Source of the DNA: Williamsia deligens
GTDB lineage: Bacteria; Actinomycetota; Actinomycetes; Mycobacteriales; Mycobacteriaceae
Length of the DNA stretch: 64,000 bases
NCBI RefSeq assembly: GCF_024171765.1
Contig: NZ_JAMTCI010000001.1
Location: 2,094,796 to 2,158,795 of the forward strand
Direction: 5' to 3'
Shown: positions 1 to 64,000 of the stretch, piece after piece
How the letters are laid out: the number at the start of each line of letters is the position of its first letter
Position numbering within the stretch: the first letter of the stretch is position 1
The notes under the pieces: model-generated
The model's input: the letters and a program-made list of their open reading frames with translations, nothing else
Databases searched by the model: none
What the model was told of the DNA's origin: nothing
Position numbers and translations under genes: made by a program

Positions 1-1303
1 AGATCGCCGGACCGCCGGTCGCGTTGTTCAGCGGGGTGAACGCCACCCACGAGACGAGGCGGGGGAACAACACGTCGAAACCGTTCGCCGGCGAGAGGTG
101 CCCGAGCGGGGGAGTGGTGTGCGCGACGGTGGGCGAGAGCATCACGTCGATGTCGCCGGCGAACGCGGCGCGGTACTTGCCCTCCGATGCCCGCAGCCGC
201 CACAGCGCGGCGGGGGTGCGCAGGAAGTTGCGTTGGAATCGCTTCGACAGTCCCGTCGTGAGGGACTCGAGATCGGACGCCTCGAAGTCCGGGCTCATGA
301 CGCGCCGGCCGAACCTGGTCAGGGCGAAGCCCAACATCGACCAGTAGTGCACGAAGTCGTCCTTGAACGCGACGAGATCCTTCTCCGGCAGCGGGAGCCC
401 GATGGGCACCAGGTCGTGACCGAGTGCGGCGAGGCGGTCGGCGGTCGCGGAGACCGCGGCCTGCGTCTCGCGGTCGACGGGGAGTTCGGCGATGGAGCGG
501 TCGACGATCCCGATCCGCAGACGTCGCTGCGCCGGTCCCTCGACCAGACCGATGGGCGTCATCGAGCGCGCCGGACGGTAGCGCTCCACCTGGGCGGCGA
601 ACCGGGCCGTGTCGCGGACGGTGCGGGTCAGGGCGCCGTTGCTCACGAGGTTCACGGGCATCTGGGCGGCGTGGTCGTCGGGGAGTTCGCGACCGCGCGT
701 GAACTTCAGGCCGACCAGCCCGCATGCCGCCGCGGGGATGCGGATCGATCCGCCGCCGTCGTTGGCGTGCGCGATGGGCACGACCCCCGACGCGACCAGC
801 ACCGCCGAGCCGCCCGACGACGCCCCGGCCGAGTACCCGGTGTTCCACGGGTTGGGTGTGGCGGGGCCGTCCTCGAACTCGGTGCTCGCGTTCAGCCCGA
901 ACTCCGGCATCCGTGACTTCCCCAGGCTGATCAGCCCGGTGGAGAGGAACTGGTCGGTGATGGGGGCGTTGCGTCGTGCGGGCCGTGCGTGCACAGCCCG
1001 CGACCCCTGGTTCGACGGGAGGCCCGCGACGTCGGTGTTGTCCTTCACGACGGTCGGCACGCCCGCGAAGACACCCTTGCCGGGACTGCGCGCGAACGAC
1101 CGCGCCCGGTCGAAGTCGGCGAGTTCGATCCCGTGCAGGCGGTCGACGGCCGCGGCACGCGCGATGGCGGCCTCGACGACCTCGGTGGCCGAGACCTCCC
1201 CGGACGCGATCCGCGCCGCGACACCGGTCGCGTCGTCGTCGCCCAGGGCGTCGTCGGTGAAGGCGTGGACCCTGACGTCGGTGTCGGGGGAGGAGTCCGT
1301 CAT
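1..1303 (-). CDS. Amidase signature family hydrolase (3' end outside window)
   Basis: Hydrolyses an amide to a carboxylate plus ammonia or amine; the substrate cannot be read from the sequence. About 434 residues are visible and the C-terminus runs off the left edge. The Ser-cisSer-Lys triad of amidases is visible: Lys87 in VVKDN, the glycine/serine-rich ASSGGS at residues 161-166, and the nucleophile Ser186 in GGGSIRIPAAACG. The ATG at 1303 is preceded by TATGGT (1310-1315) six bases upstream, so the transcript may be leaderless. It diverges from the GntR regulator, and a dyad operator (1355-1366) lies between them, so it probably belongs to the same regulon as the catabolic genes at 4.7-15.4 kb. 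Family call is firm; role in the pathway is inference. Confidence 0.9.
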   Translation of the reverse strand, partial: MTDSSPDTDVRVHAFTDDALGDDDATGVAARIASGEVSATEVVEAAIARAAAVDRLHGIELADFDRARSFARSPGKGVFAGVPTVVKDNTDVAGLPSNQGSRAVHARPARRNAPITDQFLSTGLISLGKSRMPEFGLNASTEFEDGPATPNPWNTGYSAGASSGGSAVLVASGVVPIAHANDGGGSIRIPAAACGLVGLKFTRGRELPDDHAAQMPVNLVSNGALTRTVRDTARFAAQVERYRPARSMTPIGLVEGPAQRRLRIGIVDRSIAELPVDRETQAAVSATADRLAALGHDLVPIGLPLPEKDLVAFKDDFVHYWSMLGFALTRFGRRVMSPDFEASDLESLTTGLSKRFQRNFLRTPAALWRLRASEGKYRAAFAGDIDVMLSPTVAHTTPPLGHLSPANGFDVLFPRLVSWVAFTPLNNATGGPAI

Positions 1304-1309
1304 CGGACG

Positions 1310-1315
1310 ACCATA
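1310..1315 (-). promoter_or_regulatory. Candidate -10 box of the amidase
   Basis: TATGGT on the minus strand, six bases from the ATG at 1303; the layout fits a leaderless actinobacterial promoter. No good -35 is visible. Confidence 0.35.
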
Positions 1316-1348
1316 TCCGGGGCGGACCGTGCCGATTCGGACATGTCT

Positions 1349-1371
1349 GGTTGGATTGTTGACAATCTACC
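1349..1371. promoter_or_regulatory. Dyad operator, copy 1 (candidate GntR/FCD site)
   Basis: Core ATTGTTGACAAT (1355-1366), i.e. ATTGT-NN-ACAAT, flanked by GGT (1349-1351) and ACC (1369-1371). The same core and flanks recur at 14365-14388 in the other divergent promoter of the cluster. The core contains a perfect TTGACA (1359-1364) pointing toward the GntR gene, so a bound repressor would cover its -35. FCD-type GntR proteins commonly bind TTGT..ACAA-like dyads. Assignment to the adjacent regulator is inference. Confidence 0.65.
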
Positions 1372-1389
1372 GAGGGGGCCGCACCATCG

Positions 1390-2187
1390 GTGCACCCGAA
1401 CGTTCTGCACATCATGGGGGTGCGCTCTGTCGTCCAACGAACATCGACCCGACGCGGGCCGTCGGTGACCGAGATGGCCGCCGGGTCGCGCCGACGCGTG
1501 TTGGCCCCGCTCGTCCAGGAGTCGACGCCGGCGATCATCGCGCGACAGCTCCGTGTCGCCATCGCCGACGGCGGCTTCCCGCCCGGGTCGCAGCTGACGG
1601 AGGCGGGTCTGGCCGCCGACCTCGGGGTGAGCCGCGGACCCCTGCGGGAGGCGATGCAGCGCCTCACCCAGGAGGGGTTGCTCGTCAGCCACCGCAACCG
1701 GGGCCTGTTCGTCATCTCCATGGACGACGACGACATCAACGACATGTACGTCGCGCGCACGGCGATCGAGCGCGCCGCACTCGCGCAGGTCGTCGCGCAC
1801 CACGACGACGACGATCTCGCCGAGCTCCGGGCGGCGATCGACCACATGCAGTCGTTCGCGGACGACCCCAACGGACGCGAGATCGCCGACGCGGACATGG
1901 CTTTTCACGCCCAGCTCGTGGAATGCGCACGCAGTCCACGGTTGTCGCGGATCCACGAGACGATCCTCGTCGAGACACGGATGTGTCTAGGAGCCATGCG
2001 GGGGACATACGCCTCGGCACAGGCGCGCATCGATGAGCACACCGATCTGCTCAGGGCGGTCGAGGTCCGAGACGCCGAGGCCGCCGACCGCCTCATGATC
2101 GCCCACATGCGTGACGGGTTGATGCGCCTGCTGCCCGAGGAATCCACCGAGACCGCCCGGGCAGTACCCCCCGAACACCCCAGTTGA
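1390..2187 (+). CDS. GntR-family transcriptional regulator, FCD (FadR-like) subfamily
   Basis: Ligand-responsive DNA-binding regulator, most likely the local regulator of the catabolic cluster. N-terminal winged helix (PGSQLTEAGLAADLGVSRGPLREAMQRL) is followed by an all-helical FCD domain that keeps the metal-binding pattern Asp-x3-His (DMAFH) and two later His (DEHTDLL, MIAHMRDG). FCD domains usually bind a carboxylate or acyl effector through such a metal. Start is uncertain: GTG 1390 has GAGGGGG upstream, but the TTGACA at 1359-1364 would place transcription start near 1394 and favour ATG 1414 or GTG 1465. It sits between divergent amidase and co-directional transporter. Known ectoine catabolic operons usually use a MocR-type regulator (EnuR), so an FCD regulator here would be a different arrangement. 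Confidence 0.88.
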   Translation: MHPNVLHIMGVRSVVQRTSTRRGPSVTEMAAGSRRRVLAPLVQESTPAIIARQLRVAIADGGFPPGSQLTEAGLAADLGVSRGPLREAMQRLTQEGLLVSHRNRGLFVISMDDDDINDMYVARTAIERAALAQVVAHHDDDDLAELRAAIDHMQSFADDPNGREIADADMAFHAQLVECARSPRLSRIHETILVETRMCLGAMRGTYASAQARIDEHTDLLRAVEVRDAEAADRLMIAHMRDGLMRLLPEESTETARAVPPEHPS

Positions 2188-2305
2188 CCTGCGGCCCTGT
2201 CGGAGAATGCCGCGCCGTACCGATGAAAGGGCTACGGTCGGACGGTCGGTCTGACGACCACGGGACACGACGCATGCGGTGCAACGACATGGCGGAGGAG
2301 CCACG

Positions 2306-3688
2306 ATGACCACCAATCTGTCGAAGGGCGATGCGGTGCCGGCCCTGCCCGACCCGGAGTCCGTCGAGGGACGGAAGCTGTTGCGCAAGGCGATCGGCGC
2401 ATCCGCGATGGGCAACGCGACCGAGTGGTACGACTACGGCGTCTACGCCGCGACGGCGACCTACCTGACGCAGGCGTTCTTCCCGGGCGACCTCGGCACG
2501 ATCGGCACGATGCTCGGGTTCGCCGTCTCGTTCGCGCTGCGCCCGCTCGGCGGCATGGTCTGGGGCCCGATCGGCGACCGGATCGGCCGCAAAGCCGTTC
2601 TCGCCATGACCATCCTGCTCATCTCGATCGCGACCGCCCTCATCGGTGTCCTGCCGACCCACGCGGTCGCGGGCGTGTGGGCGCCGATCCTCCTCATCGT
2701 CCTGCGCGTCGTGCAGGGCTTCTCCACCGGTGGTGAATACGGCGGCGCCGCAACGTTCATGGCCGAGTACGCACCGGATGCCAAGCGCGGCAAGTACGGC
2801 TCGTTCCTGGAATTCGGCACGCTCGCCGGATTCGTCCTCGGTACCGCCTTCGTGCTCGTCCTGGAGCTTAACCTCACCGACGACCAGATGCAGACCTGGG
2901 GCTGGCGCATCCCGTTCTTCTTCGCCCTGCCCCTGGGTCTCGTGGGTCTGTACCTGCGCAGCCAGATGGAGGACACACCCGTCTTCCGTGAGCTGGCGCA
3001 GAAGGGCGAGATCGAGGGGACGGCGTGGAGCCGCTTCGTCGATCTGCTGCGTGACTACCGTCGTCCGATCATCATCATGTTCGGCATGGTGATCGCGCTC
3101 AATGTCGCGAACTACACCCTGCTCGCCTATCTCCCGACGTACCTCAAGAACACGATCGGACTCGAGGGCAACGACAGCACCGTCACGATGCTCATCGGCC
3201 AGCTCGTGATGATGGCGTTGATCCCGGTGGTGGGGCGTCTGTCGGACCGCACGGGCCGTAAACCCATGTGGTGGGGCTCGCTGGTCGGGCTCTTCGTCTT
3301 CGCGCTGCCCATGTTCTGGCTGATGGGTCAGGGATTCGTCTGGGCCATCATCGGGTTCGTCGTCCTGGGCATTCTCTACATCCCGCAGCTCGCGACCATC
3401 TCGGCGACGTTCCCCGCCATGTTCCCGACCCAGGTGCGGTACGCCGGGTTCGCCATCTCCTACAACGTGGCGACCGCCGCGTTCGGCGGTACGGCGCCCC
3501 TCGTCAACGACGCGGTGGTCGAGAACAACAGCGGGTGGGACCTGTTCCCGGCCGGCTACATGATGATCGCGTGTGCCATCGGCATGGTGTCGATGGTGTT
3601 CCTGCGCGAGACCGTCGGCTGCTCACTGCGCGGCACCGAGATCCCCGGCCAGGCGACCGAGGCAGAGAAGGCATTGGCCTCCAGCTGA
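2306..3688 (+). CDS. MFS metabolite:H+ symporter, ProP-like
   Basis: Twelve-helix inner-membrane proton symporter of 460 residues. It closely follows E. coli ProP as I remember it: GNATEWYDYGVY near the N-terminus, the loop motif GDRIGRKAVL between TM2 and TM3, VQGFSTGGEYGGAATFMAEY, RGKYGSFLEFG, and GRLSDRTGRKP in the central loop. ProP takes up proline, glycine betaine and ectoine. There is no long C-terminal coiled coil such as E. coli ProP has; only about 20 residues follow the last helix. ATG 2306 is preceded by GGAGGAG. Placed just after the regulator, it is the likely importer of the cluster's substrate. Confidence 0.88.
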   Translation: MTTNLSKGDAVPALPDPESVEGRKLLRKAIGASAMGNATEWYDYGVYAATATYLTQAFFPGDLGTIGTMLGFAVSFALRPLGGMVWGPIGDRIGRKAVLAMTILLISIATALIGVLPTHAVAGVWAPILLIVLRVVQGFSTGGEYGGAATFMAEYAPDAKRGKYGSFLEFGTLAGFVLGTAFVLVLELNLTDDQMQTWGWRIPFFFALPLGLVGLYLRSQMEDTPVFRELAQKGEIEGTAWSRFVDLLRDYRRPIIIMFGMVIALNVANYTLLAYLPTYLKNTIGLEGNDSTVTMLIGQLVMMALIPVVGRLSDRTGRKPMWWGSLVGLFVFALPMFWLMGQGFVWAIIGFVVLGILYIPQLATISATFPAMFPTQVRYAGFAISYNVATAAFGGTAPLVNDAVVENNSGWDLFPAGYMMIACAIGMVSMVFLRETVGCSLRGTEIPGQATEAEKALASS

Positions 3689-4076
3689 TCTGGGCGCGTC
3701 CGTCCGAGAACCGCATCGGGAGCGATCGTCGTGGACACACCCTCCGCGAAGGTCGCTCCCCGTGCGTTTCTGAGCCGCTCAGCGCACCAGACGCTGCATC
3801 TTCGCCACGCGGCGGAGCGTCGGGTGGTAGCGGTCGATCATCGCCGGATGATCGCTGCGACCTCCCCTGGTACCTGGTGCCGATCACCATGGCTGTCGAG
3901 GACGCCGAGCCCGTCCGCATCATGGACCAGACCGCCCTGCGAGTACCACCCGGGACCCGGCACAGGGCCGTCGGAGGCCAACCACCGCCAGAATCGGCGT
4001 GACAATGCACGAGGAGGTCGGTCCATGTCCGCCTCCGACCGCACGGGACGGATCACCTGCCGTGTCGTCATGGAAC
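3689..4076. other. 388-bp gap with possible gene remnant and hairpin
   Basis: No convincing intact gene. Just after the transporter an inverted repeat GGGAGCGA (3718-3725) / TCGCTCCC (3753-3760) could form a hairpin. On the minus strand about 4050-3840 reads a protein-like stretch (RFWRWLASDGPVPGPGWYSQ...) that stops at 3838; in another frame a second stretch (AMIDRYHPTLRRVAKMQRLVR) ends near 3778. The pair would join by one frameshift and looks like a decayed small gene, but I recognise no family. Confidence 0.3.
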
Positions 4077-4676
4077 CTACCGTGGCCGGTCGAGATCGAC
4101 TGTCGGGCTGGGCAGTCCCCATTCCATGCGTCCGAGGCGGCTGACGGCGGCGAGCTTCGCGTAGTCGGGCATGCCGTCGTCGGCGAGGATCGCGGGATCG
4201 ATCGTGAGCGCGACGACCCGACCCATGACGACGACGCTGTTGCCGACCTCGATGCTGCGTTCCAGGCGGCACTCGATCGCGACGGGTGAGTCGCGCACCC
4301 GCAGACAGTCGACGGCGGTCGCGGGTGCCGAGGCGATGTCCGCCTCGACGAATTCGTCGATGTGCGAATCGAATCCGGCCGAACTCGCGTTCGCCTTCTC
4401 CATCAGGTCCTGTGTGGCGATGTTGATGACGAACTGTCCGGTCTCGATCGCGTTGCGTGCGCTGTCCTTCGCGCCACCCACCGACGTGAACTGCACGACC
4501 GGCGGCGCCGTCGACGACACCGAGAAGAAGCTGTACGGGGAGAGGTTGTCGACCCCGTCGGCGCTGCGGCTCGACACCCAGGCGATCGGGCGCGGGACGA
4601 TGCTCGACGTCAGCAGTTGGTAGAAGCGGCCGGGGTCGACCCCGGCGGGATCGTGCACGATGCGGTCGGTGCTCAT
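4077..4676 (-). CDS. Flavin reductase-like domain protein (FMN-binding split barrel)
   Basis: 199-residue protein of the flavin reductase-like (RutF/HpaC-type) split-barrel family. Typical features are VDPGRFYQLLTSSIVPRPIAWVSSRSADG at residues 9-37, where the FMN site is built, then NLSPYSFFSVSSTAPPVVQF and the conserved INIATQDLMEKANAS block. The family supplies reduced FMN to monooxygenases or acts as a flavoprotein of unknown role; several members closer to the PRPIAWVS type have no known partner. No oxygenase gene is visible nearby. It is last on the minus-strand run and separated from the M20 gene by a 100-bp repeat-rich gap that looks like a terminator, so it may be transcribed separately. 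Confidence 0.8.
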   Translation of the reverse strand: MSTDRIVHDPAGVDPGRFYQLLTSSIVPRPIAWVSSRSADGVDNLSPYSFFSVSSTAPPVVQFTSVGGAKDSARNAIETGQFVINIATQDLMEKANASSAGFDSHIDEFVEADIASAPATAVDCLRVRDSPVAIECRLERSIEVGNSVVVMGRVVALTIDPAILADDGMPDYAKLAAVSRLGRMEWGLPSPTVDLDRPR

Positions 4677-4717
4677 GCCACCAGTGTGCCGTCGTCCGGT
4701 TCCCGCGACCAGAACCG

Positions 4718-4768
4718 CCTCCCGCGACCGTCGCGACGGTCGCGGACGGGGGGAACGGTCGCGGGAGG
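4718..4768. terminator. Repeat-rich inverted repeat downstream of the M20 gene
   Basis: CCTCCCGCGACCGT (4718-4731) pairs perfectly with ACGGTCGCGGGAGG (4755-4768). A nested 20-bp perfect palindrome, GCGACCGTCGCGACGGTCGC, occupies 4724-4743. A further partial copy, TCCCGCGACCA, lies at about 4701-4711. Position right after the operon's last stop fits termination, but there is no T tract. Confidence 0.45.
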
Positions 4769-4776
4769 GCGTCGGG

Positions 4777-5997
4777 TCAGCCGAGGAGGCGCAGTGCGAG
4801 GACCGCGTAGGCCTTCGCCGCGGTGACGAGGTCGGCGACGGCGACCGATTCGTCGGGTTGGTGTGCCTGACCGTTGATGTCGCCGGGACCGAGGACGATG
4901 CAGTCGACGCCGAGGTCACGGTTGACGAACCCACCGTCGCAGGCCGCCGTCCATCCGCCGATCGACGTCTCACCGCCGGCGGCGGTCACCGCGTCGACGG
5001 CTGCGCGCACGAACGGGTGGTCGGGGGAGGTACGGAACCCGGGCATCGACATCGTCACGGCGATGTCCACCTCGATGCCGTCGGTGTCGATCGCCCGCCG
5101 CTCCACCTCGGCCCGCAGCGACGCGGCGATGGCCTCGGCATCCTCGTCGGGCATGAGGCGCCGGTCGATGCCGATCGCGCAGTTCGGTGCGACGGCCGAG
5201 ATGCCCTGGCCGCCGGTGATGGTGCCGACGTTCCACGTACCCGCCCCCAGCAGCGGGTCGAGGTAGGCCTGCATCCCGTCGTGGTCGGACCGGATGATGT
5301 CGATGACCTTCGCGGCGGCGTCGATGGCGTTGCGGCCGTCCGCCGGTCGGCCGGAATGCGCAGCGCGCCCGCGGATCTCGATCTCGATGTACGACGCACC
5401 GCGGCAGGCGATCACGGTCTCCATGTCGGTGGGCTCGGCCACCACGCACCCCACGTGGCCGCCGGGATGCAGGGGATAGGACGCAGGGTCGCCGACGAGG
5501 TCGCGGACGCCGACGCCGTGTTCCTCCTCGTCGACGGTGCACACCAGCTGGACCGGCCCCGAGAGCCGTTCGCCCTGCAGCGCGGACATCGCGGCGACGA
5601 TCGCCGCCAATCCGCCCTTCATGTCGGTGCTGCCGCGACCGACGATCCGTTCCTCGTCCACCCGCGCGACGAACGGGTCGCCGGTCCACCCGGGACCGGG
5701 CGGGACGACGTCGGAGTGGCCCAGGAACATCAGGCCGGGGCCGTCCCCGCCGGGCAGGGTGGCGACGAGGTTCGGCCGCCCGGCCGCCACCTCGCGGATC
5801 TCGACGGTCGCACCGGCGCGGTCGGCTGCCGCCCGCAGGACAGCGACCGCGTCGGCCTCGGTCCCTCCGGGGTTGACGCTCGGGGCCTCGATCAACGCCG
5901 ACGTCAGGGACACGATCGTCGCGGCGTCGACGCGATCGCACACCGACTGCTCGCGGGACGGGTCGGCGACGGGCGTGCTGGTCCGGGCGTGGGTCAC
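4777..5997 (-). CDS. M20-family metallopeptidase/deacylase (ArgE/DapE/acetylornithine deacetylase-like)
   Basis: 406-residue cytosolic zinc amidohydrolase. Di-metal site motifs are all present: GHSDVVPPG (His and Asp nearby), STDMKGG (bridging Asp), DEEEHG (catalytic and metal Glu), and a His near the C-terminus in NGQAHQPDES; the dimerisation lid carries RGRAAHSGRP. Members remove acyl groups from amino acids such as N-acetylornithine or succinyl-DAP. In this operon it could deacetylate an N-acetyl-2,4-diaminobutyrate produced by the M24 hydrolase, a step done by an unrelated aspartoacylase-type enzyme (DoeB) in known ectoine pathways; that role is inference. GTG start overlaps the upstream aminotransferase stop (GTGA), so the two are translationally coupled. 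Confidence 0.85.
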   Translation of the reverse strand: MTHARTSTPVADPSREQSVCDRVDAATIVSLTSALIEAPSVNPGGTEADAVAVLRAAADRAGATVEIREVAAGRPNLVATLPGGDGPGLMFLGHSDVVPPGPGWTGDPFVARVDEERIVGRGSTDMKGGLAAIVAAMSALQGERLSGPVQLVCTVDEEEHGVGVRDLVGDPASYPLHPGGHVGCVVAEPTDMETVIACRGASYIEIEIRGRAAHSGRPADGRNAIDAAAKVIDIIRSDHDGMQAYLDPLLGAGTWNVGTITGGQGISAVAPNCAIGIDRRLMPDEDAEAIAASLRAEVERRAIDTDGIEVDIAVTMSMPGFRTSPDHPFVRAAVDAVTAAGGETSIGGWTAACDGGFVNRDLGVDCIVLGPGDINGQAHQPDESVAVADLVTAAKAYAVLALRLLG

Positions 5998-7220
5998 GCG
6001 ATCATCTTCTCAAGGCTCGTGGTGAGCCGCTTGATCCCTTCCTCGATGCGGTCGGGTGTGCTGGACGCGAAGCAGAGCCGCAGCGCGTTGCGGAAGCGTC
6101 CACCGGGCGACAGCGCCGGCCCGGGGATGAACGCGACGCCGTCGGCCAGCGCGACCTCGAACAGCTCGCGGGTGTCGATCTCGCCGAACTCCCCGGTCAA
6201 CGTGAGCCAGAGGAAGAATCCGCCGTCGGGGTTCGTCGTGGTGACCCGGTCGCCGAGGTGGCGGGCGATCGAGTCGAGCATGGCGTCCTTGCGCTCGCGG
6301 TAGAGCCCGCGGATCCGCTCGAGGTGGTCCTCGAGCCCACCGCGCGCGATGTACTCGGCGACGATGTGCTGGTTGGGCACGTTGGTGCACGTGTCCATCG
6401 CCTGCTTGCCGTTGATGAGCAGCTGTCGCAGCGACGGGTCGGCGTCGACCCATCCCACGCGCCACCCGGGGGCGAGGATCTTGGAGAACGTGCGCACCGA
6501 GAACAGCAGCGGGTCGTCGGGGCTCAGCGTGCGGAAGGTCGGGATGTCGGTTCCGTTGAAGCGCAGCAGACCGTAGGGGTCGTCGTCGATGATGACCGAT
6601 CCCCACCGGTGTGCCAGCTCCAGCAACGCCTTACGCCGTTCCAGCGAGAGCGTGACGCCGGACGGGTTCTGGAAGGTGGGGATGGTGTAGATCGCCTTCG
6701 GGGGCCGATGGTGATGCGCCACCAGGTCTTCCATCATGTCGACGCGCATACCGTCGTCGTCGACGGGGATCTCGAGCAGCTGCGCACCGTAGGAGAGGGC
6801 GGTGGCGCTGCCGTTGGTGTACGTCGGCGACTCGACCACCACCAGGTCGCCGGGGTCGACGAAGAGCTTGCATGCCAGGTCCAGTCCCTGCATGCCGCCG
6901 GTGGTGATGACCAAGCGGTCCTCGCTGGACGGATCAGGGGTCCCCGCCAGGTATTTGACCAACAGCTCCAGGAGCCGCGGCTCGCCCTCGGTGGCGCCGT
7001 AGGTGAACGACGAGCTGTCCAGGACGGACCCGGCGATCTCACGGAATTCCTCCGACGGCACGGCCTCGTCGGCCGGGGAGCCCATCGCGAACCGCACGAT
7101 GTCGTGCTTCTGCGCCGCGAGCAGGGACGTCGACGAGTCGATCATCGACCCCACGAGGTCCTTCGCCCGGCCGGCGAGCGGGAGGGTCGGACTGCTGTGC
7201 GCCAGTTCGGTGGCGGTCAT
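5994..7220 (-). CDS. PLP-dependent class I/II aminotransferase (LysN/2-aminoadipate type)
   Basis: 408-residue fold-type I aminotransferase. The PLP-lysine motif is RTFSKILAPGWRVGW; the substrate-carboxylate region YTIPTFQNPSGVTLSLERR and IIDDDPYGLLRF are typical of the 2-aminoadipate/valine-pyruvate branch. That branch is also the one fused to helix-turn-helix domains in MocR regulators such as EnuR; here it stands alone without DNA-binding domain. It probably transaminates an intermediate of the pathway with 2-oxoglutarate. It lies 34 bp downstream of the M24 gene and overlaps the M20 gene by four bases. Which amino group it handles, given the second (class III) aminotransferase in the operon, cannot be told from sequence. 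Confidence 0.85.
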   Translation of the reverse strand: MTATELAHSSPTLPLAGRAKDLVGSMIDSSTSLLAAQKHDIVRFAMGSPADEAVPSEEFREIAGSVLDSSSFTYGATEGEPRLLELLVKYLAGTPDPSSEDRLVITTGGMQGLDLACKLFVDPGDLVVVESPTYTNGSATALSYGAQLLEIPVDDDGMRVDMMEDLVAHHHRPPKAIYTIPTFQNPSGVTLSLERRKALLELAHRWGSVIIDDDPYGLLRFNGTDIPTFRTLSPDDPLLFSVRTFSKILAPGWRVGWVDADPSLRQLLINGKQAMDTCTNVPNQHIVAEYIARGGLEDHLERIRGLYRERKDAMLDSIARHLGDRVTTTNPDGGFFLWLTLTGEFGEIDTRELFEVALADGVAFIPGPALSPGGRFRNALRLCFASSTPDRIEEGIKRLTTSLEKMIA

Positions 7221-7254
7221 GGTCGCTCCTTCGTGGTCGCGTGCATCGGTGTGG

Positions 7255-8448
7255 TCACTTGCGGATCAGTTCGCGCGGCACGGAGGTGAACGTCTCGACG
7301 CCGGAGGCGGTGACGCGCACCGACTCCGACACCTCGAAGCCGTACCCGTCCATCCACATGCCGCCGATGACGTGGAAGCACATGTTCTCCTCGAGCACCG
7401 CCTCGTCCTCGGTGCGGATGCTGATGGTGCGCTCGCCCCAGTCCGGTGGGTACGCGATCCCGATGGAATAGCCCAGGCGCGAGGGCTTCTCGAGCCCGTA
7501 CTTGGCCAGGGTCCAGTTCCAGGTCGACGCCAGCTCGCGGGTCGCGACGCCGGGTCGGATGGTGTCCAGGACGTTGTTGAGGCCTTCGATCGCCGCGCCG
7601 GCCACGTAGTCGACATCGGGGTTCGGCTTGCCGATCGCGACGGTGCGCGCCAACGGGCAGTGGTACCGGTTGTGGGCACCGGAGAGTTCCACGACGACCG
7701 CCTCGTCGTTCTCGAACGTGCCCTGGTTCCACGTGAGGTGTGGCGTGTCGGCGGCGGCGCCGGTCGGCATCATCGGGACGATGGCCGGATAGTCGCCGCC
7801 GAACTGCTCGGTGCCGGTGATCTGCGCCTGGGAGATCACCGCCGCCGCATCACACTGCCGCACACCGGCGTCGATGATGTCGATGGCGGCGCGCATGGCC
7901 TCCGAACACACCATCCCGGCCTGACGCATCAGCTGGATCTCGGCGTCGGACTTGACCGACCGCACCCAGTTGACGACCTCGAAGCAGTCGACGAGTTTCC
8001 ACTCCGGGATGGCGTTGAACAGTGCGCGGTAGGCCTTCGGCGGGAAGAAGTGCGAGTCCATCTCCAGGCCGACGGACCCCTGCCTCGACGCCGGTGCGAT
8101 CAGATGTCGCTGCCGCAGTGCCCATGCCACCCAGTCGAACGGGTGGACGTGTGGACGGTGCACGTAGCTCTCGGGGTACCCGACGATCTGGTCCTCGGGC
8201 AGCCAGGTGGTGCGATGGGCACCCTTGGCGTCCATGTCCCGCAGGAAGAACACCATCTCGCCCTCGATGGGGACGAACAGCATCTGCGGGGTGTAGAACG
8301 ACCACGCGTTGTAGCCGATGAGATAGAAGATGTTCGCGGGGTCGGTGACGATGACCGCCGAGAGTCCCTGCTGCTCCATGAGAGCGCGGACGCGCGAGAG
8401 CCGCAGCGCGTACTCGTCGTCGGTGAAGAGCTGTGAGCCCAGGTACAC
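7255..8448 (-). CDS. doeA: M24 (creatinase-fold) hydrolase, ectoine hydrolase DoeA/EutD-like
   Basis: 397-residue pita-bread-fold protein with an N-terminal creatinase domain (FTDDEYALRLSRVRALMEQQG, FYLIGYNAWSFYTPQM) and a C-terminal M24 domain. In place of the metal-binding aspartates of true aminopeptidases it has VELSGAHNRYHCPLARTV, and it also carries GGDYPAIVP, PHLTW and IGIAYPPDWGERTISIR. From memory these are the hallmark segments of DoeA/EutD, which opens the ectoine ring to N-acetyl-2,4-diaminobutyrate. GTG 8448 is chosen because GAGAGG precedes it and the ALDH stop is at 8459; reading further upstream would run into the ALDH gene. A related cyclic amidine or lactam is the alternative substrate. 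Confidence 0.75.
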   Translation of the reverse strand: MYLGSQLFTDDEYALRLSRVRALMEQQGLSAVIVTDPANIFYLIGYNAWSFYTPQMLFVPIEGEMVFFLRDMDAKGAHRTTWLPEDQIVGYPESYVHRPHVHPFDWVAWALRQRHLIAPASRQGSVGLEMDSHFFPPKAYRALFNAIPEWKLVDCFEVVNWVRSVKSDAEIQLMRQAGMVCSEAMRAAIDIIDAGVRQCDAAAVISQAQITGTEQFGGDYPAIVPMMPTGAAADTPHLTWNQGTFENDEAVVVELSGAHNRYHCPLARTVAIGKPNPDVDYVAGAAIEGLNNVLDTIRPGVATRELASTWNWTLAKYGLEKPSRLGYSIGIAYPPDWGERTISIRTEDEAVLEENMCFHVIGGMWMDGYGFEVSESVRVTASGVETFTSVPRELIRK

Positions 8449-8458
8449 AGGTCGCCTC

Positions 8459-9931
8459 TCAGGTCCGCGGGATGGCCAGGTACTTGACCTCGAGGAACTC
8501 CTCGATGCCGACGCGCCCGCCCTCACGGCCGAGGCCGGACTCCTTCACGCCGCCGAACGGCGCGGCGGGGTTCGAGACCAGCCCGGTGTTCAGGCCGACC
8601 ATCCCCACCTCGAGCTTCGCCGACAGCCGCATGGCGCGGTCGATGTCCTGGGTGAAGATGTAGCCGACGAGCCCCCACGGCGTGCCGTTGGCCAGGCGCA
8701 GCATCGCGTCCTCGTCGTCGAACGGGACGAGAGCGGCGACCGGGCCGAAGATCTCGGTCGCCATCAGGTCCGAGTCGGCGCTGACATCGGTGAGGACGGT
8801 GGGCGGATAGAAGTATCCCGGTCCGTCCGGCACGGTGCCACCGCACATGACGGTCGCACCCCGCGCGACCGCGTCGTCGACCAGTTCGCGCACCTTCGTC
8901 TGCGCCTTCTGCTCGACCAGCGGGCCGACCTGCGTCCCGTCGGCGGCACCGTCACCGACGACGAGCGCGCTCATCCGTGACGTCAGCTTCGCCGCGAACT
9001 CGTCGACGACATCGCGGTGCACGAAGATCCGGTTCGCCGCGGTGCAGGCCTCGCCCATGTTGCGCATCTTGGCGACCATGGCGCCCTCGACCGCGCGGTC
9101 GACGTCGGCGTCGGCGCACACCACGAACGGCGCGTTGCCCCCGAGCTCCATCGACGTGCGCATCACGGTCCCGGACGCCTGCTGCAGCAGCAGTTTCCCG
9201 ACCTGGGTGGACCCGGTGAAGCTGATCTTGCGGGCGAGCCCGCTCTCCATCCACTCCGTCACCACCGGCCCGGGGTCGTTGGTGGGGACGATGTTCAGCA
9301 CACCGGCGGGGAGGCCGGCCTCGACGAGGATGTCGGCGAGAGCCAACGACGTGAGCGGGGTCAGCTCGGCCGGCTTGAACACCATGGTGCAGCCGGCGGC
9401 GATCGCGGGCCCGATCTTGCGGGTCCCCATCGCGAGGGGGAAGTTCCACGGTGTGATGAGCACGCACGGCCCCACCGGCTCCTTGGTCACGATGATGCGG
9501 TTCGCGCCGTCGCCGGTGGTGGTGTGGTCGCCGCCGATGCGGACGGCCTCCTCGGCGAACCAGCGGAAGAACTCGGCCCCGTAGGCGACCTCGCCCTTGG
9601 CCTCGGCGAAGGGCTTGCCCATCTCCGTGGTCATGATGAGGGCGAGTTCGTCCGTGCGCTCGAGGATGAGGCGGTGTGCGCGGTAGAGGATCTCGCTGCG
9701 CGAGCGGGGGGAGGTGGCGGCCCACGACTCCTGGGTGGCCGCGGCCGTCTCGATCGCGCGACGCGCATCGGCCGCGCCCCCGTCGGCGACGGTCGCGATC
9801 TGCTCACCGGTGGCGGGGTTGACGACGGGGAACGTCGCCCCGGATTCCGCCGGTGTCCATTTGCCGTCGATGAACAGTCCGGTCTCGAGCGCGCGGATGA
9901 GGTCGGCTGCGGATCGGCCGGTGTCGCTCAC
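8459..9931 (-). CDS. NAD(P)-dependent aldehyde dehydrogenase (succinate/aspartate-semialdehyde type)
   Basis: 490-residue ALDH closest to the GabD branch. It shows the substrate/cofactor stretch ITPWNFPLAMGTRKIGPAIAAG, the NAD-loop FTGSTQVGK, the general base Glu in MELGGNAPF, the nucleophile Cys in GEACTAANR and the C-terminal PFGGVKESGLGREGG. It oxidises a semialdehyde to the acid; in an ectoine-type route the substrate would be aspartate-4-semialdehyde (role of DoeC), with succinate semialdehyde as the main alternative. GTG start overlaps the stop of the FAD/Fe-S gene (GTGA) and the M24 gene starts 10 bp after its own stop, so it is embedded in the operon. Confidence 0.9.
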   Translation of the reverse strand: MSDTGRSAADLIRALETGLFIDGKWTPAESGATFPVVNPATGEQIATVADGGAADARRAIETAAATQESWAATSPRSRSEILYRAHRLILERTDELALIMTTEMGKPFAEAKGEVAYGAEFFRWFAEEAVRIGGDHTTTGDGANRIIVTKEPVGPCVLITPWNFPLAMGTRKIGPAIAAGCTMVFKPAELTPLTSLALADILVEAGLPAGVLNIVPTNDPGPVVTEWMESGLARKISFTGSTQVGKLLLQQASGTVMRTSMELGGNAPFVVCADADVDRAVEGAMVAKMRNMGEACTAANRIFVHRDVVDEFAAKLTSRMSALVVGDGAADGTQVGPLVEQKAQTKVRELVDDAVARGATVMCGGTVPDGPGYFYPPTVLTDVSADSDLMATEIFGPVAALVPFDDEDAMLRLANGTPWGLVGYIFTQDIDRAMRLSAKLEVGMVGLNTGLVSNPAAPFGGVKESGLGREGGRVGIEEFLEVKYLAIPRT

Positions 9932-12900
9932 GGTGTCTCCCTGTCGGTGCGGGTGGGAACGGGTGCCGACACTGCGGTGTGTCGTGGTCGTGCGGGGTCG
10001 ATCAGTTCGGCGAGGTGGGTGCCGGTGACGGCGTCGATGGCCGCGTCGACCCCGGCGAGATGGTCGACCGCCATGGCACAGCTGAAACCGTCGGTCAGGA
10101 CGGGTTCGTCGGGACCGCGGTCACGGAGCGCGGGGGCGAGTGCCTGCTCACCGACGGCCATCCCGACCTCGTAGTGTCCGCGTTCGAAACCGAAGTTGCC
10201 TGCGACGCCGCAGCATCCGTCGGCGGACCGGACATCGGCCACGCCGAGTCGGCGCAGGACCGACGCCTGGGTTGACGGACCGAACACCGCGTACTCGTGG
10301 CAGTGGGTCTGCACGGTGACCGCGGACGGGACCGGCGGCGGCGTCCATCCGTCGTCGAGCATGGTGTCGACATGGGTCGCGAAGCTGCGTACGCGGTCGG
10401 CGACGCGGCGTGCGGCGTCGGTGTGGACGAGCTCGGGCAGGTCCTTGTGCAGCGCCGCGGCACAACTCGGCTCCGGCACGACGATGGGCCGGTCGGTGCC
10501 GTCGTCGAGTGCTGCGGCGGTGCGCGTCAGCACCTTCCGCGCGCGATCGAGCTGACCGGTCGAGATCCAGGTGAGGGCGCAGCAGTTGTCCTTCTCGCAG
10601 CTGACCGCCTCCGCGCCGCCCATCACCCGTGCAGCCGATTCCGCGACCTCCGGGCGGAACGCCCGGGTGAACGAGTCGACGAACAGCACGACGGGGGCGC
10701 TGTCGCGGCGGGTCAGCGTGGCGAGCGCCGCGCGGACACGCTTGCGGCGTGCGAACCGGGGCATCGACCGCCGGGCGTCGAGACCGGCGACGCGCGCCGC
10801 GGGTGCGGCGAGACGGGTCCCGAGCACCGCGTTGATCATCGGCGCCGCGGCGGTCGCCATGCCCAGCCACGCCGGCATCCACCCCAGTGAGTAGTGCGAC
10901 ATGGGGCGCTTGCGGCCCTTGTAGTGGTGGTGGAAGAACTCCGCCTTGTAGGTGGCCATGTCGACGCCCGTCGGGCAGTCGGTGGAACACGCCTTGCAGG
11001 ACAGGCACAGCTCGAGTGACTCGCGGACGTCGTCGGAGCGCCAGCCGGTCTCGACGTCCGGGGCCGATCGCAGCATCTCCTGCAGCACGCGGGCGCGGGC
11101 ACGGGTCGAGTCCTTCTCGTCGCGGGTCGCGCGGTAGCTGGGACACATCACCCCGCCGCTGTGCGAGCGGCACCGCCCGACACCGATGCACGCCTGCGTG
11201 GCGTGGACGAACGGGTCGAGGTCGCTGCCCGCGGGCACGTCGGTGTCCGGGCTGTGGGCGGGTCCCGGGACCCCGAGGTCGAACGCGGTGGTCCAGGTCC
11301 GCCGGGGGATGCCCGCCAGCGCGAGGTCGTCGCCGATCGGGGAGGGGTCGACGATGCTGCCGGGGTTGAGCAGACCGGTGGGGTCCCAGATGCGCTTGAA
11401 CCGTTCGAACAGCCGGATCATCTCCGGCGAGTACATGATCGGCAGCAGCTCGGAGCGGGCCCGGCCGTCGCCGTGTTCGCCCGACAGTGACCCGCCGTGG
11501 TCGACGACGAGCTGCGCGGCGTCGCGGACGAACGCGAGCATGGTGGCGCGTCCGGACTCCGTCCGCTGGTCGAACGTCACGCGCACATGCATGCACCCGG
11601 CGCCGAAATGGCCGTACATGACGCCGGTGAGGCCGTGGTGGTCCAGCAGGGCGCGGAACCCCTCGAGGTATTCGGGCAGACGTTCCGGCGCGACGGCGGA
11701 ATCCTCCCAGCCGGGCCAGGACTCGTACCCGGAACCGGCGTCCGGGTCGTCGAGGTCGACCAATCGCGACGACAGGCCGGCGCCGTCCTCCCGGACCCGC
11801 CACAGCATCGACCGCGCCGCGGGATCGGTGACGGTGCGGGTGTCGACGAGCCGACCGTTCGCGCGGAGTTTGTCGGCGAGATCGGCCACAGCACGGGGGA
11901 TGTCGGCCACGTCGCCGCCGACGCTGTGCTCGTCGAGTTCGATGTACAACCACGCGTTGCCGTCGGGGAGTCCGTCGACCGAGGCGCGCCCGCGCCGGGC
12001 CCGCATGGTGGCGACGATGCGTTCGTCGATGCCCTCGATGGCCGACGGCGCGAAGTCGAGCATGGTGGGCACGTCGCGCGCGGCGTCGACGACGTCGCGA
12101 TAGCCGACGCACAGCAGATGGGGATGCACCGACACCGGCACCAGCGAGACGGTCGCGGCGACGACGATCGCGCAGGTGCCCTCGCTGCCGACCAGCGCAC
12201 GGGCGACATGGAATCCATGCTCGGGCAGCAGCTGGGCGAGGTGGTACCCGGAGACCTGGCGGGGGATGCGTTCGAGCTCGACGCGCAGCGGCGCGAGGTT
12301 CTCGCCGGCCAGTGCCCGCAGATCGCGGTCGATCTCCTCGGCGCGGCGGACCGCGGCGGCGTCGGAGGTGTCGACGGCGCGGATCCCGGATGCGGTGGCG
12401 AGCAGCAGGTGTCCGTCCGCGGTGGCGACGGTGACGTCGACGACGTGGTCGGTGGTACGTCCGTACCGGACCGAGTGGTTGCCACATGCGTCGTTGCCGA
12501 TCGCGCCGCCGAGACAGGCGCGCGACTGGCTCGACGGATCGGGCGCGAACGTCAGGGTGCCGTCGCTGGCCGACCGGACCTGCGCCTGCAGCGACGTCAG
12601 GACGACTCCCGCCTCGGCGGTGGCCGTGGCCGTCGCGACGTCGACGGCGGTCACGCGCGTCATGTGCCGGGAGAGGTCGAGCACCACACCGGCGCCGATC
12701 GCGTTGCCGCCCATGCCGGTTCCGCCGCCGCGCGGGATGACGGGGACACCGGTGCGATGGCACCACGCCACCGCTGTCGCGACCTCGTGGGCGTCGCGTG
12801 GGAACACGACGCACAGCGGACGCAGCCGGTAGTTGGACGCGTCATACGAGTACTCGGCGCGGCGGCGCGTCGAGTCGTCGGCGAGCAGCCCGAGGTCACG

Positions 12901-12960
12901 CAGCGCGCGTCCGGCCGCTGCGGCGTCGACGGTCGACGCCGCGGAGGTGGTGGAGGTCAT
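9928..12960 (-). CDS. FAD-linked D-2-hydroxyacid dehydrogenase with fused Fe-S/CCG module (YdiJ/GlcD-GlcF-like)
   Basis: 1010-residue two-part flavoprotein. The N-terminal half is a VAO-type FAD domain (PRGGGTGMGG at residues 76-85, NDACGNHSVRYGRTTDHV) followed by the FAD-oxidase C-terminal domain (MYGHFGAGCMHVRV, SGEHGDGRARS). The C-terminal half has two cluster motifs (CIGVGRC...CPSY near 590, CLSCKACSTDC near 652) and two CCG-type segments (CEKDNCC near 786, CCGVAGNFGF near 920) as in GlcF/LdhE. Such enzymes oxidise D-2-hydroxyacids (D-lactate, glycolate, D-2-hydroxyglutarate) and pass electrons to the quinone pool at the membrane. Length matches YdiJ-type D-2-hydroxyglutarate dehydrogenases. 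It is not part of known ectoine routes; with the NAD enzyme at 14.4 kb it suggests that a 2-hydroxyacid is an intermediate. Confidence 0.87.
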   Translation of the reverse strand: MTSTTSAASTVDAAAAGRALRDLGLLADDSTRRRAEYSYDASNYRLRPLCVVFPRDAHEVATAVAWCHRTGVPVIPRGGGTGMGGNAIGAGVVLDLSRHMTRVTAVDVATATATAEAGVVLTSLQAQVRSASDGTLTFAPDPSSQSRACLGGAIGNDACGNHSVRYGRTTDHVVDVTVATADGHLLLATASGIRAVDTSDAAAVRRAEEIDRDLRALAGENLAPLRVELERIPRQVSGYHLAQLLPEHGFHVARALVGSEGTCAIVVAATVSLVPVSVHPHLLCVGYRDVVDAARDVPTMLDFAPSAIEGIDERIVATMRARRGRASVDGLPDGNAWLYIELDEHSVGGDVADIPRAVADLADKLRANGRLVDTRTVTDPAARSMLWRVREDGAGLSSRLVDLDDPDAGSGYESWPGWEDSAVAPERLPEYLEGFRALLDHHGLTGVMYGHFGAGCMHVRVTFDQRTESGRATMLAFVRDAAQLVVDHGGSLSGEHGDGRARSELLPIMYSPEMIRLFERFKRIWDPTGLLNPGSIVDPSPIGDDLALAGIPRRTWTTAFDLGVPGPAHSPDTDVPAGSDLDPFVHATQACIGVGRCRSHSGGVMCPSYRATRDEKDSTRARARVLQEMLRSAPDVETGWRSDDVRESLELCLSCKACSTDCPTGVDMATYKAEFFHHHYKGRKRPMSHYSLGWMPAWLGMATAAAPMINAVLGTRLAAPAARVAGLDARRSMPRFARRKRVRAALATLTRRDSAPVVLFVDSFTRAFRPEVAESAARVMGGAEAVSCEKDNCCALTWISTGQLDRARKVLTRTAAALDDGTDRPIVVPEPSCAAALHKDLPELVHTDAARRVADRVRSFATHVDTMLDDGWTPPPVPSAVTVQTHCHEYAVFGPSTQASVLRRLGVADVRSADGCCGVAGNFGFERGHYEVGMAVGEQALAPALRDRGPDEPVLTDGFSCAMAVDHLAGVDAAIDAVTGTHLAELIDPARPRHTAVSAPVPTRTDRETP

Positions 12961-12979
12961 GGGTGTCGACGCCCCGGCG

Positions 12980-14341
12980 TCAGGCCAGGGCGTCGTCGAC
13001 AGCGGCGGCGAACCGCTGCAGACCGGCGGTGATCTCGTCCTCGGTGACCACGAGGGCGGGGATGAGACGGACGACGTTGCCGAGCGGACCGCAGGTGAGG
13101 GTGAGCAGGTCGTGGCCGATGCACGCCTGCTGGACGGCAGCGGCGGCCGCCGCGTCCGGCACGGGCACCGCACCGGCGGCGGACGGGTCGACGAACTCGA
13201 TCCCGGCCATCAACCCGCGTCCCCGGACGTCCCCGATGCGGGGGTTGCGGGCCTTGATCTCCTCGAGCCCCGCGAGCAGCTGATCCCCGCGGATGCGGGC
13301 GTTCTCGACGAGGTTCTCGTCGCGGATCACGGCGAGCGTCTCGACACCCGCGGCGGCGGCCACGGCGTTGCCACCGTAGGTGCCGCCCTGCGAACCGGGC
13401 CACGCCTTGCTCATCAGCTCGGTCGACGCCGCGATGGCCGAGATCGGGAAGCCCGAGGCGATGCCCTTGGCCGTGATGAGGATGTCGGGGACGACGCCCT
13501 CGGCGAACTGATGGCCCCAGAAGCGGCCCGTGCGGCCGACACCGGCCTGCACCTCGTCGACGATGAGCACGATCCCGAGGCGGTCCGCGCGCTCGCGCAG
13601 ACCCTGGAGGAAGGCGGGCGGGGTGGGCAGGTAGCCGCCGTCGCCGAGCACCGGCTCGATGAGCATGGCGGCGGTGTCGTTCGGTGCGACCCGCGAGGCG
13701 AAGAGGTAGTCGAGCTCACGGAGTGCGAACTCGACCGCTGCGGTCTCGTCCATGCCGTAGCGGTAGGAGTAGGGGAACGGTGCCATGTGCACACCGCTCA
13801 TGAGGGGGGAGAAGCCCGCCGAGAACTTCGTGCCGGCGGTGGTGAGGCTGGCCGCGGCGACGGTGCGGCCGTGGAACCCGCCCTGGAACACGACGATGTT
13901 CGGTTTCCCGGTGGCCATGCGCGCCAGTCGGATCGACGCCTCGACGGCCTCGGACCCGGAGTTCGCGTAGAACACGGAGTCGAGCCCGTCGGGGAGGACC
14001 TCGCCCAGCGCGTCGGTCAGTGCGAGGAGCGGCTGGTGCATCACCGTCGTGTACTGCGCGTGGATGATCTTCCCGCACTGTTCCTGCGCCGCGGCGACGA
14101 CGCGGGGGTGGCAGTGGCCGGTGCTCGTGACGCCGATGCCGGTCGTGAAGTCGAGGTAGTCGCGTCCGTCGGTGCCGTGGATCCACGACCCCTGCGCGTG
14201 GTCGACGATGACCGGTGTGGCCTGTTTCAGCGCCGGGCTGAGCGTCGCGCGCGGTGCCCGGGCACCGGGGGCCGCAGCCGTCGTCTGTTGCGTGCCGGCG
14301 GCACTCGCCGCGGGGGAGCCTGAGGCCAGGGTGGACGTCAT
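12980..14341 (-). CDS. Class III aminotransferase (4-aminobutyrate/diaminobutyrate type)
   Basis: 453-residue PLP enzyme. Motifs: HCHPRVVAAAQEQ, NSGSEAVEASIRLARMATG, FQGGFHGRTVAAASLT, the PLP Asp in IVDEVQAGVGRTG and the Schiff-base Lys in ITAKGIASGFPISA. Members move an omega-amino group (GABA, beta-alanine, 2,4-diaminobutyrate, ornithine) to a keto acid. In the proposed route it would take the 4-amino group of 2,4-diaminobutyrate to give aspartate semialdehyde (the DoeD step). The first about 30 residues are Ala/Thr/Pro-rich and likely disordered. First gene of the operon; ATG 14341 lies 30 bp from the dyad operator, with TTGACA on the minus strand inside that operator and CACCCT seven bases before the start. 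Confidence 0.88.
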   Translation of the reverse strand: MTSTLASGSPAASAAGTQQTTAAAPGARAPRATLSPALKQATPVIVDHAQGSWIHGTDGRDYLDFTTGIGVTSTGHCHPRVVAAAQEQCGKIIHAQYTTVMHQPLLALTDALGEVLPDGLDSVFYANSGSEAVEASIRLARMATGKPNIVVFQGGFHGRTVAAASLTTAGTKFSAGFSPLMSGVHMAPFPYSYRYGMDETAAVEFALRELDYLFASRVAPNDTAAMLIEPVLGDGGYLPTPPAFLQGLRERADRLGIVLIVDEVQAGVGRTGRFWGHQFAEGVVPDILITAKGIASGFPISAIAASTELMSKAWPGSQGGTYGGNAVAAAAGVETLAVIRDENLVENARIRGDQLLAGLEEIKARNPRIGDVRGRGLMAGIEFVDPSAAGAVPVPDAAAAAAVQQACIGHDLLTLTCGPLGNVVRLIPALVVTEDEITAGLQRFAAAVDDALA

Positions 14342-14360
14342 GCAGCACAGGGTGACCGCC

Positions 14361-14392
14361 GGATGGTCGGATTGTCAACAATTGGACCATCC
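14361..14392. promoter_or_regulatory. Dyad operator, copy 2, inside a larger inverted repeat
   Basis: Core ATTGTCAACAAT (14371-14382) is the reverse complement of copy 1 at 1355-1366. Flanking GGT (14365-14367) and ACC (14386-14388) are shared with copy 1. Here the core also sits between perfect outer arms GGATGGTC (14361-14368) and GACCATCC (14385-14392). It lies in the divergent promoter region of the aminotransferase operon and the hydroxyacid dehydrogenase gene and includes a minus-strand TTGACA that can serve as -35 for the operon. Confidence 0.7.
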
Positions 14393-14446
14393 GGCTCGAG
14401 CCGCGTCGGATCGTGCCGTCGCCGACCTCGCTCTACGGTGGGCTCC

Positions 14447-15418
14447 GTGACTGTCCAGCCGGTGCGCCTGACCGTTCTCACCCGCGACGACCTCGCCCCG
14501 CCACACAACCTCGACGCGATCCGTGAACTGGCCGACGTACGCCTCACCACCGCCGCGGATCTGTCCCGTGACCTGCAGGGGAGCGATGCCCTCCTGCTGT
14601 GGGACTACTTCTCGTCGGCCCTGCGGGACGCCTGGGACGGCGCGGACGCGCTGCGCTGGGTCCACGTCTGCGCCGCCGGGGTGGACGCCATGCTGTTCGA
14701 CGGGCTGCGTGCCTCCGACGTCACCGTCACCAACGCCCGCGGCGTGTTCGACGGGCCGATCGCCGAGTTCGTCCTCGCCTCGATCCTTGCCCGCGACAAG
14801 CAGCTGCACCGCAGCCGCGCCCTCCAACGCGACCACGTCTGGGAGTGGCGTGAGACGCGACGGACCACCGGGTCGACCGCGCTGGTGGTCGGCACCGGCG
14901 GCATCGGGCGCGCCGTCGCCCGCCTCCTGCGGGCTGTGGGGATCGCGGTGACCGGCGCCGGACGCACCGCCCGGGACGAGGACCCCGACTTCGGCACGGT
15001 CGTGTCCACCGACGACCTCGTCGACCACGTCGCCGACGCCGACACCGTCGTGCTCATCGCGCCGCTCACCGAGCAGACCGCCGGCCTCGTCGACGCCCGC
15101 GTCCTGGCCGCGATGAAGCCGGACGCACACCTGATCAACGTCGGACGCGGTGCGCTCGTCGTCGAGAGCGATCTCGTCGACGCCCTGCGCGACGGGACCA
15201 TCGGTGCGGCGTCACTCGATGTCGTCGACACCGAACCCCTCCCCGGCGACAGTCCGCTCTGGGACATGGACCAGGTGGCCATCTCGCCCCACATGAGCGG
15301 CGACGTGGTCGGCTGGCGTGACGAGCTGGCCGACCAGTTCCTCGTCCGGCTGCGCGCCTACGCCGCAGGCGACGAACTGCAGGGAGCGGTCGACAAGGAC
15401 AGGGGATACGTCCACTGA
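14447..15418 (+). CDS. NAD(P)-dependent D-2-hydroxyacid dehydrogenase
   Basis: 323-residue cytosolic dehydrogenase of the D-isomer-specific 2-hydroxyacid family, interconverting a 2-oxoacid and its D-2-hydroxyacid. The Rossmann motif is VVGTGGIGRAVARLL; the catalytic set is Arg in NVGRGALV, Glu in VVDTEPLP and His in AISPHMSG. GTG 14447 is selected because homologues begin shortly before the first beta strand (VRLTVLTRDD); the frame is open upstream but has no better start. It diverges from the catabolic operon across operator copy 2, so it is probably co-regulated. Coupled with the FAD-linked enzyme it could oxidise or reduce a keto-acid side product. Confidence 0.85.
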   Translation: MTVQPVRLTVLTRDDLAPPHNLDAIRELADVRLTTAADLSRDLQGSDALLLWDYFSSALRDAWDGADALRWVHVCAAGVDAMLFDGLRASDVTVTNARGVFDGPIAEFVLASILARDKQLHRSRALQRDHVWEWRETRRTTGSTALVVGTGGIGRAVARLLRAVGIAVTGAGRTARDEDPDFGTVVSTDDLVDHVADADTVVLIAPLTEQTAGLVDARVLAAMKPDAHLINVGRGALVVESDLVDALRDGTIGAASLDVVDTEPLPGDSPLWDMDQVAISPHMSGDVVGWRDELADQFLVRLRAYAAGDELQGAVDKDRGYVH

Positions 15419-15539
15419 CATCGGGCCGGGCGACACGCCACCGGGTTCGTCGACGGGTTCACAGACGCATCTCAGGGTCGGCTCCTAGCCTCGGCGACGA
15501 CATGTGGGAGACCGCACGGCAGGTGAGGAGGTCGATCGG

Positions 15540-16010
15540 ATGCGCGCACGACTCCGCCTGAAGACGTCGACCCTGCTCTGCCTCGCCGGACTGGTGGTCG
15601 CCGGACTCGGCCTGGCCTACTGCGTCCACCTGGGCGCCCAGCGCGACGACTCCGAGGACAGCGACACGTCCGCCGCCGCACTCGAGTACCTGGCCTCGTC
15701 GAGCCCGACCGCCACCGTGACGCCCGCTCCCGGTGTCGCCGTCACCTCGGCGCCCATCGCCGTGTCGCGCTCGAAGATGCTGTTCGGGACCGTCGGTGCC
15801 GTCGACGGCTCGCGGATGACGCTGCAGATGAACGACGGCCGCGTGCACACCATCGGCCTCACCGCCGACACGCACTACGAGTCGCCGCATTCCCATTCGC
15901 CGGTCCCCGTGAGAGTGGGCGATCTCGTGGTGGTCCACGTGCAGGTCGCCGGCGAGACCATGACCGCCGACCTCGTCGTCGACGGCCGTGTCACCTCTCC
16001 CACGCCGTAG
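15540..16010 (+). CDS. Membrane-anchored/exported protein with DUF5666-like domain
   Basis: 156 residues. Residues about 8-30 form one hydrophobic segment (LLCLAGLVVAGLGLAYCVHLGA), a signal anchor or signal peptide, followed by a Ser/Thr/Pro linker. The C-terminal half (FGTVGAVDGSRMTLQMNDGRVHTIGLTADTHY...VRVGDLVVVHVQV) looks like the small beta-barrel DUF5666-type fold found in exported proteins of unknown role. ATG 15540 has GGAGG nearby (about 15526). It follows the hydroxyacid dehydrogenase by 120 bp and may be independent of that regulon. Function unknown. Confidence 0.7.
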   Translation: MRARLRLKTSTLLCLAGLVVAGLGLAYCVHLGAQRDDSEDSDTSAAALEYLASSSPTATVTPAPGVAVTSAPIAVSRSKMLFGTVGAVDGSRMTLQMNDGRVHTIGLTADTHYESPHSHSPVPVRVGDLVVVHVQVAGETMTADLVVDGRVTSPTP

Positions 16011-16072
16011 CTCCGTCGTGTCGACCGCGCTCACCGCTGTTCGTCGAGGCCCGCCGGATAGTCTGTAGCGCG

Positions 16073-17032
16073 ATGACTGCCCTCTACTTCGTGATCGCCG
16101 CGCTGGCCGCGATCGGTGCCGCGGTACTGCTGTGGCTGGACCGTCGCCGCATCGCGGTGATCCGGCGTGAACGCGCCGTGTGGGGAGACTGCCACGGGTT
16201 CCGCTACGTGGCCTCCGAGGCCGACGCCGGTGACGACGTCCCGCACGTCCGGGAACTGGCGCACCGCGCGACGATGGACACCCCTGCCGACGTCGAGATC
16301 CGCGACATCACCCACGGTCGGTACTACGGCGAGGTCGCCGTCGTCTTCGACCTCGTCGACGTCGCCACCATCGTGATGGTCCGCAGGTCGTCGGAATCGC
16401 CCGTCGTGATCGACCTGCGCCAGGAGAAGGTGCTCGCGCCCGCCGAGGAGGACGTCGAGCTGCTCGGCGCCATGGGTCGACGGGTGATGTTCTCCACCCA
16501 CCTCGACATCGCCCGCCGGGTCTGCGATCGCCGCATGGTCGCGCTCGCCACCAACGCCCCCGACTACATCGAGGTGATGTGGAACGAGGGCCACTGGTCG
16601 GTCGCGTCGATGCCGCTCACCAACGACCCCGAACGGCTCGACACCGCGCTGGAGACGGTGCGCCGTTTCACCGACCTGCTCCGGGTCCTCCCGCCGGCCT
16701 CCGAGCCCGGGCCGCGACCGGACCCGCGGGACCCGTCCGCGCCGAGCGGCCGCGGTCGCCGCGGCTTCGCCGAGCCCAAGACGGAATCCATCACCCGCGA
16801 CGAGCTCGCCGCCTCCCGCGAGAACGCCCCGCGGCCCACCCCGCGACCGGCCGGCCCCGACAGCGGCCCCCGCCGGATGGACCAGGACGGCGCTCCGCGC
16901 CGCGCCGACCTTGATGGCGCTCCGCGCCGTGTCGACCCCGACGGCGCTCCGCGCCGGGGCGTGCAACCCATGCCCGTCCGCCGCCGCGTCGAACGCCTCC
17001 CCGACGACGTCGACCGCCCGCGCGGCGAGTGA
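16073..17032 (+). CDS. Conserved membrane-anchored protein (Rv0383c-like) with tandem 9-residue repeat
   Basis: 319 residues: an N-terminal membrane helix (about residues 4-22), a soluble alpha/beta domain to about residue 205 (GRYYGEVAVVFDLVDVATIVMVRRS, STHLDIARRVCDRRMVALATNAP), then a basic, Pro/Arg-rich tail. The tail contains three copies of DGAPRR spaced nine residues apart (DNA period 27 bp: 16889, 16916, 16943). ATG 16073 is preceded by TAGTCT (16059-16064) eight bases upstream, a leaderless-type promoter. Its position just before pyrE matches my memory of Rv0383c next to pyrE in M. tuberculosis. Function unknown. Confidence 0.75.
   Translation: MTALYFVIAALAAIGAAVLLWLDRRRIAVIRRERAVWGDCHGFRYVASEADAGDDVPHVRELAHRATMDTPADVEIRDITHGRYYGEVAVVFDLVDVATIVMVRRSSESPVVIDLRQEKVLAPAEEDVELLGAMGRRVMFSTHLDIARRVCDRRMVALATNAPDYIEVMWNEGHWSVASMPLTNDPERLDTALETVRRFTDLLRVLPPASEPGPRPDPRDPSAPSGRGRRGFAEPKTESITRDELAASRENAPRPTPRPAGPDSGPRRMDQDGAPRRADLDGAPRRVDPDGAPRRGVQPMPVRRRVERLPDDVDRPRGE
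16889..16956 (+). repeat. Three copies of a 27-bp repeat inside the Rv0383c-like gene
   Basis: GGCGCTCCGCGCCG occurs at 16889-16902, 16916-16929 and 16943-16956, exactly 27 bp apart and in frame, encoding DGAPRR repeats in the disordered tail. Confidence 0.85.
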
Positions 17033-17057
17033 CCGCAGCAGAAGGAGACCGCGCACG

Positions 17058-17588
17058 ATGAGTCGAGAACGACTGGCGCAGTTGATCACCGAGCTCGCCG
17101 TGGTGCACGGCAGGGTGACCCTGTCGTCCGGCAAGGAAGCCGACTACTACGTCGACCTGCGCCGCGCGACGCTGCACCACGAGGCATCCCGGCTCATCGG
17201 CCCCCTGCTCCGCGAGCTCACCGCGGACTGGGACTACGACGCGGTCGGCGGGCTCACGCTCGGCGCCGACCCCGTCGCGACCGCGATCATGCACGCCCCC
17301 GGCCGTGAGATCGACGCGTTCGTCGTCCGCAAGGCGGCCAAAGCCCATGGCATGCAACGGCAGATCGAGGGCCCCGACATCGTCGGCAGGCGCGTCCTCA
17401 TCGTCGAGGACACCACCACGACCGGCAACTCCCCGCTCACCGCCGTCCGGGCCGCACGGGACATCGGCGCCGAGGTCGTCGGGGTCGCCACCATCGTCGA
17501 CCGCGCCACCGGCGCCGACGAGGTGATCGCCGCCGAGGGCATCGAGTACCGGTCGCTGTTCGGTCTCGCCGACCTGGGTCTCGGCTGA
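17058..17588 (+). CDS. pyrE: Orotate phosphoribosyltransferase
   Basis: Converts orotate plus PRPP to orotidine 5'-phosphate in de novo pyrimidine synthesis. 176 residues, normal for actinobacterial PyrE. The PRPP-binding motif VLIVEDTTTTGNSPL lies at about residues 113-127 and the flexible-loop basic stretch VVRKAAKAHGMQRQIEG precedes it. ATG 17058 has AAGGAG seven to eleven bases upstream, which sets the start although the frame is open further up. It follows the Rv0383c-like gene by 25 bp and is followed by the RNA methyltransferase, probably one transcript. Confidence 0.96.
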   Translation: MSRERLAQLITELAVVHGRVTLSSGKEADYYVDLRRATLHHEASRLIGPLLRELTADWDYDAVGGLTLGADPVATAIMHAPGREIDAFVVRKAAKAHGMQRQIEGPDIVGRRVLIVEDTTTTGNSPLTAVRAARDIGAEVVGVATIVDRATGADEVIAAEGIEYRSLFGLADLGLG

Positions 17589-17644
17589 CCGGCCCCGACG
17601 ACCCCGTCGGCCCGACCGAATGGGTCACCGGGACATCGGAACCC

Positions 17645-18262
17645 GTGGGCGTCGGACCCTGGTCGGACACACACGACGAGCCCCCGCCGGCCGACGACAG
17701 GCTCGACCCCGAACTCCTCGCGGAGGGTGACCGCCGCAACGTGGTCGACGCCTACCGGTACTGGCGTCGCGAGGCGATCGTCGCCGACCTCGACACCCGG
17801 CGCCACGGCTTCCACGTGGCCATCGAGAACTTCGCCCACGACGCCAACATCGGCACCGTGGTCCGCACGGCCAACGCGTTCGGGGCGGCGGCGGTGCACA
17901 TCGTCGGACGTCGACGCTGGAACCGCCGGGGCGCCATGGTCACCGACCGCTACCAACACCTCGAGCACCACGCGGACATCGCGGCGTTGCTCGCCTGGGC
18001 GCGTGACCGGGATCTGAGGGTCGTCGCCGTGGACAACACCCCCGGCGCCGTGCGTCTGGAGACCGCCGACCTGCCACACGACTGCGTGCTGCTGTTCGGT
18101 CAGGAGGGTCCCGGGGTCAGCGACGAGGCGCACACCGCCGCGGACCTGACGGTGTCGATCGCGCAGTTCGGGTCCACGCGCAGCATCAACGCGGGCGTGG
18201 CCGCCGGGATCGCGATGCACGCCTGGATCCGGCAGCACGCCGACCTCGGCCGGTCGTGGTGA
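17645..18262 (+). CDS. TrmH/SpoU-family RNA 2'-O-ribose methyltransferase
   Basis: 205-residue SPOUT methyltransferase. The three SpoU motifs are visible: NIGTVVRTANAFGAAAVHIVG (motif 1), LLFGQEGPGVSDEAH (motif 2) and IAQFGSTRSINAGVAAGIAMHAW (motif 3, knotted SAM site). It methylates a ribose 2'-OH in tRNA or rRNA; the target is not deducible. GTG 17645 is used; the N-terminal about 40 residues are poorly conserved and an upstream non-ATG start overlapping pyrE is possible. It matches Rv0380c in position near pyrE. Confidence 0.9.
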   Translation: MGVGPWSDTHDEPPPADDRLDPELLAEGDRRNVVDAYRYWRREAIVADLDTRRHGFHVAIENFAHDANIGTVVRTANAFGAAAVHIVGRRRWNRRGAMVTDRYQHLEHHADIAALLAWARDRDLRVVAVDNTPGAVRLETADLPHDCVLLFGQEGPGVSDEAHTAADLTVSIAQFGSTRSINAGVAAGIAMHAWIRQHADLGRSW

Positions 18263-18332
18263 ACCCGCGCCGACCCTGCGAACCCGCGCGGTGCTCGGCG
18301 CGGATCGGCGAGGACAGAGCGGCTACGGCGGA

Positions 18333-19070
18333 TCAGTCGCGGGGGAGTTCGGGCTCGGCGGCCTCGGGGACGCCGGCCGCGGCAGCGCGGGCCTTCTCGG
18401 CGCGACGGCGCTTGTAGTACTCCCAGAAGATCGGGATGACCGACACCAGGACGATCACGATGAAGATCGGCTCGATCAACTTCTGGATGACCTCGAACTG
18501 GCCCAGCCAGTACCCGAGCAGCGTGATGCCGCAGCCCCAGATGATCGCGCCGATCACGTTGTAGGCGGTGAACAGCAGGAAGTTCATGCGCGCCGCGCCG
18601 GCGACGATCGGTGCGAGCGTCCGGACGATCGGGACGAACCGCGCCAGGAAGATGGTCACGGGCCCGCGGCGCTCGAAGAACTCGTGGGCCTCGGCGAGAT
18701 AGCGCTCCTTGAGGAAGCGGTTGTCGGGCTTGAACATCGTCGTGCCCGCGTAGCGCCCGATCCAGTAACCGATCTGACCGCCGATGATCGCCGCGACCGG
18801 GATGAAGATCAACAGCTGCCACAGCGAGGCGAACTTGGCCACCTCGGCCGACTCGCCCGCGGCGACCAGGCCCGCGACGAACAGCAGCGAGTCGCCGGGG
18901 AGCACCGGGAACAGCACGCCGGACTCGATGAGGATGACCAGGAGCAGGCCGACGAGCGCCCACGTGCCGAAGTAACCGAGCAACGTGATCGGGTCGAGGA
19001 AGCCGGGCAGCAGGGCCTGGTTCACGGTGGTCGTCGTGTGGGCTGCGTCGGCCAGGGCGCTGGAAGTCAC
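18333..19070 (-). CDS. DedA-family membrane protein (VTT/SNARE-associated domain)
   Basis: 245-residue inner-membrane protein with about five to six hydrophobic segments. DedA hallmarks: IESGVLFPVLPGDSLLFVAGLVAA with the conserved Glu, GGQIGYWIGRYAG, and FLARFVPIVRTLAPIVAGAARMNF with the conserved Arg residues in the amphipathic loop. Family members flip undecaprenyl phosphate or phosphatidylethanolamine using proton motive force. The C-terminal about 40 residues are basic then acidic and cytosolic. Convergent to the methyltransferase gene; a six-bp hairpin CCGCGC/GCGCGG (18284-18303) lies between. Corresponds by context to Rv0364. Confidence 0.92.
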   Translation of the reverse strand: MTSSALADAAHTTTTVNQALLPGFLDPITLLGYFGTWALVGLLLVILIESGVLFPVLPGDSLLFVAGLVAAGESAEVAKFASLWQLLIFIPVAAIIGGQIGYWIGRYAGTTMFKPDNRFLKERYLAEAHEFFERRGPVTIFLARFVPIVRTLAPIVAGAARMNFLLFTAYNVIGAIIWGCGITLLGYWLGQFEVIQKLIEPIFIVIVLVSVIPIFWEYYKRRRAEKARAAAAGVPEAAEPELPRD

Positions 19071-19145
19071 GGGTCCTCACCCTAGACGGTCCGACCTGAA
19101 GAAACCCTGTGCGCGCGACGGGTGCCGTCGTGCCAGCATGGGGCC

Positions 19146-21677
19146 ATGCCCGGCACCAATCTGACCCGTGATGAAGCCCGCGAGCGCGCCGCCGTCGTCT
19201 CCGACCCCGTCTACCGCGTCGAGCTCGACCTCACCCTCGACGCCCCCGTATCCGGCCCGCACCGCTTCGGCTCGGTCACGACGCTGACCTTCCACGCCGA
19301 GCCCGGGGCGTCGACGTTCGTCGACCTCGTCGACGCCGAGATCGACAGCATCGTCCTCAACGGCACCGACATCCCCGCCGACGCCTACGCCGACAACCGC
19401 ATCGCGCTGAGCGACCTCGACGCCGACAACGAGCTCGTCGTCGCCGCCCGGTGCGCCTACTCCCACTCCGGGGAGGGCCTGCACCGTTTCGTCGACCCCG
19501 CCGACGACCGCGTGTACCTCTACACCCAGTTCGAGGTGCCCGACGCCCGCCGCGTCTACGCGACGTTCGAACAGCCCGACCTGAAGTCGACGTTCACGTT
19601 CACCGTCACGGCGCCGTCGCACTGGCAGGTGGTGAGCAACTCGGCGTCCCCCGACCCCGACGTGGTCGGTGACGGTGCCGCGGTGTGGCGGTTCGACGAG
19701 ACGAAACGCATGTCGACGTACATCACCGCGCTGATCGCCGGTGAGTACCACGTGGTCCGCGACGTCTACTCCGGCGAGTACGCGGACATCCCGCTCGGTG
19801 TGTTCTGCCGACAGTCGCTGGTGGAGCACCTCGACGCCGACGAGATCCTGACCGTCACCAAGCAGGGCTTCGCGTTCTTCGAGGACGCCTTCGCCATGGG
19901 GTACCCGTTCGGCAAGTACGACCAGCTGTTCGTCCCCGAGTACAACATGGGCGCGATGGAGAACGCCGGTGCGGTGACCTTCCGCGACGAGATGATCTAC
20001 CGCAGCCGACAGACCCGCGCCGCCTACGAGCAGCGCGCGAACACGATCCTGCACGAGATGGCGCACATGTGGTTCGGCGACCTGGTCACCATGAAGTGGT
20101 GGGATGACCTGTGGCTCAACGAGTCCTTCGCCGAGTGGGCCGCGCACCACGCCTCGGTGGAGGCGACCGAGTTCACCGACGCGTGGACCGGGTTCACGAA
20201 CAACCGCAAGAACTGGGCCTACCGCCAGGACCAGCTGCCCTCGACCCACCCCATCGCCGCGGACAACTTCGACCTGCACGCGGTGGAGGCCAACTTCGAC
20301 GGCATCACCTACGCCAAGGGCGCGTCGTCGCTGAAGCAACTCGTCGCCTGGGTCGGTATCGAGGACTTCCTCACCGGGCTGCGCGCGTACTTCACCCGTC
20401 ACGCCTACGGCAACACCGAACTGTCGGACCTGCTGCGGGAGTTGACGACTGCGTCGGGCCGCGAACTCGACGGCTGGGCCGCCGAATGGCTGCAGACCAC
20501 CGGCGTCAACACGCTGCGCGCGCGCTTCGAGGTCGACGCCGACGGCGTGTTCACCGCGTTCGCCGTCGACCAGTCGGCGCATCCCGACCACCCGACGCTG
20601 CGCCGCCATCGCATCGCGATCGGCCTCTACGACATCGTCGACGGCGCCGTCGTCCGCACCGACCGCATCGAGACCGACGTCGAGGGGGAGAGCACCGACA
20701 TCGCCGAGCTCGTCGGCCGGAGGCAACCGGATCTGGTGCTGCTCAACGACGACGACCTGACCTACGCCAAGATCCGTCTCGACGAGCGGTCGCTGTCCAC
20801 GCTCCTCGATCACATCCACCACATCACCGAGTCGCTGCCGCGCGCTCTGTGCTGGGGCGCCGCGTGGGACATGACGCGCGACGCGCAGCTCCCCGCGGCG
20901 CGGTTCGTCGACCTGGTGCTGGCCGGTGTGGGCTCCGAGTCGGACCTGACCGCCGTCGCGTCCCTGCTGCGTCAGGCGCAGAGCGCCGTCAGCCTGTTCA
21001 CCCCCGAGGGCGACATCGACGCGCTGCAGGCCCGGTGGGCACAGGGCGTCCACGACCTGCTCGTCGCGGCCGAGCCGGGCAGCGATCACCAGCTCGCGCT
21101 GGCGCGGGGATTCGCGGCGGCAGCGACCGAGGCGTCGGCGGTGCGGTCGCTGCTCGACGGTGCGCTCGACGGGCTCACCATCGATCCCGACCTGCGGTGG
21201 ACGTTCGTCGGGGCGCTCGCGCGTCTCGGCGACCTGACCGACGAGGAGATCGACGCCGAGCGCGAGAAGGACCCGACCAACTCCGGCGCCGAGCGTGCCG
21301 CCGGTGTCCGGGCGATGCGGCCGACCGCGGCGGCGAAGGCCCAGGCGTGGGAGAAGGCGGCGCTCGACGCGTCGACGCCGAACGAGACACGCCGCGCGTA
21401 CGCGAGCGGGTTCCAGGTGTCCGGGCAGGCCGACGTCCTCGAGCCGTACGTCGAGAAGTACCTGGAGCTGGCGTCGACCGTGGTGCCCACGATGGGGGTG
21501 TGGATCGGACGGATCGTGCTGATCAGCATGTTCCCGCTGGCCAACCCGAGCCAGGCGACGCTCGACCGTGTCGACGCGTGGTTGGCGGACTCCACCGCCG
21601 ACGCCACCGCGCGGCGCTACGTCTCCGAGGGTCGCGACGACCTCGCCCGGGCACTCGCCGCCCGCGCGGCCGGATAG
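19146..21677 (+). CDS. pepN: M1-family aminopeptidase N
   Basis: Cytosolic zinc aminopeptidase of 843 residues that removes N-terminal residues from peptides. The exopeptidase motif NMGAMENAGAVTF is at about residues 266-278, the zinc motif HEMAHMWFGDL at about 302, and the third ligand Glu in WLNESFAEW at about 323. The C-terminal ERAP1-like helical domain follows. Size is usual for actinobacterial PepN. ATG 19146 is chosen since the catalytic N-terminal domain starts soon after; transcribed divergently from dedA with about 75 bp between starts. No obvious regulatory site. Confidence 0.95.
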   Translation: MPGTNLTRDEARERAAVVSDPVYRVELDLTLDAPVSGPHRFGSVTTLTFHAEPGASTFVDLVDAEIDSIVLNGTDIPADAYADNRIALSDLDADNELVVAARCAYSHSGEGLHRFVDPADDRVYLYTQFEVPDARRVYATFEQPDLKSTFTFTVTAPSHWQVVSNSASPDPDVVGDGAAVWRFDETKRMSTYITALIAGEYHVVRDVYSGEYADIPLGVFCRQSLVEHLDADEILTVTKQGFAFFEDAFAMGYPFGKYDQLFVPEYNMGAMENAGAVTFRDEMIYRSRQTRAAYEQRANTILHEMAHMWFGDLVTMKWWDDLWLNESFAEWAAHHASVEATEFTDAWTGFTNNRKNWAYRQDQLPSTHPIAADNFDLHAVEANFDGITYAKGASSLKQLVAWVGIEDFLTGLRAYFTRHAYGNTELSDLLRELTTASGRELDGWAAEWLQTTGVNTLRARFEVDADGVFTAFAVDQSAHPDHPTLRRHRIAIGLYDIVDGAVVRTDRIETDVEGESTDIAELVGRRQPDLVLLNDDDLTYAKIRLDERSLSTLLDHIHHITESLPRALCWGAAWDMTRDAQLPAARFVDLVLAGVGSESDLTAVASLLRQAQSAVSLFTPEGDIDALQARWAQGVHDLLVAAEPGSDHQLALARGFAAAATEASAVRSLLDGALDGLTIDPDLRWTFVGALARLGDLTDEEIDAEREKDPTNSGAERAAGVRAMRPTAAAKAQAWEKAALDASTPNETRRAYASGFQVSGQADVLEPYVEKYLELASTVVPTMGVWIGRIVLISMFPLANPSQATLDRVDAWLADSTADATARRYVSEGRDDLARALAARAAG

Positions 21678-21713
21678 GGGCGCGCGGACTGCCGTGACCG
21701 CGGCCACCGTCAG

Positions 21714-21719
21714 TTGACA
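21714..21719 (+). promoter_or_regulatory. TTGACA element upstream of fba
   Basis: A perfect TTGACA lies inside a short inverted repeat TCAGT (21710-21714) / ACTGA (21721-21725), about 80 bp before the fba start. No good -10 at the matching distance, so it may be a -35 or a regulator site. Confidence 0.3.
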
Positions 21720-21799
21720 TACTGACTGCGACGAGCCGGGGGAACGGCGACACCGATCCTCCGCTCGCGGACATCACCGACCGGTTGGAGGACCGTCAC

Positions 21800-22837
21800 A
21801 TGCCCATCGCCACCCCGGAGCAGTACGCGCAGATGCTCGACAGCGCCAAGAAGGGCGGCTACGCCTTCCCCGCGATCAACTGCACGTCGTCGGAGACGAT
21901 CAACGCGGCGATCAAGGGCTTCGCGGACGCGGGCAGTGACGGCATCATCCAGTTCTCCACCGGTGGTGCGGAATTCGGTTCGGGCCTCGGCATCAAGGAC
22001 ATGGTCACCGGCGCCGTCGCGCTGGCGGAGTTCGCCCATGTCGTCGCCGAGAAGTACGACGTCCTCGTCGCGCTCCACACCGACCACTGCCCCAAGGACA
22101 AGCTCGACACCTACGTCCGCCCGCTGATCGCGATCAGCCAGGAGCGTGTCGACGCCGGCAAGAACCCGCTGTTCCAGTCGCACATGTGGGACGGCAGCGC
22201 CGTGCCGCTCGACGAGAACCTGGAGATCGCCAAGGACCTGCTGGCCAAGGCCGCCGCGGCGAACATCATCCTGGAGATCGAGATCGGCGTGGTCGGCGGT
22301 GAGGAGGACGGCGTCGAGAACGAGATCAACGAGAAGCTGTTCACCACCGCGGAGGACTTCGAGAAGACCGTCGACGCCCTCGGCGCCGGCGACGCGGGCA
22401 GCCGCTACCTGCTGGCCGCCACCTTCGGCAACGTCCACGGCGTCTACAAGCCGGGCAACGTCAAGCTCAAGCCCGAGGTGCTCAAGACCGGCCAGGAGGT
22501 CGCCGTCCGCAAGCTCGGCGACGGCGCCGGCGACAAGCCGTTCGACTTCGTCTTCCACGGTGGCTCGGGTTCGCTGAAGAGCGAGATCGACGAGGCGCTG
22601 GGCTACGGCGTCATCAAGATGAACGTCGACACCGACACCCAGTACGCCTTCACCCGGCCGATCGCGGGACACATGCTCGGCAACTACGACGGTGTGCTGA
22701 AGATCGACGGCGAGGTCGGCAACAAGAAGGTCTACGACCCGCGCAGCTACCTCAAGAAGGCCGAGGCGAACATGAGCGAGCGCGTCGTCGAGGCCTGCAA
22801 CGACCTGAAGTCGGCCGGGAAGTCCATCACCCGCTGA
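21800..22837 (+). CDS. fba: Fructose-bisphosphate aldolase, class II
   Basis: Zinc-dependent aldolase cleaving fructose 1,6-bisphosphate to dihydroxyacetone phosphate and glyceraldehyde 3-phosphate in glycolysis and gluconeogenesis. 345 residues. Class IIA signatures: INCTSSETINAAIKGF, VALHTDHCPKDKLDTY (catalytic Asp and zinc His), SHMWDGSAVPLDENL, EIEIGVVGGEEDGV (zinc Glu), FGNVHGVYKPGNVKL (zinc His) and FHGGSGS (zinc His and phosphate site). ATG 21800 has GGAGG nine bases upstream. Equivalent to Rv0363c. Confidence 0.97.
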   Translation: MPIATPEQYAQMLDSAKKGGYAFPAINCTSSETINAAIKGFADAGSDGIIQFSTGGAEFGSGLGIKDMVTGAVALAEFAHVVAEKYDVLVALHTDHCPKDKLDTYVRPLIAISQERVDAGKNPLFQSHMWDGSAVPLDENLEIAKDLLAKAAAANIILEIEIGVVGGEEDGVENEINEKLFTTAEDFEKTVDALGAGDAGSRYLLAATFGNVHGVYKPGNVKLKPEVLKTGQEVAVRKLGDGAGDKPFDFVFHGGSGSLKSEIDEALGYGVIKMNVDTDTQYAFTRPIAGHMLGNYDGVLKIDGEVGNKKVYDPRSYLKKAEANMSERVVEACNDLKSAGKSITR

Positions 22838-22881
22838 GTCCACGCCGGGCCGGTCGGTGACCCGACGGGGCCCGGTGCGAG

Positions 22882-22938
22882 ACGTCCGCTCCGCACGAGC
22901 AGAGGGCAATGCTCCCTCTGCGCGCGTGGAGCGGACGT
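22882..22938. terminator. Nested hairpin between convergent fba and the acidic membrane protein
   Basis: Outer arms ACGTCCGCTCC (22882-22892) and GGAGCGGACGT (22928-22938), inner arms GCAGAGGG (22899-22906) and CCCTCTGC (22914-22921) with a seven-base loop. All arms match perfectly. The position between two convergent genes suits a bidirectional terminator, though there is no long U tract. Confidence 0.7.
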
Positions 22939-22985
22939 TTCTGTCGGTGCGGACGGTGCCCGTCTCCGACGGTCTGGGCGACCCG

Positions 22986-24353
22986 TCAGCCCTGCGGCTG
23001 ACCACCGGCGGTCGATGTGCAGACCTTCCAGTCGCCGTTGTCCTGGCGCAGACGCAGCACCACGTTCGACACCTTGTCCGGTGACGCGGTGAGGTAGGCG
23101 CTGACCTCGACGATCGCGTTCTGCGGATCGACGACGCGGGCGGCCTGGACGTCCTTCACGTCGACGAGTCGGCCCGCCTGCTTCTGCGCCGCGTACTGCG
23201 CCGCGAACGCGTCCGGAGTCACCGAGTCGAAGAACTGTTTGCGGTCGCCGCAGGTCACCGACCGCAACGTCGTCAGATCCCCCTTGGCCAGGGCCGTCGT
23301 GTACTGCTGTGCGACGTCCGCCGCACGGTCCGCCTCCGGCACCGCCGGCTCGCCCCGGCTGGCGAGCACCGCGATGACCACCACCACGATCGCGACGATG
23401 ATCGCCCCCACCGAACTCGCCCACAGCACGAGTCGCTTCCGCCCGGGACCGCGATCGGTCGTCGGTGCACCGGCGGTGACGGGCGGGATGTACTGCGGCG
23501 TCGCCTTCTCGGGCTCGATCTTCTGCGGCTCGATTTTCTGCGGCTCGGCCTTCGGGGGCTCGACCTCCTGCGGCTCGGCCTTCGGGGGCTCGACCTCCTG
23601 GGGCTCGGCCTTCGGGGGCTCGACCTCCTGGGGCTCGGGCTCGGCGGCTTCAGGCTTCTCGGGCTCGGGCTCGGGCGGCGCGGGCTCGGTCTCCGGCACC
23701 TCGTCCGTCTCTGCCTCGTCGTTCACCGACTCTGGCGTGGCGGCCTCGTCCGTCTCTGCGTCGTCGTCGGACTCGGGCTCGGTGTGGGGCTCGGGCTCAG
23801 GCTCGGGGTCCGGCTCGACTGCCGTCGGCTCCGGGTCCCGGGTGTCCGGCTCGTCGGCCTCGGGCGACACCTCAGCGGTCGCGGGCTCGTCGCTGTCGGG
23901 CTCGTCGGACTCAGGTTCCGCGGGCTCGGCGGTCTCTGCGGGCTCGTCCTCGCCGGCCTCGTCCTCGACCGTTTCGTCGTCGTCGGCCACCTCGTCGTCG
24001 GCCACCTCGTCCTCGGGCGCCTCGGTCTCTGCCGGTTCGTCGTCGACCGTCTCGTCGGTCGCGGAGGCGTCCGATTCCACCGGCTGCTCCGCCTCCGGTG
24101 CCTCGTCGGCGTCGGTCTCGTCGACGTCGGGCGTCTCGACAGGCTCGGGCTGTTCGGTCTCGTCGGCGACGGGCTCGTCGGACGCGGTCGGCTCAGCGGG
24201 ATCCGCAGGGGCCGTCGGTTCCGCGTCGGGCTCGGCCGGCGGCGTCGGCGCCGACGCACCCTCCCTGGGCGGGGTCGGTGTCGTCCGACGGCGGCGCAGC
24301 GACCGCGCGATGCGCCCGATCGCCGAATCGCCAGTGTCGTCGGGATGCGACAT
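22986..24353 (-). CDS. Acidic Pro/Glu/Asp-rich one-pass membrane protein (Rv0361-like)
   Basis: 455 residues in three parts. Residues 1 to about 300 are cytosolic, with a basic start (RSLRRRRTTP) followed by an extremely acidic Glu/Asp/Pro/Ala region and, near 245-290, three perfect copies of a ten-residue unit reading EPQEVEPPKA. One membrane helix follows (LVLWASSVGAIIVAIVVVVIAVLA). The extracytoplasmic C-terminal domain (about 130 residues; VAQQYTTALAKGDLTTLRSVTCGDRKQFF...NGDWKVCTS) resembles the NTF2-like DUF4878/Rv0361 domain and has two Cys. Position after fba matches Rv0361. ATG 24353 fits the family; function unknown, perhaps cell-envelope related. Confidence 0.8.
   Translation of the reverse strand: MSHPDDTGDSAIGRIARSLRRRRTTPTPPREGASAPTPPAEPDAEPTAPADPAEPTASDEPVADETEQPEPVETPDVDETDADEAPEAEQPVESDASATDETVDDEPAETEAPEDEVADDEVADDDETVEDEAGEDEPAETAEPAEPESDEPDSDEPATAEVSPEADEPDTRDPEPTAVEPDPEPEPEPHTEPESDDDAETDEAATPESVNDEAETDEVPETEPAPPEPEPEKPEAAEPEPQEVEPPKAEPQEVEPPKAEPQEVEPPKAEPQKIEPQKIEPEKATPQYIPPVTAGAPTTDRGPGRKRLVLWASSVGAIIVAIVVVVIAVLASRGEPAVPEADRAADVAQQYTTALAKGDLTTLRSVTCGDRKQFFDSVTPDAFAAQYAAQKQAGRLVDVKDVQAARVVDPQNAIVEVSAYLTASPDKVSNVVLRLRQDNGDWKVCTSTAGGQPQG
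23541..23630 (-). repeat. Three tandem 30-bp repeats in the acidic membrane protein gene
   Basis: Near-identical 30-bp units at 23541-23570, 23571-23600 and 23601-23630, with degenerate copies on either side, encode EPQEVEPPKA repeats. Such an array is prone to copy-number change. Confidence 0.85.
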
Positions 24354-24467
24354 CGTGCCTCGCCTTCGTTCGGTGGTGACCCCCGGTGCGCCCGCCCCAG
24401 CGCCCCGCCAGACTAACGAACGGTGCGCCCGGTCCGACGCGACCACCGCCCCGTGCACAATGATGCG

Positions 24468-24884
24468 GTGACGTCTTTCGGAGATCTGCTCGGACCGCAA
24501 CCGACCCTGCTCACCGGCGACGACGAGGCGGAATCGGCCCTGCTCGACGGCACCCCCGCCGAGCAGGTGGCCGCATCGCACCCGACCGCCTCCATCGCGT
24601 GGGCCCAGCTGGCCGAGGACGCGTTGTCGTCCGGGGCGACCATCACCGCCTACGCCTACGCCCGCACCGGCTACCACCGTGGCCTCGACCAGCTCCGCCG
24701 CCACGGGTGGAAGGGGTTCGGTCCGGTGCCGTGGAGCCACGAGCCCAACCGCGGTTTCCTGCGGTGCGTCGGGGCCCTGGCCCGTGCCGCGCAGACCATC
24801 GGGGAGCAGGACGAGTACGTGCGGTGCCTCGACCTCCTCAACGACAGTGACCCAGCCGCAGCCGGGGAGCTCGGACTCGCCTGA
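24468..24884 (+). CDS. DUF3151 protein (Rv0360c-like)
   Basis: 138-residue soluble protein conserved in actinobacteria. The family pattern is seen in LLGPQPTLLTGDDEAESALL, SIAWAQLAEDAL and AYAYARTGYHRGLDQLRRHGWKGFGPVPWSHEPNRGFLRCV. It looks helical and TPR-like; the function is unknown. GTG 24468 follows CACAAT (24456-24461) by six bases, suggesting a leaderless transcript. Divergent from the acidic membrane protein with only about 115 bp between starts; its last 38 bases overlap the next gene. Confidence 0.88.
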   Translation: MTSFGDLLGPQPTLLTGDDEAESALLDGTPAEQVAASHPTASIAWAQLAEDALSSGATITAYAYARTGYHRGLDQLRRHGWKGFGPVPWSHEPNRGFLRCVGALARAAQTIGEQDEYVRCLDLLNDSDPAAAGELGLA

Positions 24885-26037
24885 GCCCGCCGCGGCGCCG
24901 TCGGCGTCGCGGTCGGCTCGCCGCGTGGACTCCGCCCTCGACTCCGTCCGCCGCCGCCAGCATGCGCTGCCCGGTCCGATCCGCACCCGGACGCGACGGG
25001 TCTGGTACTCGCTGATCCCGGTCGCCCAGTGCTCGATCGCCGCGGGTGCGGCGTGGGCTGTCGCCACCCAGCTGTTCGGGCACCCTCAGCCCTTCTTCGC
25101 ACCGATCGCCGCGGTCATCTCCCTCGGTCTGTCCCTCGGGCAACGATGGCGCCGCGCGGTGGAGATGGTCGTCGGCGTGACCGTCGGCATCGGCGTCGGC
25201 GACCTGATCGTCAGTCTCATCGGCTCGGGAGCCTGGCAGATCTCGGTGGTGGTGGCGCTGGCGATGACGGTGGCCGTCGCCGTGGACCGCGGGCCGCTCG
25301 TGCCGCTGCAGGCGGGCAGCTCGGCGGTGCTCGTCGCGACGCTCCTGCCCCCGGGCGGCGCTGCCGGGGTGAACCGAATGGTCGACGCGCTGATCGGTGG
25401 CGTCATCGGCGTCGTGATCGTCGCGCTCATCCCGACGCACCCCGTCCTGCGAGCCCGTCGCGACGCGGCGGCCGTGTTGCACACGATGGGCCGGGTGGTC
25501 GACGCGATCGTCGACGGGCTCGGCACGCGCGACGTCGAGATCGTCTCCGACGCCCTGCGCCGCGCCCGCTCGACGCAGGGCGCCATCGACACCATGCGGT
25601 CGGACATGAGCGGCGGGCGGGAGATCAGCCGGATCTCGCCGCTGTACTGGAACTCCCGACGTCGCCTGACGCGCCTGGCCGCCACCGCCGATCCCATCGA
25701 CAACGCCGTGCGCAACCTCCGGGTGCTCGCACGGCGCGCCGTGTCGGCGATCCAGGCCGACGAGCCCGTCCGCGACGAGGTCGTCGACGTGGTGGCCGAC
25801 CTCGTCGGAGCGCTCGACATCCTCCGGCAGGTGGTGCTGGCCGACCCCGGCGAGTCACCGGACGGTGCTGACGCCGCACGCGTGCTCCGCACCATCGCGC
25901 GAAAAGCCAAGCCGGAGTTGGTCATCGGCGGCGGACTGTCGGAGACGGTCATCCTCGCGCAGGTGCGGTCCATCATCGTCGACCTGCTGATGGTGGCCGG
26001 GCTGAAACGGGAGTCGGCGCTCGCCACACTGCGGTGA
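24847..26037 (+). CDS. FUSC-family (aromatic-acid exporter-like) membrane protein
   Basis: 396 residues. A basic N-terminal segment is followed by about six hydrophobic helices in residues 50-200 (WYSLIPVAQCSIAAGAAWAVATQLFG, FFAPIAAVISLGLSLGQRWRRAVEMVVGVTVGIGVGDLIV, GPLVPLQAGSSAVLVATLLPP) and a cytosolic helical C-terminal half. RRRAVEMVVGVTVGIGVGD matches the FUSC/ArAE pattern. GTG 24847 overlaps the DUF3151 gene by 38 bp, so the two are probably co-transcribed. Transport substrate unknown. Confidence 0.8.
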   Translation: MTQPQPGSSDSPEPAAAPSASRSARRVDSALDSVRRRQHALPGPIRTRTRRVWYSLIPVAQCSIAAGAAWAVATQLFGHPQPFFAPIAAVISLGLSLGQRWRRAVEMVVGVTVGIGVGDLIVSLIGSGAWQISVVVALAMTVAVAVDRGPLVPLQAGSSAVLVATLLPPGGAAGVNRMVDALIGGVIGVVIVALIPTHPVLRARRDAAAVLHTMGRVVDAIVDGLGTRDVEIVSDALRRARSTQGAIDTMRSDMSGGREISRISPLYWNSRRRLTRLAATADPIDNAVRNLRVLARRAVSAIQADEPVRDEVVDVVADLVGALDILRQVVLADPGESPDGADAARVLRTIARKAKPELVIGGGLSETVILAQVRSIIVDLLMVAGLKRESALATLR

Positions 26038-26156
26038 GCGCCGACGGGGCGGGTGACGAAAGCACGCCTCGCGCATGATGTCTCGCCATGCCCGATTTCC
26101 GATCACGGTGATTCTTTGTCTGGACCGGCTCTCCCGGTGCACGGCTACGGTGACGC

Positions 26157-26801
26157 GTGCACCTGTGGAGTTATCTGAACGGCCGGATCGGTGATCTGGC
26201 GTTCCTCACCTATCAGCACGCGTCGCTGGCCTTCCAGTCCGTGCTCGTCGGGACCCTCGTCGCGGTCGTCGTCGCCGTCGCCGTGTATCGACTCCCCGTC
26301 TTCGCCGCGCTGACCTCCACGACGAGCCGTGTCGCGCTGACCATCCCGTCACTGGCCCTGCTCGCCCTCCTCATCGTCCCGCTCGGTCTGGGTGTCGCGC
26401 CGTCGTTCGTCATGCTGGCGTTCTTCGCGACCATGCCGATCCTCGGCAACGCGATCGTCGGACTCCGATCGGTGCCGGAGACGGTGGTCGAGTCGGCCCG
26501 GGGCATCGGGTTGTCGCGCTGGCGTGTGTTGCTCACCGTCGAACTCCCGCTGGCCTGGCCCGTGATCCTCACCGGGATCCGCGTGTCGACCCAGATGGTC
26601 GTCGGCGTCGCCGCGATCGTCGCCTACGTCCTCGGACCCGGACTGGGGTCGCTGATCTTCAACGGGCTGTCGCGTCTCGGCGGCACCAACGCACTCGAGA
26701 TGGCCTTCACCGGAACCGTTCTCATCGTCGCCATCGCCCTCGTCTTCGACGGCCTGCTCGTCGTCCTCGGACGCTTCACCACGACCAAGGGATTGTCATG
26801 A
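26157..26801 (+). CDS. OpuC/ProU-type osmolyte ABC transporter, permease 1
   Basis: 214-residue inner-membrane permease with about six helices and the EAA loop ESARGIGLSRWRVLLTVELPLAWPVILTGIR, typical of the OpuCB/OpuCD (quaternary amine) group. GTG 26157 is the first start in frame; the next gene begins within its stop codon (ATGA). Forms the heterodimeric channel with the second permease of the operon. Likely imports glycine betaine, carnitine, proline betaine or similar solutes. Confidence 0.9.
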   Translation: MHLWSYLNGRIGDLAFLTYQHASLAFQSVLVGTLVAVVVAVAVYRLPVFAALTSTTSRVALTIPSLALLALLIVPLGLGVAPSFVMLAFFATMPILGNAIVGLRSVPETVVESARGIGLSRWRVLLTVELPLAWPVILTGIRVSTQMVVGVAAIVAYVLGPGLGSLIFNGLSRLGGTNALEMAFTGTVLIVAIALVFDGLLVVLGRFTTTKGLS

Positions 26802-28045
26802 CCACGCACCCCACCGACACCGCCGTGACGGCCGGCAGGACCGTCACCGGTGCCACCATCACCCTCGACGGCGTGGTGAAGCGGTACCGCGGCACGGAGA
26901 CCCCGGCCGTGCAGAAGTTGGACCTCACCATCGACGCCGGCGACATCGTCGCGTTCGTCGGGCCCTCGGGCTGTGGCAAGACGACGACCCTGAAGATGAT
27001 CAACCGTCTGATCGAGCCGACGGAGGGTCGCATCCTGATCGGTGACCGCGACGTCACCAAGGAGAACCCGGACTCGCTGCGCCAGTCGATCGGCTACGTG
27101 ATCCAGTCGGGCGGGCTGTTCCCGCACTGGTCGGTCCGCAAGAACATCGGCGCCATCCCGCGGGTGCTGGGCTGGGACAAGGCGAAGATCGCCGAACGCA
27201 CCGACTACCTGCTCGACCTCGTCGGCCTCGACGCCGCCACCTACGCCGACCGCCTGCCCAAGGACATGTCCGGTGGCCAGCAGCAGCGCGTCGGTGTCGC
27301 CCGTGCGCTCGCCGCGGACCCGCCCGTGTTGCTCATGGACGAGCCGTTCGGTGCCGTCGACCCGATCACCCGTGTCCGCCTGCAGGACAGCCTGATCCGC
27401 ATCCAGCACGAGGTCGGCAAGACGATCGTGATCGTCACCCACGACTTCGAGGAGGCGACGAAGCTCGGCGACAAGGTCCTCATCCTCTCCGAGGGCGGCA
27501 AGATCGAGCAGTACGCGACGCCCGCGGAGATCCTGGCCAACCCGGCGAGCGCCTTCGTCGAGGAGTTCGTCGGATCAGGCGCCACCCTGGCGCAGTTGAC
27601 GCTGTCGCGGGTCCGCGACGTCCAGCACGACCCGGTCACCACGGCCCGGGTCGGCGAGGACGCGCAGGCGGTGATCGGGCGGGCGCGCGAGGCCGGGCAC
27701 ACCTGGGTCGTCGTCGTCGACGAGTCCGGAGTGCCGAGGTCGTGGCCGTCTCTCGACGAGCTGGCGACCAAGCCGACCGTCACCGACTACGTCGACCGCC
27801 GTCTCCCCACCGTCGCCGTCTCGTCGACGCTGAACGACGCGCTCGACGCCATGCTCGCCGCGAGCCAGGGCGGCGTCCTGGTCACCAGTGGCCGTGGCGT
27901 CGTGCAGGGTTCGCTGTCCATCGGGTCCGTCATGGAGATCATCCAGGGGCAGCTCGCGGCCAGTCGCGACACCGCCGGCGACTCGTCTTACACGGCCCAC
28001 CGGGACGGCACGGGCGACGCAGACCCGGCGGGCGGACAGTCGTGA
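26798..28045 (+). CDS. proV: Osmolyte ABC transporter ATPase with C-terminal CBS domain (ProV/OpuCA)
   Basis: 415 residues. Walker A GPSGCGKTTT at about residues 55-64, the Q loop in GYVIQSGGLFPHWSV, the signature MSGGQQQRVGVARAL near 157, Walker B VLLMDEPFGAVDP near 178, and the switch His in VIVTHDFEEA. Residues about 310-390 form a CBS region (PTVTDYVDRRLPTVAVSSTLNDALDAML), the element that senses ionic strength in OpuA-like systems. Couples ATP hydrolysis to solute import. Overlaps its neighbours by four bases on both sides. Confidence 0.95.
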   Translation: MTTHPTDTAVTAGRTVTGATITLDGVVKRYRGTETPAVQKLDLTIDAGDIVAFVGPSGCGKTTTLKMINRLIEPTEGRILIGDRDVTKENPDSLRQSIGYVIQSGGLFPHWSVRKNIGAIPRVLGWDKAKIAERTDYLLDLVGLDAATYADRLPKDMSGGQQQRVGVARALAADPPVLLMDEPFGAVDPITRVRLQDSLIRIQHEVGKTIVIVTHDFEEATKLGDKVLILSEGGKIEQYATPAEILANPASAFVEEFVGSGATLAQLTLSRVRDVQHDPVTTARVGEDAQAVIGRAREAGHTWVVVVDESGVPRSWPSLDELATKPTVTDYVDRRLPTVAVSSTLNDALDAMLAASQGGVLVTSGRGVVQGSLSIGSVMEIIQGQLAASRDTAGDSSYTAHRDGTGDADPAGGQS

Positions 28046-28779
28046 GACGTTTCCGTTCCCTCCCCGTCGACGTCTGGTTCGAACCGTTGGTCGTCGTGAT
28101 CGTCGCCGTCGGCTACGTGATCTGGTACACGACAACCGAGTTCACGCCGACCGAACAGGCCGCCCTGGAGTGGGCGACGCTGCGGTCGACCATCCTCGAC
28201 CACATCGAGCTGACCGTGGTGGCCGCGGCGATCGTCGTGGTCATCGCGATCCCGCTGGGGATCCTCCTCACGCGCGAGTCCGCGAAGTGGTTGAGTCCCA
28301 TCGCGGTGAACATCGCCAACATCGGACAGGCGGCGCCCGCTGCCGGTCTGCTGGTGCTGTTCACGTTCTGGCTCGGCACCGGCTTCAAGACCGCGGTGGT
28401 CGGGCTCGTCGTCTACGCCGTCCTGCCGATCCTGCAGAACACCATCGTCGGTCTGCGACAGGTCGACCGACGCGTCATCGAGGCGTCCCGCGGCATCGGG
28501 TACTCGGCCACCCGGACGCTGCTCCGCGTCGAGCTGCCCCTCGCCATCCCGGTCATCCTCAACGGCGTCCGCATCGCGCTCGTCATCCTGGTCGGCACCG
28601 CGACGCTGAGCACCTTCATCGGCGCGACGAGCCTGGGCACCCTCATCACCACCGGCGTCACGCTGTTCCTCCCCAAGCTGCTGGTGTCGGGGGCACTGCT
28701 GGTCGCACTTCTCGCGCTCGTCATCGACTGGCTCGGCCGGCTGGTCGAGTACTTCGCCACCCCGAGGGGTATCGCATGA
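28042..28779 (+). CDS. OpuC/ProU-type osmolyte ABC transporter, permease 2
   Basis: 245-residue membrane permease homologous to permease 1, with EASRGIGYSATRTLLRVELPLAIPVILNGVR as its EAA loop, and GQAAPAAGLLVLFTFWLGTG, typical for OpuCD-type subunits. The GTG start lies in the ATPase stop (GTGA) and its own stop overlaps the start of the binding-protein gene (ATGA); the four genes are a fully coupled operon. Confidence 0.9.
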   Translation: MRRFRSLPVDVWFEPLVVVIVAVGYVIWYTTTEFTPTEQAALEWATLRSTILDHIELTVVAAAIVVVIAIPLGILLTRESAKWLSPIAVNIANIGQAAPAAGLLVLFTFWLGTGFKTAVVGLVVYAVLPILQNTIVGLRQVDRRVIEASRGIGYSATRTLLRVELPLAIPVILNGVRIALVILVGTATLSTFIGATSLGTLITTGVTLFLPKLLVSGALLVALLALVIDWLGRLVEYFATPRGIA

Positions 28780-29759
28780 TCACCGTCAGCAGGACACTCC
28801 GCGCGATCGGTGTCCTCGTCGCCGTGATCGCGACGGTCGCAGGATGCGGGCTGGTCAGCTCGTCGGGGACCTTCCGCACGGCGAGCCTGCCCGACGGCAA
28901 GAAGCCGTTGACGGGAACCGATCTCGTCGTCACCTCGAAGAGCTTCACCGAGGGGGTGCTCCTGGGGAAGATCACCGCGACCTACCTGTCGTCGGCAGGC
29001 GCCAAGGTCACGGACCTCACGGGTGCGCCGGGATCGGCGTCGTCGCGCCAGGCCCAGCTCAACGGTGACGCCGACATCCTCTGGGAGTACACCGGGACCG
29101 GCTGGGTCACGTACCACGGTGAATCCGAGGTCATCGCGGACCCGCAGAGGCTGTGGGAGCGTGTGCGCGACGTCGAGAAGCGTGACCACGACCTCGACTG
29201 GCTGACGCCGGCCAACTTCAACGACACCTACGCGTTCGCGGCGTCGGCGGCGACGGCGAAGCGGCTCGGCGTGACCACGCTGTCGGAGGTGGCGAAGCTG
29301 CCGGTCGGCGACCGCACGTTCTGCGTCGACGACGAGTTCTTCAGCCGTTCCGACGGATTCCTGCCGATGCTGCAGAAGTACGGGATCCCCTATGGCACCC
29401 CGAACGGTGTGCCCGCCGGCAACGTGACCCGCATGGACGCCGGTGTCATCTACACCTCGACGAACCGCTCGTCGCCCTGCAACTTCGGTGAGGTGTACAC
29501 GACCGACGGTCGCGTGAAGAACCTGAACCTGACGGTGCTGACCGACGACCGGAAGTTCTTCCTGCCCTACAGCGGGACCGCTGTGGTCCGCGGGTCGGTC
29601 CTGCAGGCCCACCCCGAGTTGCGGCCGCTGCTGGGCCAGGTCTCCAGCCGGTTGACCGACAGCATCATGCAGGACCTGAACGGACTGGTCGACATCAAGG
29701 GCGAGGACCCGTCGGTGGTCGCCTACAACTGGCTCAAGAGCGAGAAGCTCATCACCTGA
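28776..29759 (+). CDS. proX: Osmolyte ABC transporter substrate-binding lipoprotein (ProX/OpuCC)
   Basis: 327-residue lipoprotein: signal peptide ending in the lipobox TVAGC (Cys near residue 24), then an OpuAC-type type II binding fold (LVVTSKSFTEGVLLGKITATYLSSAGAKVTDLTG, GDADILWEYTGTGWV, ANFNDTYAFAAS, DFFLPYSGTAVVR-like segment near 255). The family cages quaternary ammonium groups with aromatic residues; several Trp and Tyr are at suitable places but I cannot assign the cage. Exact substrate (betaine, carnitine, choline, ectoine) undetermined. Confidence 0.93.
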   Translation: MITVSRTLRAIGVLVAVIATVAGCGLVSSSGTFRTASLPDGKKPLTGTDLVVTSKSFTEGVLLGKITATYLSSAGAKVTDLTGAPGSASSRQAQLNGDADILWEYTGTGWVTYHGESEVIADPQRLWERVRDVEKRDHDLDWLTPANFNDTYAFAASAATAKRLGVTTLSEVAKLPVGDRTFCVDDEFFSRSDGFLPMLQKYGIPYGTPNGVPAGNVTRMDAGVIYTSTNRSSPCNFGEVYTTDGRVKNLNLTVLTDDRKFFLPYSGTAVVRGSVLQAHPELRPLLGQVSSRLTDSIMQDLNGLVDIKGEDPSVVAYNWLKSEKLIT

Positions 29760-29782
29760 GGTCGGTCCCTCCGACGGGGGTG

Positions 29783-29812
29783 TTGCCATACATGCGCGAT
29801 CGCGCATATGTT
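29783..29812 (+). promoter_or_regulatory. Promoter with 16-bp palindrome filling the spacer, upstream of the cation efflux gene
   Basis: TTGCCA (29783-29788) and TATGTT (29807-29812) are 18 bp apart, and TATGTT ends six bases before the ATG. The perfect palindrome ATGCGCGATCGCGCAT (29792-29807) occupies almost the whole spacer, where a metal-responsive ArsR- or MerR-type regulator could act. No regulator gene is adjacent. Confidence 0.55.
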
Positions 29813-29818
29813 GGCGGC

Positions 29819-30733
29819 ATGGGACTCGGACACGACCACGGCCACGGGCCGTCGACGGCCGATGCCTCCACCCGTCGTCTGTGGCCGATGGCCGTGGGCA
29901 TGGCGGTGATCGGCGTGTTCTTCGTCGTCGAGCTGACCGTCGGTGTGGTGGTGAACTCGCTGGCTCTGATCGCCGACGCCGGCCACATGCTCACCGACGT
30001 CGTCGCGATGGCCATGGGGTTGACGGCACTCCTGCTGGCCCGCCACGGCGGCACAGCGGGGGAGAAGACCTTCGGCTGGCATCGCGCCGAGGTGTTCACC
30101 GCGGTGGCCAACGCAGTCCTGCTGATCGGTGTCGCGGTGTTCGTCCTGTACGAGGCGGTCGAACGGATGGGAACCGACCCCCAGGTGCCGGGGCTGACGC
30201 TGATCGTCGTCGCCTTGATCGGTCTCGCGGCGAACGTCGCGGTGATGCTGCTGCTCCGCTCGGACGCCGAGGGCAGCATCGCTGTGCGCGGCGCCTACAT
30301 GGAGGTGCTCGCCGACGCGGTCGGGAGCATCGGGGTGCTGATCGCCGGTGTCGTGGCGATGACCACCGGCTGGGGTTACGCCGACATCGTCGTCGCCGTC
30401 CTGATCGCACTGTGGGTGGCGCCGCGCGCCGTCAAGCTCGCCGCCGACGCCCTCCGCATCCTCAGCCAACGCGCACCGGCACACGTCGACGTCGATGCGG
30501 TCCGTGCGGATCTCGCCGCACTGCCCGGGGTCCACGATGTCCATGACCTCCACATCTGGACCCTGACCACCGGGATGGACGTCGTCACCGTCCACCTCGG
30601 CAGCGACGCCGACAACGCCGACGTGCTCCCCGCCGCCCGCGAGGTCCTGGCCCACCACGGACTCGACCACGCGACCGTGCAGGTCGACCCCGTGGAGATG
30701 CAGAAGCGCTGCCACCGCGACCTGACCTGGTGA
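29819..30733 (+). CDS. Cation diffusion facilitator (Zn/Co/Cd efflux)
   Basis: 304-residue inner-membrane metal/H+ antiporter of the CzcD/ZitB group. N-terminal His-rich GHDHGHG, six helices, the metal-site pair HxxxD in ADAGHMLTDVVAMAMG (TM2) and EVLADAVGSIGVLIAG (TM5), FGWHRAEVFTAVAN, and the cytosolic ferredoxin-like C-terminal domain with VHDVHDLHIWTLTTGMDVVTVHL. Exports divalent cations, most often zinc. ATG 29819 gives a likely leaderless transcript. Its palindromic promoter suggests metal control. Confidence 0.93.
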   Translation: MGLGHDHGHGPSTADASTRRLWPMAVGMAVIGVFFVVELTVGVVVNSLALIADAGHMLTDVVAMAMGLTALLLARHGGTAGEKTFGWHRAEVFTAVANAVLLIGVAVFVLYEAVERMGTDPQVPGLTLIVVALIGLAANVAVMLLLRSDAEGSIAVRGAYMEVLADAVGSIGVLIAGVVAMTTGWGYADIVVAVLIALWVAPRAVKLAADALRILSQRAPAHVDVDAVRADLAALPGVHDVHDLHIWTLTTGMDVVTVHLGSDADNADVLPAAREVLAHHGLDHATVQVDPVEMQKRCHRDLTW

Positions 30734-30774
30734 CCCGGGAAACCCGGTGGCATCGCCCACCGGGAGGCGTCAGG

Positions 30775-31401
30775 ATGTCCGCTGTGACCGCCGAACTGGA
30801 CCGCCTGCACCGCAAACCCGACCGTGCCGGGGACCGCGCGCTGCTCGACGAACTGCTCGACGAGGTGGCCGTGGGGACACTGAGCACGGTCGTCGACGGA
30901 CTGCCGTGGTCGGTACCGATGCTGTTCGCCCGCGACGGCGACCGCATCCTGCTGCACGGCTCCACCGGGGCCGGCGCGCTCCGCCACGTGGCCGAGGGTG
31001 CGCCGGCCACCTTCACGGTGTTCGCGCTCGACGGCATCGTCGTGGCGGACACCCTGTTCGACCACTCTGCCAACTACCGGTCGGCGGTCGTCCGCGGGAC
31101 GCTCGCGACGCTGCGTGAGGACGTATCGACCGTGTTGGACACCCTGAGCGACAAGCTGATCCCTGGTCGCGTCGCGGAGGTCCGCGACCACACCCGCAAG
31201 GAGATCGCCGCGACGAGCGTGGTGGCGCTGGAGATCGCCGACGGGCAGTGGATCGCCAAGGCGCGCAACGGGCCTCCCGGTGATCCGGACGACCCGTCGG
31301 CCTGGACCGGTGTGGTCCCGGTGCGGACCGTCTACGACCCGCCGATCACCACCACCGGCGACGAGCCGCCGGAATCGGTGCTCCGCCTCGCCGACCGCTG
31401 A
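30775..31401 (+). CDS. Pyridoxamine 5'-phosphate oxidase-like split-barrel protein (NimA-type)
   Basis: 208 residues. LLDEVAVGTLSTVVDGLPWSVPMLFARDGDRILLHGSTGAGALRHV is the FMN- or heme-binding split barrel seen in PNPOx-like/NimA proteins; NYRSAVVRGTLATL follows. Such proteins are flavin- or F420-dependent reductases or heme-related enzymes; the substrate cannot be inferred. ATG 30775 has GGAGG nine bases upstream. It follows the efflux gene by 41 bp and might be co-transcribed. Confidence 0.8.
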   Translation: MSAVTAELDRLHRKPDRAGDRALLDELLDEVAVGTLSTVVDGLPWSVPMLFARDGDRILLHGSTGAGALRHVAEGAPATFTVFALDGIVVADTLFDHSANYRSAVVRGTLATLREDVSTVLDTLSDKLIPGRVAEVRDHTRKEIAATSVVALEIADGQWIAKARNGPPGDPDDPSAWTGVVPVRTVYDPPITTTGDEPPESVLRLADR

Positions 31402-31420
31402 GTGCCAGGAACCCGTGCAT

Positions 31421-31436
31421 CCTGACCAGGGTCAGG
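31421..31436. terminator. Palindrome between convergent genes
   Basis: CCTGACC (31421-31427) and GGTCAGG (31430-31436) form a perfect dyad with a two-base centre, overlapping the stop codon of the multicopper oxidase. A compact bidirectional terminator is possible; the loop is very short. Confidence 0.35.
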
Positions 31437-32883
31437 TGGGTCTGTCGATGACCTCGAGCAGCTGCATCATCCCGTGGTCCTCGTGGAAGAGGATGTGGCA
31501 GTGCATGACGAATTTGCCGGTGAAGTCGGCGAATCGTGTTCGCATCGTCAGGTTTCCGAACGGGGGCAACATGACGGTGTCCCGGTAGTGGTGTTCGTCG
31601 ACGGGCTTGTCGTTGATCGCGGTGACGAGAAAGTCGTTGACGTGGATGTGGATCGGGTGCGGCTCGTAGGTCTTGTTGACGAAGTGCCACTCCTCGGTGT
31701 CACCCAGGTACATCGTCTCGTTGACCACGTGATGGTCGAACTGCTTGCCGTTGATGTAGTAGTTGAACATGTGCAGGTCGCTGGTACCGCGGGGCTCGAT
31801 CTCCTCGAACACGAACTGCCGACGGCGCGCGATCGGGGAGTTCCTGAGATCGTCGAGCGGCAGCAGTGTGGTGGGCATCGGCGTGGATGTCACCGCCGTG
31901 CCTGTCGATGTGAGATTCAGGAGGGGTTGCGGCGCCGGGATCATGCTCGAGTAGTACGGCCCGAACTCGGCCCAGCTCAACGAGCGCAGTTGATAGTCAC
32001 CGTGGGTGGCGCCCTGGATGAGGACGTCGGCGCGTCCGCCGGGCACGACCTCCACGACGTCCTTGACCTCGGTCGCGGTGAGCGCGTCGCCGTCGACGGC
32101 GATCAGGTGCATGGGGTGACCGTCGAGCTGCAGCCGCAGGAACAGTGAGCTGGCGTTGAGGATCCGCCAGCGTTGTACCTCGCCGGGCGCGATCGTGGTG
32201 GTCGGCTGGTACACCCCGTTGACGAGGGTGACCTGCAGACTGTTCGAGCTCGCATCACCGGGAACCATCTTCCCGTCCTTGAGCTCGGTCTGGCTGATGA
32301 TGACCATCCGCTCGGGACGTCCCTTGATCCCGGGGATCTCGTCGAGGGCGCCCCGCACGATCAGCGCTCCGAACAGTCCGGCGAACACCTGGGTGTCACT
32401 CAGGGTGTGTTGATGTGCGTGATACCAGTAGGTTCCGCCCGGATGATCCTCGGGAAGGTGGTAGCGGTAGCCGAACTCCTGACCCGGTTCGACCGCCATC
32501 AACACGTCGTCGCTGGGGGCCTTCGGCGACACATGCAAGCCGTGGGTGTGCAGATTGGTGGGTTCGTCGATGCGATTGTCGAAATCGACCGCGATGCGGT
32601 CACCGGGGCGGATCTCCCATGTCGGGCCCGGGTAGGTGCCCTCATAGGTCACCGTCTTCACCCGTGTCCCGCCCAGGCTCACGTCGCGGTCGACGACCTG
32701 CAGCCGGGTGTCGAGCCGGCCGCCGTCACTGCTGCGTACCGTCGGTTCGAACCACGTGTCGGTCGCGGGTGAGTCGTCGGTGCAGGCGGCGAACAGTGGG
32801 GCGCCGAGCAGGGAGACGCCGGCGAGACCGGCGGCGCCACCGAGGAATCGGCGTCGGGAGACGCCGCTGTTGTGCTCAACCAT
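31432..32883 (-). CDS. Multicopper oxidase, Tat-exported, possibly lipid-anchored
   Basis: 483 residues, three cupredoxin domains. All four copper-binding segments are present: HTHGLHV, YHAHQHT, HPIHIHVND and the type 1/3 motif HCHILFHEDHGMM with a candidate axial Met. The N-terminus has SRRRFLGG (twin-arginine) and a hydrophobic stretch ending in FAAC, which would make it a Tat lipoprotein. It oxidises phenols, Cu(I) or Fe(II) outside the cell; the substrate is open. Its start overlaps the upstream lipoprotein gene by eight bases, implying a functional pair, with copper handling as a reasonable guess given the metal exporter nearby. Confidence 0.92.
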   Translation of the reverse strand: MVEHNSGVSRRRFLGGAAGLAGVSLLGAPLFAACTDDSPATDTWFEPTVRSSDGGRLDTRLQVVDRDVSLGGTRVKTVTYEGTYPGPTWEIRPGDRIAVDFDNRIDEPTNLHTHGLHVSPKAPSDDVLMAVEPGQEFGYRYHLPEDHPGGTYWYHAHQHTLSDTQVFAGLFGALIVRGALDEIPGIKGRPERMVIISQTELKDGKMVPGDASSNSLQVTLVNGVYQPTTTIAPGEVQRWRILNASSLFLRLQLDGHPMHLIAVDGDALTATEVKDVVEVVPGGRADVLIQGATHGDYQLRSLSWAEFGPYYSSMIPAPQPLLNLTSTGTAVTSTPMPTTLLPLDDLRNSPIARRRQFVFEEIEPRGTSDLHMFNYYINGKQFDHHVVNETMYLGDTEEWHFVNKTYEPHPIHIHVNDFLVTAINDKPVDEHHYRDTVMLPPFGNLTMRTRFADFTGKFVMHCHILFHEDHGMMQLLEVIDRPT

Positions 32884-33379
32884 TGTCGGCCTCCCTCGTG
32901 ATCGTGACCGTGCGGGTCGCGGGGTTCAGCGTGTCGGCGGTCCAGTCGATCGTGATGGTGTGTTGCGGTGGTCCGTCGCACGCGAACGCCACCGTTGCGC
33001 CGATGCCGGTCGGGCCGCCCGCGGGAACCTGGTAGGGCAACGGGTTGCTCAGTCCGGACGCCAGTCGCCGACCGTCGAGGGACACGGTGACGCCGGTCGC
33101 CGATGGCGCAGTCCACCCGACCGTGACGATCGCCCGCCGGGGCGATCCGTCGAGGCACGTGTAGGTCGGTTGCACAACGAAGTCGCGCACGCCGACCACT
33201 CCGCCGGGATCGACGACCGGCGTCTGAGACGGCGTGGACGTCGTCGTCCTCGTCGGAACCGGCACGAGATCACCTGGCGCGCTGGACGAGGCGCACCCCG
33301 ACACCACGAAACCCGACACAGCCACGGTGGTTGCGGCCACTGCAACACGACAACTGATACGACGCATTTCCCGTCTCAT
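32876..33379 (-). CDS. Small lipoprotein coupled to the multicopper oxidase
   Basis: 167 residues from ATG 33379 (ATG 33367 is the alternative). Signal peptide with lipobox VSGC, a Thr/Pro linker, then an Ig-like beta domain (RRAIVTVGWTAPSATGVTVSLDGRRLASGLS...HTITIDWTADTLNPATRTVTITRE) with one Cys pair (TYTCLDG, AFACDG). No recognised family. The stop codon lies within the first codons of the multicopper oxidase, so the two proteins are translationally coupled and probably work at the same membrane face. Confidence 0.75.
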   Translation of the reverse strand: MRREMRRISCRVAVAATTVAVSGFVVSGCASSSAPGDLVPVPTRTTTSTPSQTPVVDPGGVVGVRDFVVQPTYTCLDGSPRRAIVTVGWTAPSATGVTVSLDGRRLASGLSNPLPYQVPAGGPTGIGATVAFACDGPPQHTITIDWTADTLNPATRTVTITREADNG

Positions 33380-33442
33380 CCTTCGGTCACGGCGCCGACA
33401 GGCCCCGCGATGTGTGGCCCCGTACACAGCAGGTGCCCAGAG

Positions 33443-33474
33443 CGCCGCCCGACCTCATCCGAGGCCGGGCGGCG
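33443..33474 (-). terminator. Hairpin downstream of the 204-residue secreted protein gene
   Basis: CGCCGCCCGACCTC (33443-33456) pairs with GAGGCCGGGCGGCG (33461-33474) with one mismatch and a four-base loop, starting 15 bp after the gene's stop. Separates it from the lipoprotein-multicopper oxidase unit. Confidence 0.65.
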
Positions 33475-33488
33475 TGATCGATCAGGGA

Positions 33489-34103
33489 CTAGCTGCTGCC
33501 GAACAGGCCGGCGAACGGATTACCCGCGCCGCCGCCCACGGCGGACGTCTCGACCTGCACGTTGCCGGTCAGGTAGAAGTCCTGCCACGCATCACCGGTC
33601 AACCCGGGCCCCTCCGTCTCGACCCTCAGGCTGAGCTTGTTGCTGACCACCTTGCCGAATCCGCCCGGCACGTTGATCGACTCGATGGTGTAGTCGCCCG
33701 ACCCGCGGCCCGGCACCGTACCCTTCACGAAGTACTTGTCGTCCCGTGACGCGAAGTACAGGTAGGTCCCGCCCTTGCCGTCAGGACCGTAGGAGATGCT
33801 GGCGAGCTGCCCGGCGAAACCGGCATCGGGCCCGGCATGCCCACCATCGAACACGCCCGCGGCCTTGATGTAGCACGAGCTGTCCGACCACGACCAGCGG
33901 TGAGACCGGTAGCAGTTGAGCGAACCGGGATATGCAGGGCCGGCATCGTGCAGGCGCAAGTGCATTCCGAAGTACTTGGTCTGCGCGGCCACGTGGTGAG
34001 CACCGGCCGGCGCCGCGGAGGCGGCGGGTGCCGCAGCGAGCCCCATCGAGGCGACCGCGGCGGCGGCCAACGCCAGGCCGGTGAGACGAGAACGAATGGA
34101 CAT
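33489..34103 (-). CDS. Secreted protein of unknown function
   Basis: 204 residues from ATG 34103, which has AGAGGAG upstream. A clear Sec signal peptide (RSRLTGLALAAAAVASMGLAAAPAASAAPAGA) is followed by a mature domain with one Cys pair (LNCYRSH, SSCYIKA), GTYLYFASRDDKYFVKGTVPGRGSGDYTIESINVPGGFGKVVSNKLSL and a Gly-rich end (GGGAGNPFAGLFGSS). I recognise no family. Its own AT-rich upstream region and terminator mark it as a separate transcription unit, downstream of the SARP-type regulator, which may control it. Confidence 0.72.
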   Translation of the reverse strand: MSIRSRLTGLALAAAAVASMGLAAAPAASAAPAGAHHVAAQTKYFGMHLRLHDAGPAYPGSLNCYRSHRWSWSDSSCYIKAAGVFDGGHAGPDAGFAGQLASISYGPDGKGGTYLYFASRDDKYFVKGTVPGRGSGDYTIESINVPGGFGKVVSNKLSLRVETEGPGLTGDAWQDFYLTGNVQVETSAVGGGAGNPFAGLFGSS

Positions 34104-34204
34104 ACCTGGAGAACTCCTCTGTGGACGTGACTCGGCCGCAGCGCCCGATGCACGCGATGACCGATGAGCGGCCCCGTCTGGGAACCGTGATGCGACCATA
34201 AAAA

Positions 34205-34252
34205 TGCAGTGCAATCAATCTGCAAATATTAGTTGCGGAATAGATTGCAGAT
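34205..34252. promoter_or_regulatory. AT-rich region with interleaved inverted repeats
   Basis: Upstream of the secreted protein gene (start 34103) lies an AT-rich patch unusual for this GC-rich window. It contains ATCTGCAA (34218-34225) / TTGCAGAT (34245-34252) and GCAATC (34211-34216) / GATTGC (34243-34248). Could be an operator or promoter; the SARP-type gene ends just beyond it. Confidence 0.45.
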
Positions 34253-34386
34253 CAGCGGCCGTTAATTACGCCTTAGCGCATCTTTCTTGCTGTCCGTCGT
34301 GCGTGGCAGAGGTGGACGGGCCGGTCCGACTGCGCGCCTGACGCCCCACAGCCACGGGAGGGAAGACCCGGGCCCGGCGCAGCCTC

Positions 34387-37300
34387 TCAGCTCCCGATCG
34401 CACCGATGCGCCGGAGGACGGCGGTGGCCCCGACCTCCTCCGCGGCGCGGCGGGCGCGCAGGAGGGACTCCGCGCTCGGCTGTCCGTCGCGACGGTGCTC
34501 GAGCAGCGCGACGAGGTATTGCGTCTCGGCGTACCAGCCGTCGAAGCCCTGGTCACGATGTGCGGCGAGCGCATCTTCGAGATGCGCTGTGGCGCGGGCA
34601 TATTCGCCGACCGTGATCGACAGCTGGCCGAGGTGGTGGTGCACCGTGCCGTACACCGACGCCCACGTGATGGTGTTCTCGTCGCGGTAGGGCTCGATCC
34701 GCTCGTAGACGAGCGCACACACCTCGGCGTTGCCGACCTGCGCGGCGACGCGGCCGATGGCGGCGAGGGTGATGAGCCACAGTGTGTTGACGGGGATCTT
34801 GTCGATCCGGCTCCGGTCGTACCAGTCGACGTACCTTCTCGCGGCGTCGATCTCGCCGACGTCGACGAGCGCGGCCGCGAGGGATGCGCGATAGATGTCG
34901 ACGACATCGAGGTGTTCGATGAGCGCCGCGCGTTCGTCCGCCACCTCGCGCATGTCGCCCCGGAGCGCCCGCAGCGCCATCACGTGACCGAGAACCCGGC
35001 CGAAGGAGAACGACTCGATCGGCGAGGAGGGGATGTCCTGCAGCCCCTCCAGCCGCTCCTCGGCACGGACGAGCCGTCCCGCGGCCAGGTCGATCGCGAA
35101 CTCTATGCTGCGCGACAGCCAGGCCATCTCGGGATCGCGGTCCGCCTGTGCCGCAGTCAGATACGACGTCGTCCGCTGTGCGGCCCGGAGGTCTCCGTAC
35201 TCGACCTGCTGGCGCGCGATCCACACGGCCATCAGGGGGTCGACACGACGCTCGGTGGACGTCGAGAGCAGCCCCGTCAACTCGTCGTAGGACGCCCGTC
35301 GCAGGTCCGCGCACTGGGGAACCCGCAGTGCGACCAGCAGAGCGGACAGGGCGGCGATCAATGCGCCGCGGTCTCCGACCCCCCTGGCCGCGTCGATCGC
35401 GCGGACGAGCAGATCACGCCGGGTGGAGTGATCGGACACCCAGATCAGTTCGATCGCCAACTGCGACAGCAGGTGTGCGGTCGTGGCACCGTCGTCGCGT
35501 CCGGCGGCCTCCAGAGCGTCGAGGGCGTCGTACAGATCGGCGATGCGGTCGGCGTCGGAGTGGAAGTGGACGTAGAGGATGCCCTGCAGATCGTTGGCGA
35601 GCGTGGCGCGCACCTGCAGGTCCACGTCACCGAGCCGTCGGGCCATGTCCGCCGCTCCGAGCAGCGTCGGCCGGAAGTCCGGATCACGCGCCTTGCGCAG
35701 TGCTCGACCGAGATCCACCTGGAGCCGGCAGCGGTCCGCGGAGTCACCGCGGGGGAGAAGGCGTTCCGCGGCACTCCGATAGAAGGCCACCCCGTCCTCG
35801 TATGCACCGAGTGAGGTCGCGCCGTCACCCGCACGCCACCAGAGGTCGGCGGCGCGTCGGCGGTCGCCGTCGAAGCCCCTGCTGAGGTGATACGCGAGGC
35901 GGGCGCAGTCGTCGGGTGCGCCCAGATCGTCGAGTTCCTCGAGGACCTGCGCGACGCGCGAGTGCAGGGCGGACCGCCGGCCGCCGGTGATCCCGGCGTA
36001 GACGGCCTCCTGCACGAGGGGATGTCGCAACTCCACCTCGGACCCGCTGTCGCTCTCCCGGACCAGTCGGTGGCGTTCGAGCTCGTCGAGCGCGTCGGCG
36101 AAAGCCGGATCGTCGAGACCGGGGGTCGCGGCGCGCAGCACGTCACGACGGGTGGACATACCGACGACCGCACAGATCTGCAGGAGGTCGACGGCGGCCG
36201 GACCGAGCAGCCGTTCACGCTGCGACACCGACTCGGCGATCGAGGTGGGCAGGGCCGCGCCCAGTCCGGACCGCTGCGACGCGATGAGGGAATCGACGAA
36301 CAGGGGCAGCCCATGGGTCCTCTCGTGCAGGACCGAAGGGTCGAGACGGCTCCCCGACGCCTCGACGATCGCGCCGACCTCCGCCGGGGTCAGGCCGCCG
36401 AGCACGATCCGGTGGACGGAGTCACGGTGCCCGGACGAGCCGGTCATCGCGCGGATCCCCGGGCTGTCGAGGTACTCGTCCCGGATGGTCGCGAGGACAC
36501 ACAGTCGACGACGCTCGGACGCGCGGATGATCCACCGCAGCACCGCGAGTGTGGCGGGGGTCGCCCAGTGCAGATCGTCGATCACCAGCATCGTCGCACC
36601 GGACCGACCGGGCCCCACCAGCCAGTCGAACACCGCCGTCATCGCGACGGATCGGTCGTCGTCGGGTCGATCGCCGGGGAGGTCGAGACCGAGCCGGCGC
36701 ACCGACAGTGGGATCAGGTGGGCGAGACCGGGGACCTCGGACACGCGGGCACGGGCGTCCGTCACGTCCATCCCGCCGAGTTCGTCCGAGATCGCCTCCA
36801 CCAGCGGCTCGAACGGGACGACCGCCTCCTCGCTGCAGCGGCCGTGCAGGACGTGGATGCCCCGCTCGCGGGCGCGGTGCATCGCCTCCGCCGCGATGGT
36901 GCTCTTGCCCGACCCCGCCTCACCGGTGACGACGATGGTCTGACCGGTACCGCGCCCCGCCCGGTCGACGATGTCGGCGATCGTCGCGAGTTCCGGCGCC
37001 CGCCCGATCAGTTCGACGCGCTCGACCGGTCGGGTGACGGGTGCCTCCCCGTCGCCGGAGCGCAGGATGGTGAGGAACAGCTCCTCGGTCTCGACCGAGG
37101 GTGTGACACCGAGCTCGTCGGCGAGGACCGCGCGGCACCGGGCCGCGACCTCCAGCGCGCGTCCCCGCTCACCCATCGCGACGTGCGCGCTCATCGCGAC
37201 CCGATACGCGTTCTCCCGCAGAGGATCTGCGGCGATGAGTCGTTCGGCGGCCGCGACCGCGTGCTCGTGGTCGGCGACCTGCAGCGACATCTCCGCGTCG

Positions 37301-37809
37301 ATCTCGAGTGCTCTCTGCCGAAGTCCCGCGACGGTCGTCCGGACCTCGTCGGTCCACGCGCCGGTCACATCCGGCAACACGGGGCCGTCGAGGAGCCCCA
37401 GAACAGTGCGCACGTCGCGCACCACGTCGACCGGATCGGCCCCGACGGGGACGATGAGATCCGTTGCGAACTCGAGGTCGGTCACCATGCCGGGCGGCAG
37501 GGTCATGCGGACGAAGCCGCCCCGTGAGCGCACGTTCTCCGGCGCCACGCCCGCGATCTCGAGGCTGTCGCGCACACGGGAGAGCACCCCCCGGACGGCC
37601 GCGTTCCACGAGCGGGGCCGAACGCCCGGCCACAGCACGTCGGCGAGATCCTCGAGGGCGACGTCCCGGTCCCGGCGCACCGCGAGATAGGCGAGCACCT
37701 CGGCACAGCGGGGACCACCGACGACGCGAGGGTGCACCACGACGCCGCCGTGGACGATCCGCACGCCGCCGACGAGGCGGATCGCGACCGCTGCGGTGTC
37801 GGAAAGCAC
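34387..37809 (-). CDS. AfsR/SARP-type regulator with AAA ATPase and TPR-like C-terminus
   Basis: 1140 residues from GTG 37809, preceded six bases upstream by TATCCT (leaderless type). Residues about 5-100 form an OmpR-like winged helix (RCAEVLAYLAVRRDRDVALEDLADVLWPGVRPRSWNAAVRGVLSRVRDSLE), about 110-250 a bacterial transcriptional activation domain (DGPVLPDVTGAW...LEVAARCRAVLADELGVTPS), about 275-600 an AAA/STAND ATPase (Walker A VTGEAGSGKSTIAAE near 295, Walker B MLVIDDLHWATPATL near 405), and the remaining about 500 residues are helical TPR-like repeats. Typical of signal-integrating activators of secondary metabolism or secretion; no biosynthetic genes adjoin. Flanking exported-protein genes are candidate targets. 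Confidence 0.85.
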   Translation of the reverse strand: MLSDTAAVAIRLVGGVRIVHGGVVVHPRVVGGPRCAEVLAYLAVRRDRDVALEDLADVLWPGVRPRSWNAAVRGVLSRVRDSLEIAGVAPENVRSRGGFVRMTLPPGMVTDLEFATDLIVPVGADPVDVVRDVRTVLGLLDGPVLPDVTGAWTDEVRTTVAGLRQRALEIDAEMSLQVADHEHAVAAAERLIAADPLRENAYRVAMSAHVAMGERGRALEVAARCRAVLADELGVTPSVETEELFLTILRSGDGEAPVTRPVERVELIGRAPELATIADIVDRAGRGTGQTIVVTGEAGSGKSTIAAEAMHRARERGIHVLHGRCSEEAVVPFEPLVEAISDELGGMDVTDARARVSEVPGLAHLIPLSVRRLGLDLPGDRPDDDRSVAMTAVFDWLVGPGRSGATMLVIDDLHWATPATLAVLRWIIRASERRRLCVLATIRDEYLDSPGIRAMTGSSGHRDSVHRIVLGGLTPAEVGAIVEASGSRLDPSVLHERTHGLPLFVDSLIASQRSGLGAALPTSIAESVSQRERLLGPAAVDLLQICAVVGMSTRRDVLRAATPGLDDPAFADALDELERHRLVRESDSGSEVELRHPLVQEAVYAGITGGRRSALHSRVAQVLEELDDLGAPDDCARLAYHLSRGFDGDRRRAADLWWRAGDGATSLGAYEDGVAFYRSAAERLLPRGDSADRCRLQVDLGRALRKARDPDFRPTLLGAADMARRLGDVDLQVRATLANDLQGILYVHFHSDADRIADLYDALDALEAAGRDDGATTAHLLSQLAIELIWVSDHSTRRDLLVRAIDAARGVGDRGALIAALSALLVALRVPQCADLRRASYDELTGLLSTSTERRVDPLMAVWIARQQVEYGDLRAAQRTTSYLTAAQADRDPEMAWLSRSIEFAIDLAAGRLVRAEERLEGLQDIPSSPIESFSFGRVLGHVMALRALRGDMREVADERAALIEHLDVVDIYRASLAAALVDVGEIDAARRYVDWYDRSRIDKIPVNTLWLITLAAIGRVAAQVGNAEVCALVYERIEPYRDENTITWASVYGTVHHHLGQLSITVGEYARATAHLEDALAAHRDQGFDGWYAETQYLVALLEHRRDGQPSAESLLRARRAAEEVGATAVLRRIGAIGS

Positions 37810-37880
37810 ATCGTGAGGATAGTCATCGATGGTCCGACGCCTCGGTGTGTCGCCGTAGACGCGCACCGGCGGTGGGAACG

Positions 37881-37917
37881 GCAGGAGCCGACACCCCGTC
37901 GGGATGCCGGCTCCTGG
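37881..37917 (-). terminator. Hairpin downstream of the 241-residue exported protein gene
   Basis: CAGGAGCCG (37882-37890) and CGGCTCCTG (37908-37916) pair perfectly, with a GC-rich imperfect inner stem. Located 23 bp after the stop codon and before the SARP gene start. Confidence 0.65.
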
Positions 37918-37939
37918 TCGTGCTCGAGCGGTCGGGGTG

Positions 37940-38665
37940 TCAGTCGCCCTGCAGCGCGATACCCGTGGTGCCTGCCGCGTAGGGGCCGAACTGCTGCACC
38001 TTGCCCGGCTTGGATGCGGTGCCGCCGCACCCGAGGTTCGCGGTGAAGTCCGCGGTCGAGTACACCGATGCGGTGAACGCCGAAGTGGTCGAGGCGTTCG
38101 CGGTGTCGCGGGGCGCGGTGCTCAGGCGTGCCTTGACCGTCGTGTTGCCGCTGCTGAAGATCAGCGACGTCGGCTTGGCGAACTTCGCCTTGTCCTGCAG
38201 GTAGCAGCGGGCCGTACCGGACAGGACGTTGGCGGGCTTGTTCTGGATGGTGACGAGGTCTTCGGCGTTCGCGCTCGAGGTGCCGGACTTGTCCTCGCAT
38301 CGGGTGACCACGTAGTAGGTGGCCGGCTTCAGGGTGACCGTCTTCGTCCCCGCGGAGATCGGCGTGTTGGGGACGGCCCGAAGCGGGATGGTCGTCTTCA
38401 CGACCGGCTTCTCGTCGTTGCCGTTGGCGTAGACGGTGAGCGAGCAGGTCTGACGTGCCTCCGTGGGCGGGAGCGCGAATTCGATCTTCAGCTTGTTGCC
38501 GAACGGTGAGTCCAGTGACTGCGACGCGCCGGTCGGGTCGACGATGGACGCCTCGTAACCGAGGAAGCCGCTGCTGCTCGCCGAGGCGATCGCGGGGGTC
38601 AGTGCGACGGCCGCGCCGGCGATCGCGAGGCTCGCGGCGAACGAGCCGATGAGTGTCTTACGCAT
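37940..38665 (-). CDS. Exported protein of unknown function
   Basis: 241 residues from ATG 38665, which has AGAAGGA upstream. The signal peptide (RKTLIGSFAASLAIAGAAVALTPAIASA) is followed by a beta-rich mature domain with four Cys (QTCSLTV, TRCEDK, ARCYLQD, NLGCGG), probably two disulfides, and Thr/Ser/Lys-rich strands such as VKTTIPLRAVPNTPISAGTKTVTLKPATYYVV. No family recognised; composition is reminiscent of mycobacterial secreted proteins of unknown role. Flanked by a terminator and a 446-bp AT-richer upstream region. Confidence 0.72.
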   Translation of the reverse strand: MRKTLIGSFAASLAIAGAAVALTPAIASASSSGFLGYEASIVDPTGASQSLDSPFGNKLKIEFALPPTEARQTCSLTVYANGNDEKPVVKTTIPLRAVPNTPISAGTKTVTLKPATYYVVTRCEDKSGTSSANAEDLVTIQNKPANVLSGTARCYLQDKAKFAKPTSLIFSSGNTTVKARLSTAPRDTANASTTSAFTASVYSTADFTANLGCGGTASKPGKVQQFGPYAAGTTGIALQGD

Positions 38666-39111
38666 GGATGGTCCTTCTGTTGTTCTCAGCCCGATCGGGC
38701 TGAGTGGGGAAACGGTGGTCTGAGGCGACCAACAACGGTCCACGAAGGGACCGGTGACAGCGGAATGCACTGGGGTGACAAGGCCCCGGAGAATGCCGGC
38801 GGGTGGTGGCTTTCGGTCGTTCGAGTCGGTTTAACGCTCGTTATGAAGTAGAGCACACCGCTACATCACAAACAAGAAAAGTCAGCATTGCGAACAGATC
38901 AAGGGAACGCGGTGATGATCACAAAACGATATCTCCGAGCGGATCGATGCAGCTCAGAGACTTGCGTTCAGCCGAACGATCGACACTGTCGAACAGTTCG
39001 TCTGTACGAAAAGGTCATCTCGGACAGTTCGACAAGGTGCGGAGAATGCATTTACAAAACAATTGCACCCGTTTCCTAGAATGCGCGCGGAGACGGACTG
39101 CCCATTGTTCG
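38666..39111. promoter_or_regulatory. 446-bp AT-richer intergenic region with clustered inverted repeats
   Basis: No coding sequence seen. From about 38820 to 39075 base composition is clearly more AT-rich than the rest of the window. It holds ACTGTCGAACAGT (38985-38997), CGAACAGTTCG (38990-39000), TTCGT (38997-39001) / ACGAA (39006-39010) and CGGACAGTTCGAC near 39027. These overlapping half-sites of a GAACAGT/ACTGTTC kind suggest a regulator-binding region for the exported-protein gene at 38665, or a remnant of transferred DNA. Confidence 0.45.
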
Positions 39112-39894
39112 TCATCGCCAGAACATGACGAGGTCGTATCCGATGGACGCGAGCGACGACGGCACGCCGGACCTCTCGAAGAGCCAGTAGATCGCGTCGA
39201 AGAAGGCGCGATTGACCGGCGGGAGCAGAAGCAGGACGAACACGATGAGGAACCCGTACTGGCCCACCTGGACCATCGACCGCCGCGTCTGGGGCGAGAG
39301 GTACGGCTCCACCGCGCCGTACCCGTCGAGACCGGGGACCGGCAGGAGGTTCAGCACCGCGGCGGTGATCTGCAGGAACGCGAGCATCGCGAGCGCCGAC
39401 CACAGGTTGATGGTCGAGAAGTCGATGGAGTCGAGCCGTGCCCGAAGCGCGGCGAGCAGTGCGACGGCCAGGATGATGTTGGCCGCGGGTCCGGCGAGGG
39501 ACACGATGGTGCGCTGTCCCCGGCTCATCGCCGCGATGTTCACGTACACGGCTCCGCCCGGGAAACCGATGCCGCCCAACAGGATGATGACCAGCGGCAG
39601 CGTGATCGACAGTCCGGGATGGGCGTACTTCCGCGGGTCGAGTGTGAGGTACCCGCGCAGCTCGGCGTTGGCGTCACCGAAGGCGAATGCGGTCACCGCG
39701 TGACCGAACTCGTGCAGGCACAGCGACACCACCCAGCCGCCCACGACGAGCATCAGCGCGCCGACGATCGACGTCGTGTTGCGACCGGGGTCGGAGTTCG
39801 CGAGCACGACGCCACCGGCGACGGTCACCGCGACCACGCCGAGGAACACCGGTCCCGGACGGACGGATCGGGCGATCTGCGTCGCTGTGCTCAC
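39112..39894 (-). CDS. Site-2-protease-like M50 family membrane metalloprotease (Rv0359-like)
   Basis: 260-residue intramembrane zinc protease. The HExxH motif occurs in SLCLHEFGHAVTAFAFGD (about residues 58-75), and the second motif with the metal Asp is NLLPVPGLDGYGAVEPYL near 180. About six helices. The family cleaves membrane-embedded substrates; this compact subgroup has no known substrate. GTG 39894 overlaps the upstream gene's stop (GTGA). Order Rv0358-like, M50, purA matches the M. tuberculosis neighbourhood. Confidence 0.88.
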   Translation of the reverse strand: MSTATQIARSVRPGPVFLGVVAVTVAGGVVLANSDPGRNTTSIVGALMLVVGGWVVSLCLHEFGHAVTAFAFGDANAELRGYLTLDPRKYAHPGLSITLPLVIILLGGIGFPGGAVYVNIAAMSRGQRTIVSLAGPAANIILAVALLAALRARLDSIDFSTINLWSALAMLAFLQITAAVLNLLPVPGLDGYGAVEPYLSPQTRRSMVQVGQYGFLIVFVLLLLPPVNRAFFDAIYWLFERSGVPSSLASIGYDLVMFWR

Positions 39895-40574
39895 GGACGC
39901 ACCAGTTTCCAGTCGTCGGCGTGGCGGTAGACGGTCGAGCGGGGGACAGGGCGCGGCGCCCGGACGCCGTCCCGCTCGACGACGACGTCGATGCCGCCGG
40001 TCTGTACCGCCCTCCCGGGGACCCATCGCGTCCGGAACCGCCGTGCGACGGCCCCCTCGACGCCCGGCTCGTGGGCGGTGGGGCGGATGCGCACCTCACG
40101 GGTCTCCCCGGAGAACAGCAGGGTGCTGTCGACGTAGGTCTCGCCGGTGAACGTGCTCCCGACGCCGCGGTGGGACGCCTCGCCGACCACCACCACGGCC
40201 GCGTCGTCCCGGATCAGTGGGACCGACCGCGCCTCGCCGGCCACGGCCAGCGTTGCCGCCGCGTCACCGTGGGGGAGCCCGTAGACCGTGGTCGCCGGGG
40301 TCGCGAACGGGGCCACATAGGCCACCTCGAGGTCGAGTCGCTCGGCGACCAGCAGTCGCGACAGGACGCCGGCGAGCAGGGCGTCGTGGGCATCCGGTCC
40401 GCCGACGACGACGAGGCGGACCACGTCGAGGGGAGCCGCGGCCTTGGCCACCCCGGCCCGGAGGTCGTCGCGTGACAACGTCGTCCTGATCACCGGGTCA
40501 TCGTCGAAAACCGCAGGCAGATGGGCGTCGGCCGCCGCGAGTACGGCGGGTCGGGCAGGCGTCGGCGCAGTCAT
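39891..40574 (-). CDS. Conserved protein, Rv0358-like
   Basis: 227-residue soluble protein without signal peptide. Alpha/beta character in the first half (APLDVVRLVVVGGPDAHDALLAGVLSRLLVAERLDLEVAYVAPFATPATTVYGLPHG) and a beta-rich C-terminal half containing TFTGETYVDSTLLFSGETREVRIRPT. The first half resembles the N-terminal part of diacylglycerol/lipid-kinase-like folds only loosely; I do not claim a function. Coupled by a four-base overlap to the M50 protease and divergent from purA. Confidence 0.7.
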   Translation of the reverse strand: MTAPTPARPAVLAAADAHLPAVFDDDPVIRTTLSRDDLRAGVAKAAAPLDVVRLVVVGGPDAHDALLAGVLSRLLVAERLDLEVAYVAPFATPATTVYGLPHGDAAATLAVAGEARSVPLIRDDAAVVVVGEASHRGVGSTFTGETYVDSTLLFSGETREVRIRPTAHEPGVEGAVARRFRTRWVPGRAVQTGGIDVVVERDGVRAPRPVPRSTVYRHADDWKLVRP

Positions 40575-40670
40575 CGCCCGATCTCCGGTCTCGTTCGTCT
40601 GCGCGATCGTCGCGAGTCAGTGTGACCCGTGACGCACAGAGCCAGTAGCGTTGTCCCACGGTTCGGGTGA

Positions 40671-41981
<1,311 letters not shown>

Positions 41982-42204
41982 CCGGCTGCGCACCGCACCC
42001 CGCCTGAGCGCGTCAGACGCCTGCGGTGGGACGCCCGCCGTGACACAGTGAGGTAGGTCGTCCTCGCCCCAGCCCGGCGTGGCCGCGACCCGACAGCACC
42101 GTGTGGCGAGCAGAGTCCGCGCGGATCCCCACCGCAGCAGGCGTTCTCGCGCGTGGCCCATCGTGTGTGATCGTCCGTCGGCGGTGCCAGCGCAGGGAGC
42201 CCCC

Positions 42205-45200
42205 GTGCCCGACTCCAGAGTGCCCGATGCCACCCCGTCCCGCGACGTCCCCGACGCGTCCGATCCGCCCGTCCGGGCCGAATCGCCCGTCCCGCGGCCC
42301 GATTTCCGACCGCTGTCCCAGGACGCCTCCGCCGATCCGCCGCGCGACGTCGAGATCGTCCTCGACGGGCGGGTGATACCGGCCGTCGCCGACCGGCCGG
42401 TCATCGAGGCGCTGATCGCCGACGCCGGACAGAAGTGGCCACGCGTCTGCTATCACCCGGCGCTGGGTGCCCTGCAGACCTGCGACACCTGCATCGTGGA
42501 GGTCGACGGTGAGATGGTCCGCGCGTGCGCGGTGCCCACCACCGCGGGCCTCGAGATCGGGACCGACGGCGAGTCCGCCGCCGCGCGCGAGGAGGCCGCG
42601 CAGCGGTTGATCCGCAAGCACGTCCTGTACTGCACCATCTGCGATCACAACGACGGCGCCTGCGAGCTGAAGAAGGGTGTCGAGGCGGCCGGACTGACAC
42701 ACGAGCGCAACCCGTTCCAGCCCAAGCCCTTCGAGATCGACGACAGTCACCCCTTCTACCGGTACGACCCCGACCAGTGCATCCTGTGCGGGCGGTGCGT
42801 CGAGGCGTGCCAGGACGTGCAGGTGACCGAGACGCTGTCGATCGACTGGGAGGCCGACAACCCCCGCGTCCTGTGGGACGGGGGTTCGCCCGCGGGTGAG
42901 TCGTCCTGTGTGTCCTGCGGACACTGCGTCACGGTCTGCCCGTGCAACGCCCTGATGGAGAAGTCGATGCTCGGGCGGCACGGCCTGTTCACCAGCTGGC
43001 CGGAGGAGACGCGCGCGCCGGCGATCGACATCGTCAAGGGTGTCGAACCGACCACGGGCTACCTGCCGCTGTACGCGCTGTCGGACGCGGAGGCGCTGGC
43101 ACGACAGGCCGTCACGTCGGTGACCAAGACCGTGTGCACCTACTGCGGCGTCGGGTGCAGTTTCGACGTCGAGACCCGAGGGCGCGAGATCCTGCGCATC
43201 CAGCCGCAGCACGAAGGGCCGGCGAACTCGATCTCGACCTGCGTGAAGGGCAAGTTCGGGTGGGACCACATCAACGCCCCCGACCGTCTCACGCGGCCCC
43301 TGGTCCGGCGTGGATCGCGGTTCGTCGAGGTGTCCTGGGCGGAGGCGATGGACACGATCGCCGAGCGGATGAGCGCGATCATCGAGCGCGACGGATCGGA
43401 CGCGGTGGCCGTCATCGGATCGTCGAAGGCGACGAACGAGGAGTCGTACCTGACGCAGAAACTGGCACGACAGGTGTTCGGGACGCACAACACCGACAAC
43501 TGCTCCCGATACTGTCAGGCGCCCGCCACGCAGGGGCTCTGGCGCACAGTCGGTTACGGCGGTGACGCCGGATCGATCAGCGACATGGAGCGGGCGTCGC
43601 TGGTGCTCGTCGTCGGGTCGAACACCTCCGACTCCCATCCGGTCATCGCCGCCCGCCTGCGCCGCGCACACAAGCTGAACGCGCAGCAACACATCGTCGC
43701 CGATCTGCGGGAACACGGCCTGGCGAAGCGCGCGGACGTCTTCATCCGGCCCAACCCGGGTACCGACCTGATCTGGCTGTCGGCGGTGGCTCGCCACATC
43801 CTCGACGAGGGCTGGGCCGACGAGGACTTCCTCGACGACAAGGTCAACGGACTCGCCGAGTACCGGGAGTCGTTGGCGCCGTTCACCCTCGAGTACGCGC
43901 AGGAGCGCACGGGGATCTCCGTCGAGGAGTTGACGGACGTCGCCCGGCGGGTGGCGACCGCCGAGTCCGTCGTCGCGCTGTGGGCGATGGGGGTCACCCA
44001 ACACCACATGGGGTCCGACACCTCCACGGCCATCTCCAACCTGCTGTTGGTGACGGGCAACTACGGCCGGCCCGGGACAGGCGGCTACCCCCTGCGCGGT
44101 CACAACAACGTGCAGGGCTGCAGCGACTTCGGGACCATCAACACGTTCTTCACCGGGTATCAGTCCATCGAGGACGACGAGGCGCGCGCCAAGTTCGAGC
44201 GTGCCTACGGGCGCGAGTTCTCCACCGAACCCGGTATGGACAACCACGAGATGGTCGACGCCGCCCACGAGGGTCGCCTCAAGGCGCTCATCGTGATCGG
44301 TGAGGAACTGGCCCTCGTCGACGCGAACATCCACTACGTGCAGGAGGCGATGGAGAACCTCGAGTTCTGTGTCGTGTCCGAGCTGTACTTCTCCCGCACC
44401 TGCGAGTTCGCCGACGTGGTCCTGCCGGCCGCCGCGTCGCTGGAGAAGGACGGCACGTTCACCAGCACCGAACGTCGGATCCAACGCCTCTACAAGGCGA
44501 TGGAGCCGATCGGCGAGGCCAAGCCGGACTGGCAGATCCTGCAGGACATCGCCTCGCACATGGGCTACGAGTGGGGGTACACCCACCCGAGCGAGATCAT
44601 GGACGAGATCGCCGATCTGACACCGTTGTTCGCCGGTGTCCGCTACGACCGGCTCGAGGGGTACGCCTCGCAGCAGTGGCCCGTCGCCGCGGACGGGACC
44701 GACACCCCGCTGCTCTACACCGACGGGTTCCACTTCGACGACGGCCGGGCGCGCCTGTACCCGCTCGGCTTCCGCGAGCCCGTGGAGAAGCCCGACGAGG
44801 AGTACCCGCTGCACGTCAACAACGGCCGCGTCCTGGAGCACTTCCACGAGGGCAACCTGACGCTGCGGTCGGCGGGACTGACCCACATCGTGGGCGACAC
44901 CTACATCGAGATGACCCGGCGCACCGCCGAGGACCACGGGGGCCTCGCCACCGGCGACTGGGTCCGTCTGGTGTCGCGCCACGGCGAGTTGACGGCGCGG
45001 GTCCTGCTCTCGGAGGAGGTGGCCGACGGCCAGCTGTGGGTGCCCATGCAGGCGGCCGAGATCAACTCCCTGACGTCGAACGAGGTCGATCCCGACTCGC
45101 ACACCCCGGCGTACAAGGAGATCGCGGTGTACCTCGAACGTGCGGACGGCCCGCAGGAGGTCCGCGGTGGCGGGCGACGCGGCGCCGACCGCGGCCGCAA

Positions 45201-45366
45201 GGGTGCCCGGGACGTCGAAGAACGTCCGTCGGGGCCTCCGTTGCCCCGCACCCATCACCGCTACGGGCATCCCACGCCCCAACACGGTGTCGAGACCCAC
45301 CGCAAGTGGGATCGTCCCGACTACGTGCAGCCGCCGGAGCCCGAACCGGACGGGGCCCGCGCATGA
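42205..45366 (+). CDS. Molybdopterin formate dehydrogenase-like protein with NuoG-type N-terminus (YjgC/FdhA group)
   Basis: 1053 residues. N-terminal [2Fe-2S] domain (RVCYHPALGALQTCDTC), NuoG-type His-Cys3 cluster (RKHVLYCTICDHNDGAC), two ferredoxin clusters (CILCGRCVEAC, CVSCGHCVTVC), then a molybdo-bis-PGD domain starting with its own cluster (CTYCGVGCSF) and ending in the molydopterin dinucleotide-binding domain (HVNNGRVLEHFHEGNLTLRS). The Mo ligand is Cys437 in NCSRYCQAPAT, followed by Gln rather than the His of E. coli FdhF. Probably a cytosolic NAD-linked formate dehydrogenase; a DUF1641 partner gene follows, as in Bacillus. The C-terminal 70 residues are basic and Gly/Arg/Pro-rich. 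GTG 42205 is supported by CAGGGAG upstream. Confidence 0.9.
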   Translation: MPDSRVPDATPSRDVPDASDPPVRAESPVPRPDFRPLSQDASADPPRDVEIVLDGRVIPAVADRPVIEALIADAGQKWPRVCYHPALGALQTCDTCIVEVDGEMVRACAVPTTAGLEIGTDGESAAAREEAAQRLIRKHVLYCTICDHNDGACELKKGVEAAGLTHERNPFQPKPFEIDDSHPFYRYDPDQCILCGRCVEACQDVQVTETLSIDWEADNPRVLWDGGSPAGESSCVSCGHCVTVCPCNALMEKSMLGRHGLFTSWPEETRAPAIDIVKGVEPTTGYLPLYALSDAEALARQAVTSVTKTVCTYCGVGCSFDVETRGREILRIQPQHEGPANSISTCVKGKFGWDHINAPDRLTRPLVRRGSRFVEVSWAEAMDTIAERMSAIIERDGSDAVAVIGSSKATNEESYLTQKLARQVFGTHNTDNCSRYCQAPATQGLWRTVGYGGDAGSISDMERASLVLVVGSNTSDSHPVIAARLRRAHKLNAQQHIVADLREHGLAKRADVFIRPNPGTDLIWLSAVARHILDEGWADEDFLDDKVNGLAEYRESLAPFTLEYAQERTGISVEELTDVARRVATAESVVALWAMGVTQHHMGSDTSTAISNLLLVTGNYGRPGTGGYPLRGHNNVQGCSDFGTINTFFTGYQSIEDDEARAKFERAYGREFSTEPGMDNHEMVDAAHEGRLKALIVIGEELALVDANIHYVQEAMENLEFCVVSELYFSRTCEFADVVLPAAASLEKDGTFTSTERRIQRLYKAMEPIGEAKPDWQILQDIASHMGYEWGYTHPSEIMDEIADLTPLFAGVRYDRLEGYASQQWPVAADGTDTPLLYTDGFHFDDGRARLYPLGFREPVEKPDEEYPLHVNNGRVLEHFHEGNLTLRSAGLTHIVGDTYIEMTRRTAEDHGGLATGDWVRLVSRHGELTARVLLSEEVADGQLWVPMQAAEINSLTSNEVDPDSHTPAYKEIAVYLERADGPQEVRGGGRRGADRGRKGARDVEERPSGPPLPRTHHRYGHPTPQHGVETHRKWDRPDYVQPPEPEPDGARA

Positions 45367-45400
45367 CCACCCCCGGTACGACGACGAGGAGGAACCGCTG

Positions 45401-45814
45401 ATGGCCCGGTCGCTCGGCTACACGCCACCCACCCCACCGGACACCGGTGCGCGCGACGAACTCGACGACCTCGTCGAGGCGCTGCACGACACCGGTCTGC
45501 TGCGTGCCCTCGCCGGTGGTGCCCGTGCCTACCCGACCCTGTTGCGGACTCTTCTCGACGCGGTCGACGCCGACACCCTGCGGGCGGGCATCGCCCTGGC
45601 GGGGGGCTTGCGGGACCTCGACCCGACGGAGGCCGAACGTCTCGCCGGCGGGATCCGCCGCGCCCGCAGCGAGGCCACCGCCGCCGCGACGGGGAAGCCC
45701 GAGGGTCCGGTGGCGCTGCTGCGGCGCCTTCGTGATCCGGACACGCGACGGGGCTTGTCGGCGGCGCTGGCGGCACTGTCCGCGATCGGGGGAGCCCTGC
45801 GCGAGAAGGGGTGA
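45401..45814 (+). CDS. DUF1641 protein, accessory to formate dehydrogenase
   Basis: 137 residues. The DUF1641 core is LDDLVEALHDTGLLRALAGGARAYPTLLRTLLDAVD near the N-terminus with VALLRRLRDPDTRRGLSAALAALSAIGGAL at the C-terminus. Genes of this family sit beside YjgC-type formate dehydrogenases in Bacillus and Staphylococcus and probably encode a small subunit or assembly factor. ATG 45401 has GAGGAGGA upstream and the gap from the previous stop is 34 bp, so it is in the same transcript. Confidence 0.85.
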   Translation: MARSLGYTPPTPPDTGARDELDDLVEALHDTGLLRALAGGARAYPTLLRTLLDAVDADTLRAGIALAGGLRDLDPTEAERLAGGIRRARSEATAAATGKPEGPVALLRRLRDPDTRRGLSAALAALSAIGGALREKG

Positions 45815-45833
45815 CCGGCGGGTCGCAGCCCGG

Positions 45834-45877
45834 GGTCACCGCGAGTTCACCCGCTGTTCGGTTCCGTGGGCGACGAT
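45834..45877 (+). promoter_or_regulatory. PHO-box-like triple repeat and -10 upstream of the PhoD gene
   Basis: Three seven-base units spaced exactly 11 bp: GGTCACC (45834-45840), GTTCACC (45845-45851) and GTTCGGT (45856-45862). This is the layout of actinobacterial PhoP boxes (GTTCACC direct repeats, 11-bp period). GACGAT (45872-45877) lies six bases before ATG 45884 and would be the -10 of a leaderless transcript, with the repeats over the -35 region, as expected for phosphate-starvation activation. Confidence 0.6.
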
Positions 45878-45883
45878 CGCGCG

Positions 45884-47434
45884 ATGTCCCTGTCCCGCCG
45901 CAGCTTCCTCACCGCCTCGGCCACCGCGGGCCTGCTCGTCCCCGCAGTGGGGCTCGCCGGTTCCCGTGCGTCCGCCTCACCGGGTCTGCTGCGCGCACGT
46001 CCGACGCTGACCCACGGCATCGCCTCCGGCGACCCGCGCACCGACGGCGCCCTGGTGTGGGCCCGCTCGGACACCCCGGCGCGGATGATCGTCGAGGCGT
46101 CACCGCTCGAGAACTTCGCCCTGGCGCGACGATTCGTCGGACCGGTGCTCACGCCGGCCACCGACGGCACCGGTCGCGTCCGGGTCACTGGCATGCCGCC
46201 GGGAGCCACCGTCCACTACCGGGTGACCCTCGAATCCGACCGCGGGACACGGTCGGCACCCCTGACGGGGACGTTCCGCACCGCACCGGTCCTCCCCGGC
46301 ACGATCCGCATGACGTGGTCCGGGGACGTCGCGGGACAGGGATGGGGCATCGATCCGGCGCGGGGCGGCATGCGCGGGTTCGGGGCCGTCGCCGACCGCC
46401 ACAGCGACCTGTTCCTGCACTCCGGCGACACGATCTACGCCGACAACCCCCTCACCGAGACCGTCGACCTCGGGGGCGGACAGGTCTGGCGCAACCGCAT
46501 GAGCACTGCGAAATCAGCTGTCGCGCAGACGCTCGACGAATTCCGCGGCAATCATTCCTACAACCTCACCGACGCCAACTACCGGCGTCTGGCGGCATCG
46601 ACGACGCAGCTGGTGCAGTGGGACGACCACGAGACGTTCAACAACTGGTTCCCCGGTGAGATCGTCGCGAACCCGGCCTACACGCAGGAGAAGCGCGCAG
46701 ACGTGCTCGCCGCCCGGGCACTGCGCGCCTTCCACGAGTGGCAGCCGGTGTCCCCGGTCGACGCTGTCGACGGACGCGTCTACCGCAAGGTGTCCTACGG
46801 GCCCCTGCTCGACATCTTCGTGCTCGACATGCGGTCCTACAAGGACTCCAACTCTGACTCGCGGGCTTCGGCCGGGGGACACATCCTCGGGGACCGACAG
46901 GCCCGATGGCTCGTCGACGGGCTGAACTCGTCGCGCGCGGTGTGGAAGATCGTCGCGAACGACCTCCCGCTGGGCATCGTCGTCCCCGACAGCACCTATG
47001 GCGACCCCGGCGCCGACGAGGCGGTTGCCCAGGGCGACAACGGGTCCCCGCTCGGTCGCGAGGTCGAACTCGCAGGGATCCTGCGCCGCACCCGAGGCGT
47101 CCGCAACGTCGTGTGGCTCACGGCCGACGTGCACTACACAGCGGCGAACCACTACCACCCCGACCGCGGCGCCGTCGGCGACTTCCGCCCCTTCTGGGAG
47201 TTCGTGTCCGGCCCGCTGCACGCCGGTGCGTTCCCGGCCGGGAAGCTCGACCGCACCTTCGGTGTCGAGCAGGTGTTCGTCCACGCCCCCACCACCCCGA
47301 ACGTCGGCCCGGCCGTCCCCGAGTTCCAGCACTTCGGCGAGGTCGAGATCGACGGACTCGGCGGACGCATGGCGGTCTCGCTCTTCGACGCCACCGGCGC
47401 GAGGCTGCACCGGACGGATATCACCCGGGAGTGA
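45884..47434 (+). CDS. PhoD-like alkaline phosphatase/phosphodiesterase, Tat-exported
   Basis: 516 residues. The Tat signal is SRRSFLTASATAGLLVPAVGLAGSRASA. A Fn3-like PhoD N-terminal domain (GIASGDPRTDGALVWARSD) precedes the metallophosphatase domain with FLHSGDTIYADNPLTE, WDDHETFNNW and WLTADVHYTAANHYHPDR as metal-binding segments; this matches the PhoD/Fe-Ca phosphatase family. Cleaves phosphomonoesters and diesters outside the membrane to release phosphate. A PHO-box-like repeat lies directly upstream and an 11-bp hairpin overlaps the stop codon. GTG 45866 would be an alternative start. Confidence 0.92.
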   Translation: MSLSRRSFLTASATAGLLVPAVGLAGSRASASPGLLRARPTLTHGIASGDPRTDGALVWARSDTPARMIVEASPLENFALARRFVGPVLTPATDGTGRVRVTGMPPGATVHYRVTLESDRGTRSAPLTGTFRTAPVLPGTIRMTWSGDVAGQGWGIDPARGGMRGFGAVADRHSDLFLHSGDTIYADNPLTETVDLGGGQVWRNRMSTAKSAVAQTLDEFRGNHSYNLTDANYRRLAASTTQLVQWDDHETFNNWFPGEIVANPAYTQEKRADVLAARALRAFHEWQPVSPVDAVDGRVYRKVSYGPLLDIFVLDMRSYKDSNSDSRASAGGHILGDRQARWLVDGLNSSRAVWKIVANDLPLGIVVPDSTYGDPGADEAVAQGDNGSPLGREVELAGILRRTRGVRNVVWLTADVHYTAANHYHPDRGAVGDFRPFWEFVSGPLHAGAFPAGKLDRTFGVEQVFVHAPTTPNVGPAVPEFQHFGEVEIDGLGGRMAVSLFDATGARLHRTDITRE

Positions 47435-47460
47435 ACCCCCCACCGGGTAGGTTCACTCCC
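47427..47460 (+). terminator. Hairpin at the end of the PhoD gene
   Basis: GGGAGTGAACC (47427-47437) and GGTTCACTCCC (47450-47460) pair perfectly around a 12-base loop and include the stop codon TGA. No U tract. Confidence 0.6.
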
Positions 47461-47505
47461 ATGCCCGGGACACGCCCGGGGCCCCGAGACCGGAGTGGGT
47501 GACGC

Positions 47506-49047
47506 GTGCGGCTGATCCGTCGCGACTACGACTACGGCTCGATGCTCCTGGGGTCGGTGAACGAGGGGCGCCGCCGGCAACGCGTCCGTATCCAGGTCCT
47601 GCTCACGCTGTCCATCGTGTTGTCGAACGCGATCGGGGCCATCATCGCGATCGTCCTGTCGAGCGTCGGCATCCCCGAGCCCAGCGTCTTCCACACGAAG
47701 TTCTGGTGGGTCAACTTCATCGCGCTGCCCGTGTACGTCGGGGGTGCGCTGGTGCTCGGCGCCCTGAGCGGGACGACGATCATCGTCCGCCAGTTGCGGT
47801 GGGCGATCCGCGACCAGGAGCCGACGCGCAAGGAGGCCCGCAGGGCCCGGTGGATCCCGTGGAAGCTGACCGCGCTGCAGGCCGCGTTCTGGATCGTCGC
47901 GGTCATCATGTTCACCATCTGCTACGGCGTTCTCGAGCCGATCCTCATCCCGAAGATCTTCTTCGTCGTCGGGCTCTCGGGCACGGTCGTCTGCGCCATC
48001 TCCTACCTCCTCAGCGAGTTCTCGCTGCGACCGATCGCGGCGCAGATCATCGCCGCCGACCCGCGCTCGGCCCGGCGCCGACGGGGAGCGCTGCGCACAC
48101 GCGCGCTCATCTCCTGGTCCGTGGGGTCGGGCATACCGATCGTCGGCATGTTCCTCGTCGCCGGCTTCGGTCTGTTCCGGGACCAGACCAGCAAGACCGA
48201 CGTGTTCGTCGGCATCACCGTCCTCGTCGGCATCGCGTTGTTCACCGGTCTTCTGCTCACCGTCCTGAACACCACGCACGTCATCGCGCCGGTGCGCAAC
48301 GTCGCGTCGGGGATGACGAAGGTCAGCAAGGGCGACAACGACGTCTCCGTCGTCATCTTCGACGACACCGAACTGGGTGAGCTGCAGGCCGGGTTCAACT
48401 CGATGGTCGAGGGCCTGCGCGAGCGGGAACGACTGCAGGACCTGTTCGGTCGCCACGTCGGACGCGACGTGGCCGAGGCCGCCCTCTCCAGCGACCCCGA
48501 GCTCGGCGGCACCGAACGCACCGTCGCGGTGTTGTTCGTCGACGTGATCGGGTCGACCACGTTGGCGGCCGAGCGCGAACCGTCGGAGGTCGTCTCGATC
48601 CTCAACCGGTTCTTCGCCGTCATCGTGACCGAGGTGGAAGAGCGTCAGGGGCTCGTCAACAAGTTCGAGGGTGACGCGGTGCTCGCCGTGTTCGGTGCGC
48701 CGATCGATCTCGACGACGCGGCGGGGGCGGCGCTCGCCTCCGCGCGGGCGATCTCGACCCGGCTCGCCGAGGAGGTGCCCGAGCTGTCCGCGGGGATCGG
48801 CGTCGGATACGGCACCGTCGTCGCCGGCAACGTCGGTGCGATCCAGCGGTTCGAGTACACCGTCATCGGTGACGCGGTCAACGAGTCCGCGCGCCTGTCC
48901 GAGCTGGCCAAACGCGACCCCGCACACCCGCTGGCCAGCGGCGCGGCGGTGGAGGCGGCCCACGACGAGACCCATCACTGGGAACAGCTCGAGACGGTCA
49001 CCCTGCGCGGGCGCACCAAGGAGACCGTGGTGCACGTCGCGCGCTGA
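47506..49047 (+). CDS. Membrane class III adenylate cyclase with HAMP domain
   Basis: 513 residues. Six hydrophobic segments in residues 25-270, then a HAMP linker (NTTHVIAPVRNVASGMTKVSKGDNDVSVVIFDDTELGELQAGFNSMVEGL) and a cyclase homology domain at about 325-510. Catalytic residues are in place: metal Asp in LFVDVIGSTTLA and the second Asp, substrate-specifying Lys in NKFEGDAVLAVFG and Asp in YTVIGDAVNESARLSEL, transition-state Asn and Arg in the latter. Resembles the Rv1318c-Rv1320c/Rv3645 group. Makes cAMP in response to an unknown membrane signal. GTG start at 47506; convergent to the antiporter. Confidence 0.93.
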   Translation: MRLIRRDYDYGSMLLGSVNEGRRRQRVRIQVLLTLSIVLSNAIGAIIAIVLSSVGIPEPSVFHTKFWWVNFIALPVYVGGALVLGALSGTTIIVRQLRWAIRDQEPTRKEARRARWIPWKLTALQAAFWIVAVIMFTICYGVLEPILIPKIFFVVGLSGTVVCAISYLLSEFSLRPIAAQIIAADPRSARRRRGALRTRALISWSVGSGIPIVGMFLVAGFGLFRDQTSKTDVFVGITVLVGIALFTGLLLTVLNTTHVIAPVRNVASGMTKVSKGDNDVSVVIFDDTELGELQAGFNSMVEGLRERERLQDLFGRHVGRDVAEAALSSDPELGGTERTVAVLFVDVIGSTTLAAEREPSEVVSILNRFFAVIVTEVEERQGLVNKFEGDAVLAVFGAPIDLDDAAGAALASARAISTRLAEEVPELSAGIGVGYGTVVAGNVGAIQRFEYTVIGDAVNESARLSELAKRDPAHPLASGAAVEAAHDETHHWEQLETVTLRGRTKETVVHVAR

Positions 49048-49068
49048 GCGCCCCGGGACGCACCGAGC

Positions 49069-50676
49069 TCAGGACTGCGCGCGCCGCGCACCCCGATCGG
49101 ACAGGCCCTCGGCCAGGTCGAGTTGGCGCAGGACGCGACGCAACACCTCGTCGTCGATGCGCCCGGCGTCGCGCTCGCCGATGAACACCTCCCGCTGGGT
49201 CTGCAGCAGCTCGGTGCGCAGACGGCTGAACACCATCGACGGGCTCTCGCCGATCTCCTCCTCGCCGCGACCGAGTTCCTCCCAGGCGAGGTTCTTGCGG
49301 GACTTCAGCCACCGCCGTAGGACGTGGACCTGGTCATCGATCGCCTCGGTCCTGGGGAGGTCGGCCGCGAGCTCGTCGAGACGGGCGCCCGCGGCGCGCC
49401 CCGCGCGATCCTGCGCGGCGGCCAGCGCGAGCAGGTCCGAGCGGCGCTCGTCGCCGGTGACGCCGAGCACCCGGATCAACCACGGCAACGACAGGCCCTG
49501 CAGCAACAGCGTGCCGACCACGACGACGAACGTGAGGAAGACGATCTCGTCACGGGCGGGGAACGGGTCCCCCGCGTCCGTGGTGAGCGGGATACCGAAC
49601 GCCGCGGCGAGGCTCACCACGCCGCGCATCCCCGACCACGAGACGATGAACACCGCCGCCGGGGTCGGGGCCGATTCCTTCGCGCGTACCCGTCTCGACA
49701 GGATGCGTGGGAGGTACGTCGCCGGGTACATCCACAGGATGCGTACGACGATGACGGTGGTGAGGACGGCGACCGCGGTCCACACGATCGCGCCGAGCGA
49801 GTGGCCCCGCAGGCCCCGGATCACCTCCGGCAGCTGCAGACCGATGAGCAGGAACACGAACGACTCGAGCATCACGTCGATCGACTTCCACACCGCGTTG
49901 TCCTGCAGGCGCGTCGCGTACCCGTCCCGGGCCGAGCGCTGGCCGAGGTAGAGACCGACCACGACGACGGCGATCACACCGGAGGCGTGGACCTCCTCGG
50001 CGACGAAGTAGGCGGCGAACGGGATGACGATCCCGACCGCGGTCTCCATCGGGGGATCGGTGAGCCACAGGCGGATCCGGGAGACGACCACGCCGAAGAC
50101 GAGTCCGACGACCACCCCGCCGATCGCGGCCACCAGGAACAGGACGATCCCGCCCCACGCGGTGGTGGTGGCACCGGCGGCGGCGCCGAGCGCCAGACGG
50201 TACGCGGTCAGGGCGGTCGCGTCGTTGAGGAGACTCTCCCCGCCGAGCAGCGTCGTGATCCGTCGCGGCAGGCCGAGACGACGGCCGATCGCCGTGGCGG
50301 ACACGGCATCCGGCGGCGCGACGATCGCCCCGAGGACCAGGGCGGCGGCGAGCGGCAGCTGCGGCAGGGTCCAGTAGGCGACGAATCCCACCGCCGCGGC
50401 ACTGGCGAGCGGCAGGGCGACGGCGAGCAGTCCGATGGCGCGGGCGTTGCGCCGCAACGCCACATACGAACTGTCCTGCGCGGCCGAGTACAGCAGCGGC
50501 GGGAGGATCACGAACAGGACGACGTCGGGGTCGAGCGCCAGCGTCGGGACCCGCGGGATGAAGCTGACGCCGAGCCCGATGACCACCAGGATCAGCGGCG
50601 AGGGCAACTGGTACCGACGTGCCAACGCCGCGACGCCGAGCGCGATGACGGCGACGACGATCAGGGAGGCATCCAC
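49069..50676 (-). CDS. Na+/H+ antiporter, CPA1 (NhaP/NHE) family
   Basis: 535 residues with 12-13 membrane helices and a soluble C-terminal tail of about 120 residues. CPA1 signatures: FVILPPLLYSAAQDSSY, GAIVAPPDAVSATAIGRRLGLPRRITTLLGGESLLNDATALTAYRLALGAA (the PDAV and NDAT ion-binding segments) and FIVSWSGMRGVVSLAAAFGIP. Exchanges cytoplasmic Na+ for H+, in keeping with the osmolyte transporters elsewhere in the window. Transcribed toward the cyclase with only 21 bp between stops. Confidence 0.93.
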   Translation of the reverse strand: MDASLIVVAVIALGVAALARRYQLPSPLILVVIGLGVSFIPRVPTLALDPDVVLFVILPPLLYSAAQDSSYVALRRNARAIGLLAVALPLASAAAVGFVAYWTLPQLPLAAALVLGAIVAPPDAVSATAIGRRLGLPRRITTLLGGESLLNDATALTAYRLALGAAAGATTTAWGGIVLFLVAAIGGVVVGLVFGVVVSRIRLWLTDPPMETAVGIVIPFAAYFVAEEVHASGVIAVVVVGLYLGQRSARDGYATRLQDNAVWKSIDVMLESFVFLLIGLQLPEVIRGLRGHSLGAIVWTAVAVLTTVIVVRILWMYPATYLPRILSRRVRAKESAPTPAAVFIVSWSGMRGVVSLAAAFGIPLTTDAGDPFPARDEIVFLTFVVVVGTLLLQGLSLPWLIRVLGVTGDERRSDLLALAAAQDRAGRAAGARLDELAADLPRTEAIDDQVHVLRRWLKSRKNLAWEELGRGEEEIGESPSMVFSRLRTELLQTQREVFIGERDAGRIDDEVLRRVLRQLDLAEGLSDRGARRAQS

Positions 50677-50750
50677 GGTGACCTCTCGACACGGAGCGGG
50701 ACGGCGGGACGAGAATACGTCGTCGCGCGTGCGGCGGGAGGTGTGAGTGT

Positions 50751-51236
50751 CTAGACCCCGGTGCCGTTGAGCGGAGCGGGCTCGGCGCCGGGGAGCGGCG
50801 AGTCGTCGTGCATGGCGTTCGTCAGCTGCTGGATGCTGCTGCGCAGCTCGGTGATCGCGTCCGTCGACAGGCGGGTGCGGCAGGCGACCGCGCCGGCGAT
50901 GCGACTGCCGTCGAACTCCAGGTCGCGACCGGCCGCGGTGAGGCGCATGCGGTGCACCCGGCGGTCGGACGGGTCACGGTGACGCTCGACGAGTCCGGCC
51001 TTCACCAGACGGTCGAGGACGGGGGCCAGACCGTTCGCGGGGAGGTCGAGCCGTTCGGCCAGGGTGCCGACCGAGATGTCGTCGTCCTCCCAGAGCACGA
51101 CCATGACCAGGAACTGCGGGTAGGTCAGCCCGATCTTCTCGAGCATGGGGCGGTACGCGCGGACTATGGTCGCGGACGCCGAGTAGAGCGCGAAGCACAG
51201 TTGATCGTCGAGCCGCAGGCTGGTGGTCTCACTCAT
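50751..51236 (-). CDS. MarR-family regulator, OhrR-type peroxide sensor
   Basis: 161 residues. The N-terminus reads LRLDDQLCFALYSASATIVRAYRPMLEKIGLTYPQFLVMVVLWE, the OhrR hallmark with the redox-sensing Cys14 and the two Tyr that contact it; the winged helix contains TLAERLDLPANGLAPVLDRLVKAGLVERHRDPSDRRVHRMRLT. OhrR represses an organic hydroperoxide resistance gene (ohr) until Cys is oxidised. No ohr gene lies in this window, so the target is elsewhere or different. Faces away from the UBP zinc-finger gene with a 174-bp intergenic region. Confidence 0.88.
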   Translation of the reverse strand: MSETTSLRLDDQLCFALYSASATIVRAYRPMLEKIGLTYPQFLVMVVLWEDDDISVGTLAERLDLPANGLAPVLDRLVKAGLVERHRDPSDRRVHRMRLTAAGRDLEFDGSRIAGAVACRTRLSTDAITELRSSIQQLTNAMHDDSPLPGAEPAPLNGTGV

Positions 51237-51410
51237 GTCAATCTCCAGGTCTGCATCGGTGGCGGAGTCGTACGAGATCGCCTTGTTCTGGGATCGACCA
51301 CGCCTGATATGTCTCACCCTACGGGCTTGTATGCAGAACGCACATGTGACCGGCCCCGCCCCGTGTCGTCCGGTGGGCCCGTGGCGTCGCGGATACGGGA
51401 GAATGACGAC

Positions 51411-51749
51411 GTGCGTTCCATCAGGAGATCTGTGCGGCATCGACTCATCGGTGACCGCGACATCGAGCCACGACCCGACGACGACGGGCTGTGCACCCAT
51501 CTGCGGGATGCCCCGGTGTCCTCCGGCGACGTCGACGCCGAACGGCTGTGCCAGGGGTGCGCCGAGGAGGGCGAGCAACACTGGGCCCATCTCCGGCAGT
51601 GCCTGAGCTGCGGCTACGTCGGTTGCTGTGATTCCAGCCCCCGTCGCCACGCCACCGCACATCACAAGTCGTCGCAGCATCCGGTGATGCGCTCCGCCGA
51701 ACCCGGTGAGACGTGGCGCTGGTGCTACGTCGACGCCCAGATCGGTTGA
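51411..51749 (+). CDS. UBP-type zinc finger protein
   Basis: 112 residues from GTG 51411, with GGAGA about ten bases upstream. Cys/His pairs CTHL, LCQGCAEEG, LRQCLSCGYVGCCDSS, RHATAHHKSSQHPVM and EPGETWRWCYVDAQIG match the ZnF-UBP pattern (ubiquitin C-terminus-binding fold in eukaryotes; role in bacteria unknown). These small stand-alone proteins are frequent in actinobacteria. Only six bases separate it from the purT start, so the genes are co-transcribed. Confidence 0.85.
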   Translation: MRSIRRSVRHRLIGDRDIEPRPDDDGLCTHLRDAPVSSGDVDAERLCQGCAEEGEQHWAHLRQCLSCGYVGCCDSSPRRHATAHHKSSQHPVMRSAEPGETWRWCYVDAQIG

Positions 51750-51755
51750 GCGCCG

Positions 51756-53687
51756 ATGACCCCTCCCGAGGAGCGCCCCGTGACCCCTGAGAGTTCCTCG
51801 AGCCCCGAGCGTCCCGGTCCCGCGCCGGTCGGCGAGCCGCGCCCCCAGCAGGGTGTCCCACCGCAGGGTGTCCCGCCGCGTCCCCGGCCGCCGGTGGGGC
51901 GTCCGATCCCGCCCGGACCGCCCGGAGCCCCCGGTCGTCCTGTGCCCCCGCCGCGCCCCGGCACCCCGGTTCCGCCCGGCCCGCCGGTCGGTGCCCGCCC
52001 CGGGCCGGGCCATCCCGTGCCACCCCGTCCGGGGCCCCGCCCACCCGCTCCGGCGCGACCGCCGGTGGGCCGCACCGTTGCGGGTCCGGCGCGGATCGGG
52101 ACGCCGCTGTCGCCGTCGGCGACGCGCGTGATGCTCCTGGGCGCGGGTGAGCTCGGCAAGGAGGTGGTGATCGCGTTCCAGCGCCTCGGGGTCGAGGTCA
52201 TCGCGGTCGACCGCTATCACAACGCACCGGGACACCAGGTCGCCCATCACGGCTTCGTCATGGACATGACCGACCCCGACGCGCTGCTCGCGCTCATCGT
52301 CGACCAGCGCCCGCATTACGTCGTCCCCGAGATCGAGGCCATCGCGACGAGCGCCCTCGAGGAGGCGGAGCGGCGGGGGATCACCGAGGTGATCCCGACC
52401 GCGCGGGCGACGGCGCTGACGATGAACCGTGAGGGCATCCGGCGTCTCGCCGACGAGCAGCTCGGACTGCCGACGTCGGCCTACGCCTTCGCCGACTCCG
52501 TCGAGCAACTCACCGAGGCGACCCGCCGCGTCGGGTTCCCCTGCCTGGTCAAGCCGGTGATGTCGTCGTCGGGGAAGGGGCAGTCCACGCTTCGCGGACC
52601 CGAGGACATCCAGACCGCCTGGGACACCGCCGTCTCCGGCGCCCGGGTGGCGGGCGGACGGGTCATCGTCGAGGGATTCGTCGACTTCGACTACGAGATC
52701 ACCCTGCTCACCGTGCGTGCCGTCGATCCCTCGACCGGCCGGCTGACGACCCACTTCTGTGCGCCCATCGGGCACCGGCAGGAGCGCGGCGACTACGTCG
52801 AGAGCTGGCAGCCGCAGGCGATGAGCCCGGTCGCGCACGGAGCGGCGATGTCGATCGCCGCCCGCATCGCGACGGCCCTGGGCGACGGTGGTCTCGGTGG
52901 CCGCGGGGTGTTCGGCGTGGAGATGTTCGTCAAGGGTGAGGACGTCTATTTCAGCGAGGTCAGCCCTCGGCCCCACGACACCGGCCTGGTGACCCTGGGG
53001 ACGCAACGACTCTCGGAGTTCGAGATGCACGCACGGGCGATCCTCGGGTTGCCCGTCGACGTCACGCTGGCGAGCCCGGGTGCGTCCGCGGTCATCTACG
53101 GCGGACTCGACGAGCCCGCCATCGCGTTCGAGAACGTCGCCGCGGCACTCGCGGTGCCGGAGACCGACATCCGCCTGTTCGGCAAGCCCGAGAGCTACAC
53201 GCGTCGCCGGATGGGTGTGGTGGTGGCGACCGCCGACGACGTCGTCGAGGCGCGTCGGCGTGCACGTGACGCCGCGGCCGCGGTACGGCCGGTCAGCACA
53301 GCACCCGACCGCGGACCGCTGGGCGGTCCGATCCGACCGCAGGCCCCGGCGGCGAGCCCCGCCGAGCCCTCCGGGCCCACCACCGACCGCTTCCGGGAAC
53401 GCAGCGTCCGCCCCGAACCCGCGGGCGACGACCGGTCTGCTGTCCCGGTCACCGGTGAGGAACCGGCCATCACCCCGGACGCGGACGCCGTGTCACCGTC
53501 GACGGCGATCTTCGACACCGCGGCGGCCGCCCGCGACGACGAGGCCGACACCGATCCCGTCGAGACCGACAGGGACGACGTCGGACGGGCCGGCACAGCC
53601 GAACCGACCGGCGCGGACGGCCCCGGCGGCGATCGGCCCGCCGGGGACCGCGCGGACACCGGGCGCGGCATCGGGCTGGAGAAGTAG
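51756..53687 (+). CDS. purT: Formate-dependent phosphoribosylglycinamide formyltransferase with long N- and C-terminal extensions
   Basis: 643 residues, against about 390-420 usual for PurT. The catalytic core, about residues 115-525, has [30 protein letters not shown], the ATP-grasp segments [19 protein letters not shown] and [19 protein letters not shown], and [29 protein letters not shown]. It adds formyl from formate to GAR with ATP in purine synthesis. The first about 115 residues are almost pure Pro/Gly/Arg (disordered), and the last about 120 are acidic Asp/Glu/Pro-rich and disordered. Start at 51756 is the first in frame; a start at 52126 or so would remove the Pro-rich arm, but the arm has codon use like the core. 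Confidence 0.93.
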
Positions 53688-54167
53688 ATGCCGCTGTGGG
53701 GTGATCTCCTCGTCGCGCTGGTGATCGCCGTCGGTCTGGTCGGCACGGTGGTGCCGTTGCTGCCCGGTCCGTCGCTGGTGCTCGGTGCGATCGTCGTGTG
53801 GGCCGTCGTCGTCGGGGGATGGGCGTGGGCCGTCGTCGCGGTCGCGGCCGTGCTGATCGTCGGTGCGATGGGCCTGAAGTACGTCGTCGCCGGGTCGAGC
53901 TTGCGGCGATCCGGCATCGCCGACCGCACCATCGTCATCGGTGGTCTCGTCGGCATCGTGGGGTTCTTCGTCGTCCCGGTGATCGGGCTGCCGCTCGGGT
54001 TCCTGCTCGGTGCAGCTGCGTCGGAGTGGACCATCCGACGGGATCCGCGCGCGGCGGGTCGCGGGGCGATGGCGGCTGCGCGGGCCGCGCTCGTCGCGAT
54101 CGGGATCGAACTCACCGCGTCGCTGTTCGCCTCGGGATCGTGGCTGATCGGGGCGGTCGCGCTCTGA
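53688..54167 (+). CDS. DUF456 membrane protein
   Basis: 159 residues and four to five hydrophobic helices. DUF456 markers: VGLVGTVVPLLPGPSLVLGAIVVWAVV, VLIVGAMGLKYVVAGSSLRRSG and GLVGIVGFFVVPVIGLPLGFLLGAAASEW, with a glycine-zipper-like pattern. Function unknown. ATG 53688 directly follows the purT stop codon, so it is translationally coupled to it. Confidence 0.85.
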   Translation: MPLWGDLLVALVIAVGLVGTVVPLLPGPSLVLGAIVVWAVVVGGWAWAVVAVAAVLIVGAMGLKYVVAGSSLRRSGIADRTIVIGGLVGIVGFFVVPVIGLPLGFLLGAAASEWTIRRDPRAAGRGAMAAARAALVAIGIELTASLFASGSWLIGAVAL

Positions 54168-54174
54168 CCCGTCC

Positions 54175-54198
54175 CCGCCGACCGCAGTCGGTCAGCGG
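54175..54198. terminator. Compact bidirectional hairpin between convergent genes
   Basis: CCGCCGACCG (54175-54184) and CGGTCAGCGG (54189-54198) pair with one mismatch around loop CAGT; it covers the stop codon of the iron ABC ATPase and follows the DUF456 stop by eight bases. Confidence 0.6.
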
Positions 54199-54971
54199 CC
54201 GAGGGGGACCACCAGGGGGCCGTCGGTGACGGGGTCGCGCACCACCATCGACCGCAGTCCGAACGCGCTCTCGAGCAGGTCCGGGGTGATGACGTCGTCG
54301 GGCGGTCCCTGGGCGAGCACGGCGCCGTCGCACATGACGACGATGTGATCGCTGTACCGCACAGCGAGATTCAGGTCGTGCAGGACCGTCACGACGGTCT
54401 TCCCGTGCTCGGAGCTCAGCGTCCGCACGAGGTCGAGGACGTCGATCGCATGGGCGAGGTCGAGGAAGGTGGTCGGCTCGTCGAGCAGGAGGACCTCGGT
54501 CTCCTGGGCGAGGACGAGCGCGATCCACACCCGCCGACGCTGCCCGCCCGACAGGGCGTCGACCGGACGATCTGCGAGGTCGGTGATGCCGGTGAGTTCC
54601 ATCGCCCGGTCCACCGCGGCGTCGTCCTCGGGAGATGCCTGTCGGAACCACCGCTGGTGCGGGTGGCGCCCCCGTTCGATCAGCTCGACGACGGACAGCC
54701 CCGACGGGGCGACGGGGTCCTGCGGCAGCATCCCCATCACCTGGGCGAGGTCGCGGGGGCGACGGTCGGCGATGTCGGTCCCGTCGAGCCGCACCACCCC
54801 GGCGCGCGGCCGCAGCAGCCGCGACATCGAGCGGAGCAGCGTCGACTTGCCGCACCCGTTGGGTCCCACGATGGTGGTGACGACGTCGTCGGGGATGTCG
54901 AGCGACAGCCCGTCGAGGACGACGCGGTCGTCGTAGCCGACGGTGAGGTCGTGGACGGTCAGGCGGCTCAT
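54192..54971 (-). CDS. Iron-siderophore ABC transporter ATPase (FecE/FhuC-like)
   Basis: 259-residue ATPase of the FecE type. Walker A GPNGCGKST at about residues 36-44, Q-loop in MLPQDPVAPSGLSVVELIERGRHPH, signature LSGGQRRRVWIALVLAQ near 139, Walker B VLLLDEPTTFLDLAH near 160 and switch His in VLHDLNLAVRYSDHI. Powers ferric-siderophore import by the two permeases encoded just upstream; its ATG overlaps the permease stop (ATGA). Confidence 0.94.
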   Translation of the reverse strand: MSRLTVHDLTVGYDDRVVLDGLSLDIPDDVVTTIVGPNGCGKSTLLRSMSRLLRPRAGVVRLDGTDIADRRPRDLAQVMGMLPQDPVAPSGLSVVELIERGRHPHQRWFRQASPEDDAAVDRAMELTGITDLADRPVDALSGGQRRRVWIALVLAQETEVLLLDEPTTFLDLAHAIDVLDLVRTLSSEHGKTVVTVLHDLNLAVRYSDHIVVMCDGAVLAQGPPDDVITPDLLESAFGLRSMVVRDPVTDGPLVVPLGR

Positions 54972-56062
54972 GCGGATGCCTTCCGGGACACGGCGATCAT
55001 CAGGTAGATCAGGAACGGTCCACCGATGGCGGCGGTCACCACACCGACGGCCAGTCCGCCGGGCAGCACGCTGCGGCACAGCAGATCCGCGCCGGACACG
55101 AGCACCGCGCCGAACAGCCCGGACAGCACGGGCGGCGGGGACGGTGTGCCGCCGAGTCGCTGCGCGATCTGTGGGGCGAGCAGCGCGACGAAGGCGACCG
55201 GTCCCGCTGCGGCGACGGTGAGTGCCGAGACGACGACGGCGACGAGGAGCGCGATCACCCCGACAGCGTCGGCGCGGACCCCGAGCCCGCGGGCGAGATC
55301 GTCGCCGAGCGACAGCAACGACAGGCCGCGGGCGATCGAGGCGACCACCACCAGCCCGACGACGAGGGCGCCGGCGAGGCCGGCCACCGAGGTCCACGTG
55401 GCGGCGGAGACGGATCCGACGAGCCAGCGCTGGGCGCGCGCGACGTCGTTGATCTGGGCACGGGTCAGCCCGAAGGACACGATGGCCTGGAAGACCCAGG
55501 TGAGCGCGACGCCGACCAGCACGAGACGGAACGGGTCGATGCCGCCCCGCCATGCGAGCGCGTACATGAGGACCGCCCCGAGGAGACCGCCGAGCAGCGC
55601 GGCGACCGGGAGGCCGACGCCGGACAGCCATGCGCCCCAGGTGGATCCGAACGCGATGGTGACGACCGCGGCGGCACTCGCGCCGGCGGTGATGCCGAGG
55701 ATGTCGGGGGTGGCCAGCGGGTTGCGGGCGACGGTCTGCGTGAGAGCGCCCGACAGTCCCAGGCCGAGCCCGACGAGGATCGCGAGGACCACCCGGGGAA
55801 GCCCGACGTCGAACACGACGACGTTCTCCACCCGGGTGCCCCCGCCCAGCAGGATGTGGATGACGTCGGCGGGTCCCAGCGGGAAGTCGCCGACACCGAG
55901 CCCCACCACGAGGACGGTCAGGGTGAGGACCACCGACGCGGCCGACGCGATGAGCAGACGCGGCCGGACGACGACGGCGACCGGCCCCACCCGCACCACG
56001 CGGCGGCGTCGGACCGGCGGGGTCGACGTGGGGCGGACGTCGGCGACCGCGGTGGCGGTCAC
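54968..56062 (-). CDS. FecCD-family iron-siderophore permease B
   Basis: 364 residues, about nine to ten helices. FecCD signatures: PRVVLAILVGLGLGLSGALTQTVARNPLATPDILGITAGASAAAV and LAPQIAQRLGGTPSPPPVLSGLFGAVLVSGADLLCR. The N-terminal 45 residues are basic and Pro/Val-rich. GTG 56062 overlaps the stop of permease A by four bases. Forms the heterodimeric channel with permease A. Confidence 0.93.
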   Translation of the reverse strand: MTATAVADVRPTSTPPVRRRRVVRVGPVAVVVRPRLLIASAASVVLTLTVLVVGLGVGDFPLGPADVIHILLGGGTRVENVVVFDVGLPRVVLAILVGLGLGLSGALTQTVARNPLATPDILGITAGASAAAVVTIAFGSTWGAWLSGVGLPVAALLGGLLGAVLMYALAWRGGIDPFRLVLVGVALTWVFQAIVSFGLTRAQINDVARAQRWLVGSVSAATWTSVAGLAGALVVGLVVVASIARGLSLLSLGDDLARGLGVRADAVGVIALLVAVVVSALTVAAAGPVAFVALLAPQIAQRLGGTPSPPPVLSGLFGAVLVSGADLLCRSVLPGGLAVGVVTAAIGGPFLIYLMIAVSRKASA

Positions 56063-57123
56063 ACCGACGCCAGACGACGCGAGCGGACCAGGTGGATGAG
56101 CATTGGGGCGCCGACGACGGCCAGGACGATGCCGACCTGGATCTCGCCGGGGCGGGCGACGAGCCGACCGAGGACGTCGGACACGAGCAGCAGGATGGCG
56201 CCGACGAGGGCTGAGGCCGGGACGACCCACCGGTAGTCGGACCCGACGACCGCCCGCGCGAGATGCGGCGCCACGAGGCCCAGGAAGACGATCGGCCCGC
56301 ACGCCGCCGTGGCCGCCCCGGACAGGACGGTGATCGCGAGGATGCCGACCACCCGCACCGTCGCGACGCGGGACCCGAGCGCGCGACTCATGTCCTCGCC
56401 GAGCGCCAGGACGTTGACGAAGAAGCCGCTGCCGACGGCCAGGACCAGGCCGACGACGATGAACGGCGCCGACGCTCCGATGACGTCGGCGCCGCGGCCG
56501 ACGATCGATCCGACGTTCCAGAAACGCCAGGCGTCCAGTGATGCGGTGTCGACGAGGACGATGCCCGAGGTGATGGCGAGCAGCAGGGCCGACAGTCCGG
56601 TTCCCGCCAGCACCAACGTGATCGGGGAGGCGCCGCGTGTGGCGGCGGACGCCCCGAACACCGCGGTGGCCGCGAGCAGTGCGCCGACGAGCCCGAAGCC
56701 CATGTACTCGATCGGGGTCCCGATCCCCAGGGTGTAGACGCCGATCACGACCGCGCACGCGGCGCCGGCGTTCACCCCGAGCAGTCCCGGGTCGGCGAGG
56801 GGGTTGCGGGTGTGGGCCTGGGTCAGGGCGCCGGCGGCGCCCATCGCCAGGCCGACCATGATCCCGAGAACGGTCCGGGGCACCCGGAGATCGCGGACAA
56901 TGCCGACGACGTCGCTCGAGCCCGTCCCCGACACCAGGGCGTCCCACACCTCACCGAGACCCAGCGCCCGCGACCCGAGAGCGACCGACGCCGCGGCGGC
57001 CACCAGGAGCAGTACGAGGCCCGCGGCCACCCACAGCAACGGACGGCGTCGTCGCGGCGGGACGGCCTCGGTTCGGCTCCGCGCTCGCGCGACCCCGGGC
57101 GAGGAGACGGTGGACGAGGACAT
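56059..57123 (-). CDS. FecCD-family iron-siderophore permease A
   Basis: 354 residues with the paired motif PRTVLGIMVGLAMGAAGALTQAHTRNPLADPGLLGVNAGAA and GPIVFLGLVAPHLARAVVGSDYRWVVPASALVGAILLLVSDVLGRL. First gene of the three-gene importer operon. ATG 57123 is chosen because the preceding residues lack hydrophobic character and contain the candidate iron box. The matching binding protein is probably the lipoprotein at 59277-60278. Confidence 0.92.
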   Translation of the reverse strand: MSSSTVSSPGVARARSRTEAVPPRRRRPLLWVAAGLVLLLVAAAASVALGSRALGLGEVWDALVSGTGSSDVVGIVRDLRVPRTVLGIMVGLAMGAAGALTQAHTRNPLADPGLLGVNAGAACAVVIGVYTLGIGTPIEYMGFGLVGALLAATAVFGASAATRGASPITLVLAGTGLSALLLAITSGIVLVDTASLDAWRFWNVGSIVGRGADVIGASAPFIVVGLVLAVGSGFFVNVLALGEDMSRALGSRVATVRVVGILAITVLSGAATAACGPIVFLGLVAPHLARAVVGSDYRWVVPASALVGAILLLVSDVLGRLVARPGEIQVGIVLAVVGAPMLIHLVRSRRLASV

Positions 57124-57129
57124 CAGAGG

Positions 57130-57148
57130 GAAGGATACCCTTACTTCA
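57130..57148 (-). promoter_or_regulatory. Candidate iron box upstream of the siderophore permease operon
   Basis: Read on the minus strand, TGAAGTAAGGGTATCCTTC agrees at about 12 of 19 positions with the DtxR/IdeR consensus TTAGGTTAGGCTAACCTAA, and contains the GTAAGGGTATCC core common in Mycobacteriales iron boxes. It ends seven bases before the ATG, so it would overlap the transcription start. Confidence 0.45.
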
Positions 57149-57258
57149 CGATTCGGTGACATTCGGTAACGAACCGCGGGCAAATGCGATGAAGTGGTCA
57201 GTGCGGTGTGACCCCCGACACCGCCCCCACCGATCGATCACGAGGAAGTGAGTTCGAG

Positions 57259-57660
57259 ATGTCGAGTCGTGTACTCCGCCGCGCCGCCGCCGGAACCCTG
57301 GCCGCTGCCGCCATCGCCGCCACCGCTGGTGTCGCCGCCGCTCCCGCCAACGCCGCCACACCGCCGAACCTGCGCGTCACCGGCGTCGTGTTCTGCGACA
57401 AGACCAACTTCATCCCGACGTTGGTCCGGCAGATGACCGTGACGAACACCAGCGACACCTTCACGATGCGCAACGTCACGCTGCAGGAGATCCAGGGCCA
57501 GAAGCGCTTCGCCTCGACCCTCGGGCCCGGCAAGACGCTGCAGATCCGGACCACGCAGCCGGGATGCTTCCCGTCGTCCATCAGCGGCTACGCGATCTCC
57601 GACAACCGCGAGGACCTTCTGGACAACTACGGCTACTACTTCACCCTCGACAGGCTCTGA
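57259..57660 (+). CDS. Small secreted protein of unknown function
   Basis: 133 residues from ATG 57259. Sec signal peptide with cleavage after about AAPANA, then a beta-rich domain (NLRVTGVVFCDKTNFIPTLVRQMTVTNTSDTFTMRNVTLQEIQGQKRFASTLGPGKTLQIRTTQPGCFP) with two Cys that may form one disulfide. No family recognised. It sits between two iron-uptake units, divergent from the permease operon with 135 bp between starts, so it may share the iron-responsive promoter region; that is inference. Confidence 0.72.
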   Translation: MSSRVLRRAAAGTLAAAAIAATAGVAAAPANAATPPNLRVTGVVFCDKTNFIPTLVRQMTVTNTSDTFTMRNVTLQEIQGQKRFASTLGPGKTLQIRTTQPGCFPSSISGYAISDNREDLLDNYGYYFTLDRL

Positions 57661-57678
57661 CGGGTTCAGGCCTCCAGC

Positions 57679-57738
57679 CGCTCCACATACCGAAGGACGC
57701 TCCGGATACATCCGGAGCGTCCTTTCGTATGTGGAGCG
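57679..57738. terminator. Very long hairpin between convergent genes
   Basis: A 28-bp stem: 57679-57706 pairs with 57711-57738 around loop TACA, with only two adjacent mismatches. The tip reads GACGCTCCGGA/TCCGGAGCGTC. It follows the small secreted protein gene and faces the end of fprA; suited to bidirectional termination. There is a short TTTC in the right arm but no U tract. Confidence 0.8.
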
Positions 57739-57777
57739 AGAACCCTGCAGGTGGAGCGGAACCCTGGAGGTGGAGCG
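57731..57777. repeat. Three degenerate direct repeats of about 20 bp
   Basis: GTGGAGCGAGAACCCTGCAG (57731-57750), GTGGAGCGGAACCCTGGAG (57751-57769) and GTGGAGCG (57770-57777) run head to tail just after the long hairpin and up to the fprA stop. Confidence 0.6.
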
Positions 57778-57782
57778 TCAGC

Positions 57783-59168
57783 TCAGCGCTGGACCTTGTC
57801 CGGCTCGGCGGCGGCCAGCATGTCCTCGCGCTCGACGACCTTCACGCGCTCGCGGCCCTCGGCCTCGCCCAGCTTCCGCTCGTGCTCGTCGAGGCGGTAC
57901 CAGCCGTCCCACGTGGTGAACGGGACGCTGCGGCTCTCCAGCAGGGCGACGGCGTCGTCCTCACCGGGGGAGGTGGGCTCGTTGAGGAGCCCGTCCTTCA
58001 TGTCGTTCAGGATGCACTCGACGGTCTCGTTCGCGTCGCCCTTGGTGTGGCCGATGAGACCGATCGGACCGCGCTTGACCCAGCCGGTCGTGTACAGACC
58101 GGTCAGGTGCCGGCCCTCGTCGAAGATGCGACCCGCCTCGTTGGGGATCACGCCGGCCTGCTCGTCGAACGGGATGGCGGGCAGGTTGTCCGACAGGTAG
58201 CCCACCGCGCGGTAGACCGCGCCGACCTCCCAGTCGGTGAACTTCCCGGTCGGCTTGACGTTGCCGGTGCCGTCGAGCTGGGTGCGCTCGGTGCGCAGTC
58301 CGACGACCTTGCCGTCCTCGCCGAGGATCTCCACCGGCGACTCGAAGAAGTGCAGGAACAGCTTATGCGGGCGGTCCCCCGCGTCGCGGATGGCGTAGTT
58401 CTCGATGATCGTCGCGACCTGGTCGGTGATCTTCGAACCGCGACGGGCCACGGCGGAGCCCTCGTCGTAGTCGATGTCCTCGGGGTCGACGACGACCTCG
58501 ATGGTCGGCGAGTGGTCGAGCTCCTTGAGCTCCAGCGGCGTGAACTTCGCCTGCGCCGGTCCGCGACGACCGAACACGTGCACCTCGACGGCCTTGTTCG
58601 CCTTGAGGCCCTCGTAGACGTTCGGCGGGATCTCGGTGGGCAGCAGCTCGTCGCCGGTCTTGGCCAGGACGCGGGCCACGTCGAGGGCGACGTTGCCGAC
58701 GCCGATGACCGCGACCTTCTCGGCCTCCAGCGGCCAGGTGCGGGAGAAGTCGGGGTGGCCGTCGTACCAGGCGACGAACTGCGCGGCGCCGTAGGAGCCG
58801 TCGAGGTCGACACCGGGGACGTCCATCAGACGGTCGTCGGTGGCGCCGGTGGAGAAGATGACCGCGTCGTAGAGCGACCGCAGGTCCTCGAGGGTGATGT
58901 CGGTGCCGTAGTCGACGTTGCCGAGCAGGCGGACCTGCGGCTTGTCGAGCACCTTGTGCAGCGCGGTGATGATGCCCTTGATGCGCGGGTGGTCCGGCGC
59001 GACGCCGTAGCGGATGAGGCCGAACGGTGCGGGCATCCGCTCGTACAGGTCGATGCTCACGCCACGCTCGGAGGCGGTGTCGGACTTCATCAGTGCATCG
59101 GCGGCGTAGATGCCGGCCGGTCCGGCGCCCACGATGGCGACCCGCAACGGGCGGTCCTGCGTACTCAT
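57783..59168 (-). CDS. fprA: NADPH-ferredoxin reductase FprA
   Basis: 461-residue FAD/NADPH oxidoreductase of the adrenodoxin reductase type. FAD motif VAIVGAGPAGIYAADAL at residues 10-26, RMPAPFGLIRYGVAPDHPRIKGI, NADPH motif VIGVGNVALDVARVL, HVFGRRGPAQAKFTPLELKEL and the C-terminal GWVKRGPIGLIGHTKGDANETV. Moves electrons from NADPH to ferredoxin for P450s, Fe-S assembly or iron release. Start set by MSTQDRPLRV at 59168. Its location between siderophore-transport units suggests a link to iron metabolism, as proposed for FprA of mycobacteria. Confidence 0.95.
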   Translation of the reverse strand: MSTQDRPLRVAIVGAGPAGIYAADALMKSDTASERGVSIDLYERMPAPFGLIRYGVAPDHPRIKGIITALHKVLDKPQVRLLGNVDYGTDITLEDLRSLYDAVIFSTGATDDRLMDVPGVDLDGSYGAAQFVAWYDGHPDFSRTWPLEAEKVAVIGVGNVALDVARVLAKTGDELLPTEIPPNVYEGLKANKAVEVHVFGRRGPAQAKFTPLELKELDHSPTIEVVVDPEDIDYDEGSAVARRGSKITDQVATIIENYAIRDAGDRPHKLFLHFFESPVEILGEDGKVVGLRTERTQLDGTGNVKPTGKFTDWEVGAVYRAVGYLSDNLPAIPFDEQAGVIPNEAGRIFDEGRHLTGLYTTGWVKRGPIGLIGHTKGDANETVECILNDMKDGLLNEPTSPGEDDAVALLESRSVPFTTWDGWYRLDEHERKLGEAEGRERVKVVEREDMLAAAEPDKVQR

Positions 59169-59276
59169 GACTGGTACACCTTCTTCTCGGCCGGCAGAGG
59201 CGTCAACACGATCGACCCTCCACGGTAGGCGTCCCGCGTGGACAAGTGCCAATTCCGTGAGCGGGGTAACCCGAGG

Positions 59277-60278
59277 TCAGCGGGCGAGCTGCGGGACGAG
59301 CCTGTCCAGCACGTAGGGGATCGTCAGCACGGTCGGCACCGACATCGCGCTGCCGAGGCCCTGGTCGACGTAGACGACGTCCCCGCGCTTGACGATGTCG
59401 AGGGCGGCGAACGCCGGGTTGGCCTTCAGCTTGTCCGTGGCGCCCGCGTAGTCCACGACCACCAGCTTGTCGAGACCGTTGAGCAGGGTCAGGTTCTCGT
59501 CGGAGATGGAGCCGTAGAAGCCGTCGGTGATGGCCGACTGCAGCGACGCCGGGAACTCCATGCCCAGGTTGGTCAGCATCTGTCCGCGGCCGTCCCCGGG
59601 TCCGTAGATGTAGACCCCGCCCGCCTCGGACCCGATCACGACGGCACTTGTGCGGCCGACGATCTGCGGGTTCGCCGCCTTGGCGTCGGTGAAGCGCTTC
59701 TCGGTCTCGGCGACTATGCGCGCGGTCTCGGCGGGCTTGCCGACGGCTTTGCCGACCTCGGTGGTCGCCGCCTGCCACGGCACCTGCCAGTCGTCGTACT
59801 GCTTCTCGCGCACGATCGTCCCGGCGACCTTGGCGAGGTTGTCGTACACGGGGCGGGTCACGGCGTTGTTCACCGCGACGATCAGCTGCGGGTTCGACGC
59901 GAGCACCTTGGTCACCTCGCCCGCGAGGTCGGAGGTGGCGTTGGTGAGGACCGTCGGGTTCGCGCCCTCGAGCAGGTCGGAGTTCCACGGTGTGGTCACC
60001 GAGCGGTTCGTGGGGTCGTAGAACGGCGCCATCGTCGTCGGCACGATCCCGAGCTTCAACAGGATGTCGCTGTCACCCGGACCGAGCGTCGCGATCCGCG
60101 ACGGCGTCGTGTCGATGGTGGTCGACCCGTAGTTGTGCTCGATGGTGACCGGCAGTGCGCCCTGTTCGGCGGCGGCCGAGCTCGACCCGGCGGGGGAGTC
60201 CTCGGCGGGCGCCGAGCAGGCCACGAGGCCCGTGACGAGAACGGCAGCGGCGGCTGCCGTGGCCAGGCGACGATGCAT
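59277..60278 (-). CDS. Siderophore-binding lipoprotein (FecB/FepB-like)
   Basis: 333 residues. Lipobox VTGLVAC (Cys near residue 21), then a Ser/Ala linker and a type III periplasmic-binding fold: RIATLGPGDSDILLKLGIVPTTMAPFYDPTN, NPQLIVAVNNAVTRPVYDNLAKVAGTIVRE, DGFYGSISDENLTLLNGLDKLVVVDYAG. Delivers ferric siderophore to the FecCD permeases encoded at 54968-57123. ATG 60278 has GGAGGATC upstream and an iron box 34 bp before it. Confidence 0.92.
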   Translation of the reverse strand: MHRRLATAAAAAVLVTGLVACSAPAEDSPAGSSSAAAEQGALPVTIEHNYGSTTIDTTPSRIATLGPGDSDILLKLGIVPTTMAPFYDPTNRSVTTPWNSDLLEGANPTVLTNATSDLAGEVTKVLASNPQLIVAVNNAVTRPVYDNLAKVAGTIVREKQYDDWQVPWQAATTEVGKAVGKPAETARIVAETEKRFTDAKAANPQIVGRTSAVVIGSEAGGVYIYGPGDGRGQMLTNLGMEFPASLQSAITDGFYGSISDENLTLLNGLDKLVVVDYAGATDKLKANPAFAALDIVKRGDVVYVDQGLGSAMSVPTVLTIPYVLDRLVPQLAR

Positions 60279-60311
60279 CGGGATCCTCCGTGGTCGGGTG
60301 GCGGTGCGAAG

Positions 60312-60330
60312 TGAGGTTAGGCTCCACTCA
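60312..60330 (-). promoter_or_regulatory. DtxR/IdeR-like iron box upstream of the siderophore-binding protein gene
   Basis: TGAGGTTAGGCTCCACTCA agrees at 14 of 19 positions with TTAGGTTAGGCTAACCTAA, including an uninterrupted AGGTTAGGCT. Placed 34 bp upstream of the start, as expected for iron-repressed promoters. Confidence 0.65.
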
Positions 60331-60399
60331 CTTTCCAGGGTGGCATCGAGCAGCCCGGACGGGCAAATCCGGCATCGGGGACCGTGGTGGGCGTCGACC

Positions 60400-60405
60400 T
60401 ACAAT
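60400..60405 (+). promoter_or_regulatory. -10 box of a leaderless promoter
   Basis: TACAAT lies seven bases before ATG 60413 with no ribosome-binding site between them. Confidence 0.5.
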
Positions 60406-60412
60406 CGCGGCC

Positions 60413-60901
60413 ATGACGACGACCGACGGCTCGAGGCCGGAGCCCGCCCCCGACAGCGACCCCGGATGGCGTGCGGCCTGGCCGTTCGTGATCGCTGTGG
60501 TGATCGTCGCGGTCGTCATCGGCGCGATCGTCGCGTCGCAGCTGCTCCGCCCGGCCGACGACCGCCTGCCCGACAACGCGGCCGTCCAGCACGCGATCAA
60601 CGACTACTACACGGCCAAGAACGCGCTGAACTACACCGCGTTCCGCGATGCGACGTGCAGCCGCGTGGTCGACGGTGGGTCGTTCCCCACCGACGAGGCC
60701 TTCCGCTCGAGCGCGCAGACCTCGCGGGACCGCAACGGCAAGATCATGGTCACGACGATCGCCGACATCGCCGTCAGCGGGACCACCGCGACCGCGTCGA
60801 TGACCTGGCGGTACGAGAAGACCCCGCAGCTGACGACGCAGTCGGTGCCGTTGGTCAAGGACGCCGACTCCTGGAAGGTGTGCGGGGTCGGCGCTCCCTG
60901 A
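60413..60901 (+). CDS. One-pass membrane protein with Rv0361/DUF4878-like extracytoplasmic domain
   Basis: 162 residues: short acidic cytosolic start, one membrane helix (AWPFVIAVVIVAVVIGAIVASQLL), and an NTF2-like domain (VQHAINDYYTAKNALNYTAFRDATCSRVVDGGSFPTDEAF...ATASMTWRYEKTPQLTTQSVPLVKDADSWKVCGV) with two Cys. The domain parallels the C-terminal part of the acidic protein at 22986-24353, including a Cys after the first helices and a WKVC ending, but without the long acidic arm. Function unknown. Transcribed away from the siderophore-binding protein. Confidence 0.75.
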   Translation: MTTTDGSRPEPAPDSDPGWRAAWPFVIAVVIVAVVIGAIVASQLLRPADDRLPDNAAVQHAINDYYTAKNALNYTAFRDATCSRVVDGGSFPTDEAFRSSAQTSRDRNGKIMVTTIADIAVSGTTATASMTWRYEKTPQLTTQSVPLVKDADSWKVCGVGAP

Positions 60902-60971
60902 TGCCCGTCGCGGCGCCGGCGACCGGCGCCCGATCCGCCGGTCGTCCGCGCGGTGTGGGATTCTGGGAAAC

Positions 60972-61385
60972 GTGACCTACGCAGGTGATCTGTCCGTCCA
61001 GCAGGCCTGGGATCTTCTCTCCGAGGACCCCGACGCGGTCCTCGTCGACGTGCGTACGCAGGCCGAGTGGAACTACGTCGGCATCCCCGACCTCTCCTCG
61101 CTCGGCAAGCGCACCGTCCTCGTCGAGTGGGTCGGCTTCCCCGGCGGCAGCCGCAACCCGCGGTTCGTCGAGCAGCTCCGGGAGGCCGGCGTCACCGACG
61201 ACACCACCGTGCTGTTCCTCTGCCGGTCCGGCCAGCGCTCCATCGGTGCGGCCGAGTCGGCGACCTCCGACGGTGTGGGCCGCGCCTACAACATCGCCGA
61301 GGGGTTCGAGGGCGGCCTCGACGCCGACGGCCACCGCGGAGCGGCGGGCTGGAAGGCCCAGGGGCTGCCCTGGCGCCAGTCGTGA
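60972..61385 (+). CDS. Rhodanese-like sulfurtransferase (Rv0390-like)
   Basis: 137 residues, single rhodanese domain. VLVDVRTQAEWNYVGIPDL is the CDC25/rhodanese motif, and the active-site Cys lies in VLFLCRSGQRSIGAAE. Likely carries persulfide sulfur; its stop overlaps the metZ start (GTGA), so it may supply or handle sulfide for homocysteine formation. Same pair as Rv0390-Rv0391 in M. tuberculosis by my memory. Confidence 0.92.
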   Translation: MTYAGDLSVQQAWDLLSEDPDAVLVDVRTQAEWNYVGIPDLSSLGKRTVLVEWVGFPGGSRNPRFVEQLREAGVTDDTTVLFLCRSGQRSIGAAESATSDGVGRAYNIAEGFEGGLDADGHRGAAGWKAQGLPWRQS

Positions 61386-62587
61386 TCCCGACCTGGCGCG
61401 AGCTCCCCGAGGGCGTCGCCCCCGACACCATCGGCGTCCGTGGAGGACTCATGCGGTCGGGGTTCGACGAGACCTCCGAGGCGATGTTCCTCAACTCGGG
61501 GTACGTCTACGACAGTGCCGCCGCCGCCGAACGCGCGTTCACCGGTGAGGACGAGCGGTTCGTCTACTCGCGGTACGGCAACCCGACGGTCGCGATGTTC
61601 CAGGAGCGGCTGCGGCTGCTCGAGGGCGCCGAAGCGTGCTTCGCCACCGCCAGTGGGATGGCGGCCGTGTTCGTCTCCCTCGGTGCGTTGCTCGGCGCGG
61701 GCGACCGACTCGTCGCATCGCGCAGCCTGTTCGGGTCGTGCTTCGTGGTGTGCAACGAGATCCTGCCGCGGTGGGGGGTCGAGACCGTCTTCGTCGACGG
61801 TGAGGACCTCGAGCAGTGGGAACAGGCGCTGTCGGTGCCGACCACGGCGGTGTTCTTCGAGACCCCGTCGAACCCGATGCAGTCCCTCGTCGACGTCCGC
61901 CGGGTTTCCGAACTCGCGCACGCCGCGGGTGCGAAGGTCGTGCTGGACAACGTCTTCGCGACGCCGCTGTTGCAACGCAGCCTGGACCTCGGTGCCGACG
62001 TCGTCGTCTACTCCGGCACCAAGCACATCGACGGCCAGGGCCGCGTGATGGGCGGTGCGGTGCTCGGGCCGAAGGAGTACATCGAGGAACCGGTGCAGAA
62101 GCTGATGCGGCACACCGGTCCCGCGATGAGCCCGTTCTCGGCCTGGACGCTGCTCAAGGGCCTGGAGACCCTGCGGTTGCGGGTGGAGGCGTCCGTGGCG
62201 TCGGCGCTGCGCGTAGCGCAGTTCCTGGAGGACGACCCCCGGGTGAAGTGGGTGAAGTACCCGTTCCTGCAGTCACATCCGCAGTACGAGCTGGCCACCT
62301 CACAGATGTCGGGAGGTGGCACCGTGGTCACCTTCGAACTGAACGACCGCGACGACGTGTCCGGCAAGCTGCGGGCCTTCGAGGTGCTCGACGCCCTGCG
62401 CGTCATCGACATCTCCAACAACCTCGGCGACGCGAAGTCGCTGATCACCCACCCCGCGACCACCACGCACCGCGCGATGGGACCCGACGGGCGTGCCGCG
62501 ATCGGCCTGTCCGACAGCGTCGTCCGGTTGTCCGTCGGACTCGAGAGTGTCAACGACCTCCTCGGCGACCTCGACCAGGCGCTCTGA
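61382..62587 (+). CDS. metZ: O-succinylhomoserine sulfhydrylase
   Basis: 401-residue PLP enzyme of the Cys/Met metabolism family that makes homocysteine from O-succinylhomoserine and sulfide. Motifs: YSRYGNPTVAMFQERLRLLEGAEACFATASGMAA, FETPSNPMQSLVDV, the PLP Lys in VVVYSGTKHIDGQGRVMGGAVLG, and the C-terminal LGDAKSLITHPATTTHRAM and VVRLSVGLESVNDLLGDL. GTG start overlaps the rhodanese stop. Confidence 0.95.
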   Translation: MIPTWRELPEGVAPDTIGVRGGLMRSGFDETSEAMFLNSGYVYDSAAAAERAFTGEDERFVYSRYGNPTVAMFQERLRLLEGAEACFATASGMAAVFVSLGALLGAGDRLVASRSLFGSCFVVCNEILPRWGVETVFVDGEDLEQWEQALSVPTTAVFFETPSNPMQSLVDVRRVSELAHAAGAKVVLDNVFATPLLQRSLDLGADVVVYSGTKHIDGQGRVMGGAVLGPKEYIEEPVQKLMRHTGPAMSPFSAWTLLKGLETLRLRVEASVASALRVAQFLEDDPRVKWVKYPFLQSHPQYELATSQMSGGGTVVTFELNDRDDVSGKLRAFEVLDALRVIDISNNLGDAKSLITHPATTTHRAMGPDGRAAIGLSDSVVRLSVGLESVNDLLGDLDQAL

Positions 62588-62658
62588 GTCGTCGTGCGTG
62601 ACCCCGGCGCGCCCGAGTCCGGGAACGGTTCGTCCCGACCGCGCCCGCGGGTGCGCTG

Positions 62659-63282
62659 ATGCAGTCGGTGATCGACTGGCTGGTCGACGTCATCGCGACC
62701 ACCCCGCCGTGGGTGGTGTACCTCGTCGTGTGGGCGCTGGTCTACTGCGAGTCAGCGGCACTGCTCGGCCTCATCCTGCCCGGCGAGACGGCACTGCTGG
62801 CCGGGGGAGTGGCGGCGGCGGTCGGTGAGACCTCGGTCGGGTGGCTGATCGTCGGTGCGTGCGTGGCCGCGATCGCGGGGGACGCGACCGGCTTCTCCCT
62901 CGGCAGGTGGTCGGGTCCGCGGATGATGCGGTCCCGCCTCGGCCGGCGCATCGGAGAAGAGCGGTGGGACAAGGTGACCCATGCGATCCAGCACAACGGT
63001 GTCCCGACGGTGCTGGGGGCACGGTGGATCGGGTACGTCCGCACGCTGACGCCGTTCGTGGCCGGCATGTCCCGGATGCCCGTGCGGCTGTACCTGACCG
63101 CGAACGTCCTCGGCGGCGTCGTGTGGGTGACGGCGGTCGGGATGGTCGGGTATCTCGTGGGCGCGACCGTCGGTGCCCGACTGCTGCTCTACGGCGGCGT
63201 CGTCGTCGGTGTCGCGGCGGTGATCTTCTTCGCGGTCAGCTGGTGGCGATCACGCCACGACGCCCGGGATCCGGCCGCCTGA
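62659..63282 (+). CDS. DedA-family membrane protein, second copy
   Basis: 207 residues, about five membrane segments. CESAALLGLILPGETALLAGGVAAAVG carries the conserved Glu, then GDATGFSLGRWSGPRMMRSRLGRRIGEERWD and LGARWIGYVRTLTPFVAGMSRMPVRLYL with the family's Arg residues. Only moderately similar to the DedA at 18333-19070. Probably a lipid-carrier flippase-type protein. Convergent with the isochorismate synthase gene, 12 bp between stops. Confidence 0.9.
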   Translation: MQSVIDWLVDVIATTPPWVVYLVVWALVYCESAALLGLILPGETALLAGGVAAAVGETSVGWLIVGACVAAIAGDATGFSLGRWSGPRMMRSRLGRRIGEERWDKVTHAIQHNGVPTVLGARWIGYVRTLTPFVAGMSRMPVRLYLTANVLGGVVWVTAVGMVGYLVGATVGARLLLYGGVVVGVAAVIFFAVSWWRSRHDARDPAA

Positions 63283-63294
63283 TCGGTCCGGCCA

Positions 63295-64000
63295 TCAGCT
63301 CTCCGCGAGCAGGAGGTCCGGACACCCCAACGCGCGCAACACGGTTCCGAACTTCGCGGTGGTCTCGGCCAGCTCGTCGGCCGGGTCGGAGTCGGCGACG
63401 ATGCCGCCGCCGGACCAGGCCCGCAACGATCGACGGTCCGCCGACACCTGAACGCCGCGGATGCTGACCATCCACTCGCCGTCGCCGGCGGTGTCACACC
63501 ACCCCAATGCTCCGGCGTAGAAGCCGCGGGGTTCCTCGACCGCGCCGATGACGGCCGCAGCCGCGTCCGTGGGGGTCCCGCAGATCGCGGGGGTGGGATG
63601 CAGGTGCACGGCGAGATGCAGTGCGCTGAGGTCGGTGTCGATCAGGGTGCCCTCGATGGGGGACGCCAGGTGCCACATCTCGCCGGTCCCGATCAGCACC
63701 GGTTCGTCGGGGACACGCAGGTCGCGGGTGAGCGGGCCGAGCGCCGTGGCGATGTGCTCCACCACGAACCGGTGCTCGCGGTGGTCCTTCCCCGATTCCA
63801 GCAGGGCGGCCGCGTTCCGGCGATCCGTCTCGGGGTCACTCGACCGGGGTGCGGATCCGGCGTACGGGTGGCAGGTCACCTGCCGACCGTGCTTGCGCAC
63901 CAACGACTCCGGACTCGATCCGACGATCACGGTGTCGCGGTGGTCGACGCCTGCCGCGGAGAGGTCGACGGCGAAGGCGTTACGTTCCGGGCTCCCCGCG
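63295..64000 (-). CDS. Isochorismate synthase (EntC/MenF/DhbC family), 5' end outside window
   Basis: C-terminal 235 codons of a chorismate-utilising enzyme; the N-terminus lies beyond the right edge. Family segments: AGVDHRDTVIVGSSPESLVRKHGRQVTCHPYAGSAPR, GTGEMWHLASPIEGTL, AVHLHPTPAICGTPTDAA and GFYAGALGWCDTAGDGEWMVSIRGVQV with metal/Glu residues in the usual places. Converts chorismate to isochorismate for menaquinone or salicylate/dihydroxybenzoate siderophores; which one cannot be decided here, although siderophore transport genes are close. Confidence 0.88.
   Translation of the reverse strand, partial: AGSPERNAFAVDLSAAGVDHRDTVIVGSSPESLVRKHGRQVTCHPYAGSAPRSSDPETDRRNAAALLESGKDHREHRFVVEHIATALGPLTRDLRVPDEPVLIGTGEMWHLASPIEGTLIDTDLSALHLAVHLHPTPAICGTPTDAAAAVIGAVEEPRGFYAGALGWCDTAGDGEWMVSIRGVQVSADRRSLRAWSGGGIVADSDPADELAETTAKFGTVLRALGCPDLLLAES

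Follow-up and report, generated by a model that had tools for sequence, protein, structure and literature searches.

The cluster described here occupies the left end of the window, which is the whole stretch of Williamsia deligens DNA that was analysed (64,000 nucleotides). It begins with an amidase of the PRK07869 type (1..1303, minus strand; NCBIfam 574 bits, cut-off 418), whose gene starts at 1303 and overhangs the left edge of the window by about 140 bases; the full-length version in a related locus (L008) has 480 amino acids. An FCD-domain GntR regulator (1390..2187, plus strand; PF07729 and PF00392; start codon uncertain) and a ProP-like symporter of the MHS family (2279..3688, plus strand; ProP 383 bits, under the cut-off of 544) follow. 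The minus strand then encodes a flavin-reductase-like protein (4077..4676, start estimated; PF01613), an ArgE/DapE-like M20 deacylase (4777..5997), a class I/II aminotransferase of the LysN/2-aminoadipate aminotransferase type without an HTH domain (AT1, 5994..7220) and a DoeA-like M24 hydrolase (7255..8448, with a GTG start at 8448). These are joined by a succinate-semialdehyde type aldehyde dehydrogenase (ALDH, 8459..9931; TIGR01780 571 bits, under the cut-off of 646), a YdiJ-like fusion protein of the FAD/Fe-S D-2-hydroxyacid dehydrogenase type (9928..12960, start approximate; 394 of 1350 bits) and a class III aminotransferase resembling GABA and acetylornithine aminotransferases (AT3, 12980..14341). 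The cluster ends on the plus strand with an NAD(P)-type D-isomer 2-hydroxyacid dehydrogenase (2HADH, 14447..15418; PF02826), the open reading frame of which opens at 14363. All genes named in the preliminary description are present as open reading frames in their places, and profile searches assign them to the families given there; the flavin-reductase-like gene, which few relatives have, was missing from its list. The Williamsia host also encodes EctA, EctB and EctC.

Two copies of a palindrome, both putative operators, lie in the cluster. One, ATTGTTGACAAT (14-bp form GATTGTTGACAATC), is located at 1355..1366 between the genes for the amidase and the FCD-GntR regulator and is conserved in relatives. 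The other, ATTGTCAACAAT, is at 14371..14382, where AT3 and 2HADH diverge, which makes 2HADH a probable member of the regulon. Because this operator falls inside the stretch from 14363 to the GTG at 14447, that GTG is probably the 2HADH start. The palindrome ATTGTNNACAAT occurs in exactly two perfect copies in the 4.4 Mb genome, both within the cluster, and its reversed-sequence control has no copy in the whole genome. Across 57 related loci there are 107 perfect copies, compared with none in the same loci for each of 19 control palindromes with permuted half-site letters. The starts of AT3 or 2HADH hold 47 of the 119 operator sites in these loci. A site is present in every one of the 39 loci with the FCD regulator, and in the seven loci without an operator no FCD regulator was detected within the stretches covered.

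The palindrome shared by the promoters of the regulator and its predicted targets is the signature of a local regulon. The FCD-GntR protein would bind ATTGTNNACAAT and control the cluster, by repression or activation. The operator is a simple genomic marker for the regulon. Thirty-eight operator sites lie away from the query genes, and those inspected are the ones in nine loci and in selected further stretches. Perfect sites also adjoin apparently unrelated genes in three genomes (G639, G081 and G160), which was counted on the negative side.

Most of the cluster recurs in relatives. Among the 45 related loci with full flanks, AT1 and the M20 enzyme are each found in 42, ALDH and the MHS symporter in 38, AT3 in 36, 2HADH and the FCD regulator in 35 and the FAD/Fe-S enzyme in 34. 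The enzymes are therefore not grouped by chance. The amidase of the window (at least 50% identity) and the flavin reductase (40% identity) are found in only four of the 45 loci each; by this comparison they are local additions and were set aside as core parts. Another, different amidase is encoded in 23 of the 57 related loci and adjoins operators in the loci inspected, so an amidase step may belong to the wider regulon. EutA-like, DUF3830 and second amidase genes likewise occur in the regulons of relatives and were counted against the best explanation. Among 298 genomes of the order, AT1 is found in exactly the same four as M24. Proteins like 2HADH and the FAD/Fe-S enzyme occur in 66 and 183 of the 298, respectively, mostly without M24, and the two may therefore be general enzymes; they are absent from 10 (2HADH) and 11 (FAD/Fe-S) of the 45 full loci.

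The M24 protein carries the segments GGDYPAIVP, YHCPLARTV and YPPDWGERT literally in its translation, as had been pointed out. Its nearest solved protein is DoeA of H. elongata (E 4e-104), and the best prolidase match is far weaker (E 7e-22). The score on the DoeA/EutD family TIGR02993 is 413.7 bits, below the equivalog cut-off of 613, and the DoeA_2 profile gives 212 of 575 bits. A tree of 101 sequences was drawn from 127 matches and H. elongata DoeA; partial or overlong proteins (L016, L018, L019, L129 and L095), the loci L001-L011, L014, L015 and L017, and exact duplicates were left out, and creatinase was not placed. With midpoint rooting, the M24 proteins of the cluster form a deep clade of their own, outside the group of DoeA and four proteobacterial paralogue lineages. 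The protein is, as judged from these comparisons, a relative of DoeA and not a prolidase. A prolidase or peptidase function was rejected on the best prolidase E value and on alignments examined by eye, in which the prolidase metal ligands appear replaced as in DoeA. Of the placement anticipated in the preliminary description, the kinship with DoeA stands and branching with prolidases was not observed, but the clade is separate and the DoeA cut-off is missed.

GGDYPAIVP and YHxP are kept in the M24 proteins of the cluster (with one substitution, in L061), as they are in DoeA, Priestia and haloarchaea; the paralogues compared, from Mesorhizobium, SAR116 and Bosea, do not keep them. These segments were chosen after the invariant columns had been seen, which biases averages over them, and only the named substitutions are used here. 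The loop GYNAWSFYTPQ of the M24 protein departs from GYDGWSFYVHQ of DoeA, Priestia and haloarchaea and resembles the paralogues. Three Mesorhizobium genomes each contain a true DoeA and two or three weaker DoeA-like matches, so more than one function is probable for the superfamily.

The changed N-terminal loop makes it conceivable that the substrate is a related solute, such as another cyclic amidine or an N-acyl diamino acid, imported by Ehu and ProP-type carriers. The sub-threshold score and separate clade of M24, as well as the accessory amidase, DUF3830 and EutA-like genes, are in keeping with such a substrate. This alternative is nevertheless improbable. The host encodes ectABC, and in an Arthrobacter that has the cluster (G639), the next-best DoeA-like match reaches just 151 bits. 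Furthermore, in another Arthrobacter (G305) the same operator is found just upstream of the genes for a whole ectoine importer, EhuBCDA, and each of its four subunits passes its NCBIfam equivalog cut-off: EhuB with 267 bits (cut-off 191), EhuC with 264 (197), EhuD with 264 (205) and EhuA with 376 (345). EhuA and EhuC are also above cut-off in L052, and EhuB in G129. Ehu is rare, EhuC being found in three of the 57 loci besides the separate G305 stretch and the EhuB of G129, and the loci examined from Williamsia and Gordonia showed none. The sole importer candidate of the window is the ProP-like symporter below its cut-off, whereas the regulon of the Arthrobacter relatives includes EhuBCDA equivalogs. 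The position of ectABC about 9 kb from the cluster in G160 was judged weak support, as it concerns one genome only.

EhuBCDA under the same operator, together with the closeness of M24 to DoeA, thus points to the ectoine-type substrate put forward in the preliminary description. With a probability of about two in three, the cluster makes up a single catabolic regulon that acts on ectoine and possibly on 5-hydroxyectoine too, controlled by its own FCD-GntR regulator through the palindrome. It most likely allows the cell to use the salt-stress protectant ectoine as food, by a set of enzymes that is a variant of the known pathway. Strains of Arthrobacter, Gordonia and Williamsia are accordingly indicated for testing ectoine use.

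In the first steps of the predicted pathway, the MHS symporter, or EhuBCDA in some Arthrobacter, would import the solute, M24 would open the ectoine ring to give N-alpha-acetyl-2,4-diaminobutyrate, and the M20 enzyme would remove the acetyl group. The M20 enzyme is the candidate deacetylase because DoeB/EutE (TIGR02994) is matched in none of 11 cluster-bearing genomes at E values up to 0.001. The M20 protein matches 50 families, and the 25 of them that were listed do not include DoeB2. Six of the seven DoeA-clade loci from actinobacteria (L100-L106) have an M20 gene right next to M24, and the one M20 protein scored from them passes the acetylornithine-deacetylase cut-off (376 bits versus 298). 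A Priestia cluster also contains an M20 gene, and abgB has already been reported in Bacillota clusters in the accessible part of PMC13188858. The replacement of DoeB by M20, proposed earlier, holds for this cluster but is not unique to it. Judged from the sequences, it is highly probable that import, M24 and M20 work like the DoeA-DoeB pair.

The fate of diaminobutyrate is less certain. AT1, the proposed alpha-transaminase, would remove the alpha-amine to give 4-amino-2-oxobutanoate, which 2HADH would reduce to D-4-amino-2-hydroxybutanoate; the reduction would also prevent the beta-aminoketone from losing ammonia and turning into a reactive vinyl keto acid. AT3 would then remove the remaining amine, ALDH would oxidise D-malate semialdehyde to D-malate, and the FAD/Fe-S enzyme would oxidise D-malate to oxaloacetate. 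This order is favoured because AT1 is commoner than AT3 (42 versus 36 of 45) and shares its four genomes of the order with M24, and because haloarchaeal M24 clusters also carry 2HADH and, in five of eight, the FAD/Fe-S enzyme. YdiJ of E. coli, according to the accessible part of PMC9504171, is strict for D-2-hydroxyglutarate and rejects D-malate, which was counted against the route. The chance that the five enzymes act in this way is put at somewhat below even. AT1 as a remnant EnuR was rejected: LysN-type aminotransferases are close, and the EhuR profile gives just 125 of 480 bits.

The two other orders considered end in, or pass through, aspartate. In the classical doe order, M24 and M20 would be followed by AT3, converting diaminobutyrate to aspartate semialdehyde, and by ALDH, forming aspartate; AT1 would serve solely as an aspartate aminotransferase, with side reactions left to 2HADH and the FAD/Fe-S enzyme. 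AT3 and ALDH are indeed of the same enzyme classes as DoeD and DoeC, and the H. elongata pathway was demonstrated with mutants, as the accessible part of PMC3187862 reports. However, this order, to which the preliminary description had assigned the cluster, gives no role to 2HADH, which shares an operator with AT3 and recurs in all eight haloarchaeal clusters, and AT1 is kept with M24 more tightly than AT3 is. With aspartate as the end product, AT1, 2HADH and the FAD/Fe-S enzyme would stand idle; the putative D-2-hydroxyacid route would fit them better, and the classical order is considered unlikely. Alternatively, AT3 could act before deacetylation, converting N-alpha-acetyl-diaminobutyrate to N-acetyl-aspartate semialdehyde, from which ALDH would form N-acetyl-aspartate, M20 aspartate and AT1 oxaloacetate. 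Hydrolysis of N-acyl amino acids by M20 enzymes is established, and AT3 scores 387 bits on an acetylornithine-aminotransferase family, under the cut-off of 552. Nevertheless, M20 and M24 are adjacent in several lineages in which no comparable AT3 was found nearby, and 2HADH and the FAD/Fe-S enzyme are again left idle, so that acting in this order is very improbable. Among the open-licence papers listed, no title or abstract opening describes the cluster or the favoured D-2-hydroxyacid route.

The doeABXCD and eutABCDE operons of Proteobacteria (H. elongata, S. meliloti and R. pomeroyi) have in common with the cluster an M24 hydrolase, a deacylase, a class III aminotransferase and a semialdehyde-type ALDH, and the Ehu importer with some of its relatives. 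They differ in having an aspartoacylase-type DoeB in place of M20, and the MocR regulator EnuR or the AsnC regulator DoeX in place of the FCD-GntR with its own operator; the presence of FCD-GntR in the cluster agrees with the substitution for EnuR described before. AT1, 2HADH and the FAD/Fe-S enzyme are additions relative to these operons, and none of the 57 relative loci matches EutB, EutC or DoeB. The putative Gram-positive clusters in the accessible part of PMC13188858 (pucR-eutBCD-atf and abgB-thrA-adh) and the Priestia plasmid cluster combine M24 with M20, an ALDH and an MFS carrier, as the window does. Unlike them, the window cluster has AT1, 2HADH and the FAD/Fe-S enzyme and lacks EutB, EutC and the cystathionine-synthase-like and homoserine-dehydrogenase-like genes. 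As far as that part of PMC13188858 tells, its authors reached Gram-positives using EutD and EutB, so clusters without EutB could have been overlooked. In NCBIfam, the names DoeA_2 and DoeB2 (NF038259, NF038260) pair an M24 hydrolase family with a different family of deacetylases.

The haloarchaeal M24-BCCT clusters (Natrialba, Halorussus and Haladaptatus) have in common with the window M24, an amidohydrolase, a class III aminotransferase, a D-2-hydroxyacid dehydrogenase and often an FAD/Fe-S protein. Eight of the 16 haloarchaeal entries among the 40 matches listed were examined. All eight contain 2HADH, the class III aminotransferase, the amidohydrolase and a threonine-dehydratase-type enzyme; BCCT is found in seven, the FAD/Fe-S protein in five and an aldehyde:ferredoxin oxidoreductase in three. 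The threonine-dehydratase-type enzyme, the BCCT carrier and, in some, the oxidoreductase are their own features, and no AT1 is annotated. Their proteins are 30-36% alike to those of the window (46% for M24). The amidohydrolase has no match to the M20 of the window at E 1e-5, and that of L138 reaches 96 bits on the DoeB2 profile, where the cut-off is 550. The haloarchaeal GdhB that was scored was discarded as evidence of alpha-deamination, being a true glutamate dehydrogenase by its cut-off. It is tentatively proposed that in actinobacteria and haloarchaea, in parallel, ectoines lose the alpha-nitrogen first (through AT1 for ectoine and the threonine-dehydratase-type enzyme for hydroxyectoine), 4-amino-2-oxobutanoate is trapped as a D-2-hydroxy acid, and the carbon reaches oxaloacetate via D-malate semialdehyde and D-malate. 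If true, this candidate pathway would explain the extra genes of the actinobacterial and haloarchaeal clusters alike.

The genes listed in the preliminary description for this cluster are real, and their open reading frames and family matches agree with the families named there. Seven genes run head to tail on the minus strand from 14341 to 4077, encoding a class III aminotransferase (AT3), an FAD/Fe-S D-2-hydroxyacid dehydrogenase (FAD/Fe-S), an aldehyde dehydrogenase (ALDH), the DoeA-like hydrolase (M24), a class I/II aminotransferase (AT1), a candidate deacetylase (M20) and a flavin reductase. The NAD(P)-type D-2-hydroxyacid dehydrogenase gene (2HADH) is divergent from AT3. The plus strand carries the genes for the FCD-domain GntR regulator (FCD) and the MHS symporter. 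An amidase gene, divergent from FCD, continues about 140 bases beyond the window edge. The adjoining region, 15504-19070, carries what by eye are pyrE-, TrmH-type methyltransferase- and DedA-like genes, and Gordonia L014 has a similar neighbourhood.

The cluster is a conserved catabolic unit. A scan of genome contigs matched 153 stretches, of which 147 encode relatives and the best 80 of these were retained. Fifty-seven loci (L020-L076) were tabulated, from Williamsia, Gordonia, Micrococcaceae, Brevibacterium, Mobilicoccus, Arsenicicoccus and one record labelled Kitasatospora. Gene content was counted in the 45 loci with at least 9.9 kb on each side, using identity thresholds of 38-55% by gene and half of the query covered. 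AT1 and M20 are present in 42 each, ALDH and MHS in 38, AT3 in 36, 2HADH and FCD in 35, FAD/Fe-S in 34, and the flavin reductase and amidase in 4 each. Gene order depends on lineage: one Arthrobacter group has 2HADH immediately ahead of M24, and Gordonia and Williamsia have it in divergent orientation to AT3. AT1 (E up to 1e-110) goes with M24 (E up to 1e-60), because both are confined to the same 4 of 298 genomes sampled from the host's order. Of these genomes, 66 contain 2HADH-like proteins (E up to 1e-60) and 183 contain FAD/Fe-S-like proteins (E up to 1e-150); both enzymes are thus members of wider families recruited to the cluster. The M24 of the record labelled Kitasatospora arboriphila NRRL B-24581 (L032) was excluded from the tree for being identical to another row, apparently that of Williamsia muralis (L029; matching identity values), which makes the label or assembly of the record suspect.

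The cluster genes are apparently under common regulation. The 12-bp palindrome ATTGTNNACAAT, the proposed operator of FCD, was found via palindromes common to cluster promoters. Two perfect copies are present in the window, at 1355-1366 and 14371-14382; permitting two mismatches gives four matches, a count not above chance, and the operator claim therefore rests on the perfect copies. The whole Williamsia genome contains only these two, with none of the reversed control pattern and 0.14 copies expected in 4.41 Mb by a simple base-composition model. Across 11 genomes the pattern has 43 sites and the control none, and in six (the Williamsia genome G000, and G636, G637, G638, G642 and G129) all sites are near the cluster. 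Among the sites inspected in these genomes, five perfect ones are at apparently unrelated genes: two on contig C20 of G639, one on C5 of G160 and two in G081, one of the latter at another FCD-type gene. The 57 loci hold 107 perfect copies, or 119 with one mismatch permitted, and 19 other palindromes with permuted half-site letters have no copies there. All 39 FCD-bearing loci have a site, as do 11 of the 18 without a detected FCD, so that the seven site-less loci all belong to the latter (Fisher p 0.00012, kinship not corrected for). The 119 sites are located at AT3 or 2HADH starts (47), M24 (14), FCD (13), amidase (4), MHS (3) and elsewhere (38), some of the last adjoining further regulon genes.

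The cluster very probably serves ectoine-type solutes, as had been proposed from its gene families. This reading is backed by DoeA being the structure nearest to M24, and by the operator lying just upstream of EhuB, which heads the Ehu gene set, in Arthrobacter G305 and G639 (the latter contains locus L052, Arthrobacter sp. MAHUQ-56). All four G305 subunits score above the equivalog cut-offs that NCBIfam sets for the ectoine/hydroxyectoine importer (bits, cut-off in brackets: EhuB 267 (191), EhuC 264 (197), EhuD 264 (205), EhuA 376 (345)), as do EhuA and EhuC of L052 and one EhuB in G129. EhuC matches occur in 3 of 57 loci, so Ehu is not general. The regulons of relatives also contain EutA-like proteins of the arylmalonate-decarboxylase family (a first in 19 of the 57 loci, a second in 10), a DUF3830 protein (26), an amidase (23) and a Rid protein (3). 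The four EutA-like proteins scored are not EutA by the profile test, as they reach 83-92 bits against a cut-off of 318. The DUF3830, amidase, two EutA-like and Rid genes stand beside operator sites in Arthrobacter, and some of them also in Gordonia (L052:14614-18852, L189:2954-9412); these genes are perhaps a hydroxyectoine branch. Ehu, EutA-like, DUF3830, Rid and this amidase type are absent from the window. Its symporter is ProP-like, under the ProP cut-off; ProP-type carriers are known to take up ectoine. The Williamsia genome itself encodes EctA, EctB and EctC. Its ectABC locus (L149:3556-8951; contig C2, ~503555-508950) is directly followed by a second D-2-hydroxyacid dehydrogenase gene, with a sirtuin-like gene further on, and none of the genes scored in that region was recognised as EctD. 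In G160, ectABC and a sirtuin-like gene are ~9 kb from the catabolic cluster.

M24 is 95-96% identical to proteins of W. serinedens and an uncultured Williamsia. The preliminary description had named branching with prolidases or creatinases, together with no growth or induction on ectoine-type compounds, as grounds for rejection; of these, branching with prolidases is not borne out. Among solved structures M24 is closest to H. elongata DoeA (E 4e-104; 42% identity), compared to 7e-22 for the best prolidase. In a midpoint-rooted tree of 101 rows with long outgroup branches, the 58 actinobacterial proteins of the window's kind form a clade of their own (100/96), beside, but not within, a clade (96/82) that unites DoeA with seven further actinobacterial proteins and four paralogue lineages from Proteobacteria. 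On the DoeA profile M24 scores 414 bits, below the cut-off of 613; the seven actinobacterial proteins score 573-651, four of them over it. The segments GGDYPAIVP (GGDYTAIVP in L061) and YHxP are shared by the M24 clade with DoeA and with the Priestia and haloarchaeal proteins; both are altered in the paralogues shown. YPPDWGERT is retained in the M24 clade and DoeA, and the Priestia and haloarchaeal proteins and one of the Mesorhizobium paralogues have GEHT there. The loop GYDGWSFYVHQ of DoeA is GYNAWSFYTPQ in M24. M24 therefore probably works like DoeA, yet is not classed as DoeA. Mesorhizobium G632, G634 and G635 each have a true DoeA (>820 bits), accompanied by two or three weaker matches that score 146-460 bits. 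Several lineages of DoeA-like paralogues, from Mesorhizobium, SAR116 and Bosea (L079, L080, L087, L089, L094, L099), have changed segments, and an M20 gene adjoins some; they are perhaps hydrolases of other solutes.

For the deacetylation step, no DoeB/EutE match was found in any of the 11 cluster-bearing genomes. The window M20 is ArgE/DapE-like and under all curated cut-offs among the families listed. N-alpha-acetyl-diaminobutyrate has one carbon less than N-alpha-acetylornithine. The former is the product of DoeA (PMC3187862, PMC8739950). An M20 gene adjoins M24 in six of the seven actinobacterial loci of the DoeA clade (L100-L106). The only one of these scored, in L148, reaches 376 bits on the acetylornithine-deacetylase profile (cut-off 298); beside it are an EhuB over its cut-off, an EutB-like protein below its own (391 against 413) and a cyclodeaminase that is over its own cut-off (425 against 408) and below that of EutC (384 against 472). 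Other Gram-positive M24 clusters (L142-L148 and L135-L136; actinobacteria with M24 at 573-651 bits on DoeA, and Priestia) contain M20, and some of them also genes resembling EutB, EutC and cystathionine gamma-synthase; the PLP enzyme of this variant may act by gamma-elimination.

In the known route, DoeD converts diaminobutyrate to aspartate semialdehyde and DoeC this to aspartate (PMC3187862). The lower pathway of the window is perhaps different. Among the solved relatives of AT1 are aminotransferases for 2-aminoadipate and for kynurenine, both acting on the alpha-amine; 2HADH is a member of the D-isomer family, and FAD/Fe-S has relatives among the dehydrogenases of D-lactate and D-2-hydroxyglutarate. 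Consistent with these families would be a route in which diaminobutyrate is transaminated at its alpha-amine, the product is reduced to a D-2-hydroxy acid, the gamma-amine is then lost, and the resulting compound is oxidised first to D-malate and then to oxaloacetate. Beta-aminoketones eliminate ammonia, and reduction of the transamination product would prevent this. Among D-2-hydroxyglutarate dehydrogenases, the P. aeruginosa, P. stutzeri and human enzymes also oxidise D-malate, and the YdiJ-type enzymes of E. coli and P. ananatis do not (PMC9504171, PMC10034468). The open-licence literature yielded no report of 4-amino-2-hydroxybutyrate with ectoine, or of diaminobutyrate combined with the proposed intermediates.

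A parallel is found in haloarchaea, where the annotated neighbourhoods of 8 M24 genes were compared (8 of 16 haloarchaeal rows among the 40 listed of 361 records). All eight contain 2HADH, an amidohydrolase, a threonine ammonia-lyase or dehydratase and a class III aminotransferase (in Natrialba at some distance); a BCCT carrier occurs in 7, FAD/Fe-S in 5, an adjacent GdhB in 4 and an aldehyde:ferredoxin oxidoreductase in 3. The dehydratase might convert 3-hydroxy-diaminobutyrate, from hydroxyectoine, to 4-amino-2-oxobutanoate, which would also be the AT1 product from diaminobutyrate. This common compound would explain 2HADH, and often FAD/Fe-S, in both actinobacterial and haloarchaeal clusters. 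This explanation is hypothetical, because the one dehydratase scored is over a threonine ammonia-lyase cut-off and under that of EutB, and the cut-off test identifies the only GdhB scored as a true glutamate dehydrogenase. The haloarchaeal and window M24 proteins are 46% alike and the other matching proteins 30-36%, and the amidohydrolase has no match to the window M20 at E 1e-5.

Putative, provisional ectoine clusters have been described in Bacillota, Actinomycetota and archaea (PMC13188858, 2026), the Gram-positive ones reached via EutD and EutB; Gordonia, Arthrobacter, Williamsia and M20 do not occur in the main text of that paper. The different regulator and deacylase expected from the first reading of the cluster are upheld: in place of the EnuR or DoeX and the DoeB/EutE of known doe/eut operons it has FCD with its proposed operator, and M20 as candidate deacetylase. 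Compared to the known doe route, AT1, 2HADH and FAD/Fe-S are extra enzymes.
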